Source: Apium graveolens
Taxonomy: Eukaryota > Streptophyta > Magnoliopsida > Apiales > Apiaceae
Assembly (NCBI RefSeq): GCF_009905375.1
Contig: NC_133648.1
Location: 90,708,631 to 90,772,630, forward strand
DNA length: 64,000 nucleotides
Direction of reading: 5' to 3'
The notes beneath the pieces are model-generated. The model did no database searches, was not told the origin of the DNA, and worked only from the letters and a program-made list of their open reading frames with translations. Position 1 is the first letter of the stretch, and the number at the start of each line of letters is the position of its first letter. Shown here in pieces: positions 1 to 64,000 of this stretch. The translations under genes and the position numbers were made by a program.

Positions 1-2381
1 ACTCCAAACATTATAATTGAGCACATCAAGAAAATTGAGAAGCAAGCTGAAGGAAAGGTTAGTGTGAAAAGATTGAGAAGTGATAATGGAACAGAATTCA
101 GAAACACACATTGGTTGAAGCTGCTAGAACTTTGCTATAAGATGCTCAGTTGCCAACTAGTTTTTGGGAAGAGGCTGTTAATACTGCATGCTACACTCAA
201 AACAGATATCTCATCAACAAAGTTCATGGCAAATCACCCTACTCAATCATGTCTAACAGGAAGCCTACAGTGAAGCATCTACATGTGTTTGGAAGCAAGT
301 GTTATATTCTAAAAGACAACTCTGAATATGTGGGAAAATTTGACTCTAAAGTTTTTGAAGCAATTTTTCTGGGATATTCATTGGAAAGAACAGCCTATAA
401 AGTTTATGTGATTGATCAAAAGAAAATTATGGAAAGCACAGATGTGACTTTTGATGATAACAAGTGTCCAGGCTTGGAATGCCTTGATGTAAATGATGCT
501 AAAGCCCTTGCATTTGGAAATCTAACCATTGATAGTGATTCTGATGAGGAAGATGAAGTTGTGACACAACAAGTGACAAATGAAGAAACCTCTGAACAAA
601 ATCATGGAAATGAAAGCTCTCTTCAGACACCTGAATTTGATGGCACAAACTCAGGGGGAGAAGGAGAAAATAGAAATGACAGTCATGGTAATACTGAAGA
701 AAATGATGAAGGCACTAGTCAACAGACACACACCAGAAAGTGGGATAGGAGTCATACAGTAGAAGCTATTATTGGTGATCCCTCAGCTGGTGTGAGAACT
801 AGAAGTGCAACTGCTAATGAATGCCTACATGCATGTTTTCTATCTCAAGTAGAGCCCAAGAAAACTGAAGAAGCCCTAATGGATCCTGACTGGATATGTG
901 CCATGCAGGAGGAGCTAGATCAGTTTGAGAGAAACAAAGTTTGGAAATTAGTCCCCGCACCAAAGAACAGAAGCATAATTGGAACTAAGTGGGTGTACAG
1001 GAACAAAATGGATGAAAATGGAATTGTTAGTAGAAACAAAGCAAGGCTGGTTGCTAAAGGCTACTAACAAGAAGAGGGAATTGACTATGATGAGACTTTT
1101 GCTCATGTTGCAAGACTAGAAGCAATAAGAATTTTTCTGGCATTTGCTGCACACTCAAATTTCAAGGTGTATCAAATGGATGTCAAGAGTGCTTTTCTCA
1201 ATGGTGAACTAGAAGAAGAAATTTATGTGCAACAGCCACCTGGCTTTGAAGATCCAGAATTTCCTAACTTTGTTTACAAATTACTTAAGGCTCTATATGG
1301 ATTGAAACAGGCACCAAGAGCCTGGTATGACACACTGTCAGAATTTCTACGCAAACATGGTTTTACCAAAGGTACTATTGATAAGACTCTCTTCTACAAG
1401 AAGCATGGTGAAGATATGATCCTAGTTCAAATCTATGTGGATGATATCATCTTTGGATCTACAAATGAAAAGCTTTGTCAAAGATTCTCTAGGCTAATGC
1501 AGAGTGAGTATGAAATGAGCATGATGGGAGAATTGAGTTACTTCCTTAGCCTTCAAGTTAGTCAAAGAAGTGATGGTATTTTCATCGGCCAAACCAAATA
1601 TGTGAATGACTTATTGAAGAAATTTGGTATGGTGGATAGCTCACCAGCATCTACACCAATGTCTACTGCGACCAAGTTGGATGAAGACAAGAAAGGCAAG
1701 AGTGTGAATATTTCAAGCTATAGAGGGATGATTGGATCATTATTGTATTTGACTGCTAGTAGACCAGACATCATGTTTGCTACTTGTCTATGTGCCAGAT
1801 TTCAAGCCAATCCAAAGGAATCACATTTGATGGCTGTCAAAAGGATTTTCAGATACTTAAAGGGAACTCCAAACTTGGGATTATGGTATCCTAAGGGAAC
1901 TGGTTTTGAAGCTGTTGGATACACAGATGCAGATTTTGCTGGATGCAGGGTTGATAGGAAAAGTACTAGTGGAAGCTGTCAATTTCTTGGTCAAAGACTT
2001 GTGTCCTGGTATAGTAAGAAACAACAATCTGTGTCAACTTCCATAGCTGAGGCTGAATATACAGCTGTTGGAAGTTGTTGTGCTCAGGTGCTTTGGATTA
2101 GAAATCAGCTAATGGACTATGGTCTAGTGTTACACAAAATTCCTATTATGTGTGACAATATTAGTGCCATATCTATAGTAGCTAATCCAGTTAATCATTC
2201 TAGAACAAAGCACATTGATGTTAGGTACCATTTTATCAGGGAACATGCTGCAAATGGTACCATTGAGCTCATTTTTGTTCCAACAGAGAAATAATTAGCT
2301 GACATTTTTACTAAATCTTTGGATGAAGCAACCTTCACTAGACTTGTGAGTGAAATTGGAATGCTCAATTCTTCATCATAA
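1..2381 (+). pseudogene. Element A pol remnant (integrase end, RT, RNase H)
   Basis: Copia-type pol in one frame. It begins in the integrase core (SDNGTEF, a catalytic Asp, near base 80). About 38 codons that should hold the catalytic Glu ([11 protein letters not shown] in element C) are deleted near 109-115. The RT has the YVDD box near 1435 ([11 protein letters not shown]) and the Sirevirus-typical [10 protein letters not shown]. RNase H has [15 protein letters not shown] and CDN, followed by ADIFTK near the end. In-frame stops lie at 138-140 (TAA), 1065-1067 (TAA) and 2292-2294 (TAA); the last is 28 codons before the natural end at 2379-2381. The usual FAPVA before the RT core reads FAHVA. 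The reading frame otherwise survives from 117 to 2381. Confidence 0.93.
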
Positions 2382-3236
2382 GGCAAGAACTCAGCTAATG
2401 TTTTGCAGCAGATTAATTTCTAATAAATCAACCCAGTTTGATTTAATTGGAAATTAACTGAAATATGAATTATAAATATTTCAGAATCTCTGTATATTTA
2501 TTTTTCTTTAAAAAACTCAAATATTAACTTAGAATATTTCAAATTCTTAGTAAACTGCTTAGTTGTTAATTTACATCTTAAATGTGTAAAAATTAGCACA
2601 AGGCAGAAAAACAGTACTCAAATGTATAGAGAACTGAGTTCTCGATAAGTCAAAATGACTTATCGACAAGTTATTTTGGAGTTCTCGAGTGAGGCCTCGA
2701 TAAGTCAATTTATAGACTTCTCGAATGACTTCTCGATAAGCTCTATTATGACTTATCGATAAGACCATGTAGAGTTCTCTAATAATGTTAATTCATAGAG
2801 TTCTCGACAAGGATATTTTGAGACTTATTAATAACTCAAAGCTAAAATAATTTAATTCAGTGAATTATTTTAGACAAATACTTTTGGAAAATTTATTCTG
2901 ATTTCAATTTGATTCAATTCAAATAAATTAGAATTATTTCAGTCCTTTTTGGACAAACTGGGCATTTATTAGAGTTCTCGATAAGTCACTTGACTTCTCG
3001 AATGTACCTTTTTCATATTTAAAATTACTTCTCGATAAGTTTAATATCAAAAGTTTGTTTAACTTCTCGATAGGTATTTTACTTTTTCTATAAATACCAA
3101 GACTTCTCGATACACACACTGGACTTACACCTTCTCGAGATCTCAAGTGACCTAGCTTTCAGACAAAAGGCGATTTCTCTCTCATTTTTGCTCTTTTCTC
3201 AAAACTTTTTCTTACCCACTACTTCTAAACACTACA
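2382..3236 (+). promoter_or_regulatory. Element A pol-accessory gap with LTR-type motif array and TATA box
   Basis: Noncoding. From about 2630 to 3130 the motif TTCTCGATAAGTC and its complement GACTTATCGA recur a dozen or so times with variation. The same motif type fills the element's LTR (8460-8680) and the LTR of element D. A clean TATAAATA lies at 3089-3096, about 140 bp before the ATG of the accessory gene. In the LTR the array likewise sits upstream of a TATAAATA at 8888. I infer an internal promoter for the accessory gene; transcription is not shown. Confidence 0.6.
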
Positions 3237-6200
3237 ATGGCACAAAACATTGTTAGAGCTATCATTCCAGAGAAGGGAACTAATTTTATTGCTTTTCTTG
3301 ATGCTAACCAAGCCCCTGATAGTTTCAAGGGGTTTGTGAAGTTTCTTTCTGAATCCTACATTGTCGGTGCTTTAACTGCAAGTCATGTGCTATATTTGAA
3401 TGTTCTTCATGAATTTTGGACATCAGTTATAACTAGGACAGTTGTTCTAGAGCATATCACTTCTATGGTGGTCACATGCACAATTGGAGGCTAGGAAATT
3501 GAGTTTTCAGCTGCTGATGTGAATACAGCCCTGGGATTGCCAACTGAGAATTATGGAGAGATGCCAACTGCAGATTAGCTGAGTGAATTCATGGACTTTA
3601 TCAACTACAGTGGCTCAATCAACTTGGCAAGCCTGAACAGAACAAACCTTAGGAAGGATTGGTCCTTTGTGTTTGATTCTGTAGTGAGGGCTTTCACTTG
3701 CAGAAAAACTGGCTTTGACAACATCTCAAGTGTGGTACAGAAGCTGGTGTTCTCAGTAGCTCACAACAAGCATCTGAATGTTGGAGGTCTAATTCTGGAG
3801 GAGCTGGCTACCAGGCTTACTATGCCTTTGAAGAATAGAGGTAAAGAAATCTTTTTGCCATGGTTTATTATGTCTACTTTAGCTCATAAAGTCAATGACA
3901 TACATTTGTTAGCTGGTATTGATTGTAGTAGAATTGGCAATTGCAAGTAAGTGTCCAAAATCATATTTGGCTCACTTACTTCAAAGAAAAAGGTGAGTGT
4001 GAGTCTCAGAATCACTCCATTTATGTTGGAGAGATTCAGGACTTATCCTTACCCTATGCCAGACATGAGGGCTCTTAAATTTGCTAGTTCAGCCATGGTT
4101 CCTGAGCCTGTGGAAGCACAAACACAGGCACACCAACAGGGACCTTCCAAGGCTGCCACTTCAGTCTCTCAAAAGACTGAAGTGAGTAAAAATAAGAGAA
4201 AGGAACCAACCCTTGTTGTTGTAAATGAGAGCGAAACACTTCAAACTGAACCAGAGTCACCCTTGGTCAAGAAACCAAAGAAGAGTAAGTTACCATAATT
4301 GACCACTCTAGACACCTCTGTGTCCTCCCAAAAGGGCACAGTTGAACAAATGGGGAGTAAATAGTTACTAGATGCATCCTCTCAACAGGGTGTATCTATT
4401 GAAAAAAGCATTCACTGTAATACATCTTGTACTGAGTTAGCACAACCTGCACCTAGAATGTATGGTAGAAGAAATAAGGATAGCACACACAGTGAGGGCA
4501 CATCACTTGAAGCTCCCTCATCCATTCAGGGGGAGCTGCCAACACTCACAACTGAGCAAACTTCTCTAATCTCCCAAATTTCTTCATCATATAGAGCACT
4601 TGAATCTTATTCTCAAGTGCACCAACACTCAAGTGACATAGTTCATGAAACTGTGCTCATCACCCAGAACCAACATCTAGATGGTGAGAGGCTACTAGCT
4701 GGGGTAGACCTTGATGATATCATCACAAACATGGGGGTTTCATAAGTTTTTACTGAAGACCCCATGGTCACTCTTGCACCTTCATGTGCACAATCATCTT
4801 CACAGATGAATAGGTTTGAGGGTAGTACTCTTGAGGAAGAGCTATCTAAATCCTCTCCAATTCAATTGGAGGTTCCTCTAGAAGGAACAACTCTCCTCAA
4901 AACCTTAGCTGAAATTGCCTTCACAGTCGAAGCTAGGAGTCCAATTGCCAATGACCTTGTTATGGGAGAGGCAAGTTCATCACATTTATGTGACAGTGCT
5001 CTGTAAGGTGCACAAAGGTTTGAGGCTGGTGTACATGACAGTAACCCAGTCAAATACTCTTCAATTCCAATGGAGGTTCCTACTACATGTGGTGAACAAC
5101 AAACTGTCAAAACCACAGATCTATCTGTGAGTCAAAATGTGACTTCAGTCACAGGTGGTACTGTGAATATTTCTCAACAGCCATCCACATCTCAACCCAA
5201 CCAACCACATGTCATGGCACAATGGCTAAAAGATATGGAAGCTCAGCCTTCTACAGTTGATGACATGTTGGTAGATCAAATCTCAGGCTTGGCCAATCTT
5301 TCTCAGCAATTGCTCACTTCAGACATGGGGAACCAGGACTATCAAGCTATATTGCTATACTTCAATGAAGAGGTTGAACAACAGAAGGAGAAGATAGTAG
5401 ATGAGGCTGAAGAGGATGGAAATGTAGATGCCTGGTTGTCTGGTGACCATGTGGCAGAAATGGATGAAGTTTTGGCTAGATTCAGGAGAGAATACATAAC
5501 TATCTTGGGCAGCAATGCTAAAACTCTCACTCCTCCTGAAGTCTATGATGCCATTATGGATGTGCATAAAGCTCAACTCAAGGCTTTCCATCTCTTTGGA
5601 AAGGCCCTTGAAGTAAAATTGACTAGTCATGAAGATAAAGTCAGGAGGTTGATCAAGGAACAGATGGATGACATTGTGCCTTCTCAAAAAGACATCAAAA
5701 AACAATTCCAGTCTTTCACTGAGCAAATGTCAAGGATGGATCTGGCCTCCATAGAGAAGGAAATGTCAAAAATGAGGAGCTCTTTCAAGGCCCTGTTTGA
5801 TCAAGTTCAAGCTCGTATGACAAATTCAAGTGATACTAGGGTCAAGCTAAATCAAATACATACTGCTAGGTATGAGCCTTCATTTCTTCTCATGGAGGGT
5901 GTCAGAAAAGCTGTTGATGAACACCTTGGGTCCTTCTCAGCCAAAACCTCTACTCCTCAGATACAAGAACTTCAAGATCAAGTTTCCTCACTTCAAGCTT
6001 CCAACTCAGTTTTATCTTCCCAAGTCAGAGCTCTAACTGCACTGGTTGAGAGTCAACTGCATGATATTCAGGCCCTAGTGGAGTCCCATAAGCATTTATA
6101 AATGCATAATACAGTTGCTTTGGGAGCCATTATGGGAAAACTCAACATACCACTGCCAGCATTGCCTGAAGCTGTAAGACCTGAGATTCCTACTCCCCTA

Positions 6201-8002
6201 CTCATGCCTGTCACCAAGACTAAGGGGGAGATAGATGCAAGGCTAGCACAATCAACACTAGCACAATCAACACTCAAAAGTCAAGAACAAGGTCTAGAAC
6301 AGGAGAGGTTCCTTATGGCTGCTTAAGGTCCAGGAATGGCACAAGAGTTTGACAACTTGCTCACTGGGTTAAGGAACTCTCTCAACAACAATTTCTTCAC
6401 TTACAGAAAGACCTTGGAAAAGACTATCAATTATATCAGGTTGCTGCAAATCCCAGTCAAGGACCAGTTTTTGGAGAAAAGGATAGTGATCAATCTTAAT
6501 GATTCCGGTGTAGACAGATGTATGCAAGTCAACTTCAATTATCTGATTTCTAGAAGAGCATATGAAATAGACATTCTGATTAACAAAGTCAGAATAATCA
6601 ACAATGAAGAGAAAATGCTACTAGCAGAGTTGAAGAAGGCTCAAGAAGCTGCATTCCCAGAAGCTTATCTACATCCAAGCAAAGGGGTGCACTATATCTG
6701 CTCTACAACCAAGCAACTGAAACATTTCCAAGTACCTAAAAACTGTATCATGGCCAACAGAAGACTGATAATGGTGCTTGAGTCTGGGCTGAAAAGTAAG
6801 AAATTGAAGACTAGTGAATATGAAGCTATGATCAAGATTCTGAGGAGATACATTGATAACTCTGAAGCCAATTTTCCTAAAACTAAAATCAACACAGATG
6901 ACTTGGGTGATGATGAGCAGAAGAAAGATGGTCAAAATCCTTCTGGCTCAAACTCAAGTCAATCTAGTAAGGTAATTGGTGGCAAAAGTGATAGTGAGAA
7001 AGAGAAGGAGAAGAAAAGTGGATCTGAGACTCAAAAGAGGGATGGAAGGAGGCAAAGACAAAAGAATGATACCTCACAATCTCTCAAAACCCTAAATATC
7101 CAAATACCAACTGCTAAACCTTCACACTCAATCTCATCAAAAACTGTTCAACCTCAAACCTCTAAGCCTAAATATTTCTATAAGCTCACAGCAAACTCTC
7201 TCCACAAAACACAAATCACTCACAGCCATACTTCTCTAAAAAGACTCAAAACTATACCTTCATTCAAGCCACCCCATAAAACACACTTCAAAACAGTTGG
7301 AATAGGTCCAAACGAAGCCAAGGTCAAGAGAAGAATCAGAAGACAAAGAAGATAACTGACAACTGAATTTCTCAATGATCATGGATTTGGTGAAAAGGCC
7401 ATCTGGAACATATATAATCAAGATGATTTCAAACCTCTAAATGTTGTTGATTCAGATGAAGACTACTTTCAATACTAGCTGAAAGAATTGTCAGAATTTG
7501 GGTTGTTAACATTAGAGAAGTCAGAATCTACTACAGTGATGGGTCCTTTGAAAAGCTTGGAGATAGACTAAAGGATTCTCTCTCAATTGTTGAACTGAAA
7601 AGGGTGATAAGCTTGATGAATGGTAAAGATTCAGCCACTAAGGCATGGAGAATAGTATTGGCAGTGTTTGTGGTTAACAGAGAGGAGATGAGAGATAAGC
7701 ATAAAGAGTTGCTAGCTGAAAGGAGGAGAAAGTATGAGCATGACATTGATGAGTATATCAGAAGATCAGAAGAGTTGAAGGCAGCAGGCAAGAGAAGAAT
7801 ATCAAAGGATGGAAGATTTCTGAATATAAAAGCTGGCTCTTTGTCAAGTTATAGGATAGGGATGTTAGCTAGATATCCTAAGCCAGATTTTCTGAAACTA
7901 ATAGAGGCTCTAACTGACACCCCCATCCTAGAAAAATTGGAAATACTTGTGCAAATTAAGAACATAATTGAGAAAGAATCAGACAGCTCGGTCTTTACTT
8001 AA
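3237..8002 (+). pseudogene. Element A accessory gene, broken by ten stops and a frameshift
   Basis: Starts at the ATG in ACAATGGCACA, as in elements B and C (ACAATGGCACC, CACATGGCACC). One frame runs 3237-7355 (1373 codons) interrupted only by stops, at 3492, 3576, 3948, 4296, 4362, 4743, 5004, 6099, 6324 and 7353. The last part (about 7480-8002) is in another frame. The N-terminal ~230 residues match the B and C accessory proteins (RKDWSFVFD, an FW pair upstream). The middle is Ser/Thr/Gln/acidic-rich, then coiled-coil-like (about 5550-6090). The C-terminal part has ELKKAQEAAF, VHYICSTTKQLKH and DGSFEKLG, all recognisable in element D. No signal peptide or membrane segment is seen, so 'envelope' is not supported. 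Function unknown. Confidence 0.8.
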
Positions 8003-8130
8003 TTATTATAAACTGTCAAATATTCATTGTACAAGTGTTGTATCAGCTTTTGTATTATTTTATTTTCATTCTTTAACTTGGGGTTAGTCTTGTTAACAAA
8101 CATGAATTTGTGATAAGCAATCTTCTCATA

Positions 8131-8143
8131 AATTGGGGGAGAT
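8131..8143 (+). other. Element A polypurine tract
   Basis: AATTGGGGGAGAT directly before the 3' LTR; the same tract (GGGGGAGAT) precedes the 3' LTRs of B, C and D. It primes plus-strand DNA in LTR elements. The stretch from 8003 to 8130 is AT-rich and holds no gene. Confidence 0.85.
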
Positions 8144-9284
8144 TATTGTGTAAGACATGCCTGTATCATAACAAGACTAAGTCATACTGACAACCCTAAG
8201 ATTAGTTGTATTGTAACCTTAATCTGTAATTCATACTTGTAACACTTAATGTCTGTAAAATGTAAATGGAGCAGACTGGAGCATTTTTCTCTAAATAGTG
8301 TCAAGCCTAAGAATTCTATCTGGAAGAAGATCAAGAAGATCATGCCTCAGAAGAATTATAAAGAAGCTTGGAGTTGAATAAATCTGTTTGGTGTAAAACA
8401 TTTTAAGTCAAGATCTCTACAAGTCACAAAATTAGTGTTATAGAGAAACCATTCGAGATCTCAGAGATATCGACAAATATACATTCATTAGAGAACTCTG
8501 AGTTATCGATAAGCCAAAGTCCATTAGGGAACTCTGAGTTATCGATAAACCAAAATTCACTAGAGAACTCAGAGTTGTCGATAAGTCAAGTTAACAATGA
8601 AGTTTCAGAGATATCGACAAGCCAACATGCCTATCGAGATGTCGAGTTCTCTATAACTTAATTGGAGATCTCGAAGTGAAGAAATTTCTCTAAGTACAGA
8701 ATTGCAGAATAGTTCAATATCCAAGGTTGCAAATCAACAAACAATTCATACAGCTGGATTGACAAGTCTACAAAAAGCAGCTTGAGAGATGTGCAAGATC
8801 AATGAAAAAGATTAACTGACAGAGGAGATTAAAGTAATCACGGGATGCTAAAGATATGCTAAGCCAGAAATGGAAGATTTTCTTTTCTATAAATAGAAAT
8901 GACAAGTGACAGTTTAGAAAAGCTAATAGCATGTTTATTATCCATTGTGTAAACCAGCAGTTAACTGAGTTATGAAGTTAACACTAGTCCTCTAGTCAAG
9001 TAGAACAATCAGAATAGAAAATTGTGTGTTCTCTCTCAAGAAAGAAGCTAAGTTCTAAAACAAGAACTTAGAGATTTTGTAGCAAAACACTGCTTGATTT
9101 TTAATATAAAATTAAGTGAGTTTTGAGGATCTTTGTTTTACATATTTGCCCAGCTATTTATGTTTAACATTCATTCTACTAAATCATTAACAACTACCAA
9201 CTGCTAAAGCCTAAGTCGATCGAAAATCAAACATTTAAGCCAAAACACATTCACCCCCCCTCTGTGTTGTATTCATACCTAACA
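8144..9284 (+). repeat. Element A 3' LTR
   Basis: 1141 bp, ending CCTAACA. The first bases read TATTGTG where element D has TGTTGTG, so the 5'-TG is probably mutated. It contains three tandem 36-bp units with GAGTTATCGATAAG (about 8487-8594) inside a wider motif cluster (8460-8680). A TATAAATA lies at 8888-8895, the likely U3 promoter. The opening (AAGACATGCCTGTA) matches element D, which defines the two as one family. No second LTR is in the window. Confidence 0.88.
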
Positions 9285-9600
9285 GTATTACTTGACGGCA
9301 GAGCCATCTTTATAGTATTATTTGACGGCATAGCCATCTTTATAGATTTCAATCAGTAACATAAATAAATATGTAATAATAATTAGAATAAAATGAGTAA
9401 AAGAAATTGTACCTCTTTTATGAAATAGTTTTAGTTGATAGAGACTCGTGGGTCAGAATAAGTCGTAGCTCTTTCGAGAATAAAGTTTCAGTTGACAGAG
9501 ACCCATGGGTCAGAATAAGTCGTAGCTCTTTCGAGAATAAAGCTTCAGTTGGCAGAGATTCGTGCTGATAACATGTTATAAACCTTGACTGAAAATATTA
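9285..9600. repeat. Short tandem repeats right of element A
   Basis: Two arrays. At 9285-9344 a 30-bp unit (GTATTACTTGACGGCAGAGC...) occurs twice. At 9428-9560 a 57-bp unit with AGAATAAGTCGTAGCTCTTT occurs twice plus a partial third copy. No ORF or known element is recognised. Confidence 0.75.
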
Positions 9601-10960
9601 GTTATTTTAGTGTAGAGGAAATATAGGAGAATAGAAGATATGGAGAGAAAGTTGTATTTCATTTCATTAGCTAAATGAGCTATTTATAGTAGCTGGTTTG
9701 AAAGTCTTACTAAGTAAGCTATTCAAATCTTCTTCATTAAGTATTATAAAACTTCCTCGATAAGCTTTACAAGTCTTCCTCGATAAGTTTTACAAGTCTT
9801 CCTGATTAAGTTTCTTTCTTAAGAAGCTGTGCAAGTCTTCCTCAGCAAGATTTGAGAGACTTCCTCGATACGTTTTGACAATCACTTTATATTTATTCAA
9901 ATATTTTAACAAAATGTATATTTCTTTAAGTTTGGAAAATGACAAAAAAATACTTATTTTTTGAAAAACTACTGGACTTTCCAATTTTTAAAAATATTTA
10001 AAAAATAATAATCTTACAATAGTATACAATCAAATGCAATTATTTTATACAATCTCCGGTCAAAGAAAAATCAATGCAATTCTTTTTAGGGCTTTTTTGA
10101 AAAATACCCAAGCCTAAAAATATTTTTGCAAAAATATTGACATTTTTTAAGAAAATTTGAAAAAAAAACTATTTTTTAAAATTGTTATGCAAAAATACGG
10201 TTTTTGACAATTGAAATCAACTACATGCAACCTTTAACGAGTTTCTGCAACTTCATTCAACTAGTTGCATATCCGTTTGATTTTGATTGATTTTGGTTCA
10301 TTCCTTATTTTTGCAAAAAAATCAGAAGATAGTAAAATCGCAAAAAAAAACTTAGAAAAGTTAATATTTTTGGTAATTTCTCTTCTTTTTAACATTTCTT
10401 TAAAATAATAATAATTTTATTTGATTACACTTATAAAGTCAATTTTTCATAAAGTATTCCAAAAAACATTATTTTAAAAAAATATATTCAATTTTTGTAC
10501 CACAAATAATACTTGTAAAACAGATGTTGAATATTTTTCTAATCCGTCATAATTATTTTTCTTATCGAAATCGATGCAAAAATTTAAGGGGAGAAAAAAT
10601 ATTCAAATATACTCAACATATTGTATCTAGAAGATATTGTTACATTTTCTTATATTATCGAAGAATTTAATATTTATTAAATTAGAATTAATCAAGTGTG
10701 TTAATGGTAATATATAATACATATTTTAGGAGTAAAATATTGGGTGTATACTTGAAATTTGTAAATTGTGTACCTTAACTTTCAGAATAGTAAATTGTGT
10801 ACTGGAGTTACAAAAAATGTACACAACATGTATATCCGTCTAAGCAAATCTAACGGTTGTTAGCTTCGTTTTCAATGGGGTTAAAAGTTAGTGACCTTTC
10901 TGCAATTTACAAAATAATAGCTATAATTGAAAGAATATAAATAAACCCAATATATAAAAC
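9601..10960. other. AT-rich intergenic DNA left of element B
   Basis: No gene seen. At 9740-9880 a phrase like AAGTCTTCCTCGATAAG repeats about four times with variation, echoing the CGATAAG motif of the A/D family, so this may be LTR debris. Beyond 9890 the DNA is very AT-rich with many A and T runs. The last five bases, AAAAC (10956-10960), are the left target duplication of element B. Confidence 0.6.
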
Positions 10961-12018
10961 TGTTAGGAATATATGTGCATTAGTTTGATGATATGTTTAA
11001 CAAAACACTTAAGTAGAAATCTAGTGTTTGTAGCCTCAACGGATAAGACCATTTTGGCTATCCGTTGATGGTGTAGCTTTACTTAGAAATAAGTCTAGTG
11101 TTGTAGCACATTTCAGTCTCTGAATTTGAGATATAACTCTTAAATGTTGAGGGAAATTATAAGTCATGTTGACTACTAGAGGATATGCAGATAGGAAGGC
11201 CAATTGTAAATATTTCATGCCTTGTAATTTTGTATAAATGAAATGGTGTCAACGGATAACTTAAAGACCTTCAACGGATGAGAAACAAAGCTTCAACAGA
11301 TGTCTCTAAAGCTTCAACGGATAACATCCTTCAACGGATGAGTGCATCAACGGATAGAGCTTCAACTGCTAACACATCAACGGATAAAGCCATCAACGGA
11401 TGAAGGCTTCAACGGATGTTCTGTTAAATAGCAGTTGACAAGTGGTAGTTGTACCTACAAACAGAGGCACATGGGTTGACAGAGACAACTGAGATGTGGT
11501 AGCCTAATTCAGGAACATCAGAAAAAGCAGCCGTTCTACTCTAGTATAAAGAGGCAATAGTCAACAATGCACTGGAGTAAAATGGAGAAGAAACAAGTGG
11601 AGAACTTATTTTATTATTGTACTTTTTATCTTTGTCTTCACTTGTAAACTTGGTGATATATAAACCAAGTAGCAGCTAGTAATTAGATAAGAATTTTTCC
11701 AGAGCTGTTTAGAAAAATCTTGAGAGAAAAATTATCTAGTTTGTACTAGGACGCAGCTGTGATTAACTTCTTGAATCACAGATTTTCTGAAATACCATCT
11801 CTGGTGGAACAACAATCCACCAGAAAAGTTTTTAAGGTCTGTTGTGTTCTTTACATTAGTGTTTGAATATATATCTGTCTGTATTAGCTTAAAGCAATTC
11901 ATACACTTGTTTATCTTAAACACATAGCCTTTGAAACTGCTCAAAACTTGAAAAAGTTTTGAGATTTACATTCAACCCCCCTTCTGTAAATCTCATTGTT
12001 AGTTTATTAGGAATAACA
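10961..12018 (+). repeat. Element B 5' LTR
   Basis: Begins TGTTAGGAAT, ends AATAACA. About ten exact copies of TCAACGGAT/ATCCGTTGA lie at 11036-11416, one more is degenerate (CAACAGATG) but intact in the 3' LTR. A TATAAA lies at 11545-11550, about 130 bp after the motif cluster, the likely promoter. Confidence 0.95.
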
Positions 12019-12020
12019 AT

Positions 12021-12032
12021 TGGTATCACAGC
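12021..12032 (+). other. Element B primer binding site
   Basis: TGGTATCACAGC, two bases after the LTR. It is one mismatch from TGGTATCAGAGC, the initiator-Met tRNA complement used by most Copia elements and present exactly in element C. Confidence 0.88.
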
Positions 12033-12079
12033 AAGCTCTTGACACACAAAGAGTTTAAAGATCTTGGAAACTAACAAAG

Positions 12080-14494
12080 ATGAGTAAGAAGGATATTGGA
12101 GTAAAAATCCCAGTTCTTGACAAAGACAGTTATCACCATTGGAAGGTGAAAATGCACCTTCATCTACTCTCCCAAGATGAAGGTTATATAAACTGCATTG
12201 AGAATGGTCCTCACATTCCCCACAAAGTAGCCACAGTTGCTACGGCGACAATTGCTGTTGGTCAATCCATTCCAAAACCTAGAGCAGAATGGACAATGGA
12301 AGACACAGAAGAAGTCCACAAGGATAAGAAGGCTATGAACATTTTGTTTAATGGTCTTGACAAGGATATGTTTGATAATGTGATAAATTGCACAACTGCC
12401 AAAGAGGTTTGGGACACAGTTCAGCTACTGTGTGAAGGTACAGAACAAGTAAAAGAAAACAAAATGCAGCTTCTCATTCAACAGTATGAGTATTTTCATT
12501 TTGAAGAAAATGAATCTTTAAATGACACATTCAATAGATTCCAAAAGCTGTTGAATGGACTGAAGCTGTATGGTAGAGTGTACCAGGTGAAGGATTCAAA
12601 TCTTAAATTTTTAAGATCCTTGCCAAAGGAATGGAAACCCATGACTGTCTCCTTGAGAAACTCTCAAGATTATAAGGACTTCACTCTTGAAAGATTATAT
12701 GGAATCTTGAAGACTTATGAACTAGAGCTGGAACAGGATGAGGTATTGGAGAAGGGAAGAAAGAAAGGAGGTTCAGTTGCCTTGGTAGCTGAAAATGAGA
12801 AAGAATGCAAACAAGAAACTGTGAGATCTACATCAAACTCCAAAGATGGCACAAGCAAATCAGAATCAAGCAAGGGTAAGGAGCAAGTTGCTGAGAATGA
12901 AGACAACTCCAGCCAAGATGACTCTAATGGTATTGATGAGCATCTTGCATTTCTGTCCAGGAAATTTGCAAAGATGAAATTTAGGAAAAACACTAGAGCC
13001 ACTAAACCTCATAAGAACATGGTGGACAAATCCAAGTTCAAGTGTTACAATTGTGGTACAAGTGGACACTTTGCAAGTGAGTGCAGAAAGCCAACTTCTG
13101 AAAAGAAGAAATTTGACCAAGTAGATTACAAAAAGAAATATTTTGATCTGCTCAAGCAAAAGGAGAGGGCTTTCATTACTCAAGAAAAAGACTGGGCAGC
13201 TGATGGAGAAGAAGAGGATGAAGATGTGGAATATGTCAACTTGGCTCTCATGGCTGATTCTGAGGAAAATGAAGTTAGTTCATCAAGCAACCAGGTAATC
13301 ACTACTGATTTAACACAGCTTACTAAAGAAGAGTGCAATGATGCTTTTAATGACATGTCTACTGAACTGTATCATTTGCGTGTGTCTCTTAAATCTCTTG
13401 CTAAAGAAAATAGTAGGATTAAAGAGAACAATTTGTTTTTAAGTGATAGAAATGCTGTGTTAGAAGATAAGTTGATTGACCTAGAGAAAACTAAGCTACA
13501 TTGTATATCTGTTGAAAATGAACTAGCTGAATCTGTTAAGAAAGTAGAAATACTTTCTAATCAATTAGAGAGAGAGCAAGAGGTGATTAAAGCCTGGAAG
13601 ACATCTAGGGATGTTAGTGCTCAAATTGCCAAGGTCCAAGGAATTGAATCATTCTGTGAGACTGCCTGGGATAAAAACAAAAAGAAACTGGAATTAATTG
13701 ATGGGCTGTCAACGGATGTGGAATCAACGGATGATGAAAATTATCCGTTGAAGGAAGAAAAGGAGCATCCGTTGAAGGTTCCTCAATTAAAACAGGCAGA
13801 TGTTTCTAAAAGTGAAAATCTAAAGAAACTCAACAAAAAGTTTGGTTCAACTTCCAAGAACTTTGTCAAAGGAGAAGCAAGCACATCCAAAGATGTCAGT
13901 AAGGTGAATATAGGGCACATGACCTTAGAACAGTTAAAGAATAGGCTCAAAGTGGTTGAGGATAAAAAGGAAACTAAAAGAAAATCTAATAGAAATGGGA
14001 AGGTAGGGATTAACAAACATAACAATTACACACCTGATAAGTATGCTCCTAGAAAAAGCTGTGTGCATTGTAGTAGTGTTAATCATCTATCTGCTAATTG
14101 CAAATCTATTAAGAAAACTCCCATTCCTGTACCCTCTTCCATGCCTAATATGTCTGCATCACCTCTGCATGCTATGCCTGTTATGTCTCAACAGAATCCT
14201 TATGCACATTTTGCAAACATGCCATATTTTAACAATCCTTATCTTGCTGCATTTGGTATGCCTCAAATGCCATACAATATGTCTATGTGGAATAACATGC
14301 TTGCACAATCCATGCCTTATCAAATTCCAAATGTGCTAAATGATTCTGTGACTAACCCTACACCTCAACCAACTACATCTAAGATCAAGGCTGACTCAAA
14401 GTTACCTAAGTCTAAAGATGCAGGAGGAATGAAGTCTAGGAGAAAGGCTAATAAGAATGGACCCAAGGAAACTTGGGTACCAAAATCAACTTGA
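12080..14494 (+). CDS. gag: Element B gag polyprotein (804 aa)
   Basis: Forms the virus-like particle and packages element RNA. The ATG follows the PBS by about 50 bp. Residues about 10-220 form the Copia gag core (YHHWKVKMHLHLL; KEVWDTVQLLCEGTE). A CCHC zinc knuckle, CYNCGTSGHFASEC, starts near residue 322; a second CCHC-like motif, CVHCSSVNHLSANC, near residue 661. Residues about 430-520 look coiled-coil, and the C-terminal part is Met/Pro/Asn-rich. Four copies of the family motif lie in frame at 13709-13776, read as STD, STD, YPL and HPL in an acidic linker. The reading frame is intact. pol lies in a different frame just downstream. Confidence 0.93.
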   Translation: MSKKDIGVKIPVLDKDSYHHWKVKMHLHLLSQDEGYINCIENGPHIPHKVATVATATIAVGQSIPKPRAEWTMEDTEEVHKDKKAMNILFNGLDKDMFDNVINCTTAKEVWDTVQLLCEGTEQVKENKMQLLIQQYEYFHFEENESLNDTFNRFQKLLNGLKLYGRVYQVKDSNLKFLRSLPKEWKPMTVSLRNSQDYKDFTLERLYGILKTYELELEQDEVLEKGRKKGGSVALVAENEKECKQETVRSTSNSKDGTSKSESSKGKEQVAENEDNSSQDDSNGIDEHLAFLSRKFAKMKFRKNTRATKPHKNMVDKSKFKCYNCGTSGHFASECRKPTSEKKKFDQVDYKKKYFDLLKQKERAFITQEKDWAADGEEEDEDVEYVNLALMADSEENEVSSSSNQVITTDLTQLTKEECNDAFNDMSTELYHLRVSLKSLAKENSRIKENNLFLSDRNAVLEDKLIDLEKTKLHCISVENELAESVKKVEILSNQLEREQEVIKAWKTSRDVSAQIAKVQGIESFCETAWDKNKKKLELIDGLSTDVESTDDENYPLKEEKEHPLKVPQLKQADVSKSENLKKLNKKFGSTSKNFVKGEASTSKDVSKVNIGHMTLEQLKNRLKVVEDKKETKRKSNRNGKVGINKHNNYTPDKYAPRKSCVHCSSVNHLSANCKSIKKTPIPVPSSMPNMSASPLHAMPVMSQQNPYAHFANMPYFNNPYLAAFGMPQMPYNMSMWNNMLAQSMPYQIPNVLNDSVTNPTPQPTTSKIKADSKLPKSKDAGGMKSRRKANKNGPKETWVPKST

Positions 14495-14507
14495 TTGATT
14501 TTATGGT

Positions 14508-16710
14508 GTGCAGGGAAAAAGAAGAAATCTATGGTACTTGGACAGTGGCTGTTCAAGACACATGACAGGAGATTTCTCCCTGCTCACAGAGTTTAAGGAG
14601 AGAGCTGGCCCTAGCATAACCTTTGGAGATGACAGCAAAGGGTTTACTATGGGATATGGCTTGATTTCAACAAGGAATATCATAATTGATGAAGTTGCAT
14701 TAGTTGATGGTCTCAAGCACAACTTACTGAGCATCAGTCAACTATGTGATAGAGGGAATATAATTTCCTTCAATTCAGAAGCCTGTGTTGTCACCAGTAA
14801 GAAAGACAACAAAGTGGTTCTAACTAGAGTTAGAAAAGGAAATGTGTACTTAGCTGACTTCAACTCTACAGATGCAGAATCTATTACTTGTCTCTTCAGC
14901 AAAGCAAGTTCAGTTGAAAGTTGGCTATGACACAAGAAGCTATCCCATTTGAATTTCAAGACAATGAATGATCTAGTCAAAAAGGACTTAGTTAGAGGAA
15001 TTCCTCTTGTTGAATTCTCAAGGGATGGTTTGTGTGATGCTTGTCAGAAAGGCAAACAAAGGAAATCATCATTCAAAAAGAAGCTTGAAACAACAATTGA
15101 TGAACCATTACAGCTGATACATATGGATTTGTTTGGACCAGTCAATGTATTGTCAATTGCAAGAAAAATATATTGCTTTGTGATTGTAGATGATTTCTCA
15201 AAGTTTTCATGGGTCTATTTTCTTGGATCAAAGGATGAAGCAAGTGAAATCATTATCAATCACATCAGGCAAGTCAATAATCATCCTGACTTGAAGGTTA
15301 GGAATATCAGGAGTGACAATGGAACTGAGTTCAAGAATTTGACAATGAGGCTGTTCTGTGAAGAAAATGGAATCATGCATGAGTTCTCAGCTCCAAGAGC
15401 ACCTCAGCAAAATGGGGTAGTTGAAAGAAAGAACAGATCTTTAATTGAGGCTGCCAGAACAATGCTTGAAGAATCAAAGTTACCAACATATTTCTGGGCT
15501 GAAGCTGTTAATCGTGCCTGCTACACTCAGAATATTTCCTTGATCAATCAAGCTAAAGGCATGACTCCTTATCAGTTGTTCAAGAGAAGAAAACCAACTC
15601 TAAACTTTCTTCATGTCTTTGGATGTAAATGCTTTATACTGAGAAATCAATCTGACCATAAAGGGAAGTTTGATGCAAAGGCTGATGAAGGGATATTTGT
15701 TGGTTACTCAGCTGGAAAATCTTATAGGGTCTACAATCTAAGAACCAACATTGTATTGGAATCTGTGCATGTTGTGTTTGATGATAAAAAGATTGATGGA
15801 CTAACAGATGAGGGACACCATGAAAGACTCAAATTTGACAACATTGAGATATATTGTGATGATAGTGAAGAGGAGATTGATGGAAATGACACTTCAAAAG
15901 GGATTCAAGATATGCCCTTGGATAATGCACAAAATACTGCATCCGTTGAAAGTCAGAATTCTGCATCCGTTGAAAGAGGCAATGCAGTATCCGTTGAAAG
16001 ACATAGTGCATCATCCGTTGAAGTACATAATGAAGCATCCGTTGATCATAGTTCATCAACGAATAATCGATTTACATCATCAGTTGATAGAACTCCAAGT
16101 TCCCTGCAAAGGACCAACAACTCAGGGGGAGTTTCAACTGATCAACACTCTGTCTCACATCACGACAATACTGAGGCCACCTCATCTAGAGCACATCTTC
16201 CACCTCAAAGGAAATGGACCAAGAATCATCCCTTTGAACTGATCATTGGTGATGCATCATCTACAGTACAAACAAGAAGAGCTACTCAAAATGAATGTCT
16301 GTATAGTAGTTTTCTATCTCAGGAGGAACCTAAGAAAGTGGAAGAAGCCTTAATGGATCCAGATTGGATATTAGCTATGCAGGAAGAGCTGAACCAATTT
16401 GAGAGAAACAAAGTTTGGAAGCTGGTACCCAAGCCAAAGAACAAGAGTTCCATTGACACAAAATGGGTATTCAGAAACAAGATGGATGAAAATGGCATTG
16501 TCATAAAGAATAAAGCCAGATTGGTTGCTAAAGGCTATTCTCAACAAGAGGGAATAGATTTTGATGAAACATTTGCTCCAGTTGCAAGACTTGAAGCCAT
16601 CAGAATCTTTCTAGCCTATGCAGCTAATGCCAATTTCAAAGTCTATCAGATGGATGTCAAGAGTGCATTTCTAAATGGGGAATTGGAGGAAGAAGTTTAT
16701 GTAAGCCAAC
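14508..16710 (+). pseudogene. pol: Element B pol, 5' part (protease, integrase, start of RT)
   Basis: The frame opens at a TGCAGGG context 14 bases after the gag stop, with no ATG. Protease has LDSGCSRHMTG near 14540. The integrase zinc region follows (HKKLSH, CDACQK); a TGA at 14928-14930 replaces the Trp before HKKLSH. The catalytic core has HMDLFGP, SDNGTEF and NGVVERKNR. The acidic linker at 15800-16250 carries five exact copies of the family motif (15951-16050), read mostly as SVE. RT begins with [11 protein letters not shown] and runs to the YVSQ codons, where element F is inserted. Any protein sequence after 16710 in this frame is LTR of F, not pol. Confidence 0.92.
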
Positions 16711-18173
16711 TGTTAGGGCGAAATCACGCACTAATATTCACGCAAGTATACGCGTTCGCAAGTAATATAGAATACTTTCTAGTTCGTTCCCTCAGAGACT
16801 CAGACTAAGTTATTGTCTAATTTAACTCACTCACCAATGTATGATTACTTCTCAATGTTAAGATAATAACACTTAAAATTGTTGATTAAATATTAACTAT
16901 AATTAACTACTTAATTAACCACTTAACTAACACTGTAATTTATCAATAATAAAACACTCATGAGATCACAACTTCATTATTACTTCCTTCTATAGCCATA
17001 GTTATTACCTTTAGCATGTGACAGTGATGATATTAATCGAATAACACTAAACTGATAAAAGCCAACTTTCATTGTACTAATACCATTCTACCAAACATCC
17101 ACAATTAAGATAGAAATTGAATAGTCATCAATTATGTTGAGTTCCTATATGTCTACAGAAATTGACAACACAACGATTTAAGCACAAGTTATTCCTTTTG
17201 ATTACATAGGGCAAATAAAACTGTTAGAGTTACCTACTAATCATGCACAACGTACATGAACCTATGCTAGCATGGCAAGTTCTAAATCTCAAGATCCACT
17301 GTCGCTTCACAAGAGATTAACACCCTATCTTATATGTTCGCGACGCACATAAGACGAATACGCACAACCAATACTAGATATCATGCAATCATCACACACT
17401 AAAGTATTAAACAATTAACTAAAGAATTCCATAATAAATCCGTTGCAACCCCATGATCACGATTAGCCCATAATAGAACTTATCGCCATCATGGGTTCAT
17501 ATGAAATCATAATAAACGAACACAAGAAAATAACAACTAAACTAATTATATTAAAACAGAGTACGTCACAAGAGTAAATAAGTCAAAGCAAGAAAACTAG
17601 CATCCAACGTTACAACGAAACAAGAATCACAAGAATATATGCTTCCTCTTCGTTGCTGTGTGCTAAATCGGTCTTCTTCCTTATCTCCTTCGCTTCTTGC
17701 AAAACACAATCTAAAACATAATCCCCTCTTAATACTCTGTGAAAAACGTCTCAAATCTACTTATATAATAGTCCCATAAAACTCAGATTACAGAGAAGTT
17801 GGAAGCCAAACAGAAGTAGAAGTCTAAAACAATATATTATTTTCCCCGACCCTGCGCGGCCGCTCAGCATTTCTGCGCGGGCGCGCAAGGCTGCTGCACG
17901 GCCGCTCAGCATTGCTGCGCGGGTGCGCAGGACCCTACTGGAAAATTTCCAGGTTTGCTCCGTTTCTTCGCCGTAATCTGCCCGTTCTTTTCCTCTCGCA
18001 ATGGTGAACACATGCCAAGGCTTATTCTTGATGATTCCTCCTCCGAAATGCAACTAATACCCTGAAATGCATAAACACTAGAAAAACGCATCAAATACAC
18101 AAAATACTTGATTTCAAGACACCAATTTAAGCCATTTTAAGACGTTCTAAGTGGTATAAAATGCCACTTATCA
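16711..18173 (-). repeat. Element F 3' LTR (left copy)
   Basis: 1463 bp, TGTTAGG...TTATCA on the + strand. It carries a 42-bp tandem duplication of a GC-rich block (CTGCGCGGCCGCTCAGCAT and neighbours) at 17849-17931; the other LTR has one copy. The rest of the LTR is AT-rich. A TATATAA-type box lies just beyond the GC block in transcription direction. Confidence 0.95.
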
Positions 18174-18186
18174 CACCCCAAAACTT
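18174..18186 (-). other. Element F polypurine tract
   Basis: On the - strand AAGTTTTGGGGTG, directly before the 3' LTR start TGATAAGTGG. It is the expected plus-strand primer. Confidence 0.8.
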
Positions 18187-19318
18187 AAATCGATGCTTGT
18201 CCTCAAGCGTCACAGACTCAAAAACAAATAAAAATATGCATGAATGCAATCTATATGAAAATGCAACGATCCCCCTTACTACAATTAACCAACCAAATTG
18301 TCACGTCTCAACGAATGCAGTTAGACACTAAAGATCAAGAAACTCATGCAAACGGACATACCGCCAGAAACGTGGTGTGTGCAAATGCTTAACAGATATG
18401 CTTCGGAACTAGACCAATTACTATGACTAGACTTTCCTCAAGGCAATCCTACGATTATACAAAGAATAAAAATTCTAGGCACAAACTGATATACAACACT
18501 ACAAGAACTTTAGAGCTTACTACGGAATCGTGCTTTTTATTTACAACGCAAATGCTTATTTGACCGTGCAGTGAGTGAGGTCCACAAAAGACTTATACAA
18601 TGGTATCCATGTAACGAGCGTTAGGTTAGCGGATCCCAGACTCTAAAAGCCTTAGGTCACTAGGCACAAAGTCTCCTAAGAACTTAATAGCTCGAATACC
18701 AAAGAGCCCACTCTTGATCAATTACGCAAAGTTTTTTTTTTTTTAACTCTGAGCAAGTGCGTTTCGCTCCATCTTGCTCAACCCTAGACTACTCGCATAA
18801 CATGCGAGCCGGCTACTAGCCATTTGACGCCTAGCCACAACTAGCAACAAATTCCATTTTTACTCCATTTTTTTTCTTTTTCATGCCTTTACCACTAAGA
18901 ACCTATTATCAAATTCTAAGCATAATAAATAGATTATCCTCGAAAATAATCAGATCATAACAACAATCTAGTCCTTCAGCATTCTCTAAGACTTAGTGAC
19001 AATACAAGTGCTTCTAGCATGCATATCAACCTACACAACTTAATATCACTTTAATGCTATCACTACACTCGCATCAATATCACAATTCAGTCGATAAATC
19101 ATTGCAAAAGGGATCATGGTATATGCATGAGCTATATGATATGACAACAAATAAAGCTATATAAAAAAACTATATGGCAAAAATTATGCAACTATATGAA
19201 CTAACTATCATGAATATGCAACTATATGACACACACAAAATATTCCTTAACTACCACCCCCAAACTTAAAATCTTCACTGTCCCCAGTGAAGGTAGTAGA
19301 AAGGAACACAGGGTATAC
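18187..19318 (-). other. Noncoding spacer after the env-like gene of F
   Basis: About 1.1 kb with no coding potential, including a T-run near 18731-18744. A second polypurine-like tract, - strand TTTAAGTTTGGGGGTGG, lies near 19251-19267. It nearly repeats the terminal tract, TTTAAGTTTTGGGGTG. Such long 3' noncoding regions are usual in Athila-type elements. Confidence 0.7.
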
Positions 19319-20491
19319 CTACTCGGAGTCATCATCATCATCACCCTCAGTGGGTGGAGTATCAGGCGGCGGGTATGCAGAGTCCTCACCAAAAACTGGC
19401 CACTGGATATCAGCTCCAAGGCCTCGAAAAGCAGTCCCCAACGCAAGGGTGAGCTCCTGAGCAAACCTGCTCTGCGTCTCATACATGGCATCCATCCGCC
19501 GTGAAAGCCTCCTATACTGGGCATCACCCATCCCAGCACCCTCCTGAGCTCTCGAAGAACTAGCCTCACCACGCCCTGGCCTGGCCATAGTAGCACCTCG
19601 TGCTGGACGCCCTCCTGGAAGACGATAACCCAGCCCATGCTCCTCAGGCTCACCACCGGTCCACTCCTGCATCCCATTCAGAGTGCCAGAATCTATAGGA
19701 GCTGCTGGCAACTGCAACTGCTCATGAGCCGGCCAGTTCACTCCTACTGCATGGCATAGCTTTGTAACCGTGGATGCATAAGGGATGTTCATATGCTTTG
19801 CTCCCCTCAAAAACTTCAGAATTCCTTGGTAGATAAACTCACCAAGGTCCACATAGTATTCCTCATTCAGAATTCCCCACAACAACTGTGCTCTCTCAAC
19901 TGTGACCTCGTGTGTATGTGAAGAAGGCAAAATATTAGCACATATAAATGCGTTCCATGCACGGGCATACCTGTTCATGGCGATCGCCGAAAAGTGACGA
20001 TACTCATTATTGGCTGGACTGCGGTTCCAAACTGTGCCCGGTCGACAGAGAGTCGCACAAATCAAATCCAAGTCAAAATCCTCAGCAGTCTTTTCATTCC
20101 AGTTCTCCTCCTCGGGCTTCCTCTCTCGCTGTCCAATCACTCGGCGAATCGCCGCAGGATGATAATCAACCGTCAGCCCCCGAACTACAGAAAACCCATT
20201 CTTTTCAGCCTTCGCGTTCGCGTAGAACTCGCGAACAACACTCATCGGTACTGCTTCGGGTGACTCACAAAAAGCTATCCACCCCTTCTCTGCAATCATG
20301 GACAACAACTCACCATCCCTCCCTGATGGTAAAAACCCCCTCTCCTTCAGAATCGGCTTCCCCAACAGCCTAGTGTACTCCTCCTCCGCGGCTCTGTCAG
20401 TTAACCGAGGCCTTGCAGCAGTACCCCTTGATGAATCAGCAGTAGGAACTGTGCTGCTGCTGTCAATAGTGCGTGCTCTCTTGGGTGCCAT
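19319..20491 (-). CDS. Element F env-like / 'putative plant transposon protein' (390 aa)
   Basis: An intact frame downstream of pol, in the place of the third gene of Athila elements, often called env-like and found in databases as a putative plant transposon protein domain. It starts MAPKRARTID. Residues about 30-270 make up the domain: WIAFCESP, VVREFYANA, a FSVVRG strand, ARAWNAFICANIL, LLWGILNEEYYVDLGEFI and VTKLCHAVGV. The tail is Gly/Arg-rich, then a short helical segment (YRRLSRRMDAMYETQ) and an acidic end. I see no signal peptide or membrane anchor, so an envelope role is not supported. A TATATATA lies about 97 bp upstream. Function unknown. Pattern similarities to the Copia accessory proteins are listed under findings. 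Confidence 0.82.
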   Translation of the reverse strand: MAPKRARTIDSSSTVPTADSSRGTAARPRLTDRAAEEEYTRLLGKPILKERGFLPSGRDGELLSMIAEKGWIAFCESPEAVPMSVVREFYANAKAEKNGFSVVRGLTVDYHPAAIRRVIGQRERKPEEENWNEKTAEDFDLDLICATLCRPGTVWNRSPANNEYRHFSAIAMNRYARAWNAFICANILPSSHTHEVTVERAQLLWGILNEEYYVDLGEFIYQGILKFLRGAKHMNIPYASTVTKLCHAVGVNWPAHEQLQLPAAPIDSGTLNGMQEWTGGEPEEHGLGYRLPGGRPARGATMARPGRGEASSSRAQEGAGMGDAQYRRLSRRMDAMYETQSRFAQELTLALGTAFRGLGADIQWPVFGEDSAYPPPDTPPTEGDDDDDSE

Positions 20492-20946
20492 TGATTTGTG
20501 AATAAAAGTGTGTAAGAACTAATTTTTGATGTTTATGAGAGGGTTTAAGTGTAGGAAGTTGTGGGAGATATGTAGGATAGGTGTATGTATATATAGGGTG
20601 TGGAGTAGGTTAAATTAGATTAGGAGTGGGTTTGAGGTATAAAATCATGGGGTAATGGGAAAAGAATTCGTGGGTTTATGGGCTGTAATGGGTTTTTGTG
20701 TTTTTTTTTTTTTTTTTTCTGAACTGTAAAAAAAATTTCTGGAACTCGACCCCTGCGCGGCCGCTCAGCATAGCTGCGCGGGCGCGCAGAGGGTCTTCTG
20801 GATTTTTTTTTTCAGCCCCTGTTTTCTGATTTTTTTGTGTTTTTGGATAGGTTATTAACTTCTAAGAGTTCCTGTAACAACAATTCATGGGTTGCCTCCC
20901 ACGCAGCGCTTCTTTTTCGTCATTAGCTTGACGTTCCGTTCCTTTC
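20492..20946 (-). promoter_or_regulatory. pol-env gap of F with LTR GC-block and TATA box
   Basis: A GC-rich block at 20748-20795 (CTGCGCGGCCGCTCAGCAT, then GCTGCGCGGGCGCGCAG) is nearly identical to the block in the LTRs (17849-17931, 27571-27615). Its ends, CTGCGCG and CGCGCAG, are inverted and could pair. A TATATATA lies at 20588-20595, between the block and the env-like ATG at 20491. In the LTR the block is likewise upstream of a TATA box. I infer a separate promoter for the env-like gene. Confidence 0.6.
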
Positions 20947-23900
20947 TCACGTAGTCAACAAAATGGCACTAACCACCTCTCGGTTTGCCATGTCCCCATA
21001 GTAGTGCTTCAACCGCTGACCGTTAACCTTGAATGCTTGGTCCGAATCATTCTCAAAAATTTCCACCGCTCCATGTGGAAACACAGTTTTGACAATAAAA
21101 GGTCCAGACCACCTTGATTTCAACTTCCCAGGAAAAAGTCGGAGCCGAGAGTTAAATAACAGAACTTGTTGCCCTGGCATAAACATCTTAGGATGTAGCT
21201 TCCTATCGTGCCACCTTTTCACCTTTTCCTTATACCTTGAAGTCGAAATTCATCAAGTTCATTAAGCTGAAGCATTCTTTTCTTACCAGCTGCATCTAAA
21301 TCCAGGTTCAATTTCTTCAATGCCCAGTAGGCCTTATGCTCAAGCTCCGCCGGTAGATGACATCCCTTACCGTACACCAACTGAAACGGTAACATCCCAA
21401 GTGGCGTTTTGTATGCTGTTCTGTAAGCCCAAACAGCTTCATCGAGCTTTAAAGACCAATCCTTCCTTGATGGAAAAACAACCTTCTCTAGAATGCGCTT
21501 TATCTCTCTGTTAGACACTTCCACTTGACCATTTATTTGCGGATGATAGGCAGTAGCTACTCGATGATTCACATTATAACGCTGCATCATAGAAGTGAAC
21601 TTACGGTTGCAAAAATGCGATCCTTCATCACTTATGATTACCCGAGGTGTTCCAAACCTTGTAAAAATTTGCTTATGAAGAAAATTTAGCACTGCCTTTG
21701 CATCATTTGTTGGTAAAGCTTTAACTTCAACCCATTTTGAGACATAATCGACTGCCAGCAAAATGTACTGATTATTGCAAGGTGAGATAAAAGGCCCCAT
21801 GAAATCGATTCCCCATACATCAAAGACCTCGACTTCAAGCATCACATTTAATGGCATCTCATCCTTCCTTGACAAATTTCCCACTCTTTGGCAACGATCA
21901 CACCTTAAAACAAACTGATGAGCATCCTTGAACAAGGTGGGCCAGAAAAAACCTGCTTGCAGAATACGAGCTGCCGTTTTCTCACCTCCATAGTGTCCAC
22001 CATAAACTGTGGAATGGCAGTCTCGTAATATCCCCTCCGTCTCACAGAACGGGATACATCTCCTGATGATCTGGTCAGCTCCCTGTCTAAACAAATATGG
22101 TTCATCCCACATATACCACTTCACCTCATGCAGAAACTTCTTCTTTTGCGCGGATGTCAAATTGGGAGGCATTATATTGCTGACAAGATAGTTTACAATA
22201 TCTGCAAACCATGGTTCTTCCTCCTGAATTGCAAACAACTGCTCATCCGGAAAAGATTCATTGATTAACGTCCTATCTTGTGAAGTAGAATCGGGATTCT
22301 CCAACCTAGAGAGATGGTCAGCTACTTGATTCTCGGTACCTTTTCTATCTTTGATCTCTAACTCAAATTCCTGAAGTAAAAGCACCCAACGAATGAGTCT
22401 CGGCTTCGAATCCTTCTTAGAAACCAGATAGCGAATAGCTGCATGATCAGTGAATACTGTCACTTTCGTACCAAGCAGATAAGATCGAAATTTCTCAAAG
22501 CCAAAGACTATAGCCAAAAGCTCCTTCTCAGTAGTGGTGTAGTTCAATTGGGCCCCATTTAAAGTCTTACTCGCATAGTAGACCACATGGAAGAGATTTT
22601 TCTTGCGCTGTCCCAGAACTGCACCTACCGCATAGTCACTCGCATCACACATCATCTCAAACGGTTCTGTCCAATCTGGTGCTGTAATAACTGGTGCCGT
22701 GATCAAACTCTCCTTGAAAGTCTCGAATGCTGCCAAACATTCATCATCAAATTTGAAAGGCACATCTTTCTCAAGTAAATTGCACAACGGCTTAGATATC
22801 TTTGAAAAGTCCTTGATGAATCGCCGATAAAAACCCGCATGACCGAGAAAACTACGGATTCCTTTCACTGAATTAGGTGGGGGAAGATTTTCAATGACTC
22901 CCACCTTGGCCTTGTCCACCTCCAGACCTTTGCTAGAGACCTTATGCCCAAGGATAATGCCTTCACGCACCATAAAATGACATTTCTCCCAATTAAGCAC
23001 CAAATTAGTTTCCACGCATCTTTTGAGTACGGCGCGCAGATTATTCAAGCATTCATCATATGAGTGTCCAAAGACGGAGAAGTCATCCATGAACACTTCG
23101 ACGTTATTTCCAATCATGTCAGAGAATATAGCCATCATACATCTCTGAAAGGTGGCCGGGGCGCCACATAACCCAAACGAAACTCTACGAAAAGCAAATG
23201 TGCCAAATGGACAAGTGAAGGTAGTCTTTTCCTGATCCTCTGGTGCAATACAAATCTGATTATACCCGGAATACCCATCCAGAAGACAAAAATACTCATG
23301 TCCCGCCAATCTGTCCAGCATTTGATCAATGAATGGGAGAGGGAAGTGATCCTTTCTTGTGGCTTTGTTCAATTTTCTATAATCCATGCATACTCTCCAT
23401 CCTGTAACTGTTCGAGTAGGGATGAGCTCATTCTTTTCATTTGCGACCACAGTGATACCTCCCTTCTTAGGAACACATTGTACAGGGCTCACCCACGAGC
23501 TGTCAGAAATAGGATAAATGATGCCTGCATCTAGCCATTTCAGAATTTCTTTCTTCACCACCTCCTTCATGACTGGGTTCAGTCTTCGCTGCTGTTCCAC
23601 ATTTGGCTTACTACCTTCCTCTAACAGAATTTTATGCATACAATATGAGGGACTTATCCCCTTGATGTCTGCTATAGTCCATCCTATAGCCGATTTGAAT
23701 TCTCTCAAAATCCTTAAGAGCTTGTCTTCCTCACTACCTGAAAGGTCAGCTGAAATAATAACAGGTAACGTAGATGAATCACCTAAAAAGGCATACCTCA
23801 AGTGTTCAGGTAATGGTTTGAGCTCTAAGGTAGGCGCTTCCTCTATTGATGGTTTGAGCTTCCCTTCAGCGTTCTTGAGGTCAGAAGTACCAAGAGATTC

Positions 23901-24707
23901 AAATGGTATATCTAGCTTTCGCTTCCAGGGAGAAGCGTTCAGATATTGTAATTGCTCGTTGCTATCTTCATCATCACTGTCAAATTCCCCCACTAAGGCC
24001 TTTTCCAATGCATCAGACATTAGCATGTGATCGAGTTCCGAAGTAACCGCAGAATCAATCACATCCACTTTTAAGCACTCCTCATCTTCTGTAGGGAATT
24101 TCATTGCCTTGGATACGTTGAAGGTCACATCCTGATCTTGAACCCGCATAGTAAGTTCTCCTTTTTGCACATCTATCAAGGTACGGCCAGTTGCCAGGAA
24201 AGGCCTCCCCAAGATTATGGGAATCTTTTTATCTTCCTCAAAATCCAGAATAACAAAATCAGCAGGAAAGAAGAGCTTATCCACCTTGACGAGCACATCC
24301 TCAACTATGCCCCTTGGGTAAGTAATAGAACGGTCCGCCAATTGTAGCGACATGTATGTGGGTTTTGGATCAGGTAGGTCCAGCTTTTTAAAGATCGACA
24401 ACGGCATCAGATTAATGCTTGCTCCCAAATCACAAAGGCACTTGTTAAAAGTTAGATTGCCAATGGTGCAAGGAATGGTGAAGCTTCCTGGATCTTTCAG
24501 TTTTGGTGGTAACTTTTGTTGCAGAACCGCGCTGCATTCTTCCGTGAGAGCAACGGTTTCAAGGTCATCCAGTTTCACCTTCCTTGAAAAAATAGTCTTC
24601 ATAAACTTCGCATAACTAGGCATTTGTTCCAGAGCCTCAGCGAAAGGTATATTGATGTGAAGTTTCTTGAACACCTCCAGAAACTTCCCGAACTGTTTAT
24701 CCAGCTT
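20947..24707 (-). pseudogene. pol: Element F pol (protease, RT, RNase H, integrase), frameshifted near its end
   Basis: Gypsy-order pol, in the gag frame after a TAA at 24708-24710. Protease has [11 protein letters not shown] near 24430. RT has FMDDFSVFG near 23090, after [13 protein letters not shown]. RNase H has [20 protein letters not shown] and [10 protein letters not shown]. Integrase has an HHCC region ([11 protein letters not shown]...CDRCQRVG), then [16 protein letters not shown] and the Glu of [10 protein letters not shown]. The main frame stops at 21219; the last ~90 residues ([23 protein letters not shown], the GPF/Y-type module) continue in another frame to 20947. A small deletion near 21235-21240 probably caused the shift. 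There is no ATG between the TAA and the protease, which fits a former gag-pol fusion. Confidence 0.93.
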
Positions 24708-26294
24708 TTATTGCTGCAATCTCTTAGGAAAAGGTGGTGGAGGATAGAGCTGTTTCTCCCCTATATTAGCCTCAGGCAGAGTGTGTTCAACAGTAGTCTT
24801 CCTTGGTTCCGCCGCTTTCTCCCTTTGCTTAGATTCTTCATCACGAACTTCAACTTCGACTTCTTTTGCCTTTTCAGCATCAGCTAGTTTTCCAGACCTT
24901 AAGGTAATAGCCTTGACTTGCTCTTTAGCTTCCTTCCTGCCTGGTACTTCCATGTCACTGGGAAGAGTGCCAGGTTGACGATTGAGCACTGCATTGGCTA
25001 ATTGACCGATTTGATTTTCCAAGGTCTTGATAGAAACCGCCTGACTCTTGCACAACAGCTTAAGTTCCTCAAAATCAGCACTAGTAGGTGCAGCTGCACT
25101 TCCCTGTTGAGGATATGATTGTCTTGTAGCATACTGTTGTGGTTGCTGGAATCCAGGTGGGTTAAACTGTTTACTCACTCCTTGCTGATATGGTGGCTGA
25201 ATAGCATTCTGATTATTTCCCCAGCTGAAATTTGGATGATTTCTGTTGTTAGGATGATAGGTTGCTGGCACAGGCTGCTGTTGTCGCTGATAATTATTCA
25301 CATACTGAACAGATTCGTTGACAAGAGAACACTGATCCGTAGCATGAGATCCTGCACAAAGCTCACAAACCATAGCTATTTGATTAACTCCATACGTAGC
25401 CAAAGAATCAACCTTCATTGATAGCGCTTGGAGCTGGGCTGCAATAGCGGTGGCTGCATCAACTTCCAGAATACCTGCTACCTTGCCTGATGTCATCCTC
25501 TGAGTTGGGTTTTGATGCTCATTTGCAGCCATCGTCTCAATAAGATTGTACGCCTCAGTATAGCTTTTATCCCATAAGGCGCCTCCAGCTGCTGCATCGA
25601 GCATGGACCGAGATTGAGCCCCCAAACCATTATAAAAACCAGTGATTACCATCCAATCCGGCATTCCATGATGTGGACATTTTCTCAACATTTCCTTGTA
25701 GCGTTCCCAAGCCTCGCACATAGATTCTGTAGGTTGCTGCGCAAACTGAGTAAGAGCACTCCTCATAGCAGCAGTCATTGCCATTGGATAAAACTTCACC
25801 AGAAACTTTTGCGCAAGATCTTGCCACGTAGTGATTGACCCAGCTGGTTCAGAATGTAACCAGTCTTTAGCCTTATCCCTCAGTGAGAATGGGAAAAGCC
25901 TCAACTTGATAGCCTCATCAGTCACGCCATTATACTTAAAAGTGCTGCAGATCTCGACAAAATTCCTTATGTGCATGTTGGGGTCTTCAGTTGCCGCTCC
26001 TCCAAAAGAAACAGAATTCTGCACCATCTGAATAGTGCCCGACTTGATTTCAAAGGTGTTAGCTTGAATAGCCAGATGAAGGATGCTTGACTGAATGTCA
26101 TCAATTTTAGGTCGAGAAAAATCTATAAGAGCTGGATCAGCTTGAACAATATGATCTCCCATGTTTACTGGTTCTTTCTGCTCAGTTCCTGAATCCGAAT
26201 CCTCAAAATCTAACTTCTCCGGTGTATCAAGAACTTCGTCTTTCTCCTCAGCTGTATCTAAGGTCCTCTTGCGAGCACGAGAACGAGTTTGCAT
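24708..26294 (-). CDS. gag: Element F gag (Athila type)
   Basis: Particle protein. I chose the ATG at 26294 (MQTRSRARKR); the frame extends slightly upstream only through non-ATG codons. Residues about 85-230 form the retrotransposon gag core (LRLFPFSLRDKAKDWLHS; WQDLAQKFLVKFYP). A CCHC knuckle, CELCAGSHATDQC, follows. After that come Gln/Pro-rich and Lys/Glu-rich stretches. The frame ends at TAA 24708-24710, immediately before sequence ([11 protein letters not shown]) that belongs to the gag-pol junction of this lineage. The TAA is therefore probably a nonsense change inside one gag-pol frame; programmed readthrough is less likely but possible. Confidence 0.9.
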   Translation of the reverse strand: MQTRSRARKRTLDTAEEKDEVLDTPEKLDFEDSDSGTEQKEPVNMGDHIVQADPALIDFSRPKIDDIQSSILHLAIQANTFEIKSGTIQMVQNSVSFGGAATEDPNMHIRNFVEICSTFKYNGVTDEAIKLRLFPFSLRDKAKDWLHSEPAGSITTWQDLAQKFLVKFYPMAMTAAMRSALTQFAQQPTESMCEAWERYKEMLRKCPHHGMPDWMVITGFYNGLGAQSRSMLDAAAGGALWDKSYTEAYNLIETMAANEHQNPTQRMTSGKVAGILEVDAATAIAAQLQALSMKVDSLATYGVNQIAMVCELCAGSHATDQCSLVNESVQYVNNYQRQQQPVPATYHPNNRNHPNFSWGNNQNAIQPPYQQGVSKQFNPPGFQQPQQYATRQSYPQQGSAAAPTSADFEELKLLCKSQAVSIKTLENQIGQLANAVLNRQPGTLPSDMEVPGRKEAKEQVKAITLRSGKLADAEKAKEVEVEVRDEESKQREKAAEPRKTTVEHTLPEANIGEKQLYPPPPFPKRLQQ

Positions 26295-26409
26295 AAACGC
26301 ACTAAAGTACCTGAAACACAACCGAAAAGAGTAATTGACTACTACGTCCTAATCACTGAGTCCTAATGACCAATGATGGTAAGTACATAAACTAAACAAC
26401 TACGCCGAG

Positions 26410-26427
26410 TCCCCGGCAGCGGCGCCA
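26410..26427 (-). other. Element F primer binding site
   Basis: On the - strand TGGCGCCGCTGCCGGGGA, six bases after the 5' LTR end. Very similar PBS sequences are typical of the Athila/Tat group of plant Gypsy elements. Confidence 0.85.
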
Positions 26428-26433
26428 AAAACT

Positions 26434-27854
26434 TGTTAGGGCGAAATCACGCACTAATATTCGCGCAAGTATACGCGTTCACAAGTAATATAGAATACTT
26501 TCTAGTTCGTTCCCTCAGAGACTCAGACTAAGTTATTGTCTAATTTAACTCACTCACCAATGTATGATTACTTCTCAATGTTAAGATAATAATACTTAAA
26601 ATTGTTGATTAAATATTAACTATAATTAACTACTTAATTAACCACTTAACTAACACTGTAATTTATCAATAATAAAACACTCATGAGATCACAACTTCAT
26701 TATTACTTCCTTCTATAGCCATAGTTATTACCTTTAGCATGTGACAGTGATGATATTAATCGAATAACACTAAACTGATAAAAGCCAACTTTCATTGTAC
26801 TAATACCATTCTACCAAACATCCACAATTCAGATAGAAATTGAATAGTCATCAATTATGTTGAGTTCCTATATGTCTACAGAAATTGACAACACAACGAT
26901 TTAAGCACAAGTTATTCCTTTTGATTACATAGGGAAAATAAAACTGTTAGAGTTACCCACTAATCATGCACAACGTACATGAACCTATGCTAGCATGGCA
27001 AGTTCTAAATCTCAAGATCCACTGTCGCTTCACAAGAGATTAACACCCTATCTTATATGTTCGCGACGCACATAAGACGAATATGCACAACCAATACTAG
27101 ATATCATGCAATCATCACACACTAAAGTATTAAACAATTAACTAAAGAATTCCATAATAAATCCGTTGCAACCCCATGATCACAATTAGCCTATAATAGA
27201 ACTTATCTCCATCATGGGTTCATATGAAATCATGATAAACGAACACAAGAAAATAACAACTAAACTAATTATATTAAAACAGAGTACGTCACAAGAGTAA
27301 ATAAGTCAAAGCAAGAAAACTAGCATCCAACGTTACAACGAAACAAGAATCACAAGAATATATGCTTCCTCTTCGTTGCTGTGTGCTAAATCGGTCTTCT
27401 TCCTTATCTCCTTCGCTTCTTGCAAAACACAATCTAAAACATAATCCCCTCTTAATACTCTGTGAAAAACGTCTCAAATCTACTTATATAATAGTCCCAT
27501 AAAACTCAGATTACAGAGAAGTTGGAAGCCAAACAAAAGTAGAAGTCTAAAATAATATATTATTTTCCCCGACCCTGCGCGGCCGCTCAGCATTGCTGCG
27601 CGGGCGCGCAGGACCCTACTGGAAAATTTCCAGGTTTGCTCCGTTTCTTCGCCGTTATCTGCCCGTTCTTTTCCTCTCGCAATGGTGAACACATGCCAAG
27701 GCTTATTCTTGATGATTCCTCCTCTGAAATGCAACTAATACCCTGAAATGCATAAACACTAGAAAAACGCATCAAATACACAAAATACTTGATTTCAAGA
27801 CACCAATTTAAGCCATTTTAAGACGTTCTAAGTGGTATAAAATGCCACTTATCA
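26434..27854 (-). repeat. Element F 5' LTR (right copy)
   Basis: 1421 bp. One GC-rich block at 27571-27615; a TATATAA-type box near 27484-27491 follows it in transcription direction. It differs from the left copy by 16 substitutions, 12 of them transitions by my count. Confidence 0.95.
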
Positions 27855-27859
27855 CCAAC

Positions 27860-29002
27860 CTCCAGGTTTTGAAGATCAAAATTTTCCAGACCATGTGTAT
27901 TATCTGTTGAAAGCACTCTATGGACTAAAGCAAGCACCTAGAGCCTGGTATGAGACTTTGTCAAAGTTCCTTCTAGATAATCATTTCACAAGAGGTACTG
28001 TTGACAAAACTCTCTTCTTTAGAAATGTTAATGGCTCTAAGATACTTGTACAAATTTATGTAGATGATATTATATTTGGATCTACAGATGATAAGCTTTG
28101 TAAAAAAATTTGCTAAATTAATGCAAAGTAAATATGAAATGAGCATGATGGGAGAGCTAACTTACTTTCTTGGGTTACAAGTTAAACAAGTTAGTGGTGG
28201 AATTTTCATTAGTCAAACTAAATATATTTATGATCTTTTAAAGAAGTTTGACTTAATGGATTGTTCACCTGCAAAAACTCTCATGGCCACTGCCACTAAG
28301 CTTGAATTAAACAAGGCTGAAAAGTCTGTGGATATTACAAGTTATAGAGGCATGGTTGGCTCACTTTTATATTTAACTGCTAGTAGACCTGATATAATGT
28401 TTTCTACATGTCTTTGTGCTAGATTTCAAGCTGACCCTAAAGAATCTCACTTAGTGGCCATTAAAAGAATTTTCATATATCTCAAGGGGACTCCAAATCT
28501 AGGAATTTGGTACCCTAGAGAGTCTGGTTTTGATCTAATTGGCTACTCAGATGCAGATTATGCAGGTTGTAAAATAGACAGGAAAAGCACAACAGGCACC
28601 TGTCAATTTCTAGGGAACAAGCTTGTATCATGGTTCAGCAAGAAGCAGAATTCTGTTTCCACATCAACAGCTGAAGCTGAGTACATTGCAGCTGGTAGTT
28701 GCTGTGCACAAATACTATGGATGAGGAACCAGTTATTTGACTATGGTATGACTGTTGACAAAATTCCAATATTTTGTGAAAACACAAGTGCCATTGCCAT
28801 TACTGAAAATCCAGTGCAACACTCAAGAACCAAGCACATTGATATCAAGTACCACTTCATTAGGGAACATGTGATGAAAGGTACAGTGGAACTTCATTTT
28901 GTTCCAAGTGAACAATAAATTGCAGACATATTTACCAAGCCACTTGATGAATCAACATTCACAAGATTGGTAAGTGAGCTAGGTATGCTTAATTACTCTT
29001 AA
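27860..29002 (+). pseudogene. pol: Element B pol, 3' part (RT, RNase H)
   Basis: Continuation of pol after element F and the repeated CCAAC. RT has [16 protein letters not shown] and [11 protein letters not shown]. An extra A in the run at 28102-28108 shifts the frame within KLCKK. The next frame continues with MMGELTYFLGLQV, the RT connection, and RNase H ([17 protein letters not shown]). The second RNase H Asp reads CENTSA where C has CDNQSA, so a metal-binding Asp is changed to Glu. A TAA at 28916-28918 precedes [10 protein letters not shown]. The natural end is TAA at 29000-29002. Confidence 0.93.
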
Positions 29003-29557
29003 AATTCATGTCCTTATTGCAATTTGAATTGAAGCCTGAAATGTATTAGCTGCTAGAACAAATTTGATTTTTAACACAGATTATTCCATCAACGGATATT
29101 CCCTATCCGTTGAAAGTCAAAATTGTTCTGTCAATGGATGTTCATTATCCGTTGAAAGACATATACATTTCTGGAAATTTTTATCCGTCAACGGATAAAA
29201 CTGAAGTACTCTTCAACGGATGATAGTTTACTTTATCCGTTGAAATATCACATCAGTCGATTCAGGTGTTTCACAGCCGTTGATTCTATTGTCTTAACCG
29301 TTGATACTCATACATACAGCTGTATGTATTTGTTTTAAAGGTAGTTTTTAGAATACTTACAGTTTATTCTTAAACGGCTGAAATTCACTTACATATATTT
29401 ATTGTTTAATCTTTTATTTATGCTTTTTAATTTGAGAAAGTATATAAGCCCTTCTAATTTTTCATTTTTACTTTACGCTTTCTTGAAATTTCAAAGCTTT
29501 TACCATTTTCTCTCTGCAAAACCTTCAAGTTATTCTCTGCAATTTCTACTCACAACA
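29003..29557 (+). promoter_or_regulatory. Element B pol-accessory gap with family-motif cluster and TATA box
   Basis: From 29088 to 29305 there are six or seven exact copies of TCAACGGAT/ATCCGTTGA plus several near matches. A TATATAAG lies at 29441-29448, about 110 bp before the accessory ATG at 29558. Motif cluster, then TATA, then transcript start is also the order in the B LTR. I infer an internal promoter. Confidence 0.62.
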
Positions 29558-32500
29558 ATGGCACCAGTAGTAAAGATTATGTCTCAATCTGGATTCATCT
29601 ATGAGAAGAACAATTTCATAGCTTTGGTAGAAAAGAATGAAGCCCACTCCGATTATCACAAAATGATGGACTTCATCAAAAACTGTAAACTTAGCTATGC
29701 AATGCTGGAAGCCCCAACGATTTACTGTGAAGTAGTTGAGGAGATTTGGACAACTGCTGAGTTCAACTCAATAGATATGACTATCTCCTTCACCCTCAAA
29801 GGTAAAAATCACTGTGTTAACTGTGATGATTTACTAGCATGTTTTAAATTACCTGAGAACAATGCCATGACACCACACACTGATAATGATGTATCCAGCA
29901 TGTTAGATTCCATAGGTTATTCTCTTAACTCTGCTAGTTTAGGGAGTATTAAAAGAAAAGGCCTTAGGAAAGAATGGAGTTTTCTTGGGGATGCCTTTAT
30001 CAAGGTTTTCTCTGGGAAAATTAGCAATTTTGATGCCATAACTTCATCTCTTGTTAATATGCTCTATATGCTTGTTTCTGATAGGTATTTTAATTTTAGC
30101 AACTATGTTATGCTAGAATTAGGTACTAGATTAGGTAACAAAGCTAATAGATCTAATAACATCTATTATGCTAGATTCTTTATGTTATTGGCTAACCATG
30201 TTGCTGAAGGTTTGGTCATAACCAATGAGAATAATAAACTCAAGTGTTGGGCACAAGAGAAAAGAGTTCTTGCAGATTTATTGAGAATGGATCTCAACAG
30301 CAGTGTGCCATTGGTATATTTACCAATCATGAATGCACCACAGGTAAGTGAGGTAATTGCTTCTACAACTCCTACTTCTTCCAACCCCTCTATTTCTTTA
30401 TCTTCTAGTGTGGCCATGGAATCTGTGACAATGCCCCAACAGATTCCTATCAAGGTCACCAAAACTAAACTTTCAAAATCAAAGACAAAGAAAACTACCT
30501 CTGTTGTTTCTCAAAAGACAACAGTTGTAACATCTACCATTAACCCTGAGGGGAGTGAACAGGGTGTGAGTGGTGAGGGGAGGGGTGAACATCACAGAAA
30601 CCCCCAGGATAAAGAAGGAGAGATAAGTGCTTCCCAAGCTAGCCAAGCCACAGTTTCTCAAAAAGCTGTGGTGGTTGAAAAGGTTACCAGCATATCCCTA
30701 GCTGCATCCTCCCAAAAGGATGTAACTATTGAAAATAGTTCCCAACCAGGAACACAGAACAAACGAGGGAGGGACAATAAAGCCAAACACTCACCAACAA
30801 AAGCCTTTATTAGAAGAAAGAGAGCCAGAACCCAATCTTCTACACAGGGTGCACACACTGCACAGATACATCCATCTGTATCTATGCCTTCTCAAACTCA
30901 GTTTGATGTGGCTCCAACAAATGTGGAGTCACAGCCCCATTCTCTCACAATTAACACACATCAATCACCACACACTTCATCACCATCTCTAGATGTGGAT
31001 ATGTTATTCCCATCAATTCCTGATTCTCCCTCTTTACAACTCAGGGAGGAGCCCCACTCAAATACAGGTGATCATCATCTTTTAGATGATTTGTTGGATC
31101 ACCCGCAAATTCTTTCAGATGTAATTGAAGGATCTGTGTCACCAAAACTCATATCAATCTACACAGATTCAACAGTTATATCACTTTCAATTTCTACTTC
31201 TTTTCCTTCTTCAACGGATATCACTCATCCGTTGACAAGTGGTTGTTCTTCAACGGATAAGCTTAACAACAGTTATCCGTTGATACCATCAGTTTCACCT
31301 TCAACGGCTATTTCGCATCCGTTGATAGTCTCTACACACACAACTGAAACAATTCCAACTGTAGAAGACTTGATTACTGTACAATCACTTCTAGGACTGA
31401 GGGAAGGGAGTGACAATTTGAGTGAGAGGCTGGGTTGCTCCCAGGAAAAAGGGGAGATTGAGAGCTCAAATATGCATGCTATTTTTTCCAGCATGGCAAA
31501 AGTAAGTGAGAGGAGTACCACCTTAGTAGGTGAAGGTGAGGTAGTGAGTTGTGTGAGCCAGGGGGAGCCCCTGATGCAAGAACATAGAGAAAATGAGAGA
31601 AAGGCAGGTACAGCAGATATAAGGATGGAACCAGCCATTGTTAGTGAGTCAATGATTGTGAATGATGCTGAAAAGGAAAGACAATTTCAGCAACATTACA
31701 AAGCTGTAATTGATAACATTTCCTTGGATGCTGACACTTTTACTCATCCTGTTTCAGCCTATCAATTATTGGCTGCACAGGGCAATGTGGAGGCAGAAAA
31801 GACACTACATCTAGTACATACAACAACATCTCTTCAAAGGGACAAAGCTGCTATTAACAAGATACCTTCAAAAGCTGGTGAGTCATCTGAAGAATTTGGA
31901 GTAAATTCTGATGATGATGACTTTGTTTCTTCTGATGGAAGCATGAACTTAGGGGGAGATGAAGGCCCTAGTTCTATTCCAAATCTACCTGAATGGGCCT
32001 TAACAAAGGAGTATACAACAGGGCAATTCAATGTCTCCTTAGTCAAACAAATCAGTACTATCCAACAGGCCATTCAGAAAACTTCTCATGCAGGTACAAA
32101 GGCTATCCTTACAGCTCACTTGGACTCACTGCATCTCATGAAGTTGCAGCAAGTAAGACAGAATCTGAGTGTGGATGAACTCAGAAAGGATATTGCTGAC
32201 TTGAAATCCTACAATTCTGAAAAATTGGATTCAGTTATGCCCTATGGTACAATGCAGGACATTTTGTTGAGATTGAAAAAGGAATCACATACTGAAAAGA
32301 GGCTGGCCAAATTGGAAGACAGAGTTCAAGTTATTGAAGATTCTGTGGCCACCATTCTTCACAACCAACAATCTCAAACAAATCTACTTATGCAGCTGGC
32401 AAAAACACAGGGCTTGACCCCTCTCCTTGATGATAACAAAAAGGGGGAGAGTAAAAGGGAAGGGGAAGGAGAGCCATCTACAAAAATCCAAATATCTAAA

Positions 32501-32656
32501 GTGCTAGTTCCTGCCATCACTACTTCTCCAATCATTCAAATCAAAGGAAAGCCTGATGGAATTGATTTAATCCAGCTAGCAGCAGCTGAAATTCAAGTGA
32601 AAGAGCAAAGGAGGAGAATTGATGAAAGGATGCAACAGTTGTTTGGCTCTACATAA
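29558..32656 (+). CDS. Element B accessory protein, N-terminal and middle part
   Basis: The start is the ATG in ACAATGGCACC. The open frame extends upstream to 29402, but that part covers the TATA box, so I exclude it. Residues 1-250 form the shared domain (VVEEIWTTAEF; LRKEWSFLGDAFIKVF; NFDAI; YYARFFMLLANHV). The middle (~270-770) is Ser/Thr/Pro-rich and basic, then acidic; it carries five exact family motifs at 31211-31325, read as STD, HPL and YPL. Residues about 770-960 look helical and coiled-coil. The TAA at 32654-32656 is followed in the same frame by 1.5 kb of open sequence, so this is probably an interrupted 1530-codon gene. No membrane segment is seen. Function unknown. Confidence 0.82.
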   Translation: MAPVVKIMSQSGFIYEKNNFIALVEKNEAHSDYHKMMDFIKNCKLSYAMLEAPTIYCEVVEEIWTTAEFNSIDMTISFTLKGKNHCVNCDDLLACFKLPENNAMTPHTDNDVSSMLDSIGYSLNSASLGSIKRKGLRKEWSFLGDAFIKVFSGKISNFDAITSSLVNMLYMLVSDRYFNFSNYVMLELGTRLGNKANRSNNIYYARFFMLLANHVAEGLVITNENNKLKCWAQEKRVLADLLRMDLNSSVPLVYLPIMNAPQVSEVIASTTPTSSNPSISLSSSVAMESVTMPQQIPIKVTKTKLSKSKTKKTTSVVSQKTTVVTSTINPEGSEQGVSGEGRGEHHRNPQDKEGEISASQASQATVSQKAVVVEKVTSISLAASSQKDVTIENSSQPGTQNKRGRDNKAKHSPTKAFIRRKRARTQSSTQGAHTAQIHPSVSMPSQTQFDVAPTNVESQPHSLTINTHQSPHTSSPSLDVDMLFPSIPDSPSLQLREEPHSNTGDHHLLDDLLDHPQILSDVIEGSVSPKLISIYTDSTVISLSISTSFPSSTDITHPLTSGCSSTDKLNNSYPLIPSVSPSTAISHPLIVSTHTTETIPTVEDLITVQSLLGLREGSDNLSERLGCSQEKGEIESSNMHAIFSSMAKVSERSTTLVGEGEVVSCVSQGEPLMQEHRENERKAGTADIRMEPAIVSESMIVNDAEKERQFQQHYKAVIDNISLDADTFTHPVSAYQLLAAQGNVEAEKTLHLVHTTTSLQRDKAAINKIPSKAGESSEEFGVNSDDDDFVSSDGSMNLGGDEGPSSIPNLPEWALTKEYTTGQFNVSLVKQISTIQQAIQKTSHAGTKAILTAHLDSLHLMKLQQVRQNLSVDELRKDIADLKSYNSEKLDSVMPYGTMQDILLRLKKESHTEKRLAKLEDRVQVIEDSVATILHNQQSQTNLLMQLAKTQGLTPLLDDNKKGESKREGEGEPSTKIQISKVLVPAITTSPIIQIKGKPDGIDLIQLAAAEIQVKEQRRRIDERMQQLFGST

Positions 32657-34147
32657 GATAAATCAATATCTATGAAACATAGCACAAAGGTTGAACCAAT
32701 CAATATGGAGCACAAGCCAGAAAGGAGAAATAAGGTTGGAGAGACTTCTTTCAAGAATCTAAAACCTATGGTTCTCAAGCCCAACACTAGATCCAGCAAG
32801 GACTCCACAAAGAACCCTCTAGACTTTGCTCAGATGAAAGAAGTGGACTTTCCTCTTCCAAAGCCTGATGAAGACAAAGTTTTGGATGCTAGCATCATAA
32901 AACACAAGGAGACCATGGATGAGGCAGTAAGGAGAAACATGGCTATTATCTTTAGAGAGGGAAAGAGCATATGTGTGATGCAAGGACATCCCAAATTCTC
33001 AATAGCCAAGAGGGAAGAAACCAAAAGGTTAAAGAAAGAAGCTGAAAAACTCAAGGCTGACAAAAGAGCACAAGTAAAGCTTGAACAAAAGCTAAAGTCA
33101 AGTCTAGTTGAAAATGAGAAAGGAATTGAAGTCAGGGTTGAAGACAAGATTGCAAACTTAGATGAGGTTTTTGGGAGTATATTTGGTGAAAGTATGGAGG
33201 AAAAAGAGGAATGGCAGAAGGGAAACAGAAGAAAGGCCAAGGCACATAGAAGGAGTGAAGGCAACACTGAAGAAACTAAATCTCTACCTTCCATACCTGA
33301 ACCCTTTATTGCTGATCCCACTATAAACATCCATGATGAACCAATCATCCCAAAAGAGGAACCTATTGATTGGGACACCATCAATTTGCCTACCTTTTTA
33401 ACCACTCTTCCACTACCAAAGAAACAGAAAAGAAAATCCAAATCTACACCTCCCCTAAACTCTAAGAAATTCACTCAAAAACATAAACCTAACCCTAAGC
33501 CACCCATTTCTAAAGATGATTATGTTCACATCTGTGACATAAAAGAAATTTCAGACATTGAACTCTATCTGGATGAGCTGGAGGATGTAAGGGGAATTGC
33601 TGCCTACAGACAGCTACCAGAGAGATTGGTGTTCAGATACAAAGGAGCTGGGGAAAGAACATGGCCTCTCTACAGGATTCTGAATGAAGGCTACTCTACC
33701 TTGATCAGAGTCTTTTCATCCATACAAAAGGATTCTGGCTTTACCAGGACTGCCAAGACTGAAATTCTCAACAAGATTGCCAACATAAGGAAAACTTGGA
33801 GGGAGCCCAATGCTTTGCCCAGAACCTTACTCATTCAAGAAAGGGGAACTACAATTCACAAATCACCTCATTGGTTGATGGAATTCAGAGATGATAAAGG
33901 AGTCAAAAGATTTTTCAGACTTGAAGACCAACTCAAGATTGCCAGCAATGAAACTCTCAAAGAAATGCAATCTAAGTTGGATATCAGTGATGAAGATGAA
34001 GCTGAATTCTTCAGACAACTCCAACTCCAAATTGAGGAAAATGACAAAGGGCTAGGAAAGAAAATAGGGAACAAAGAAGAAAAAGATGATTTGCTCAGGC
34101 TAGAGGAGCACCCTTGGAAATACTGTAAATCTTCAATTACCTTCTAG
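32657..34147 (+). CDS. Element B accessory protein, C-terminal part
   Basis: Same frame as the upstream accessory gene, separated by a single TAA; the first ATG is at 32672. The sequence is highly charged and Lys/Glu-rich with coiled-coil character (about 32990-33130), then a Lys/Pro-rich linker (33410-33510). The final ~200 residues look globular: YVHICDIKEISDIELYLDEL, GERTWPLYRILNEGY, WLMEFRDDKGVKRFFRLED. The last piece resembles, by pattern, DG-containing segments at the ends of the A, D and C accessory proteins. Whether it is translated by readthrough, from its own ATG or not at all cannot be told here. Confidence 0.75.
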   Translation, partial: DKSISMKHSTKVEPINMEHKPERRNKVGETSFKNLKPMVLKPNTRSSKDSTKNPLDFAQMKEVDFPLPKPDEDKVLDASIIKHKETMDEAVRRNMAIIFREGKSICVMQGHPKFSIAKREETKRLKKEAEKLKADKRAQVKLEQKLKSSLVENEKGIEVRVEDKIANLDEVFGSIFGESMEEKEEWQKGNRRKAKAHRRSEGNTEETKSLPSIPEPFIADPTINIHDEPIIPKEEPIDWDTINLPTFLTTLPLPKKQKRKSKSTPPLNSKKFTQKHKPNPKPPISKDDYVHICDIKEISDIELYLDELEDVRGIAAYRQLPERLVFRYKGAGERTWPLYRILNEGYSTLIRVFSSIQKDSGFTRTAKTEILNKIANIRKTWREPNALPRTLLIQERGTTIHKSPHWLMEFRDDKGVKRFFRLEDQLKIASNETLKEMQSKLDISDEDEAEFFRQLQLQIEENDKGLGKKIGNKEEKDDLLRLEEHPWKYCKSSITF

Positions 34148-34277
34148 TACATACACTTTTGCAGCACTTTTAAATTTCTACTTAGTTTCAGTTCATATAT
34201 TTGTTAAGTATTTTGTTATCATCAAGTTAACCTTGAATTTATGTCTACAATTCTTATAGACATAAATAGGGGGAGAT
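34148..34277 (+). other. Element B 3' untranslated region and polypurine tract
   Basis: Short AT-rich noncoding stretch ending in AATAGGGGGAGAT (34265-34277), the polypurine tract directly before the 3' LTR. Confidence 0.85.
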
Positions 34278-35335
34278 TGTTAGGAATATATGTGCATTAG
34301 TTTGATGATATGTTTAACAAAACACTTAAGTAGAAATCTAGTGTTTGTAGCCTCAACGGATAAGACCATTTTGGCTATCCGTTGATGGTGTAGCTTTACT
34401 TAGAAATAAGTCTAGTGTTGTAGCACATTTCAGTCTCTGAATTTGAGATATAACTCTTAAATGTTGAGGGAAATTATAAGTCATGTTGACTACTAGAGGA
34501 TATGCAGATAGGAAGGCCAATTGTAAATATTTCATGCCTTGTAATTTTGTATAAATGAAATGGTGTCAACGGATAACTTAAAGACCTTCAACGGATGAGA
34601 AACAAAGCTTCAACGGATGTCTCTAAAGCTTCAACGGATAACATCCTTCAACGGATGAGTGCATCAACGGATAGAGCTTTAACTGCTAACACATCAACGG
34701 ATAAAGCCATCAACGGATGAAGGCTTCAACGGATGTTCTGTTAAATAGCAGTTGACAAGTGGTAGTTGTACCTACAAACAGAGGCACATGGGTTGACAGA
34801 GACAACTGAGATGTGGTAGCCTAATTCAGGAACATCAGAAAAAGCAGTCGTTCTACTCTAGTATAAAGAGGCAATAGTCAACAATGCACTGGAGTAAAAT
34901 GGAGAAGAAACAAGTGGAGAACTTATTTTATTATTGTACTTTTTATCTTTGTCTTCACTTGTAAACTTGGTGATATATAAACCAAGTAGCAGCTAGTAAT
35001 TAGATAAGAATTTTTCCAGAGCTGTTTACAAAAATCTTGAGAGAAAAATTATCTAGTTTGTACTAGGACGCAGCTGTGATCAACTTCTTGAATCACAGAT
35101 TTTCTGAAATACCATCTCTGGTGGAACAACAATCCACCAGAAAAGTTTTTAAGGTCTGTTGTGTTCTTTACATTAGTGTTTGAATATATATCTGTCTGTA
35201 TTAGCTTAAAGCAATTCATACACTTGTTTATCTTAAACACATAGCCTTTGAAACTGCTCAAAACTTGAAAAAGTTTTGAGATTTACATTCAACCCCCCTT
35301 CTGTAAATCTCATTGTTAGTTCATTAGGAATAACA
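34278..35335 (+). repeat. Element B 3' LTR
   Basis: 1058 bp, collinear with 10961-12018 and different at six positions by my reading. It is followed by the target duplication AAAAC at 35336-35340. Confidence 0.96.
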
Positions 35336-35446
35336 AAAACGGGTCATTTCTTCCTCGATTTCAAATCCCTAATTCCAAAACTTAAATTGTGTTTAATTTT
35401 CATGTTTAATGGTTGAATTTTGTTATTGATGGTGTGTTGTAGTTGT

Positions 35447-35600
35447 ATGAACAATATGGACCGATAATAATACGAAAAAAGATGTTAGTCAGCAATGTTG
35501 AAGGTTGGCTAGAATGCAACTATTTTAGATGGCTCGAAGATCCTGTTTGTGATCGTGGTGGAGTTGCGATTTGTGGTTTATTGTGAAGAGTTAAAATTCT
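35447..35600 (+). pseudogene. Possible GRF-type zinc-finger relic
   Basis: A frame here reads GPIIIRKKM, then ECNYFRWLEDPVCDRG. The second part resembles the end of GRF zinc fingers (C-x-F/Y-F-x-W followed by P-x-C). The first Cys and the PGRRF core are missing or unrecognisable, and the frame ends shortly after. Such domains occur in plant host genes and in mobile-element-derived genes. It is a fragment only, and the identification rests on one short motif. Confidence 0.35.
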
Positions 35601-37599
35601 TGCAACTAAAATTTAGAGTATTTTAAACGAGGGTTGCAATGAACAAGTGAAGGTGAGGAAACATCGGTCACCAACGTGTATGATCTGGTTTGAATGTTGT
35701 CCTTGCATTTTATATTGGATAGTGTTTTAACAGCGTGAATACTATCAAATGTAATAATAACGACGACTGTATTAAAAAATTATAATTTTTCTACTCATTT
35801 TAAGCTTAAATATTGTATGTATGTTGTACTTTAACATTTTTATGAACAATGTAGTTTTTGTCTTGAATTGATAGTGTATGCAGCTGATAGTATAATGCAA
35901 GAACAATATATAAAAATGATCATCTATTCAATGCTCATAAATCAGATATTGCATAGACAAAATAGATAACAACCTGGTGTGTAAACAAGGTTTCAAAATA
36001 TCTTCTCTACGACCAAGATCAACCTAATGAAGGCTGATGAAAAAATAAGCTCCTCAAGACTACCAACATCAAACATGACATTGTTGACAATAGCTCTATC
36101 TACTTACAATATAGAGGAGAAAATGGGAACAAGGTCATATAACTCACAAGATCTTGACATGAAGTTTTTAATCATGGATACTAACTTAAACATGTCATAT
36201 TTAGAACTAGGGTGAAAGATCAAGTTCACAGCTTTCTCACGATCACTATTCATTATCAAAGACGTTTCTTCTTTCTAGTTCAGCTTTAGATCATAAAAAA
36301 TGCTTCATGGTGCTGCCATGATTGGCATTGCTAGACCATTTACGCTATTCCATTCAGTAACCCAGTTGTCATCGTAATCTCGAATAACACATACCATATC
36401 AGAAAAAAAGATTAAGAGATCAGGAGAAAAATATTATTTTTACGTGTACTAATAGAGATGTCGGCAAAATATGATCATCATATAATATGTCTATAAATTC
36501 CCCCAACAAACGGTATTAACCTTGAGTAACGAAAATACACATCTTGCACACTTTCTTTAACTACGGGTACATAATGTATTATATGCGAGAAATTGTTAAA
36601 TAGTACACAAATTTCACTATTTAAAAACTTCAAGTATATACATATTATATTTTAATCTTACTTTTATTATTAAAGTATATTAATAATGTTTAAAAAGTTG
36701 TCGAGCCCAATATATTATATTTATGTTGGCCTAATAGTATATTGGCCCATCATTAGTAAATAATTCTCAAGTCGGTATGTGTTTTCGCCGATAAGTTCTT
36801 GGGTCTACCCTTTATCTTGAAGATATTGGCATGTATACTTGATGTATTATAGGCCCAAATAATGTGAGCTACTAACAAATCAATAGTAAGTATCCAAAAT
36901 CATGGTATAATATTAACAAGTCCCCAAACATTTGAAACTTTTAGTTTCAGAGACCTTATGTAAAATTGAGGTTGATAAAATTAGTCACCACTTGTGCGGT
37001 TCAGCATGAAAATAAAGAAAAAACTGTAATTGTTGTACCTTTGAATTTCAATACTGAATTGTTGTACCTTTAAATTCCAATGCTTCAGTAACATGGTGAT
37101 AATTCTATCCCACTTGTTCGAACTACTCCTAACCATTCATATTATGAGTATATTGATGGATAACAAAAATGATTGGACATTTTATTTATCGTCTTCATGG
37201 CCCATAATAGTAGATTTAAGGTTTATAGTGGCAATCAATTGATAATCTTTCTGAAGAGACAAAAGTTTTAGGAGAAATTTTTCATTACAAATCCATTTGT
37301 AATGAGTGTGATATATTGTTACCTCTCCATTGAGTTTGTTTTTTATTTTGAAGTACAAGTCCAATATCATAATTTTATAATCTTGAAATTCTCTTTGTTC
37401 AATAGATTCAAAATTGATCCGGGCTTCCGTTTAACTTCTACTGCGTGAAAGTCGTAAAAGAGCTCTTCAAGGCAATTTCTTTTCGCATCATAAATTGATT
37501 ATTTATTTTTGATAGGTTTGTTGCTTACCCAAGTTTTCTTTTTAAAAAAAACTAACCTATTGTTTCTTGATGAATGTGTTCCTCACTTTGCTTTTGTAT
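35601..37599. other. AT-rich intergenic DNA
   Basis: No supportable gene. A - strand stretch near 36310-36400 reads VIRDYDDNWVTEWN before breaking, which looks like old coding DNA, but I cannot place it. A phrase like ATTGTTGTACCTTTRAATTYC is repeated at 37031-37080. Confidence 0.5.
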
Positions 37600-37860
37600 T
37601 TGTAGTCTTTTTAAAATTTAAACCAAATTACAGGCTCGTCTTTGACTATAAAATAGAGCTTTCAATTCTTCATATTCTTTAGCTAGGCATTTATCTCCTC
37701 TGGTTGTGTTACAATTGACTAGTCAACAGTTTGCTACGTTAAACTTTAAATTTAATTGCCTTCGAACATAGCTCCATAATCATGAAGGCACTAGCCTGAC
37801 ACTTAAAATTTATAACGGGGATTTGGCCTCTGCAATTCGTGCAATTTCTGTGCCTTATCT
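37600..37860 (-). repeat. Left arm of a large inverted repeat
   Basis: Read on the - strand, this matches 39815-40095 on the + strand over roughly 230-250 bp at perhaps 75-80% identity. Shared blocks include TTAAGTGTCA, GGAGCTATGTTC, ATGCCTAGCTAAAGAA and GAAGAATTGAAA. No intact ORF crosses it. Confidence 0.72.
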
Positions 37861-39140
37861 ATAGCAGGCCCCATCATAATTTGTATTATAAGTACTATCT
37901 ATTCCTGTCTCTTGCCATTTTTGTATTCGATATACATAGAATTTTTTAGTTTTGAGCTTTTCCTATACTGGAAAATTCAGAGCTTGACTTCACTCTTTTT
38001 CCTCAAGCAGCCTATAACGTGGCTTGAATATTGCAAATTTTGACAAACGAGCAGCCTTTTACTTTTACTGCACTTTGAAAGCTTCAACTTAAGGTTATTA
38101 CCTATTCTTTTGTACTACTATCTTCGCCATTTTTGACGTCGTTTCCTTGTTCAAATGGAGTACATGCAATGCTTGATTAGTAAATATATCATACACTTAC
38201 CTTTTGTGGACAGCGAGGTAGGGTATGCAGTATGTAGTTCACAGAAAAATTGTTAACTAACAAAAATCAGCAGCCTGGACAGTTAGACCAGTGCCTACTA
38301 AAATAACCTAGAGAAACTTTATTTGGAAAAATCGTTTTTTGCATAAAATGTAGTCCCTAATACAATTTCAATGGCCAATAAAAGAATTTACTTGGTAAAA
38401 ATGGTTTGGAAGAAGTTATCCTAGGCCAAACTTAACATCATAAATGATCTCGTCATATAAGGGATGAAGGGGATATTAGAGGTCGCATCTGAAAAAGTAT
38501 TTTGACAAACTAATTTCTATCTAACTTTCAGGTTCATATAATTTGTCTGTGAACTTTGTCAAGATACATGTATACTCCTTAGGTATCATATATATATGGA
38601 TTTCATGAATTTTATGTCATTAGCGGTGAGATTGCAAGACATATTCGCCAATGCATATGTGGGTTTGTCAAACCACGAGGTATTCTTCCACTCATCCTCA
38701 AACTCATATCATGCTCAGGATCATAATTATCATCTTCACTGTCAGTTAAACTCTTCATTAAGTGTGTACACATCATCATTAAAGCTGATATACTCAGTTT
38801 CTTCATCGGTATAATCATCGTTATCATCCTGATTATAGGGTCGATATAGGTAAGACTAGAAGACATATGAGAAGAGAAAAAAGTAGGGTTAGGTTTCGTT
38901 CGAAAGACATACTAATATAACAAATAAATATCAAGTTTGTGCATCATACACCGTTAGAAATAAAAACTCTAAAACCCATGAAACCGGAAACTAAATGGTA
39001 TTTACTCAAGAAGATTCTACTTGAAGAGATTTTTTTATCTATTATAGGCACATAATACTACATCTAAAGGTTATTTATATCTCTACTGGTTGAAACAAAG
39101 GCAAATCAGAAGGGTCTGATGATTTCATTGAATAATCTGC
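37861..39140. other. AT-rich intergenic DNA in the loop of the inverted repeat
   Basis: No gene called. On the - strand around 38600-38860 an acidic frame reads DDYTDEETEYISFNDD and then breaks into other frames, suggesting a very old coding fragment of unknown identity. Confidence 0.4.
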
Positions 39141-39812
39141 TCTCCTACAGAATTTTATAGGACGCAAATCATATACATTACAAAGATATTGGAACCTAGT
39201 TTTAATGCAAAAAATGATTCTTCAAGATCAATTTTCTGTAGTAAGTTAGAGCTATTTTAGGGAACAATGATCATTTTTTCTAAATGTAAAATTGTATTAT
39301 TTGGCAACTTTTTTCTGCATAACATGTTTTCTATACACTTGTTGAGAAAAAGATATGAGAAGCCTAAAGTATAATGAATTCATGTATTGACTGGGTAAAT
39401 GACAAAAAGCTAGATGAAAAATGACGCAAAAGGATAAAGTAAATAATAAGAAGCACAAAAATTTCAAACTGCACATGGTTTTTCTTCGAATAATAAACTG
39501 TTTTCCTACGGAGTTTTCTGGACAATTGACTATATATCGTTGGAAAGATCTTAGAATCTAGTTTTTTATGCAAAAAATGGCTCATAAAAAAAATTCTACA
39601 GATAATTATAGTTATTTCATTGAACAGTGGTCTAGCTGTGTAGATTCAAGATCTTACATTTATTGATGTCAACTTCACGAAATAAACCGATGCATTACAT
39701 AATTTTCAGGCCATCAAATTATATATAGTTGAAAAGGTATCATAGTCTAATTTTTTATGCAAAAACGGTGCGTCCAAATAAAGTTTCTACAGGGAGTTAT
39801 TGCTGTTTACAC
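39141..39812. repeat. Three diverged copies of a dispersed repeat
   Basis: Copies at about 39141-39275, 39502-39630 and 39690-39812 share the order: a TTTT(A/C)(T/A)GG segment, a GTTGGAAAG-like segment, CTAGTTTTTTATGCAAAAAATG and a TTCTACAG-like segment. Spacing is irregular (about 360 and 190 bp), so it is not a simple satellite. Confidence 0.55.
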
Positions 39813-39814
39813 AA

Positions 39815-40100
39815 ATTTCACGAATTATAGAGGCCACATCACCCTGTAAAAAAATTAAGTGTCATGTTAATGCTTTCATGATTCTGGAGCTATGTTCCAG
39901 GGCAATTAAAGTTCAAGTTTCACTTAGCAAATTGTTGACTATTCAATTGCAACACAACCAAAGGAGAAAAATGCCTAGCTAAAGAAAATGAAGAATTGAA
40001 AACTCTGTTTTGACGAGCACAAATGGAGATAATAACATTTATAGTCAAAGAAGAGCCTGCATTTTGGTTGAAATTTAAAAACGAGTATGAGTATAATGAA
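39815..40100 (+). repeat. Right arm of the large inverted repeat
   Basis: Partner of 37600-37860. The match runs outward to about AAATTTAAAAA near 40080 and is soon cut by the LTR of element D at 40109, so the repeat predates D. Confidence 0.72.
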
Positions 40101-40108
40101 TGAGAGTT

Positions 40109-41510
40109 TGTTAGGTAATGAATTACACACAGAGGGGGGAGGGTGAATGTGTTTTCATATTTTTCTGCTTTTCTTGAAATATTTAAGGTTGTGAATAAAG
40201 TAAATCAAATCTTGTAGTAAGATGTGTTAAGACTGAAATTAAACATGCAACAATGAATAACACAGATCTTTCAAAACTCACTTAATTTTATGTTAAAATT
40301 AAGAATGTTTTGCTATAAAATTTCTAGACTCTTTGTTGATAAAGAGCTTAGCTTCAATCTTGAGAGAATACAAGAATTTCTTGATCTTAATTGTTACAAC
40401 TAACAAAGGACCGGTGTTAACTTTATATGATAGTTAACTACTGGTTTACATAGTGTATAATAAGAGATGTTATTCACTTTAGTAAATTATCACTTATCAT
40501 TCCATTTTAGGAAAAGTATATCTTCCATTTCTGGCTTAGCATCTTTACATATTTTGTTAACTTTGATCTTCCTTTGTCAGTAAATCTTCACCCTTGATCT
40601 TGCACACTCTCCAAGCTGCTTTTTGTAGACTTGTCAATCCAACTGGTTGGATTGTTTGTTGATTGTTAATCTTGGATATTGAACTGGTCTGCAATTTGTA
40701 CTTTGAGATTTTACCTCGAGATCTTCAGTTAGGCATATTGAGAACTTGACATCTCGATAAGTATATTGGCTTATCGAGATCTCTCATTACTCTATAGTTG
40801 ATTTGACTTGTAGAGATCTCTGAGTTGTCTATAAGAGAATTTGGCTTGTCGAGATCTCTCATCTTCATATCTTCACTTTGGCTTATCGATAACTCAGAGT
40901 TCTCTAGTGATTTTTGACTTATCGATATCTCTGAGTTCTCTAGTGAAATTTGACTTGTCGATAACTCAGAGTTCTCTAGTGAATTTTGACTTGTCGATAT
41001 CTCCGAGTTCTCTAGTGAAATTTGACTTGTCGATAACTCAGAGTTCTCTAGTGAGTTTTGACTTGTCGATAACTCTGAGTTCTCTGGTGAAGAAATGACT
41101 TGTCGATATCTCTAATTTTCATGTTTTCAATTTGGCTTGTCGATATCTCTGAGTTCTCTAGTAGTTTTCCTGAGTTCTCTATAAGTCATTCTGGAGTTCT
41201 CTAATGACTTCTCTATAACACTAAATCTGTGACTTGTAGAGATCTTGACTTAGAATATTTTTCTCAAAATAGATTTATTCAACTCCAAGCTTCTTCATAA
41301 TTCTTCTGAGGCATGATCTTCTTGATCTTCTTCCAGATAAAATTCTTAGGCTTGATACTGTTTAAATAAAAAGAATCCAGTCTGTTCTTGGACATTTTTA
41401 CAGACTTTAAATGTTACAATACAAAATGCAAACTAATATTACAATACAACTTACTTAGGGTTGTCAGTTTGACTTAGTCTTGTTAAGGTACAGGCATGTC
41501 TTGCACAACA
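40109..41510 (-). repeat. Element D 3' LTR with expanded 36-bp array
   Basis: 1402 bp; + strand TGTTAGG...GCACAACA. At 40897-41112 six tandem 36-bp units (GAGTTCTCTAGTGA, then ACTTGTCGATA) lie in line, the last residues alternating between AACTCA and ATCTCT, giving a weak 72-bp period. Element A has three such units. Looser motif copies extend the cluster to about 40740-41170. The polypurine tract (+ strand ATCTCCCCC) follows at 41511-41519. Confidence 0.88.
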
Positions 41511-41663
41511 ATCTCCCCCAATTTGTGAAAAGATTGCTTAACACAAATTCATGTCTGTTAACAAGACTAACCCCATGTTATAATGGAAAACAAGACTAAT
41601 ATAAAAATTGACACAATTACAGTAATGTACATTAGATGATTTTGAGTTGAGTAATTACAAGCA

Positions 41664-43473
41664 TCAGAAAAAGATTGGAACTTTTGATTCTTCTCTAATG
41701 AGGTCCTTTAAATATACAAGAATTTCAAGTTCCTCTATGATTGGAGTCCCTGTTAGAGCTTCTATCAGTTTGAGTATGTCTTGCTTTGGATAACCATCTA
41801 ACATTTCAATTCTGAATTTTGAAAATGAGCCAGCTTTTATATTCAGAAACCTTCCATCTTTTGAGATTCTGATCACCCCTTTTTCTTTGAGTTCTTCTGA
41901 TCTTTTGATGTACATTTCAATCTCTTCATCATACTTCCTCTTTTTTCTCCTCATATTCTGCTTTACTCCTTGCTCTTCTTTCCTCCCTTGCAATCAACCA
42001 TTCATCTAGAACAGATCTCTATGCTCTTGTAGCAGTATCCTTGTCCTTCAACAAACTTATCACTCTCTTGATTTCTGTTCGAGAGAGAGTGTCCATCAAA
42101 TTGCTTCCAAGGAAAGTGAAGGACCCATCTTGAAAGTAGATTCTCACTTCCTTTAGAGTAACAACCCAGACTCTAACTATTTCCTCAGCTAGCTGTTGAA
42201 AATAATCTTCATCTGAGATGCACCAATTTAAAGGTAGAAAGTCATTTTGCTTGAAACAGTTCCAGATGGCCTTTTTAGTAACTTGTACTTTTTCAGCATC
42301 CTTAGCCTTCTTGGGTTTCCTCTTAACAGTTTTGTAGTGAATTTTGAGTGAAGGCTTGTCTAAATGTAAGCTTGTGATTTTCTTGAGAGATGTTTGGTTT
42401 GAGGTGATTGGAGTTTTTAGGAAGGTGTTTGCAGTTTGTTTATGTAAAAACTTTGGCTTAGAGGTTAGAGGAGGTTTGATGATTGAGGTTGTTGGCTTTG
42501 AAGGTTGAGCTAGAGTTGTTTGGATTTTTAGGGTTTGGTGTGGTTTTGAGCCATCATGATTCTTCTTGCTTTTTCTCTTACTTCTTCTTTTCTTCTCATC
42601 ATCCTTCTTTTCTTCTTGCTTCTTATCCTTGCTACCACTTGCCTTGCAGATTTGACTTGGATTTGAGCCAGTAGGTTTTTGATTGTCATCCTTCTGCTCA
42701 TCATCATCCTTGTCATCTCTTAAATTGTATTGGGTATTTGGCAACATGATGTCAGCATTGACAAGGTATATATCCAATATCTTTATCATCTCCACATCCT
42801 CTTGCTTCTTGTTCTTTTTGTATTTTAAGTCATTCTGTATAGTCATGATCAACTTCATATTTGATCTGACACAGTGTTTGGGAACAAGAAGATGTTTGCA
42901 CTGTTTGGTTGTTGGACATATGTAGACTACTCCTTTGTGTGGATATAGATAGGCTTCTAGAAAAGCTGCTATCTGTGCCTTTTTGAGTTCTTGGAGAAGT
43001 TGAGTGTCTTCTGGAATAACTTGCTTCATTCTGTCAATCATTATGTCCAGTTCAGATGCTCTTAGAGTTGGAATATTTGGGAGAGACACCTGAAGACACC
43101 TGTCCACACCACCATCATTTATGTTCACAACAATTCTCTTTACCAGGAAGTCATCAATTTTTACTACCACTGCCCTGATGAAGTTGATGTTCTTGCCCAA
43201 AGCTTTCTTGTAGGTTAAGTAGTTATTTTTTACGGGACATTCTTAGTACTGTAAGAAGTTCACTGAATTCTTGGTCTTGATTAGGTCCTTCTGCAGCCTT
43301 TAGAAGTCTTTCCTTTCCAACATCCACTTGACCATCCTGAATAGGCTCTTTAGATTTGGCTTTAGCATCCCTGGATTGTTGAATCCTAGCCTCAATATTC
43401 CCTTTAGTGTTGGTGACAGGCATGATTAGGGGTGATGGGATTTCTAGCATAATTTGTTCTGGTAGAGAGGGCA
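41664..43473 (-). pseudogene. Element D accessory gene, C-terminal part
   Basis: Homologous to the end of the element A accessory gene. Shared segments include ELKKAQ.AAF, VVYICPTTKQCKH, DEDYFQ, VRIYFQDGSF, the helix KRVISLL and, at the end, RISKDGRFLNIKAGS. The frame is broken near 43225 (shift in an A-run), at 42019 (TAG where the copy should continue) and near 41990 (shift). The segment between the YIC domain and the DG segment is Lys/Thr/Ser-rich and poorly conserved. It is useful mainly because it shows which parts of the A protein are conserved. Confidence 0.8.
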
Positions 43474-44994
43474 TGTTAGGGATTCGAGCATAAAAACGCA
43501 GCAGAAAATCATAAATTTCAAATCCCTACCCCAGGATCTATCTATAATGAACAGATGATTATGGAGAATAGGATCATGTACCTTAATAAAGCTTTCCTTC
43601 TGAATATGATGAACGTTCTGATCTTGATGAACCACAACAACCCTCCTTACAAAGATATACTCTCCAAAGGTATCCACACGAATGTACGATCGTCCAACAA
43701 TCACTGGAGCCGGTACTAGCCGATTTGGTTGCCTTCATCTCTCTCTCTCTCTCTCTAGCCTCTCTAAGATGTAGAGCTACTAGGGTTTTTCTCCAAAACG
43801 TGATGCAACCACCAACCCTAAAATTATACATCTTAATGTATATATAGAGGAGAGAGAGGATTAAGGCCTAACCCTAAATCTAATGGGCTTCTAAAAGACC
43901 TATTCTGATTTTTGGGTTTATATTATTATTAAGTTCGAATTCTAATATATATACAATTAATCAAGTCTCACTTAATTAATTTAATAATTAAATTCGATTA
44001 ATAATAATAAAATATTTAAATTCATAATTTAAATAATACTCCGTTTAAACGTTCTTTGTGTGTGACCCTTTAGGTTATTATTACGTTGGCAATAATTTTA
44101 TTTTCCAATAATAAAATTATAAACAATGAGTGGCATCTAGTAATACATCATTGCTCCCAAGTAATAATAATAATTGGTGATTCAATTAAACCTTTCGTGA
44201 ATAATGTACAATGTAATATAATCCATTTAGCCTTATATTATTAATCAAACTCGAGGCATGCATTGTGTCATCTCCTGCAAACGTTTAATCTTTCTTTCCT
44301 TGATCAATGAGTAAACTATTAAACAAATCACTATTTGAGCACGACCATGCATTTTATAGTCTTACTCAATCAAGAGGCCAATAATATCACTCATTTAAAA
44401 TAAAGGAGGGCTAAATCCCAACTAGATCATTCATATTTCTCATACGATTCATAATATACCCAATGTCTACTTTTATGATTACCCGGTTAAGGATAACTTT
44501 CAATAGTATCAAAGTATATTAATTCTCGTATAGAAATATAATGATTTCAGGTCTAAGGACCAATACATCATTATCACTGTGAGACTAACTTATGACACAT
44601 TAAACATGTAGTATCTCATAACGGGTCAATCCAGCACCATGTATTTAATACATGTGCCTGTGTTTTGACTTTAGTATCACCATACCTATGATCAATGAGA
44701 TGTGATCATCAGTTAACAAACACACTAGTCTCAACATATTTATTATTGTCCCTTAACAATAATACTTGACTTAGGAATATCAATACTATTCTCATAATCT
44801 AATTTCTAAGTCACGTACTTAGAGATATAAATTTACATATCATATTCCAAGGACATTTATTAATCTAACATTTTATCACAGAAAATAAAGATATAATAAA
44901 TTACTAAAGAATAATCCATAGAATCATAATTAATAATCCAAATGTTTCATTATATAAACATAATAGTGTTGTCTCTAGGGCACAAACACTAACA
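43474..44994 (-). repeat. Element E 3' LTR
   Basis: 1521 bp; + strand TGTTAGGGATTCGAGC...AAACACTAACA. A CT-rich microsatellite lies at 43738-43757 and a TATATATAG near 43840. The - strand opening TGTTAGTGTTTGTGCCCTAG is typical of this Copia branch. The polypurine tract AAGTGGGAGAT (- strand) lies just outside at 44995-45006. Confidence 0.88.
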
Positions 44995-45008
44995 ATCTCC
45001 CACTTGCA

Positions 45009-48000
45009 CTAGAGCCAATCACCCATATATCTAATACCCATGGAACTAGTATGACCTTCGTGCTTGTGCTGTGACCAAGCCTTAGTCAGTGGGTCTGCAA
45101 CATTATCATCAGTATGCACTTTACATATATGTATACCTCCTATTTCATTAATCTCTCGAAGAAGGTGATATCTCCTAAGTATATGTTTTTCCCGGGAATG
45201 GGACCTTGGTTCTTTAGCCTGTGCAATGGCTTCATTATTATCACAGTAAAGATCAACTGGATCTGTGATTGATGGAACCACACCAAGTCCTGTTATGAAT
45301 TTTTGTATCCAAACAGCCTCATTGGCTGCTTCACTGACAGCAATATACTCAGCTTCCATTGTAGAATCAGCTACTGTCTCTTGCTTTGAACTCTTCCAGC
45401 TTACAGCACCTCCATTAAGGCAAAACACAAAACCTGACTGAGATACTGAATTGTCTCTGTCTATCTGGAAGCTTGCATCAGTGTAACCCTTTACAACCAG
45501 CTTCTCATCTCCCACATACACCAAGAATGAATCTTTAGTCCTCTTCAAGGGCTTAAGAATATTCTTGACAGCTGTCCAGTGACCCTCACCAGGATTAGAC
45601 TGGTATCTGTTCGTCATGCTCAAGGCATACGAAACATCAGGACGAGTACATATCATTGCATACATTATAGATCCAATTGCCAAAGCATATGAAACTTTGC
45701 TCATACGACCCTTATCATCTAATGATTTAGGGCGGTTGTCTTTTGAGATCAATATCCCATGAGACATTGGGACATATCCTCTTTTTTCCTCTTGCATCCC
45801 AAAACGATGCAATACTTTGTCAATGTATGTACTCTGACTTAGGCCGATTAATTTCCTTGATCTATCTCTATAGATCTTGATCCCTAATATATAGGTAGCA
45901 TCACCTAAGTCCTTCATGAACAAACTATTTTCCAACCAAGTCTTAACAGTTTGTAGAGAAGGTATGTCATTCCCTATTAGTAATATGTCATCTATATATA
46001 GTACTAGGAATGCCACATGGCTCCCGCTAACTTTCTTATAAACACATGGTTCATCTTCGTTTTGAATAAAGCCAAATTTTTTGACTATTTCATCAAAATG
46101 TCGATTCCATCTCCCTGAGGCTTTCTTTAATCTATAAATAGATCGAAGCAACTTACAGACCATCTTAGCAAACTTGGGATCGACGAAACCCTCAGGTTGT
46201 ATCATGTATACATCCTCTTTAAGGCTCCCATTTAAGAAAGTGGTTTTGACATCCAATTGCCAAATCTCATAGTCGTAGTAAGCAGCTATTGCTAGCAAAA
46301 TCCTGATGGACTTGACCATAGCAACTGGTGAAAAAGTCTCATTATAGTCTATACCATGAACTTGTTTGAAACCTTTTGCCACTAGTCGTGCTTTATAGGT
46401 CTGTACTTTACCATCCATGTTAGTTTTCTTCTTGAAAACCCACTTGCACCCTATAGGTTTTACCCCTTCAGGTGGCTCAACTAAAGTCCATACTTTATTT
46501 TGATACATGGATTCCATTTCAGATTTCATGGCCTCTCGCCATCTCTCAGAGTCTGGACTGTTCATAGCATCTTGGTAGATAAGAGGCTCATCATTGTCTA
46601 TAAGTATTACGTCATCATCTTGAGTCAAGAGAAATCCATAATATCTCTCTGGCTCATGACGAGTCCTATTAGATCTATGAACAACCTGTGTTTCCGGAGC
46701 AAGAATATCTTGATATTCTTCCTGCCCATTTTCCAACTCTGGTTCAATATTATTTTGTATAACTCGATCTTTATCGAGATCTATAGTCCTCCCACTAATT
46801 TTCTTGGAAAGTAACTCTCTTTTAACAAATACAGCGGTTCGAGCAACAAACACTTTGTTCTCGGTAGGATTATAGAAACTATACCCTTTAGTTTCTTTAG
46901 GATATCCCATAAAATAACATTTATCCGATTTTGGTCCCAGCTTGTCAGAAACCAAGCATTTCATAAACGCTTCGCATCCCCATACTTTCATAAAAGACAT
47001 GCTGTGACGTTTCTCAGTCCATATCTCATATGGAGTCTTTTGAACCGATTTAGTTGGAACTCGATTTAGTGTATATGCAACCGTTTCTAGAGCATAACCC
47101 CAGGAACTTATTGGAAGATCTGCTAGACTCATCATTGATCGCACCATGTCCAACAAGGTACGATTTCTCCTCTCAGAAACTCCATTCCATTGATGCATTC
47201 CAGGAGGAGTAAGCTGTGATACGATACCACACTCCTTTAAGAAAACTTTAAACTCGAGGCTTAAGTATTCTCCTCCACGATCTGATTGTAGAACTTTTAT
47301 ACTTTCCCTTGTTTGCTTTTCCACTTCAGCCTTGTATTCTTTGAACTTTTCAAAAGAATCGGATTTGTTCTTCAAAAGATACACATATCCATATCTACTG
47401 AAATCATCAGTAAATGTAATGAAGTAGTAAAAGCCACCTCTTGCCATCGTACGTATTGGACTACATACATCATTATGTATAAGTCCTAATCGTTCGGTGG
47501 CCCTTTCACCTTGTCCGGTAAGAGGAGCTTTAGCCATTTTGCCAATGAGACAAGATTTGCATTCTTCGTATGATTCAAAATCAAACTTATCCAAGTAACC
47601 ATCTTGATGTAATTTGGAAATGTGTTTCTCATTTATGAGACCTAAACGACAATGCCAAAGGTATGTTTGATTTGAGTCTTTCATCTTAATACGTTTATCA
47701 TCATTATTTATGTTATAGACATGAGTATCTAAATCAAGAACATATAAACCATTAAACAAACGTGCAACCCCATAGGTAACATTATTGAATGAAAAGAAAC
47801 AACTATTGTTCTGAATCAAAAAATGAAAAGCCTTTCTTGTCCAAACAAGAAACCGAAATAATGTTTCTGCAAATCGTAGGCACGTAAAAACAGTTATCTA
47901 GTTCTAAAACAAGCCCAATGGGCAATGATAAACGATAAGTCCCTACTGCTAAAGAAACAACCTTTGCTCCATTGCCAACTCGTAGGTTGACTTCTCCCTT

Positions 48001-49022
48001 CATCAATGTCCTACTTCCCTGCAGTTCTTGCACATTTATATAAATGTGAGAACCACATCCAGTATCTAATACCCAAGATGTAGAATTAGACAAGTTGACT
48101 TCTATAACATAAATACCTGAATCAGAAGCAGCTATTGCAGCCTTCTTCTTCTTCTTCAGATCCTCCAAATAAGCATGACAGTTCCTCTTCTAATGACCTG
48201 GTTTCTTGCAATAGTGACAATCACCAACCTTTGGAACACCGCCTTTAGGCTTCAAAGCCTTGGTCGGAATAGGTTTCGGATTGGCATTAGATTTAGATCC
48301 CATCTTCCTCTTGCCTTTCCATTTACCCTTTCCTTTGGCCTTCCCCTTATTCACCATCAGCATGGGAGAAAGGGACGCCTTCTGAACGTTGTTCTCAGCA
48401 GTTTTCAACATAGCCAACAATTCGGTGGGGTTCTTGTCTAGTTCTTGTCTATCTCATTCATATTATAACTCATCATAAATTAAGAATAGCTGATGTTTAA
48501 AGATTGCAAAATAAGATCAATCTGGTGCTCCATAGTAATTGGGGCACCCAACTTGGCAAGGCACTCCATATACCCTATCATCCTTAGAATATGCGGTCCA
48601 ACCGGATCACATTTTCCCAGCTTACATGCATGTAATGATTTGAAAGTATCAAACCTCTCCTGACGAGCATGTCCTTCAAACATACGTTTAAGGTGCTCAA
48701 TCATATCATAAGAATCCATATTCTCATGTTGTTTCTGAAGTTCAGCACTCATGGTCGCTAACATGAGACATTGAACATTCGTGTCATCATCGATATGTTT
48801 CTGATAAACATTATGTTGAGCACGGGATGCTCCTTCAGGGAGAGGAGCAAGGCGAGGGATATCAATTACATAGAACTTGCGCTCTTGTTTGAGGACAATC
48901 CTCAAGTTCCTCTGCCAGTCAAGGAAGTTTGTTCCTGACAGCTTGTCCTTCTCAAGGACTGATCGCACAGAGAAGTTGTTTGAATTGTATGTCATTTTGA
49001 TATCTACAATGTTTAAGTGCAT
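45009..49022 (-). pseudogene. Element E gag-pol polyprotein, broken
   Basis: gag begins near 49022 or at an inner ATG at 48995 (MTYNSNNFSV). A TAA ends gag at 48480. An 11-bp tandem duplication (+ strand GTTCTTGTCTA at 48430-48451) shifts the frame just after. The zinc knuckle reads CHYCKKPGH and then TAG (48190-48192) in place of the next residue. Protease has VLDTGCGSHI near 48070. A one-T excess in a T-run near 47820 shifts the frame again. The long frame 47819-45009 then carries the integrase (HCRLG, CKSCLIGK, HNDVCSP, SDRGGEY, NGVSERRNR), RT (LYIDDILLIG near 45980) and RNase H (YTDASFQ, STMEAEYIA, CDNNEA), ending at the polypurine tract. The integrase His of LGH reads LGL. Confidence 0.92.
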
Positions 49023-49163
49023 AAAGATAAATTAGTCTATAGATGATTATTAAATTATATTCAAGTGATTATTTATATATACTCAATATATATATATATA
49101 TATCTTCCACTATTTTTATCAAATTAATAGCCCTAACTATTAATTCGGAAATAATATATTCTA
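49023..49163 (-). other. Element E leader next to gag, with TA repeat
   Basis: AT-rich leader. A short (TA)n tract lies at 49086-49101. No gene. Confidence 0.6.
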
Positions 49164-49419
49164 CTCCCTCCATCCCATTTTAGTTGTCACATCTCCTTTT
49201 ATAGAAGTCAAATTGACCAGTTTTTGACCAAAGATTAAACAATACTCTTATATTATTTTAAAAAACTAAAAATTATATATTAAAGTAGATTAAATCTACT
49301 TTCCGGTGATGTAATTTTTTTCTTTTGTTAAAATATAAATTATTAATAAATTAGGTCAAATTTAAGTCAATTTGACCGGCACAAATCCAAAGGTGACAAC
49401 TAAAATGGGATGGAGGGAG
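49164..49419. mobile_element. Stowaway-like MITE (256 bp)
   Basis: Terminal inverted repeats CTCCCTCCATCCCATTTTAG and its complement at the right end, with TA target duplication at 49162-49163 and 49420-49421. Such CTCCCTCC-ended elements are nonautonomous Tc1/mariner-type MITEs of plants. It holds no ORF and sits in the leader of element E, so it inserted after E. Confidence 0.93.
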
Positions 49420-49421
49420 TA

Positions 49422-50655
49422 TATGCTTTCTAGTGAGCCAAGATCCAAATTTCACAACGTTTTAGTTCAGCTTTGGCTTTACTCCTAAAACATGATTCAA
49501 TAAGATAGACAACATTTGTCAATTATATAAACTATATAACTCTTGGATAGTTTAGTGGAACAACATTTATTCATATTTATCCAATAAATCTCACTAAACT
49601 CTATGCCTCTAAGTTCACAATCCTATTTTGATAACTTAGTTAAGTCAAACCCAAAGGTCTAAAAAGTATCATATACTTCAACACGCCGTCCCACGATAGA
49701 TGGGAGTACTTCGCTCTGGCGAACCCACTCCTTATCAATTTAGGGGTTAACGCGTTGGACATATTGGAAGACATCTAAACAACTTAATATAAACATAAAG
49801 GTTTTGTTAGTATTATAACGATCACGATCCCATCATAAAGAGATTCCCAATTTTTCCTTGAATAAAATACTTCAAATCAATACTCGTCAATGGTTTGATT
49901 TCCAGGTAGTGGAGGAGTCACACCAGTCTCGCTTAAAACCCACAGCCTTACAAGTTTAATGAACTCGTTTTTGACAAAATCGCCCCATGTCGGAAATAAA
50001 GAAGATTCGTATTTCATTCCGTGTTTCAAAACACAAGAATCTCATAATCGTTTGTTAATTTTAAAATCTTGAGTCGTTACAGATTTTATCTTGTTTAGCA
50101 GGCATGGTATGGGTGACGTATCTAATACATACAATCATGCATGATTAATCTAATTAAAGCATGCATCATTAACTATTCTATACATACATTCATACATCAA
50201 TATATAAAGTGCGGTATATAAACGTGCTTGGTTATGGCCTTTATCCTATGTGATCCTTCCAAGCTAATGAAAGGATCAAGGTCAATCTATGGCGAATAAT
50301 ATAAATACAATTACAATTACAAGTCTTCATTCTTCTTGTCTCGATAGTTGCTTCTCCTCTTGGATCATGTCTTCTTGAAGTACATTACAATAAACAACCT
50401 ATACTAATTTACTTACATAAGAAAACTCGAGTTACATTCAAGGTTAAAAAATTACAAGAAGAATGAAAATGACATGCAAGTCGTATTTATAAAACCAAAA
50501 CCATAAATTTAATATAAAGGTCTTAAGGCCATAACCAGCATCATGCTCAAGTAAACAATTAAAGAACTTGAGAAAAACAAAATATAGCGGGGTTCCGGGG
50601 GCGGCAGACCCCGACTGGGGTCGAGCTGCCAAGTAAGCTCGAAAGAGAAATTTTT
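49422..50655 (-). other. Element E leader region beyond the MITE
   Basis: No ORF. On the - strand a GC-rich hairpin occurs near 50586-50630 (GACCCC, loop, GGGGTC, flanked by GGCA/TGCC), then CCCCCGGAACCCCG. Such blocks occur in leaders or LTRs of related Copia elements. The expected LTR and PBS were not found. Confidence 0.5.
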
Positions 50656-50764
50656 AATTTTGGAAGACCAGTCTAGTACAGAAATCTTAATTTCGGGACT
50701 AAAGATCATATCTTAACCAGCCTCTGCCATCACTGCATCAAATGCAGTTTCAACGGATAATCCA
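50656..50764. other. Left flank of element C
   Basis: Contains GAAGACCAGTCTAGTACAG and following bases to about 50735, repeated with a few changes at 63914-63985, right of element C. It ends TTTCAACGGATAATCCA; ATCCA (50760-50764) is the left target duplication of C. Confidence 0.75.
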
Positions 50765-51363
50765 TGTTAGATATATTTGATAATGTCATGGCTAATATGT
50801 TTTATGTTTAGATTTCAGATCTTATTTGAATAGAACAAATCAGTACTTAACTGATCAGTACTTATACTGGAAGTCAGAACTTAAGGGATATCAGTACTTA
50901 TGTCATCAGGAGATAGATATCAGAACTTAAGTGCTGAAGGACGATCAGATAAGGACAGTAGCTGATTAAAGTTAAGAAGATCAAGATAAACATAAGAAGA
51001 GATATGCATGAAGAAGGAATTCCGTGAAGAATGGAATACTTGGAATAGAAGATATCTGATTGATATATTTTAGGAAGCAGAATTATATTCCATATCAATT
51101 AGCGAATATCTTGTAACTGTGTAGTATATAAACACAGAAATAGAGTTTACACTATAAGTGTTATCATTATCGAGAATATTATTAAATATAACTCTAGTAG
51201 CTCTCGTGATATTTTGTTCATCACTGAGAGATAACAGTTCCAGATTGTAACAGAGTTTATTGTTTAAATAAAGTTTGTTTTCTGTTACACAAGTTCTTGA
51301 AATTTGATTTGATTGTAATAAACACTGTATTCACCCCCTCTACAGTGAAAGTGTGACCTAACA
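50765..51363 (+). repeat. Element C 5' LTR
   Basis: TGTTAGATAT...GACCTAACA, 599 bp. Between 50830 and 50935 lie four variants of the motif TATCAG(A/T)ACTTA. A TATATAAA at 51125-51132 is the likely promoter. Confidence 0.96.
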
Positions 51364-51365
51364 AG

Positions 51366-51377
51366 TGGTATCAGAGC
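51366..51377 (+). other. Element C primer binding site
   Basis: TGGTATCAGAGC, two bases after the LTR; exact complement of the plant initiator-Met tRNA end. Confidence 0.95.
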
Positions 51378-51418
51378 TATCTGTTAACACACATACAGTT
51401 AAAGATCCAAACACAATC

Positions 51419-53752
51419 ATGTCTGACACAGAAACTCCAACTAAGCCTACCAAAACTGAGGAATCATCAAAGACATCAACTCAGAGTCGATATGAGACTA
51501 TCAGAGTTCCCATATTGAGACCATCTGAATATCCCATATGGAAGGTGAGGATGACCATGTTTCTGGAAGCAACAGATCCAGAATACCTTGATAGAATCAG
51601 GGAAGGGCCTCACAAACCTACCAAGCTCGCTGTTGTAGTTCCAGGTGAAGCAGCAATGACCGTACCAAAGGAAAAGAATGATTACACTGCTGAAGATATA
51701 GCATCTATTGCTAAGGATGCCAAGGTACGTCACTTATTGCATAGTGCCATTGATAATGTAATGTCAAACAGGGTAATCAACTGCAAGACTGCTAAGGAGA
51801 TATGGGATGCACTGGAGACAAGGTGTCAAGGAACTGAAACAGTTAAGAAGAACAGGAAGACAATACTCACTCAAGAGTATGAACACTTTGACTCTAGGAC
51901 TAATGAGTCATTGACTGATGTATATGATAGATTTGTCAAACTCTTGAATGACTTGTCATTGGTTAATAAGGAGTATGATCTTGAAGATACAAACCTTAAA
52001 TTCCTGTTAGCTCTTCCTGAATGTTGGGATTTGAAGGCAACAACAATAAGAGACAACTACAATCTTGATGAAACAACTCTTGATGAAATCTATGGAATGC
52101 TCAAGACTCATGAACTTGAGTTGGAACAAAGAAGCAAGAGGAAAGGAGGAAAGTCAAGGACAGTTGCTCTCAAGGCTGAAGAGGAATCCCCCAAATCACT
52201 TTCCTCAAAGAAAGACAAGGGTAAAGCTCTTTTCATAAAGTCTGATACTGAGTCATCAAGTTCTGAGAGTGATGATGACTCAGATTCTGAAAGCTTGCCT
52301 GAAACTGATGCTGATGAGGAGATGATGAAGCTGTGTGCTCTTATGGTGAAGGGAATCATAAAGATTGCATACAGGAAGTTCAGGAAGGGAAAGAAGTTTT
52401 CCAGGAAAGGCATAAGTTCTGATAAGAAGAATTTCAGAAGATCTGAAGCAAGAGGAGGAAAGTCTGACAGAGGAGATTACGCTAATGTTAAATGTTATAA
52501 TTGTGGTGAAAAAGGCCACATATCTCCTGATTGCAAGAAGACCAAGAGTGACAAAGGCAAAGCTCTTGTCACAAAGCAGAAAAGCTGGACAGACACCTCA
52601 GACTCTGAAAGTGAGGAGAACTATGCATTGATGGCAAATGCTGATAAACAAAGTTCTGAGAGCAGTTCTGAAGCTGCTGAAATAAAGGTACCTCAGACTA
52701 CTTATGCTTTTCATACTGATGATATTAATGAGTTGAGAAGATATCTTAAAACCATGTTTGTTAGTTATAGAGATCAAACTTTAACATGTGAAAGATTAAC
52801 TTCTGAAAATCTTGCTTTTAAGAAAAGAAATGATTTCTTAGAAAAAAAGTTAGTTATGTTCCATCAAACTCAGAAGGATAGAGATGATGCTTTTTATGTT
52901 AGGGATGAAGTGCTAAAAATGAATGAATCTCTAAAAACTGAGTTAGAAAAGGAGAGAGAGATTATCAGAACTTGGACTAACTCTGGCAAAACAACTCAAA
53001 ATTTGCTAAGCAGTGGAAACTGGAAAGAGTGCTTAGGTTATGGAGAAAATAATGAAAAAGGAACTGAAGAAATTAAGCCTGTTGATAAGCAAAAGCCGAA
53101 GTTAAAACCTGTTAAGTTTGTAACTGAAAAATCTGAAAATGGGAAATCAGAAGTTAAAAAGGAATTAGCTTCTGACAAACTAAAACAGGAAAAGACAGCT
53201 GAAGTTAACATAGGCTTAATGACAAAGAAGCAGCTTAAGCATAAGCTGAAAGATGTTAAGAATGCAAACAAGGTAAAATCACCTAGGAAAAACAGGAATG
53301 GAAAGGAAGGTGTGAATAAAAGCAATAACTATAAATCTGTTCCTGGTACTCCTAGAAAAGCATGTCATAACTGTGGAAGTTCTAACCATCTGGCTTCTTT
53401 TTGCAGGAAGAATAAGAATATTAACTCCTTATCTACAAAGTCAGGAGTTAAGAGTCAGTATGTTAGATACAAACCACAAAATCCTTGTTTTCATTGTGGT
53501 AGTTTATGGCATTCCATTTATACTTGTAAGGAATATCATAGTTTGTACTATGATTATTATCAAATAAAACCTTCTTTAAAGAAAGTTTCTGTTGTTCCTT
53601 CTAGTGTAAGTTCTAATTCAAAGTCTGGTAGTATAAGTTCTGATAAGAAAACTGTTAACATAAAATCTGATGCTAAATCCGCTGCACATGTTAACAACCC
53701 TAAAAAGGCCAAAGGATCCAAGCAAGTCTGGGTCCTTAAAACTAATAATTAG
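51419..53752 (+). CDS. gag: Element C gag polyprotein (777 aa)
   Basis: Start chosen at ATG 51419 (MSDTETPTKP), 42 bp after the PBS; the frame extends upstream without an ATG. The gag core covers about residues 30-260 (YPIWKVRMTMFLEAT; KEIWDALETRCQGTE). Three CCHC motifs are present: CYNCGEKGHISPDC near residue 359, CHNCGSSNHLASFC near 649 and CFHCGSLWHSIYTC near 690. Ser/Asp/Glu-rich linkers lie between. Several copies of the family motif (AGTTCTGAT) fall in frame as SSD. It ends with TAG at 53750-53752 after QVWVLK, the counterpart of ETWVPK at the end of B gag. Confidence 0.94.
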   Translation: MSDTETPTKPTKTEESSKTSTQSRYETIRVPILRPSEYPIWKVRMTMFLEATDPEYLDRIREGPHKPTKLAVVVPGEAAMTVPKEKNDYTAEDIASIAKDAKVRHLLHSAIDNVMSNRVINCKTAKEIWDALETRCQGTETVKKNRKTILTQEYEHFDSRTNESLTDVYDRFVKLLNDLSLVNKEYDLEDTNLKFLLALPECWDLKATTIRDNYNLDETTLDEIYGMLKTHELELEQRSKRKGGKSRTVALKAEEESPKSLSSKKDKGKALFIKSDTESSSSESDDDSDSESLPETDADEEMMKLCALMVKGIIKIAYRKFRKGKKFSRKGISSDKKNFRRSEARGGKSDRGDYANVKCYNCGEKGHISPDCKKTKSDKGKALVTKQKSWTDTSDSESEENYALMANADKQSSESSSEAAEIKVPQTTYAFHTDDINELRRYLKTMFVSYRDQTLTCERLTSENLAFKKRNDFLEKKLVMFHQTQKDRDDAFYVRDEVLKMNESLKTELEKEREIIRTWTNSGKTTQNLLSSGNWKECLGYGENNEKGTEEIKPVDKQKPKLKPVKFVTEKSENGKSEVKKELASDKLKQEKTAEVNIGLMTKKQLKHKLKDVKNANKVKSPRKNRNGKEGVNKSNNYKSVPGTPRKACHNCGSSNHLASFCRKNKNINSLSTKSGVKSQYVRYKPQNPCFHCGSLWHSIYTCKEYHSLYYDYYQIKPSLKKVSVVPSSVSSNSKSGSISSDKKTVNIKSDAKSAAHVNNPKKAKGSKQVWVLKTNN

Positions 53753-53772
53753 TGGTCTTTTTGATTGCAGGG
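53750..53772 (+). promoter_or_regulatory. gag-pol junction of element C
   Basis: gag and pol share one frame here but are separated by two stops, TAG at 53750 and TGA at 53762, then TTGCAGGGC. Element B has TGTGCAGGG at the same place but pol in another frame. The pyrimidine-rich stretch ending in CAG resembles a 3' splice site. The expression mechanism is unknown. Confidence 0.45.
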
Positions 53773-56700
53773 CAACAGGAAAAATATTTTAGTTCTGGAC
53801 AGTGGATGTTCAGGACACATGACTGGAAATAAGGCCCTGCTATCAGACTTTGTGGAGAAAGCTGGCCCAAGTGTTTCTTATGGAGATGGCAACATTGGAA
53901 AAACTTTGGGATATGGCAATATCAATCTTGGGAATGTCATTATTAAAGATGTAGCTCTGGTCTCAGGACTTAAACACAACTTACTGAGTATAAGTCAAAT
54001 CTGTGACAAAGGTTATCATGTTGATTTCTTTGCAGAACATTGTGAAATAGTTAGTAAATCTAAAGGAAAAATTGTTCTGAAGGGATTCAGGCGTGGTAAC
54101 ATTTATGAAGCTAAGCTTTCAACAAGTTCTGATGGTTCTGCAATCTGCTTAGTGAGTAGAGCCTCAACTGAAGAAAGCTGGAATTGGCACAAGAAACTCT
54201 CTCATTTAAACTTCAACAAGATAAATGAACTGATCAAGAAAGATCTTGTGAGAGGACTGCCAAAATCAGTGTTTGTTCCTGATGGTCTTTGTGACTCATG
54301 TCAGAAGGCTAAACAAAGAAAATCTTCGTTCAAGAGCAAGACTGAATCATCAATTCTTGAGCCTTATTATCTACTTCATGTTGATCTATTTGGTCCAGTG
54401 AATGTCATGTCTATTGCAAAGAAGAAATATGCGTTGGTCATAGTAGATGAGTTCACCAGATACACATGGGTGTATTTCTTGCACACAAAAAGTGAAACTG
54501 CATCTATCCTGATTGATCATGTCAAACATCTGGATAAATTGATCAGAGATTCTGTGAAAATTTTAAGGAGTGATAATGGCACTGAATTCAAGAATTTGAT
54601 AATGGAAGAGTTCTGCAAAAATCATGGAATAAAGCAGGATTTTTCTGCTCCTGGAACTCCACAGCAAAATGGAGTTGTTGAAAGGAAGAATAGAACTCTA
54701 ATTGAAGCTGCACGAACAATGCTTGAAGAAGCAAAGCTTCCAACCTATTTCTGGGCTGAAGCTGTGCAGACTGCTTGTTTTACTCAAAATGCAACACTCA
54801 TTAACAAGCATGGAAAAACACCATATGAGATGGTGAAGAACAAGAAGCCAAATCTCAAATACTTTCATGTATTTGGATGTAAGTGTTTTGTTCTCAAGAC
54901 TCATCCTGAACAGCTATCCAAGTTTGATCTAAAAGCTGATGAGGGAATCTTTGTAGGATATCCACTTTCTACAAAAGCCTTCAGAGTCTATAATTTGAGA
55001 ACAAAAGTGGTCATGGAATCTATCAATGTCTCTTTTGATGACAAGAAGATCACTGGACTTGAAGATTGCATTGATCATGATCAGCTGAGATTTGAAAATG
55101 AAGATTCATATTCTGATACCTCAAGTCCTGACAATCTAAGTCCTGATACTGTAATTTCTGATGGATTAAACTCTGATGTTATTGAAACTGTGGTGACTAT
55201 GTCAAAGGAAGATGCACCAATGCAGGGGGAGCATACTCAAGAGATTATCACATCTCAAGAAGCATCAGAACATACATCTGGCTCTTCAAATTCTGATTCG
55301 TCAAGTTCTGATAAGCCAAGTACTGATAGTGCTGAAAATCTAAATACTGAAGGATCCAACTCAGAGAGCATAGTTTCAGGGGGAGCATCAGAAAATGAAA
55401 TCGAAGACAGCATGAATCATGGGGGAGCATCCAGTTCTAGAGAAAATCTTCCATCTGCAAGGAAGTGGACAAAATCACATACACCTGATTTAATAATTGG
55501 AAATCCTGAGGCAGGTGTCAGAACTAGAACAGGTACTTCGAATGAATGTCTTTACAATTCTTTTCTCTCTCAGTCTGAGCCAAAGAAAGTGGAAGAAGCT
55601 CTTCAAGATGCTGATTGGGTGCAAGCAATGCAGGAAGAGTTGAATGAATTTGAAAGAAACAAAGTCTGGACCTTAGTGCCAAGACCCAAGAATAGATCGG
55701 TTGTTGGTACAAAGTGGGTATTCAGAAACAAAACTGACAGTGATGGCATAATTGTAAGGAACAAGGCAAGGCTGGTTGCAAAAGGATATTCTCAACAGGA
55801 GGGAATTGACTATGATGAAACATTTGCTCCAGTTGCTAGGTTAGAAGCCATAAGGATATTCATGGCTTATGCTGCTCACAAAAAGTTTACTGTCTTTCAA
55901 ATGGATGTGAAAAGTGCTTTTCTCAATGGAGAATTGGAAGAGGAAGTATATGTTGAACAACCTCCAGGCTTTGTAGACTCTAAACATCCAGACTATGTCT
56001 ACAGGCTTGATAAAGCACTTTATGGACTTAAGCAAGCTCCTAGAGCATGGTATGAGACTTTAGCTCAGTTTCTTCTGGAAAGTGGATTCAACAGAGGAAC
56101 TATTGACAAAACATTGTTCTATCTCAACCATGGCAAGGACTTACTTCTGATCCAGATTTATGTTGATGATATTATTTTTGGGTCTCCAAATGACAAACTT
56201 TGCAAAAAGTTTGCCAACCTAATGCAGTCAAGATATCAGATGAGTATGATGGGAGAACTTAGTTATTTTCTGGGCCTTCAAGTCAAGCAGACTGAAGAAG
56301 GAACTTTTATTTGCCAATCTAAGTATACCAGAAACTTGCTGAAGAAATTTGGAATGCAAGACTGTTCAAGTGCATCCACTCCCATGGCCACTGCAACAAA
56401 ACTGGATAAGGATACTGGTAATTCAGTAGATATTACTGATTACAGAGGTTGCAAAATTGACAGGAAAAGCACTAGTGGTAGCTGCCAATTTCTTGGAGGC
56501 AGGTTGGTTTCTTGGTATAGCAAGAAACAAAAGTCAATTTCCACATCAACTGCAGAAGCAGAGTATATTGCTGCAGGAAGCTGCTGTGCACAGATTCTCT
56601 GGATGAAGAATCAGTTACTGGATTATGGGTTAACATATTTCAAAATCCCTATTTACTGTGATAATCAAAGTGCTATTGCTATGACAGGTAATCCAGTTCA

Positions 56701-56899
56701 ACACTCTATGACAAAGCACATCAGCATCAGGTACCATTTCATCAGGGAACATGTGGATGAAGGTACAGTGGAATTGCATTTTGTTCCCACAGATCAACAA
56801 GTAGCAGATATCTTCACAAAACCACTGTGTGAAGCTACCTTTTCAAAATTGGTAAATGAACTTGGAATGATTTCAGGTTCTTTCTTTAAATCTGCTTAA
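53765..56899 (+). CDS. pol: Element C pol (protease, integrase, RT, RNase H with deletion)
   Basis: The frame opens just after the gag stops; there is no ATG. Numbered from 53765: protease [11 protein letters not shown] at residues 11-21; integrase zinc region H142, H147, C176, C179; catalytic D207 (HVDLFGP), D270 (SDNGTEF), E306 (NGVVERKNR). A Ser/Asp-rich acidic linker follows (about 440-560). RT has [11 protein letters not shown] and the YVDD box near residue 798. At 56446-56450 the sequence jumps from DYRG to CKIDRKS: about 72 codons found in A and B are missing, including the RT connection and the first RNase H Asp (YSDADYAG). The remaining RNase H (STAEAEY, CDNQSA) and ADIFTKPL are present. 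The frame stays open throughout. Confidence 0.95.
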
Positions 56900-58314
56900 A
56901 CTTGTTCTATGTTATCAGACTTTATGATCAGTATTTACAGAATTAATCTCTTTGTATATTCTGTGCATTAATTGATAAATGTCTTTAAGTACTGACTGTT
57001 GTCTGATATATGTTTCTAAACTCTGATAAGTGATATGTCTGTTTCAGTAACTATTCTATCCTATGAGGATAACTGTGCTAGATACTGACCTATTAGTCTT
57101 CAATAAACAAATGATCCCATGAAAGAAGTAATTATTTCTGTGGAAATCTTATGACACAAGCAAATTCTGATAACTGAGCTTAGTTAAGTTTACTTTGTAT
57201 ATCTTATTACTAAGTCACAAATTAGAATAATGCTACTCATCTGTTTAAGTTCTGATTCTAGTAAAACTGCTGAATGTACTAAGTGCTGATAAACCTCACT
57301 TATCAAAAGAAGAAGAACAATAATCAAAGAATAATATCAGGTACTCCTTTGAGATCTAGAGTAAAAATGTGAAAGGGACGACCCAAGTGCATTGCTGGTA
57401 TTAAGTAAATATGCATTAGAAAAGCAAAATATTTTCTTGGTGACTTTTCACACTCTATGATTACTGGAGAAATACTCTGATAATAGCATAAATTCTGATA
57501 AACAGTCGTGACTCACTTACACTGAGAAGCCACTGTAAAATAGAATTTCAAAAGATGCATAAAATTAGCACAACAAACAGTTGAGGTGGACTCATGCATG
57601 AACTCATTTATCAGTAGGTTTCAGGATAGTGACAGCTCTTTAGCAAAATTTTAATTATGACTTATTTCTAAGATGTACTGAAGTAAATCAGACTTTACTC
57701 TTTGTCTGTTATTTAGCTTAATGCACACACACATCACTCCATATGAATGATGAAATTTCTGTGGTGGTCTCTGTTATTTTAGATAAACAGTCATTGTGTC
57801 ACTTCTGCACAAAATTCTGAGGACAAGTTCTAGTTACACGTTCTGATGATTAAGTTCTGACATTCATAACTAAGAACTTGTATGAGTATTTACTCAGATA
57901 GATATTCCTTGTTCAAGTTAAGACATTATGTTCTGATGACTGTTAAGTTCTGGTATAGGTCTAAGTTCTGATTTTTCAGTCTAACCCTTTACTTGACTTA
58001 TCTGTGCATAAAATTTGGTAACAGTCTCAGATTAATTTCGAAATGTTGAAGTGGAAGATTAATAGTCTATGGTTAAAACATAATGGCACTCGTTCTTGAA
58101 CAGTTCACTCTTGTTACATGTGCACATTCCTTTTCCAATGACTGTTATTCTTTTTCAAAGTCTAGGGAGACGAGGTAGAATTACTTCTATCTGTCCGCAT
58201 TAAATATCTTTGCGTCTCTTGGCATTCTCTTGCCTTTATATGCAACCACTTCACATCAGTCTTTCCATCACATTCTTCTCACACACTTATCCTCCTTCTT
58301 CTGTCAAAAACACA
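56900..58314 (+). other. Element C pol-accessory gap, first part, rich in the family motif
   Basis: Noncoding. AGTTCTGAT or close variants occur many times (near 57022, 57247, 57284, 57493, 57850, 57867, 57930, 57968). A TTTATATGC box at 58236-58244 lies about 75 bp before the small ORF at 58315. Confidence 0.6.
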
Positions 58315-58590
58315 ATGGTTCGATTCAACATGTTTTTGAACTCACAAACCTTCACAATGGAGCTCAGTTGTGCTGAGTGGCAGCAGGAGTGGCATATAAC
58401 AGCCATTCCTGAGGAGATCTGGGACTCTGTCCCACAGGAGGTGCTGGCTCACCTTCTATTCTTCGAGATGGATTATCATCGCCATCTGGAGCGTCTGGAG
58501 GAGGAACGGCGGGAAGCTATCCGTCAGCAAGAGCGAATCATACGACTCGCCATCTTGTTCGTCGAAGATAGGAAGAGGAAGATGACTTAA
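58315..58590 (+). CDS. Small ORF between pol and accessory gene (91 aa), unknown
   Basis: Starts at the ATG in ACACAATGGTTCG, the same style of start as the accessory genes. The protein begins MVRFNMFLNS, has a Trp-containing middle (AEWQQEWHITAIPEEIWD) and ends in a charged helix (EMDYHRHLERLEEERREA...) with a basic tail. I recognise no family. GC content and codon choice (CGG, CGC, CTG, GAG) look richer than in gag, pol and the accessory gene, so it may have been captured from elsewhere. A TATA-like box lies about 75 bp upstream. Elements A and B have no evident counterpart. It could also be noncoding by function. Confidence 0.5.
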   Translation: MVRFNMFLNSQTFTMELSCAEWQQEWHITAIPEEIWDSVPQEVLAHLLFFEMDYHRHLERLEEERREAIRQQERIIRLAILFVEDRKRKMT

Positions 58591-59270
58591 TCTCGTCTTC
58601 TTCCTGTTCTTCTTCATCCTCAGTTTTGTCACGCTTCTTAGCTAGGACTAAAGCTGTTGATGTTAGGATTAGAAGCTTAGGGAAAATCTTGTATTGATGT
58701 AATTTCAATTTCATATATGTATTGACTTGATATATTAATGAAAACTGTTTTTACTTCAAGATTTTGTCTCTGAGTTATTTTATCTTGTGTTGATAAATCC
58801 TGATTGATATTCTGATGACCATTTAAATTTTGTTTTTATTTAAGTTCTGATTCTCCGTCAGCACTTATTCATAGAAATTATCTCGGTCATTTTTAACATG
58901 ATTCATTTTCAGAATATTAATGTTGCAGTGAAAAACAATCCAATCAGTGATAACGGGTTAAAATTTGAATTGTTTCCCTTGACAAAAGGAACAGTTTTTT
59001 TTTCCTTGAAACTCGGCAAATGGGTAAGTCATGATTACTGTTTTCTCGAGCCCAGTAACTATCCGTTATTACTGCATGTCTGACAGGTGTCCAACGGTAA
59101 CATTTTTTTTGTATAAGTACAGCAGAGAGAAGATTTCTTTAATCTTTTTAATTTCTTCATCTTCTATCTCTCTTCTTACTTTTACTCTTCTTCACTTTAC
59201 TATTTCCGTTGTTTTCATACAGATATTATATCAAACACCTATCAGGCATACTTAACTCTAACTTTTTCAC
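58591..59270 (+). promoter_or_regulatory. Element C gap, second part, with TATA box before the accessory gene
   Basis: AT-rich 3' trailer of the small ORF, then further motif copies (near 58797, 58816, 58843). A TATAAGTA at 59112-59119 lies about 155 bp before the accessory ATG, followed by a pyrimidine-rich leader. I infer an internal promoter. Confidence 0.55.
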
Positions 59271-62200
59271 ATGGCACCAAAGGATTTAATCATTGATGGA
59301 GCAAAGTTTGTTCCAAACAACTATGCTGCAATTCTTGATCATACTGAAGCTCCATCTGAATTGCATTTTGTGCAAGATCTTCTTGCACACAGTGAGGTTG
59401 GGTACGCCTTAACTCAGCCTGAATTATTTTCAAGTCAACAAGTTCTGCGGTTCTGGAGGACTGGAGTTTTTGATGATGGTGGTAAACGAGGAACTCCCAG
59501 TATTATCTTCCAAGTGGGTGATTCTTCCTATGTAGTCACTCCTGGTACAGTACGAAGAGCATTACATCTTCCAGAAGATTGTACTTTCTCTATACCAGAG
59601 GAATCAGAACTTCGGGGGTTAATGACTGAATTGGGATATGAAAAGAGTCTGACGAAACTTGGACAATTGAAACGGGCTAATATCAGAAGAGAATGGAGTT
59701 TCTTCTTCGATTGCATCACCAAGGCTTTTGGCAACAAGTGTTCAAATTTTGATGCCATCCCAATTCTGAGTCAGCACATCGGGTATGCTATTATCCATCA
59801 AACTCATTTTGATTTTGCAACTGGAATAATTGGTTTTATTGGGGATAGGATGACAGAGGATCGAGATGTTGTTTATTTTGCGAGATTCTGTCAACTTATT
59901 TATACATATTGTACTGCTGAACCTCAGTTAGTCAGCACTCAAACCCCATCTTTTAAGGTTGCCAAAAGGTACTTCAACGACCTGATAAATGCTGATACAA
60001 AGAAATCAATTGTGAGACAATTACAGATCCCTCAGTCTGTGAAACAGATTCTGGTAAATGCTGATCCTGCTACTTACAAATCTGTTTACTCAAATGTTCA
60101 ACCAACTCACCATAACCAAAATCCATCAACCTCAGTCCCTACCTCTCATTCTACTCAACCTAACCTCAGAACTTATCTCAAATCCTATCTCTCAACTTCA
60201 CAGACTGCTCAACCTTCTTCTTCAACACCTACTGTGAAGCCTACAGCCTCTAAGCCAAAGAGGACAAAGACTGTTCCTCAAACATCTCAGAAGAAGCGGA
60301 GGATTACTTTGAGAGATGAATCAGATTCTGAGGATCAGATTCCATCTTCAGAACCTATGATAGATGAAGCTGAGAAGGCAACTTCTCAGAAGGATTCTGA
60401 AATTGGGGGTTCTAGGCTTCTCAAGAGGCTTAGACGTATGACGGTTCCTGCAACTCCCAAGGAATCCACATCAACAAGGAAGTACAAGAAACAGAGGGCA
60501 CAGAGGCCAGTTTCAGATGATGAGGAGGAAGCAGCTAAGGAAGGGGATCAGGAATCTCTGATCTCACAAGACAAGGAATTTGCTCCAGTCACTTCTTCTC
60601 CATCAACTCCATCTCAGGAACCTGTATCTGATAAGGCTAATTCACCTTCTATATCTCTTGTTGATCCAGGCACAAGTGCTGAAATTGATATTCAGAACTT
60701 GGTTGTGCCTGAAATACTTTTCTTAGAAGCTCCAACAGCAAATAATCCTTCCACAACACCTGTTACTGATGCTGTTCAAACTCCTGAGTTATCACTAACA
60801 CCTTCTCTGCATCAAGATGATGATCAGATTTTAGGTGAGCATCAGGATATGGCTGTTGATCAGAACTTAGTATCAGATCAGCAATTAGAGGATGTTGAAG
60901 CCTCCATTGCTACTCATACAGTTGTCTTATCAGACGATACTGATTCTGTAAATTCTGATGCTGCAAATGTTGGAGATACTGGTGAAGCTGCTACAACTAT
61001 AGATGCTGATGAAGCAGGTCCTTCAGGACATACTCCTCCACTGACTCTTCCTAAGTCTGAACTGCTAAAGGAGTTTGTTATCAGGGATGCACCAGTACCT
61101 TGGAGTGAAACTCCTGCAGGTCAGGAGTGGACTAAGGAATGGAACTCAGTTTCATGTGTTCCAAATGCTTTACATCTTGCTGAGCACTTGACTAAAGCTG
61201 ATGAAATGCTAAATTCTGATGATTTTAAAATCCAGCTTAGAGTCACTGCATTGAGTACTAAACATCTACAAGGTCTTCATTCCAATACTCATGCAGAGCT
61301 ACACAAGATTCAGGAGAACTTAATTAAACAGGAACAAGTTTGGAAACTTGATAAGAAAAAGTTCTTCCAACCTACCATTGACAGGATTGCTTATATTGAG
61401 AAAACTCAAGAGCAGCAACAAGCTCAGCTTGATCAAATTCTGACAAATCAAGCTTCTCAGCAATCACAACTTACAGAAATCCAATCTTCAGTGGAATTGC
61501 TTATCTCTCTTCTACTTCCTGCTGATGCCAAAAAGGGGGAGAAAGTGATTAAGTCCAAATGCAAGGATGACAAGTCACTGAAAGGAAAGGATGATGGAAA
61601 AGATGACCAAGGAAACTCTGGAATGGGTAGTGGTCATAGTCAAGGTAGAAGGTTTATATCAAGACAAGCTAGTCACAGAACAAGTTCTGATACTGGGAAA
61701 AGAATAAGTTCTGCTGCTGGTAAAAGAATAAGTTCTGATGAACTTCTAGATCTTGATGAGGAAATGTCGAGACAGTTATTTCTTCAAGAAAATCCAGGGA
61801 TGGACTTGGAAAGTTTAAAGGAAGAAGAAGCCAGACTTAAATCAGAGAAAGTCACATCTAAATCTGAAGCTTCTGGTAAAAAGTCACTTCCAAAACTGAA
61901 AGGTATTGTGATTAAAGAAAAGGCACAAACTGAAGCAACATTTGCTAGATCGCAACCACAGATAGATTCAAGATCCAAGGGTAAAGAAAAGGTTGGTGAA
62001 CCTATCAAGCCTTATGTACCTCCTGAGGAAGAAGAAATTACTGATGGAAAAGATAATCTTGCTCTGACTTCAAGAAAAGTTCTTAAAACAACCTCTGACA
62101 TGGCTCAAGTTGTTCAGAGTCAAGAAATTGTAAGTTCTGATATTCAGAAGAAGCAAGTAACCTCTGACAGTGCTCAAGTTAACTTGATATCAGAAATTAA

Positions 62201-62978
62201 ATCTAAAACACTCCTACCAGGATTCACTAAAGCAAAACAGACTCAATCTTTGAAGACTACTTCAAGTGGTTTTGAAGCAAGAGTAGTTACTGGAAAGGAA
62301 GCTAGAGATAAAACTGGATTGGGAAGTGCTGATGAAAGAAGAGTACACAACACTACCGATGATCAAACTTCCTTGAGTGAACCAGGTATTGGAGCAACTC
62401 CTGAAAGATTGAATCAACTAGAATCTGTACAGATGGTTTACCATACCTACTTGAAAGAATACATCATGTTGTATTTCATGACAGATGGTAGGGTTTATCA
62501 TATAAGACAAAATGCCATTCCGTTGAAGTATTTTGAAGAATTGGAGCATGTATTGTTCTTACTTCAAGTGGATGACAGAATAACAGAGACTGCTGCAAAC
62601 TACTTAAAGGAACAGATTCAGAGACAGAAAAGACTTTATTCTGTTAAGTCTGACAGCAGATATGTTCCAAAGTACAGAAATCACAATGGTGATATTGTTG
62701 ATATGAAGCCTAATACTGCACAGATCAGAACATATCTTGGTATTAAGGGGCTTGAATTCAATCTAGAGTCTAACAAAGCTTATGTCATAAGACTAGATCA
62801 GGAGTTGGGAAAAGCAAAGATTAATGATCTCAGAGCTGCAATATTTCAAACTGGTGAAGATACTGCAGAGCTTAAAGATGTTAAACGGAGAATGATTGAT
62901 GAACTCAGATATGCTGAGAAATGTTTGTTGAAGAATTATCTCAGAACAACTCCTGACATCAGAGAGATCAGAAAATGA
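59271..62978 (+). CDS. Element C accessory protein (1235 aa), unknown function
   Basis: The only uninterrupted accessory gene among the three Sirevirus-like elements with one. Residues 1-250 form the shared N-terminal domain (VLRFWRTGVFD; VRRALHLPED; IRREWSFFFDCITKAF; SNFDAI; VVYFARFCQLIYTYC). Residues about 270-620 are Ser/Thr/Pro-rich with Lys/Arg clusters (KKRRITLR, possible nuclear localisation) and acidic tracts. Residues about 640-760 are helical and Gln-rich, probably coiled coil. A charged linker follows with AGTTCTGAT motifs (ISSD, 61681-61740). Residues about 1040-1235 look globular (YIMLYFMTDGRVYHI; KYFEELEHVLFLL). No signal peptide or membrane segment is seen. Its age and open frame suggest recent selection on the coding sequence. 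Confidence 0.88.
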   Translation: MAPKDLIIDGAKFVPNNYAAILDHTEAPSELHFVQDLLAHSEVGYALTQPELFSSQQVLRFWRTGVFDDGGKRGTPSIIFQVGDSSYVVTPGTVRRALHLPEDCTFSIPEESELRGLMTELGYEKSLTKLGQLKRANIRREWSFFFDCITKAFGNKCSNFDAIPILSQHIGYAIIHQTHFDFATGIIGFIGDRMTEDRDVVYFARFCQLIYTYCTAEPQLVSTQTPSFKVAKRYFNDLINADTKKSIVRQLQIPQSVKQILVNADPATYKSVYSNVQPTHHNQNPSTSVPTSHSTQPNLRTYLKSYLSTSQTAQPSSSTPTVKPTASKPKRTKTVPQTSQKKRRITLRDESDSEDQIPSSEPMIDEAEKATSQKDSEIGGSRLLKRLRRMTVPATPKESTSTRKYKKQRAQRPVSDDEEEAAKEGDQESLISQDKEFAPVTSSPSTPSQEPVSDKANSPSISLVDPGTSAEIDIQNLVVPEILFLEAPTANNPSTTPVTDAVQTPELSLTPSLHQDDDQILGEHQDMAVDQNLVSDQQLEDVEASIATHTVVLSDDTDSVNSDAANVGDTGEAATTIDADEAGPSGHTPPLTLPKSELLKEFVIRDAPVPWSETPAGQEWTKEWNSVSCVPNALHLAEHLTKADEMLNSDDFKIQLRVTALSTKHLQGLHSNTHAELHKIQENLIKQEQVWKLDKKKFFQPTIDRIAYIEKTQEQQQAQLDQILTNQASQQSQLTEIQSSVELLISLLLPADAKKGEKVIKSKCKDDKSLKGKDDGKDDQGNSGMGSGHSQGRRFISRQASHRTSSDTGKRISSAAGKRISSDELLDLDEEMSRQLFLQENPGMDLESLKEEEARLKSEKVTSKSEASGKKSLPKLKGIVIKEKAQTEATFARSQPQIDSRSKGKEKVGEPIKPYVPPEEEEITDGKDNLALTSRKVLKTTSDMAQVVQSQEIVSSDIQKKQVTSDSAQVNLISEIKSKTLLPGFTKAKQTQSLKTTSSGFEARVVTGKEARDKTGLGSADERRVHNTTDDQTSLSEPGIGATPERLNQLESVQMVYHTYLKEYIMLYFMTDGRVYHIRQNAIPLKYFEELEHVLFLLQVDDRITETAANYLKEQIQRQKRLYSVKSDSRYVPKYRNHNGDIVDMKPNTAQIRTYLGIKGLEFNLESNKAYVIRLDQELGKAKINDLRAAIFQTGEDTAELKDVKRRMIDELRYAEKCLLKNYLRTTPDIREIRK

Positions 62979-63185
62979 TGAAGCCAAGTCGAAGATCTAC
63001 AACTGCTTAAATTCTGATGTTTATACAGATTGAAGTTGTTATCAGAAGCTGAATTGGTAAAAACTTTAAGGACTGTAAGTTGTAGTTATCTTGTCTATTT
63101 CTCATGCATTTGTACTTAATGTTTTTGACATCATCAAATATCTGTTAAACTTGTATATTTTGTTAATTTACAAGTTGGGGGAGAT
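62979..63185 (+). other. Element C 3' untranslated region and polypurine tract
   Basis: Short noncoding stretch ending AAGTTGGGGGAGAT (63172-63185), the polypurine tract before the 3' LTR. Confidence 0.9.
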
Positions 63186-63784
63186 TGTTAGATATATTTG
63201 ATAATGTCATGGCTAATATGTTTTATGTTTAGATTTCAGATCTTATTTGAATAGAACAAATCAGTACTTAACTGATCAGTACTTATACTGGAAGTCAGAA
63301 CTTAAGGGATATCAGTACTTATGTCATCAGGAGATAGATATCAGAACTTAAGTGCTGAAGGACGATCAGATAAGGACAGTAGCTGATTAAAGTTAAGAAG
63401 ATCAAGATAAACATAAGAAGAGATATGCATGAAGAAGGAATTCCGTGAAGAATGGAATACTTGGAATAGAAGATATCTGATTGATATATTTTAGGAAGCA
63501 GAATTATATTCCATATCAATTAGCGAATATCTTGTAACTGTGTAGTATATAAACACAGAAATAGAGTTTACACTATAAGTGTTATCATTATCGAGAATAT
63601 TATTAAATATAACTCTATTAGCTCTCGTGATATTTTGTTCATCACTGAGAGATAACAGTTCCAGATTGTAACAGAGTTTATTGTTTAAATAAAGTTTGTT
63701 TTCTGTTACACAAGTTCTTGAAATTTGATTTGATTGTAATAAACACTGTATTCACCCCCTCTACAGTGAAAGTGTGACCTAACA
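63186..63784 (+). repeat. Element C 3' LTR
   Basis: 599 bp, one difference from 50765-51363. Followed by ATCCA, the right target duplication. Confidence 0.97.
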
Positions 63785-64000
63785 ATCCATTAACGGATAA
63801 TACAAAGCCATCAATGGATAAATTAAAGCCATCAACGGATAAATCAAAGTCATCAACGGATAAATCAATCAACGGATAAGTCCATCAAAGGATAAATCAG
63901 TTCTGTGCATTAACGGAAGACCAGTCTAGTACAGAAATCTCAATTTCAGAACTACAGATCATATCTGAACCAGTCTCTACCCCTACTTCATCATATACAG
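63785..64000. repeat. Right flank of C: short tandem array with B-type motif
   Basis: From 63785 to about 63920 a unit near 20 bp (CATCAACGGATAAATCAAAG) repeats about seven times with variation. It contains the TCAACGGAT motif of element B, so C probably landed in an LTR or debris of a B-related family. The copy of GAAGACCAGTCTAGTACAG follows at 63914. Confidence 0.75.

Follow-up and report, generated by a model that had tools for sequence, protein, structure and literature searches.

Own-LTR motifs and TATA boxes upstream of the post-pol genes suggest internal promoters in Sirevirus-like and Athila-like retrotransposons of Apium graveolens

The idea of an internal promoter in front of the gene that follows pol has already been published for both retrotransposon lineages considered here (Bousios 2010; Panda 2016). 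In Sireviruses, as in the elements described below, the repeat boxes (RM) of the LTR recur upstream of the envelope-like gene (ENV), in nine RM-bearing ENV elements, and the TATA box of the LTR lies after the motif cluster; an internal promoter was suggested, and in the sections drawn on here its authors describe the ENV promoter as not conclusively identified (PMC2829016). An internal ENV promoter has likewise been described for Athila6A of Arabidopsis (PMC4977677), while the passages of the MASiVEdb paper that bear on plant "envelope-like" genes give their function as not demonstrated (PMC3414828).

The window, the 64,000-nucleotide stretch of DNA analysed here, contains elements of both lineages, as the first-pass annotation had recognized. 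Elements A, B and C, whose pol pieces match RVT_2, are Sirevirus-like members of Ty1/copia, whereas F is a Ty3/gypsy Athila-like element with matches to RVT_1, RNase H and Retrotrans_gag. The Sirevirus assignment of A, B and C is based on a motif repeated in the LTR and before ENV, and in the sequence all three can be read to carry a PPT (GGGGGAGATT) at the 3′ LTR and a polyC-rich 3′ LTR end. A copia-type gag with a zinc knuckle is present in B and C, only part of pol being inside the window for A. In F, a gypsy pol is combined with a post-pol PF20167 gene, as expected of Athila. On the forward strand, the LTRs of B are located at 10961-12019 (with the CAACGGAT array) and 34278-35336 (pair identity: 99.4%) and those of C at about 50765-51364 and at 63186-63785 (pair identity: 99.8%; 3′ LTR motif at LTR positions 75-155, TATA at 360). 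The sole LTR of A inside the window is its 3′ LTR (8147-9283, forward), with the motif at LTR positions 360, 432 and 468 and a TATA at 742. On the reverse strand, the 5′ LTR of F (26430-27855) contains a GC block (27570-27612) followed by a TATA, and the 3′ LTR lies at 16708-18174 (pair identity: 98.7% and 98.6% over two pieces).

Each element has a post-pol gene. That of A (3237-8002, forward) is broken by several stops in the window copy, and a genome-wide first look with its 85-aa N-terminal piece gave 13768 candidates, 150 of which were scored. The B gene (29558-34147, forward), the first ORF of which is ended by an in-frame stop at 32656, has 36 related proteins, the named ones deriving from Apium, Heracleum and Daucus. 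The C gene (59271-62978, forward) is open, and its product shares 25% identity with that of B over the first 255 positions (e-value: 9e-29), while the product of the F gene (19319-20491, reverse) contains PF20167 (Transposase_32; e-value: 3.4e-37). Hundreds of bases separate pol from the post-pol start, for which reason a stop-codon readthrough like that of SIRE1 was set aside.

The gaps between pol and the post-pol genes repeat the motif of their own LTR, as had been claimed. The A gap (2295-3236, forward) contains ten exact copies of TCGAYAAG, with sites at 2642-3039, versus three in one LTR. Six copies of CAACGGAT occur in the B gap (28919-29557, forward; sites at 29090-29242) versus 10-11 in one LTR, and five of TCAGWACTTA in the C gap (56900-59270, forward; 56986, 57246, 57851, 57962 and 58841) versus five in one LTR. 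The F gap (20492-20949, reverse) and its LTR have one 43-bp GC block in common (20748-20795 in the gap), with 95% identity. When 9-mers were compared, the match to the element's own LTR exceeded 300/300 shuffles in 4/4 gaps, while LTRs of the other families exceeded all shuffles in 0/12 comparisons. The outcome with 10-mers was the same, whereas with 8-mers the own-LTR value of F was reached by 6/300 shuffles. Between A, B, C and F the motifs are indeed entirely unlike, as had also been claimed, whereas the GC boxes of the compared Athila families are not family-specific (self-match ranks 7, 7, 1, 6, 5, 2 and 1 of 7). Family-specific co-turnover inside Athila was looked for across the compared families and not found, and a downstream GC island was absent in 2/9 Athila loci tested (nine of the ten loci with downstream DNA; L032, with downstream piece L039, was left out). 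Orientation also differs, all C copies being inverted in the gap (0 forward/5 reverse, versus 5/0 in the LTR) and those of B evenly divided (3/3, versus 10/1), and the gap is thus no straight duplicate of the LTR. The 2.4-kb gap of C furthermore harbors a small ORF of 91 aa (58315-58590, forward) with 18 homologous proteins and a TATA-like site about 80 nt upstream. Allowing one mismatch, motif density in the gap part after this ORF (3.1 per kb) is no higher than in C coding sequence (2.9-3.8 per kb).

A TATA box precedes each post-pol start codon, namely TATAAATA in A (3089-3096, forward; -148 from the ATG at 3237), TATATAAG in B (29441-29448, forward; -117 from the ATG at 29558), TATAAGTA in C (59112-59119, forward; -159 from the ATG at 59271) and TATATATA in F (20588-20595, reverse; -104 from the post-pol ATG). 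The interval of 95-155 bp originally given accommodates A, B and F and is slightly exceeded by C. The order of array and then TATA, said to recur inside the LTRs, was found in 4/4, although in the A and B LTRs a further TATA match lies next to the array or ahead of it. TATA alone is common in AT-rich DNA, one occurring in such an interval in 34 to 58 of 500 shuffled gaps, and the weight therefore rests on other copies of the families. In A, the TATA is exactly at -148 in 18/20 loci, including the window copy, with no match at the other 2/20. It lies at -113 to -125 in 6/6 loci of family E, at -107 in family G and at -117 in one locus of family H (L088), while the H locus L090 has no TATA match, and TATAAG is retained in the one other C copy compared (L092). 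Copies within families A and C are too similar to one another to provide evidence of selection. Among 31 Athila loci, TATAWA occurs at -135 to -75 in 27, with no match at the other four, versus 7.9% of shuffles, and it lies in a single aligned column in 26. Across four Athila families, no part of the non-coding gap is better conserved than the two decamers spanning the TATA (0.78 and 0.86), the remaining decamers from -300 to -1 having values between 0.26 and 0.76.

The leaders of Athila and of the A family are pyrimidine-rich and almost devoid of ATG. Counted upstream from the start, the Athila loci contain 4, 13, 25, 26, 48 and 59 ATGs per 100-nt bin (31 loci) and the A family 1, 38, 25, 65 and 33 per 148-nt bin (20 loci), with no ATG between TATA and post-pol start in the window copy of A. 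The place and conservation of the TATA, the ATG-poor, pyrimidine-rich leader and the precedent in both lineages make an internal promoter before the post-pol gene the best reading, one which is well supported at the sequence level. We infer that transcription starts within the gap and that the motif is read by a protein. Each element probably relies on a second, internal promoter together with a shared sequence-specific factor. The sequence preceding the post-pol gene would then be a second RNA polymerase II promoter, composed of the family-motif array, TATA box, ATG-poor leader and start codon, from which the accessory gene would be expressed as a separate mRNA. The motif sites in the LTR, in the gap and in B and E coding sequence would be targets of one sequence-specific factor, the target varying by family, and this common factor would couple accessory gene and LTR promoter. 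In foamy viruses, the accessory gene has an internal promoter, and this and the LTR are both under the control of one factor, Tas; the reading proposed here likewise gives the accessory gene its own promoter, although hosts and elements are unrelated.

The B motif is not limited to LTR and gap. Arrays are also found in its gag (13710-13774; four copies), pol (15941-16044; five copies with a 24-nt period) and post-pol (31212-31324; five copies) coding sequences, all on the forward strand, and in the own-LTR test 9-mer coverage was higher in a B coding window (0.301) than in the B gap (0.281). In the sister family E, most sites in the LTR, the gap and the coding arrays differ from the B motif by one base and read CGACGGAT. 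All 41 C..CGGAT octamers of B (both LTRs, gag-pol, gap and post-pol) are CAACGGAT, whereas in E CGACGGAT accounts for 28/28 in the gaps (6 loci), ten versus four CAACGGAT in the LTRs (2 loci), and 23 in the post-pol gene, alongside two CAACGGAT and seven other C..CGGAT octamers (6 loci; the E coding count refers to post-pol). The post-pol sites are found at matching coding positions in the two families, from +1654 to +1759, except that L079 is shifted by 3 nt and L078 has an additional position; the post-pol DNA of B and E is otherwise 70% identical. Family G sides with B and family H with E, one CAACGGAT occurring beside two CGACGGAT in the L090 gap, and B/G and E/H may represent a single evolutionary switch.

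Such a joint change of one base in the LTR, the gap and the coding arrays suggests that the motif is read by a sequence-specific factor, and hints that this is perhaps the product of the post-pol gene itself. The coding arrays and the differing orientation in gap and LTR fit binding-factor sites better than a duplicated promoter, such that, of the original proposal of internal promoters copying LTR regulation, the promoter survives as the best reading while copying describes only part of the pattern. Its presence in coding sequence could also mean that the B motif serves something other than promoter function altogether.

The reader might also be a host transcription factor recognizing the motif in the LTR and in the gap without involvement of the post-pol protein, which we regard as a genuine possibility, if not the favored one. 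Plant MYB sites typically contain AACGG cores, and a MYB-like factor is presumably one example of a host reader of AACGG. The RM boxes of Sireviruses also resemble stress-related plant sites (Bousios 2010, PMC2829016), but a host factor does not readily explain arrays in three B coding regions, nor why A, B and C, sharing one host, have wholly unlike motifs. It is unlikely that the post-pol protein derives from a spliced, LTR-initiated transcript, with the gap providing only an intron end and leader. Barley Bagy2 is reported to produce spliced env-like mRNAs (PMC7264820), acceptors have been predicted for BAGY2 and Athila (PMC2829016), and by eye ...TTTTCATACAG can be read about 50 nt before the ATG of C and ...GCTTTCAG in A. 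The best AG column, a possible acceptor, is however common to only 16/31 Athila loci, versus 26/31 for the TATA column, and splicing would leave the TATA conservation and motif arrays unexplained. That motif sharing is a functionless by-product of tandem duplication, template switching or gene conversion is improbable, given that, repetitive as the arrays are, with extra coding arrays in B and a 24-nt period in one, their orientation differs between LTR and gap, the B and E post-pol sites differ by one base at the same positions against 70% background identity, and such arrays are absent from F coding sequence and from the A coding pieces inside the window, where no exact TCGAYAAG copy occurs.

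For the preferred reading, a sequence-specific factor shared by LTR and internal promoter, a parallel is offered by VANC of the VANDAL DNA transposons, in which family-specific short motif arrays occur element-wide, subfamilies differ by one-base motif variants as do B and E, and the motifs evolve together with an element-encoded protein (Hosaka 2017, PMC5735166). We tentatively suggest, while considering it rather doubtful, that VANC-like self-recognition proteins are the products of the "envelope-like" genes that follow pol in Sireviruses, and perhaps in Athila too. They would bind own-family arrays in coding sequence as well as in the LTR and the internal promoter, counter silencing or activate the LTR, and control their own promoter, protein and motif co-evolving and the target being switched by the same base change at dispersed sites. 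Short motif arrays distributed over the element and specific to its family were found for A, B, C and E but not for the compared Athila families. The best PDB match of a low-confidence model of the post-pol N-terminus was the anti-silencing protein of VANC21-DNA, a weak match (Foldseek probability: 0.92; e-value: 0.068). Sequence searches of the B domain against PDB gave nothing meaningful, and the F post-pol model was uninformative (pLDDT 35). For 14 post-pol relatives, the list of families at E<=10, from which HMMER filters drop most weak matches, did not include DUF1985, and the post-pol proteins are not assigned as VANC members. PF20167 weakly matches three of nine proteins at the same place (P0001, P0002 and P0022; e-values: 0.018, 0.013 and 0.062) and 4/14 post-pol relatives in a second set, with no match in the B or C post-pol proteins themselves. 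Compared as profiles, the post-pol N-termini of Sirevirus and Athila showed no similarity (hhalign probability below 1%).

If post-pol genes do encode self-recognizing DNA-binding factors with their own promoters, envelope-like function would become directly testable in vitro, LTR motif turnover among plant retrotransposons would gain a cause, and one solution would be found in both DNA transposons and LTR elements. The shared motif, TATA place and conservation, ATG depletion and joint B/E motif difference are computed observations; new among them are the B motif in three coding arrays and the joint one-base variant in E. The open-licence PMC literature yielded no report of motifs that differ jointly in the arrays of LTR, gap and coding sequence, nor a VANC-like reading of Sirevirus post-pol genes. 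In the portions relevant here, one paper considers the presence of such ORFs in Tork/Athila and methylation modulation as still to be investigated (PMC12844716), and another mentions an unpublished talk dealing with the structure of VANC and with target coevolution (PMC12859917).

Compared with the described systems, the B and E sites contain CGG, in both orientations in the gap, while the A and C motifs lack the CGG-CCG core present in all but one (Tnd-1) of the RMs of Bousios; the joint change in coding arrays and the Athila case go beyond that account, as far as it is covered here (PMC2829016). F resembles Athila6A in its probable internal promoter, which in Athila6A lies before the ENV ORF and to which the LTR GC-box link and TATA conservation across families are added relative to the sections used (PMC4977677). 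The additional ORF of sunflower Athila carries Transposase_32, the same Pfam domain as the F post-pol product, promoter and LTR motif not being discussed in the parts of that account bearing on the ORF (PMC11728184). Maize Grande gene23 is a post-pol accessory gene with its own promoter (Gomez-Orte 2013, via PMC7264820) but, unlike the genes described here, is antisense to gag-pol. Finally, the VANDALs are DNA transposons with a DUF1985 protein and repeats in introns and non-coding sequence (PMC5735166), whereas the elements described here are LTR elements with arrays in coding sequence too and a putative binding function.

Three of the elements (A, B and C) belong to Ty1/copia and resemble Sireviruses; F is an Athila-like Ty3/gypsy element nested in the pol gene of B with a target-site duplication of CCAAC. 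Named relatives of the B post-pol protein occur in Apium, Heracleum and Daucus, which makes an apiaceous host most likely. Element C interrupts a B-type CAACGGATAA array and has ATCCA at either flank (63786-63900 and 50660-50764). D (40117-43242, minus strand) is a relative of the 3′ end of A, its LTR carrying eleven TCGAYAAG copies (ten forward, one reverse), many spaced 36 bp; the RVT_2 pol at 45012-47897 (minus strand) may belong to a different element.

The gap between pol and the post-pol (envelope-like) gene is covered by 9-mers of the element's own LTR beyond 300/300 dinucleotide shuffles in A, B, C and F, while none of the twelve comparisons with LTRs of other families exceeded all 300 shuffles. 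The A gap also surpasses 300/300 shuffles against D, and with 8-mers six of the 300 shuffles reached the own-LTR value of F. The A motif, TCGAYAAG, occurs at 10.6 per kb in the gap, 2.6 in the LTR and 0 in coding sequence, the B motif, CAACGGAT, at 9.4, 9.4-10.4 and 0-1.9 (coding pieces), respectively, and the C motif, TCAGWACTTA (one mismatch), at 6.9 and 3.1 in the gap 5′ and 3′ of a small ORF, 11.7 in the LTR and 2.9-3.8 in coding sequence. The F gap contains a 43-bp near-copy of the GC block of its LTR. Seven of nine Athila loci tested have GC islands both in the gap and ~2.5-2.9 kb past the post-pol start; the downstream place is the LTR in F and, we infer, in the others. The first-pass annotation, which had described gaps repeating their own LTR motif in elements of two superfamilies, with the array preceding a TATA box in LTRs also, is thus borne out with corrections, this order being found in the LTRs as well as the gaps of all four elements. 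Its claim that the motifs differ completely between families holds for A, B, C and F. The repeated motif is family-specific in the Sirevirus-like elements, but the GC boxes of the Athila families compared showed no family specificity.

The C gap additionally harbors a 91-aa ORF (58315-58590), which is preceded by a TATA-like site at a distance of ~80 nt and has a leader rich in pyrimidines; one C copy (L092) has an early stop in it. Sixteen of its 18 homologous proteins lie on contigs of just 523-1222 nt, which could be transcripts.

A single TATA in the expected interval arises in 34 to 58 of 500 shuffled gaps and is by itself poor evidence for a promoter; other copies in the 3.33 Gb genome were therefore examined. 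A PF20167 search, with 150 of 15,833 candidates scored, provided 30 excised Athila loci, used together with F (four families). TATAWA lies at -135 to -75 from the post-pol ATG in 27 of these 31 loci, versus 7.9% of shuffles, and is absent there from L015, L026, L028 and L031. Aligning the Athila gaps with weighting by family shows the highest gap conservation at the TATA decamers (0.78, 0.86), ranking just below the start-codon decamer (0.91). Among 20 A-family loci read from 150 scored places, each gap holds 7 to 11 motif copies and TATA sits exactly at -148 in 18, including the window's copy. In the B-related families E (six loci), G (two loci) and H (L088), TATA is located at -107 to -125; the gap of a further H locus, L090, has no TATA match. 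Between TATA and start, the four window elements have a leader with hardly any ATG and a pyrimidine fraction of 0.61-0.73, versus 0.48-0.56 upstream of TATA. Splicing of the post-pol mRNA from upstream could draw on an aligned AG, but the best such column is present in only 16/31 Athila loci versus 26/31 for the TATA column, making this less likely. Judged from sequence, the post-pol gene is probably transcribed from an internal promoter. In L084, a B-like Sirevirus gap, an F-LTR-like stretch stands in place of the motif array, with TATA and leader retained.

Array orientation differs between gap and LTR in B and C, and the gap array is therefore not a plain LTR copy. CAACGGAT is the motif of B and G, in the LTR as in the gap. 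Most sites in E and H are instead CGACGGAT, with four CAACGGAT among 14 sites in two E LTRs and one among three in the L090 gap. B motif arrays also lie within gag, pol and post-pol coding sequence. The E post-pol positions match those of B (+1654, +1669, +1693, +1717, +1759), except for sites offset by 3 nt in L079 and one additional place in L078, at 70% identity between B and E post-pol DNA. The post-pol stretches read in six E loci comprise 23 CGACGGAT, two CAACGGAT and seven other C..CGGAT octamers, and the pol array of one E locus has two exact CGACGGAT sites, the rest degenerate, and no CAACGGAT. The B pol array (15941-16044) encodes an 8-residue repeat (..ASVE..), the DNA motif being in frame inside pol. 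The B/G and E/H difference may represent a single switch, one evolutionary event visible at many sites; the A and C motifs are unrelated to it.

This pattern suggests sites for a sequence-specific reader. Of the proposal that gaps copy LTR regulation, the shared motif sites stand, but given the differing orientation and the coding arrays of B and E they are better described as candidate targets of a reader specific to each family. That the post-pol protein recognizes its own element in a VANC-like manner is possible, though less likely than not. Neither this reading of Sirevirus post-pol genes nor the joint motif difference across LTR, gap and coding arrays was found described in open-licence PMC papers. 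Published work describes VANC proteins of VANDAL DNA transposons, with short motifs in tandem repeats and joint evolution of protein and motif (Hosaka 2017; PMC5735166), and Transposase_32 in an Athila ORF of sunflower (PMC11728184). The internal-promoter idea is already known in kind for both lineages. LTR repeated motifs cluster upstream of ENV in nine Sireviruses, as in the A, B and C gaps, and an earlier internal-promoter hypothesis is cited and supported there, the promoter not being conclusively identified (Bousios 2010; PMC2829016). Likewise, an internal promoter of the ENV ORF, as is proposed here for F, is reported for Athila6A, and defined start sites are mentioned (Panda 2016; PMC4977677).
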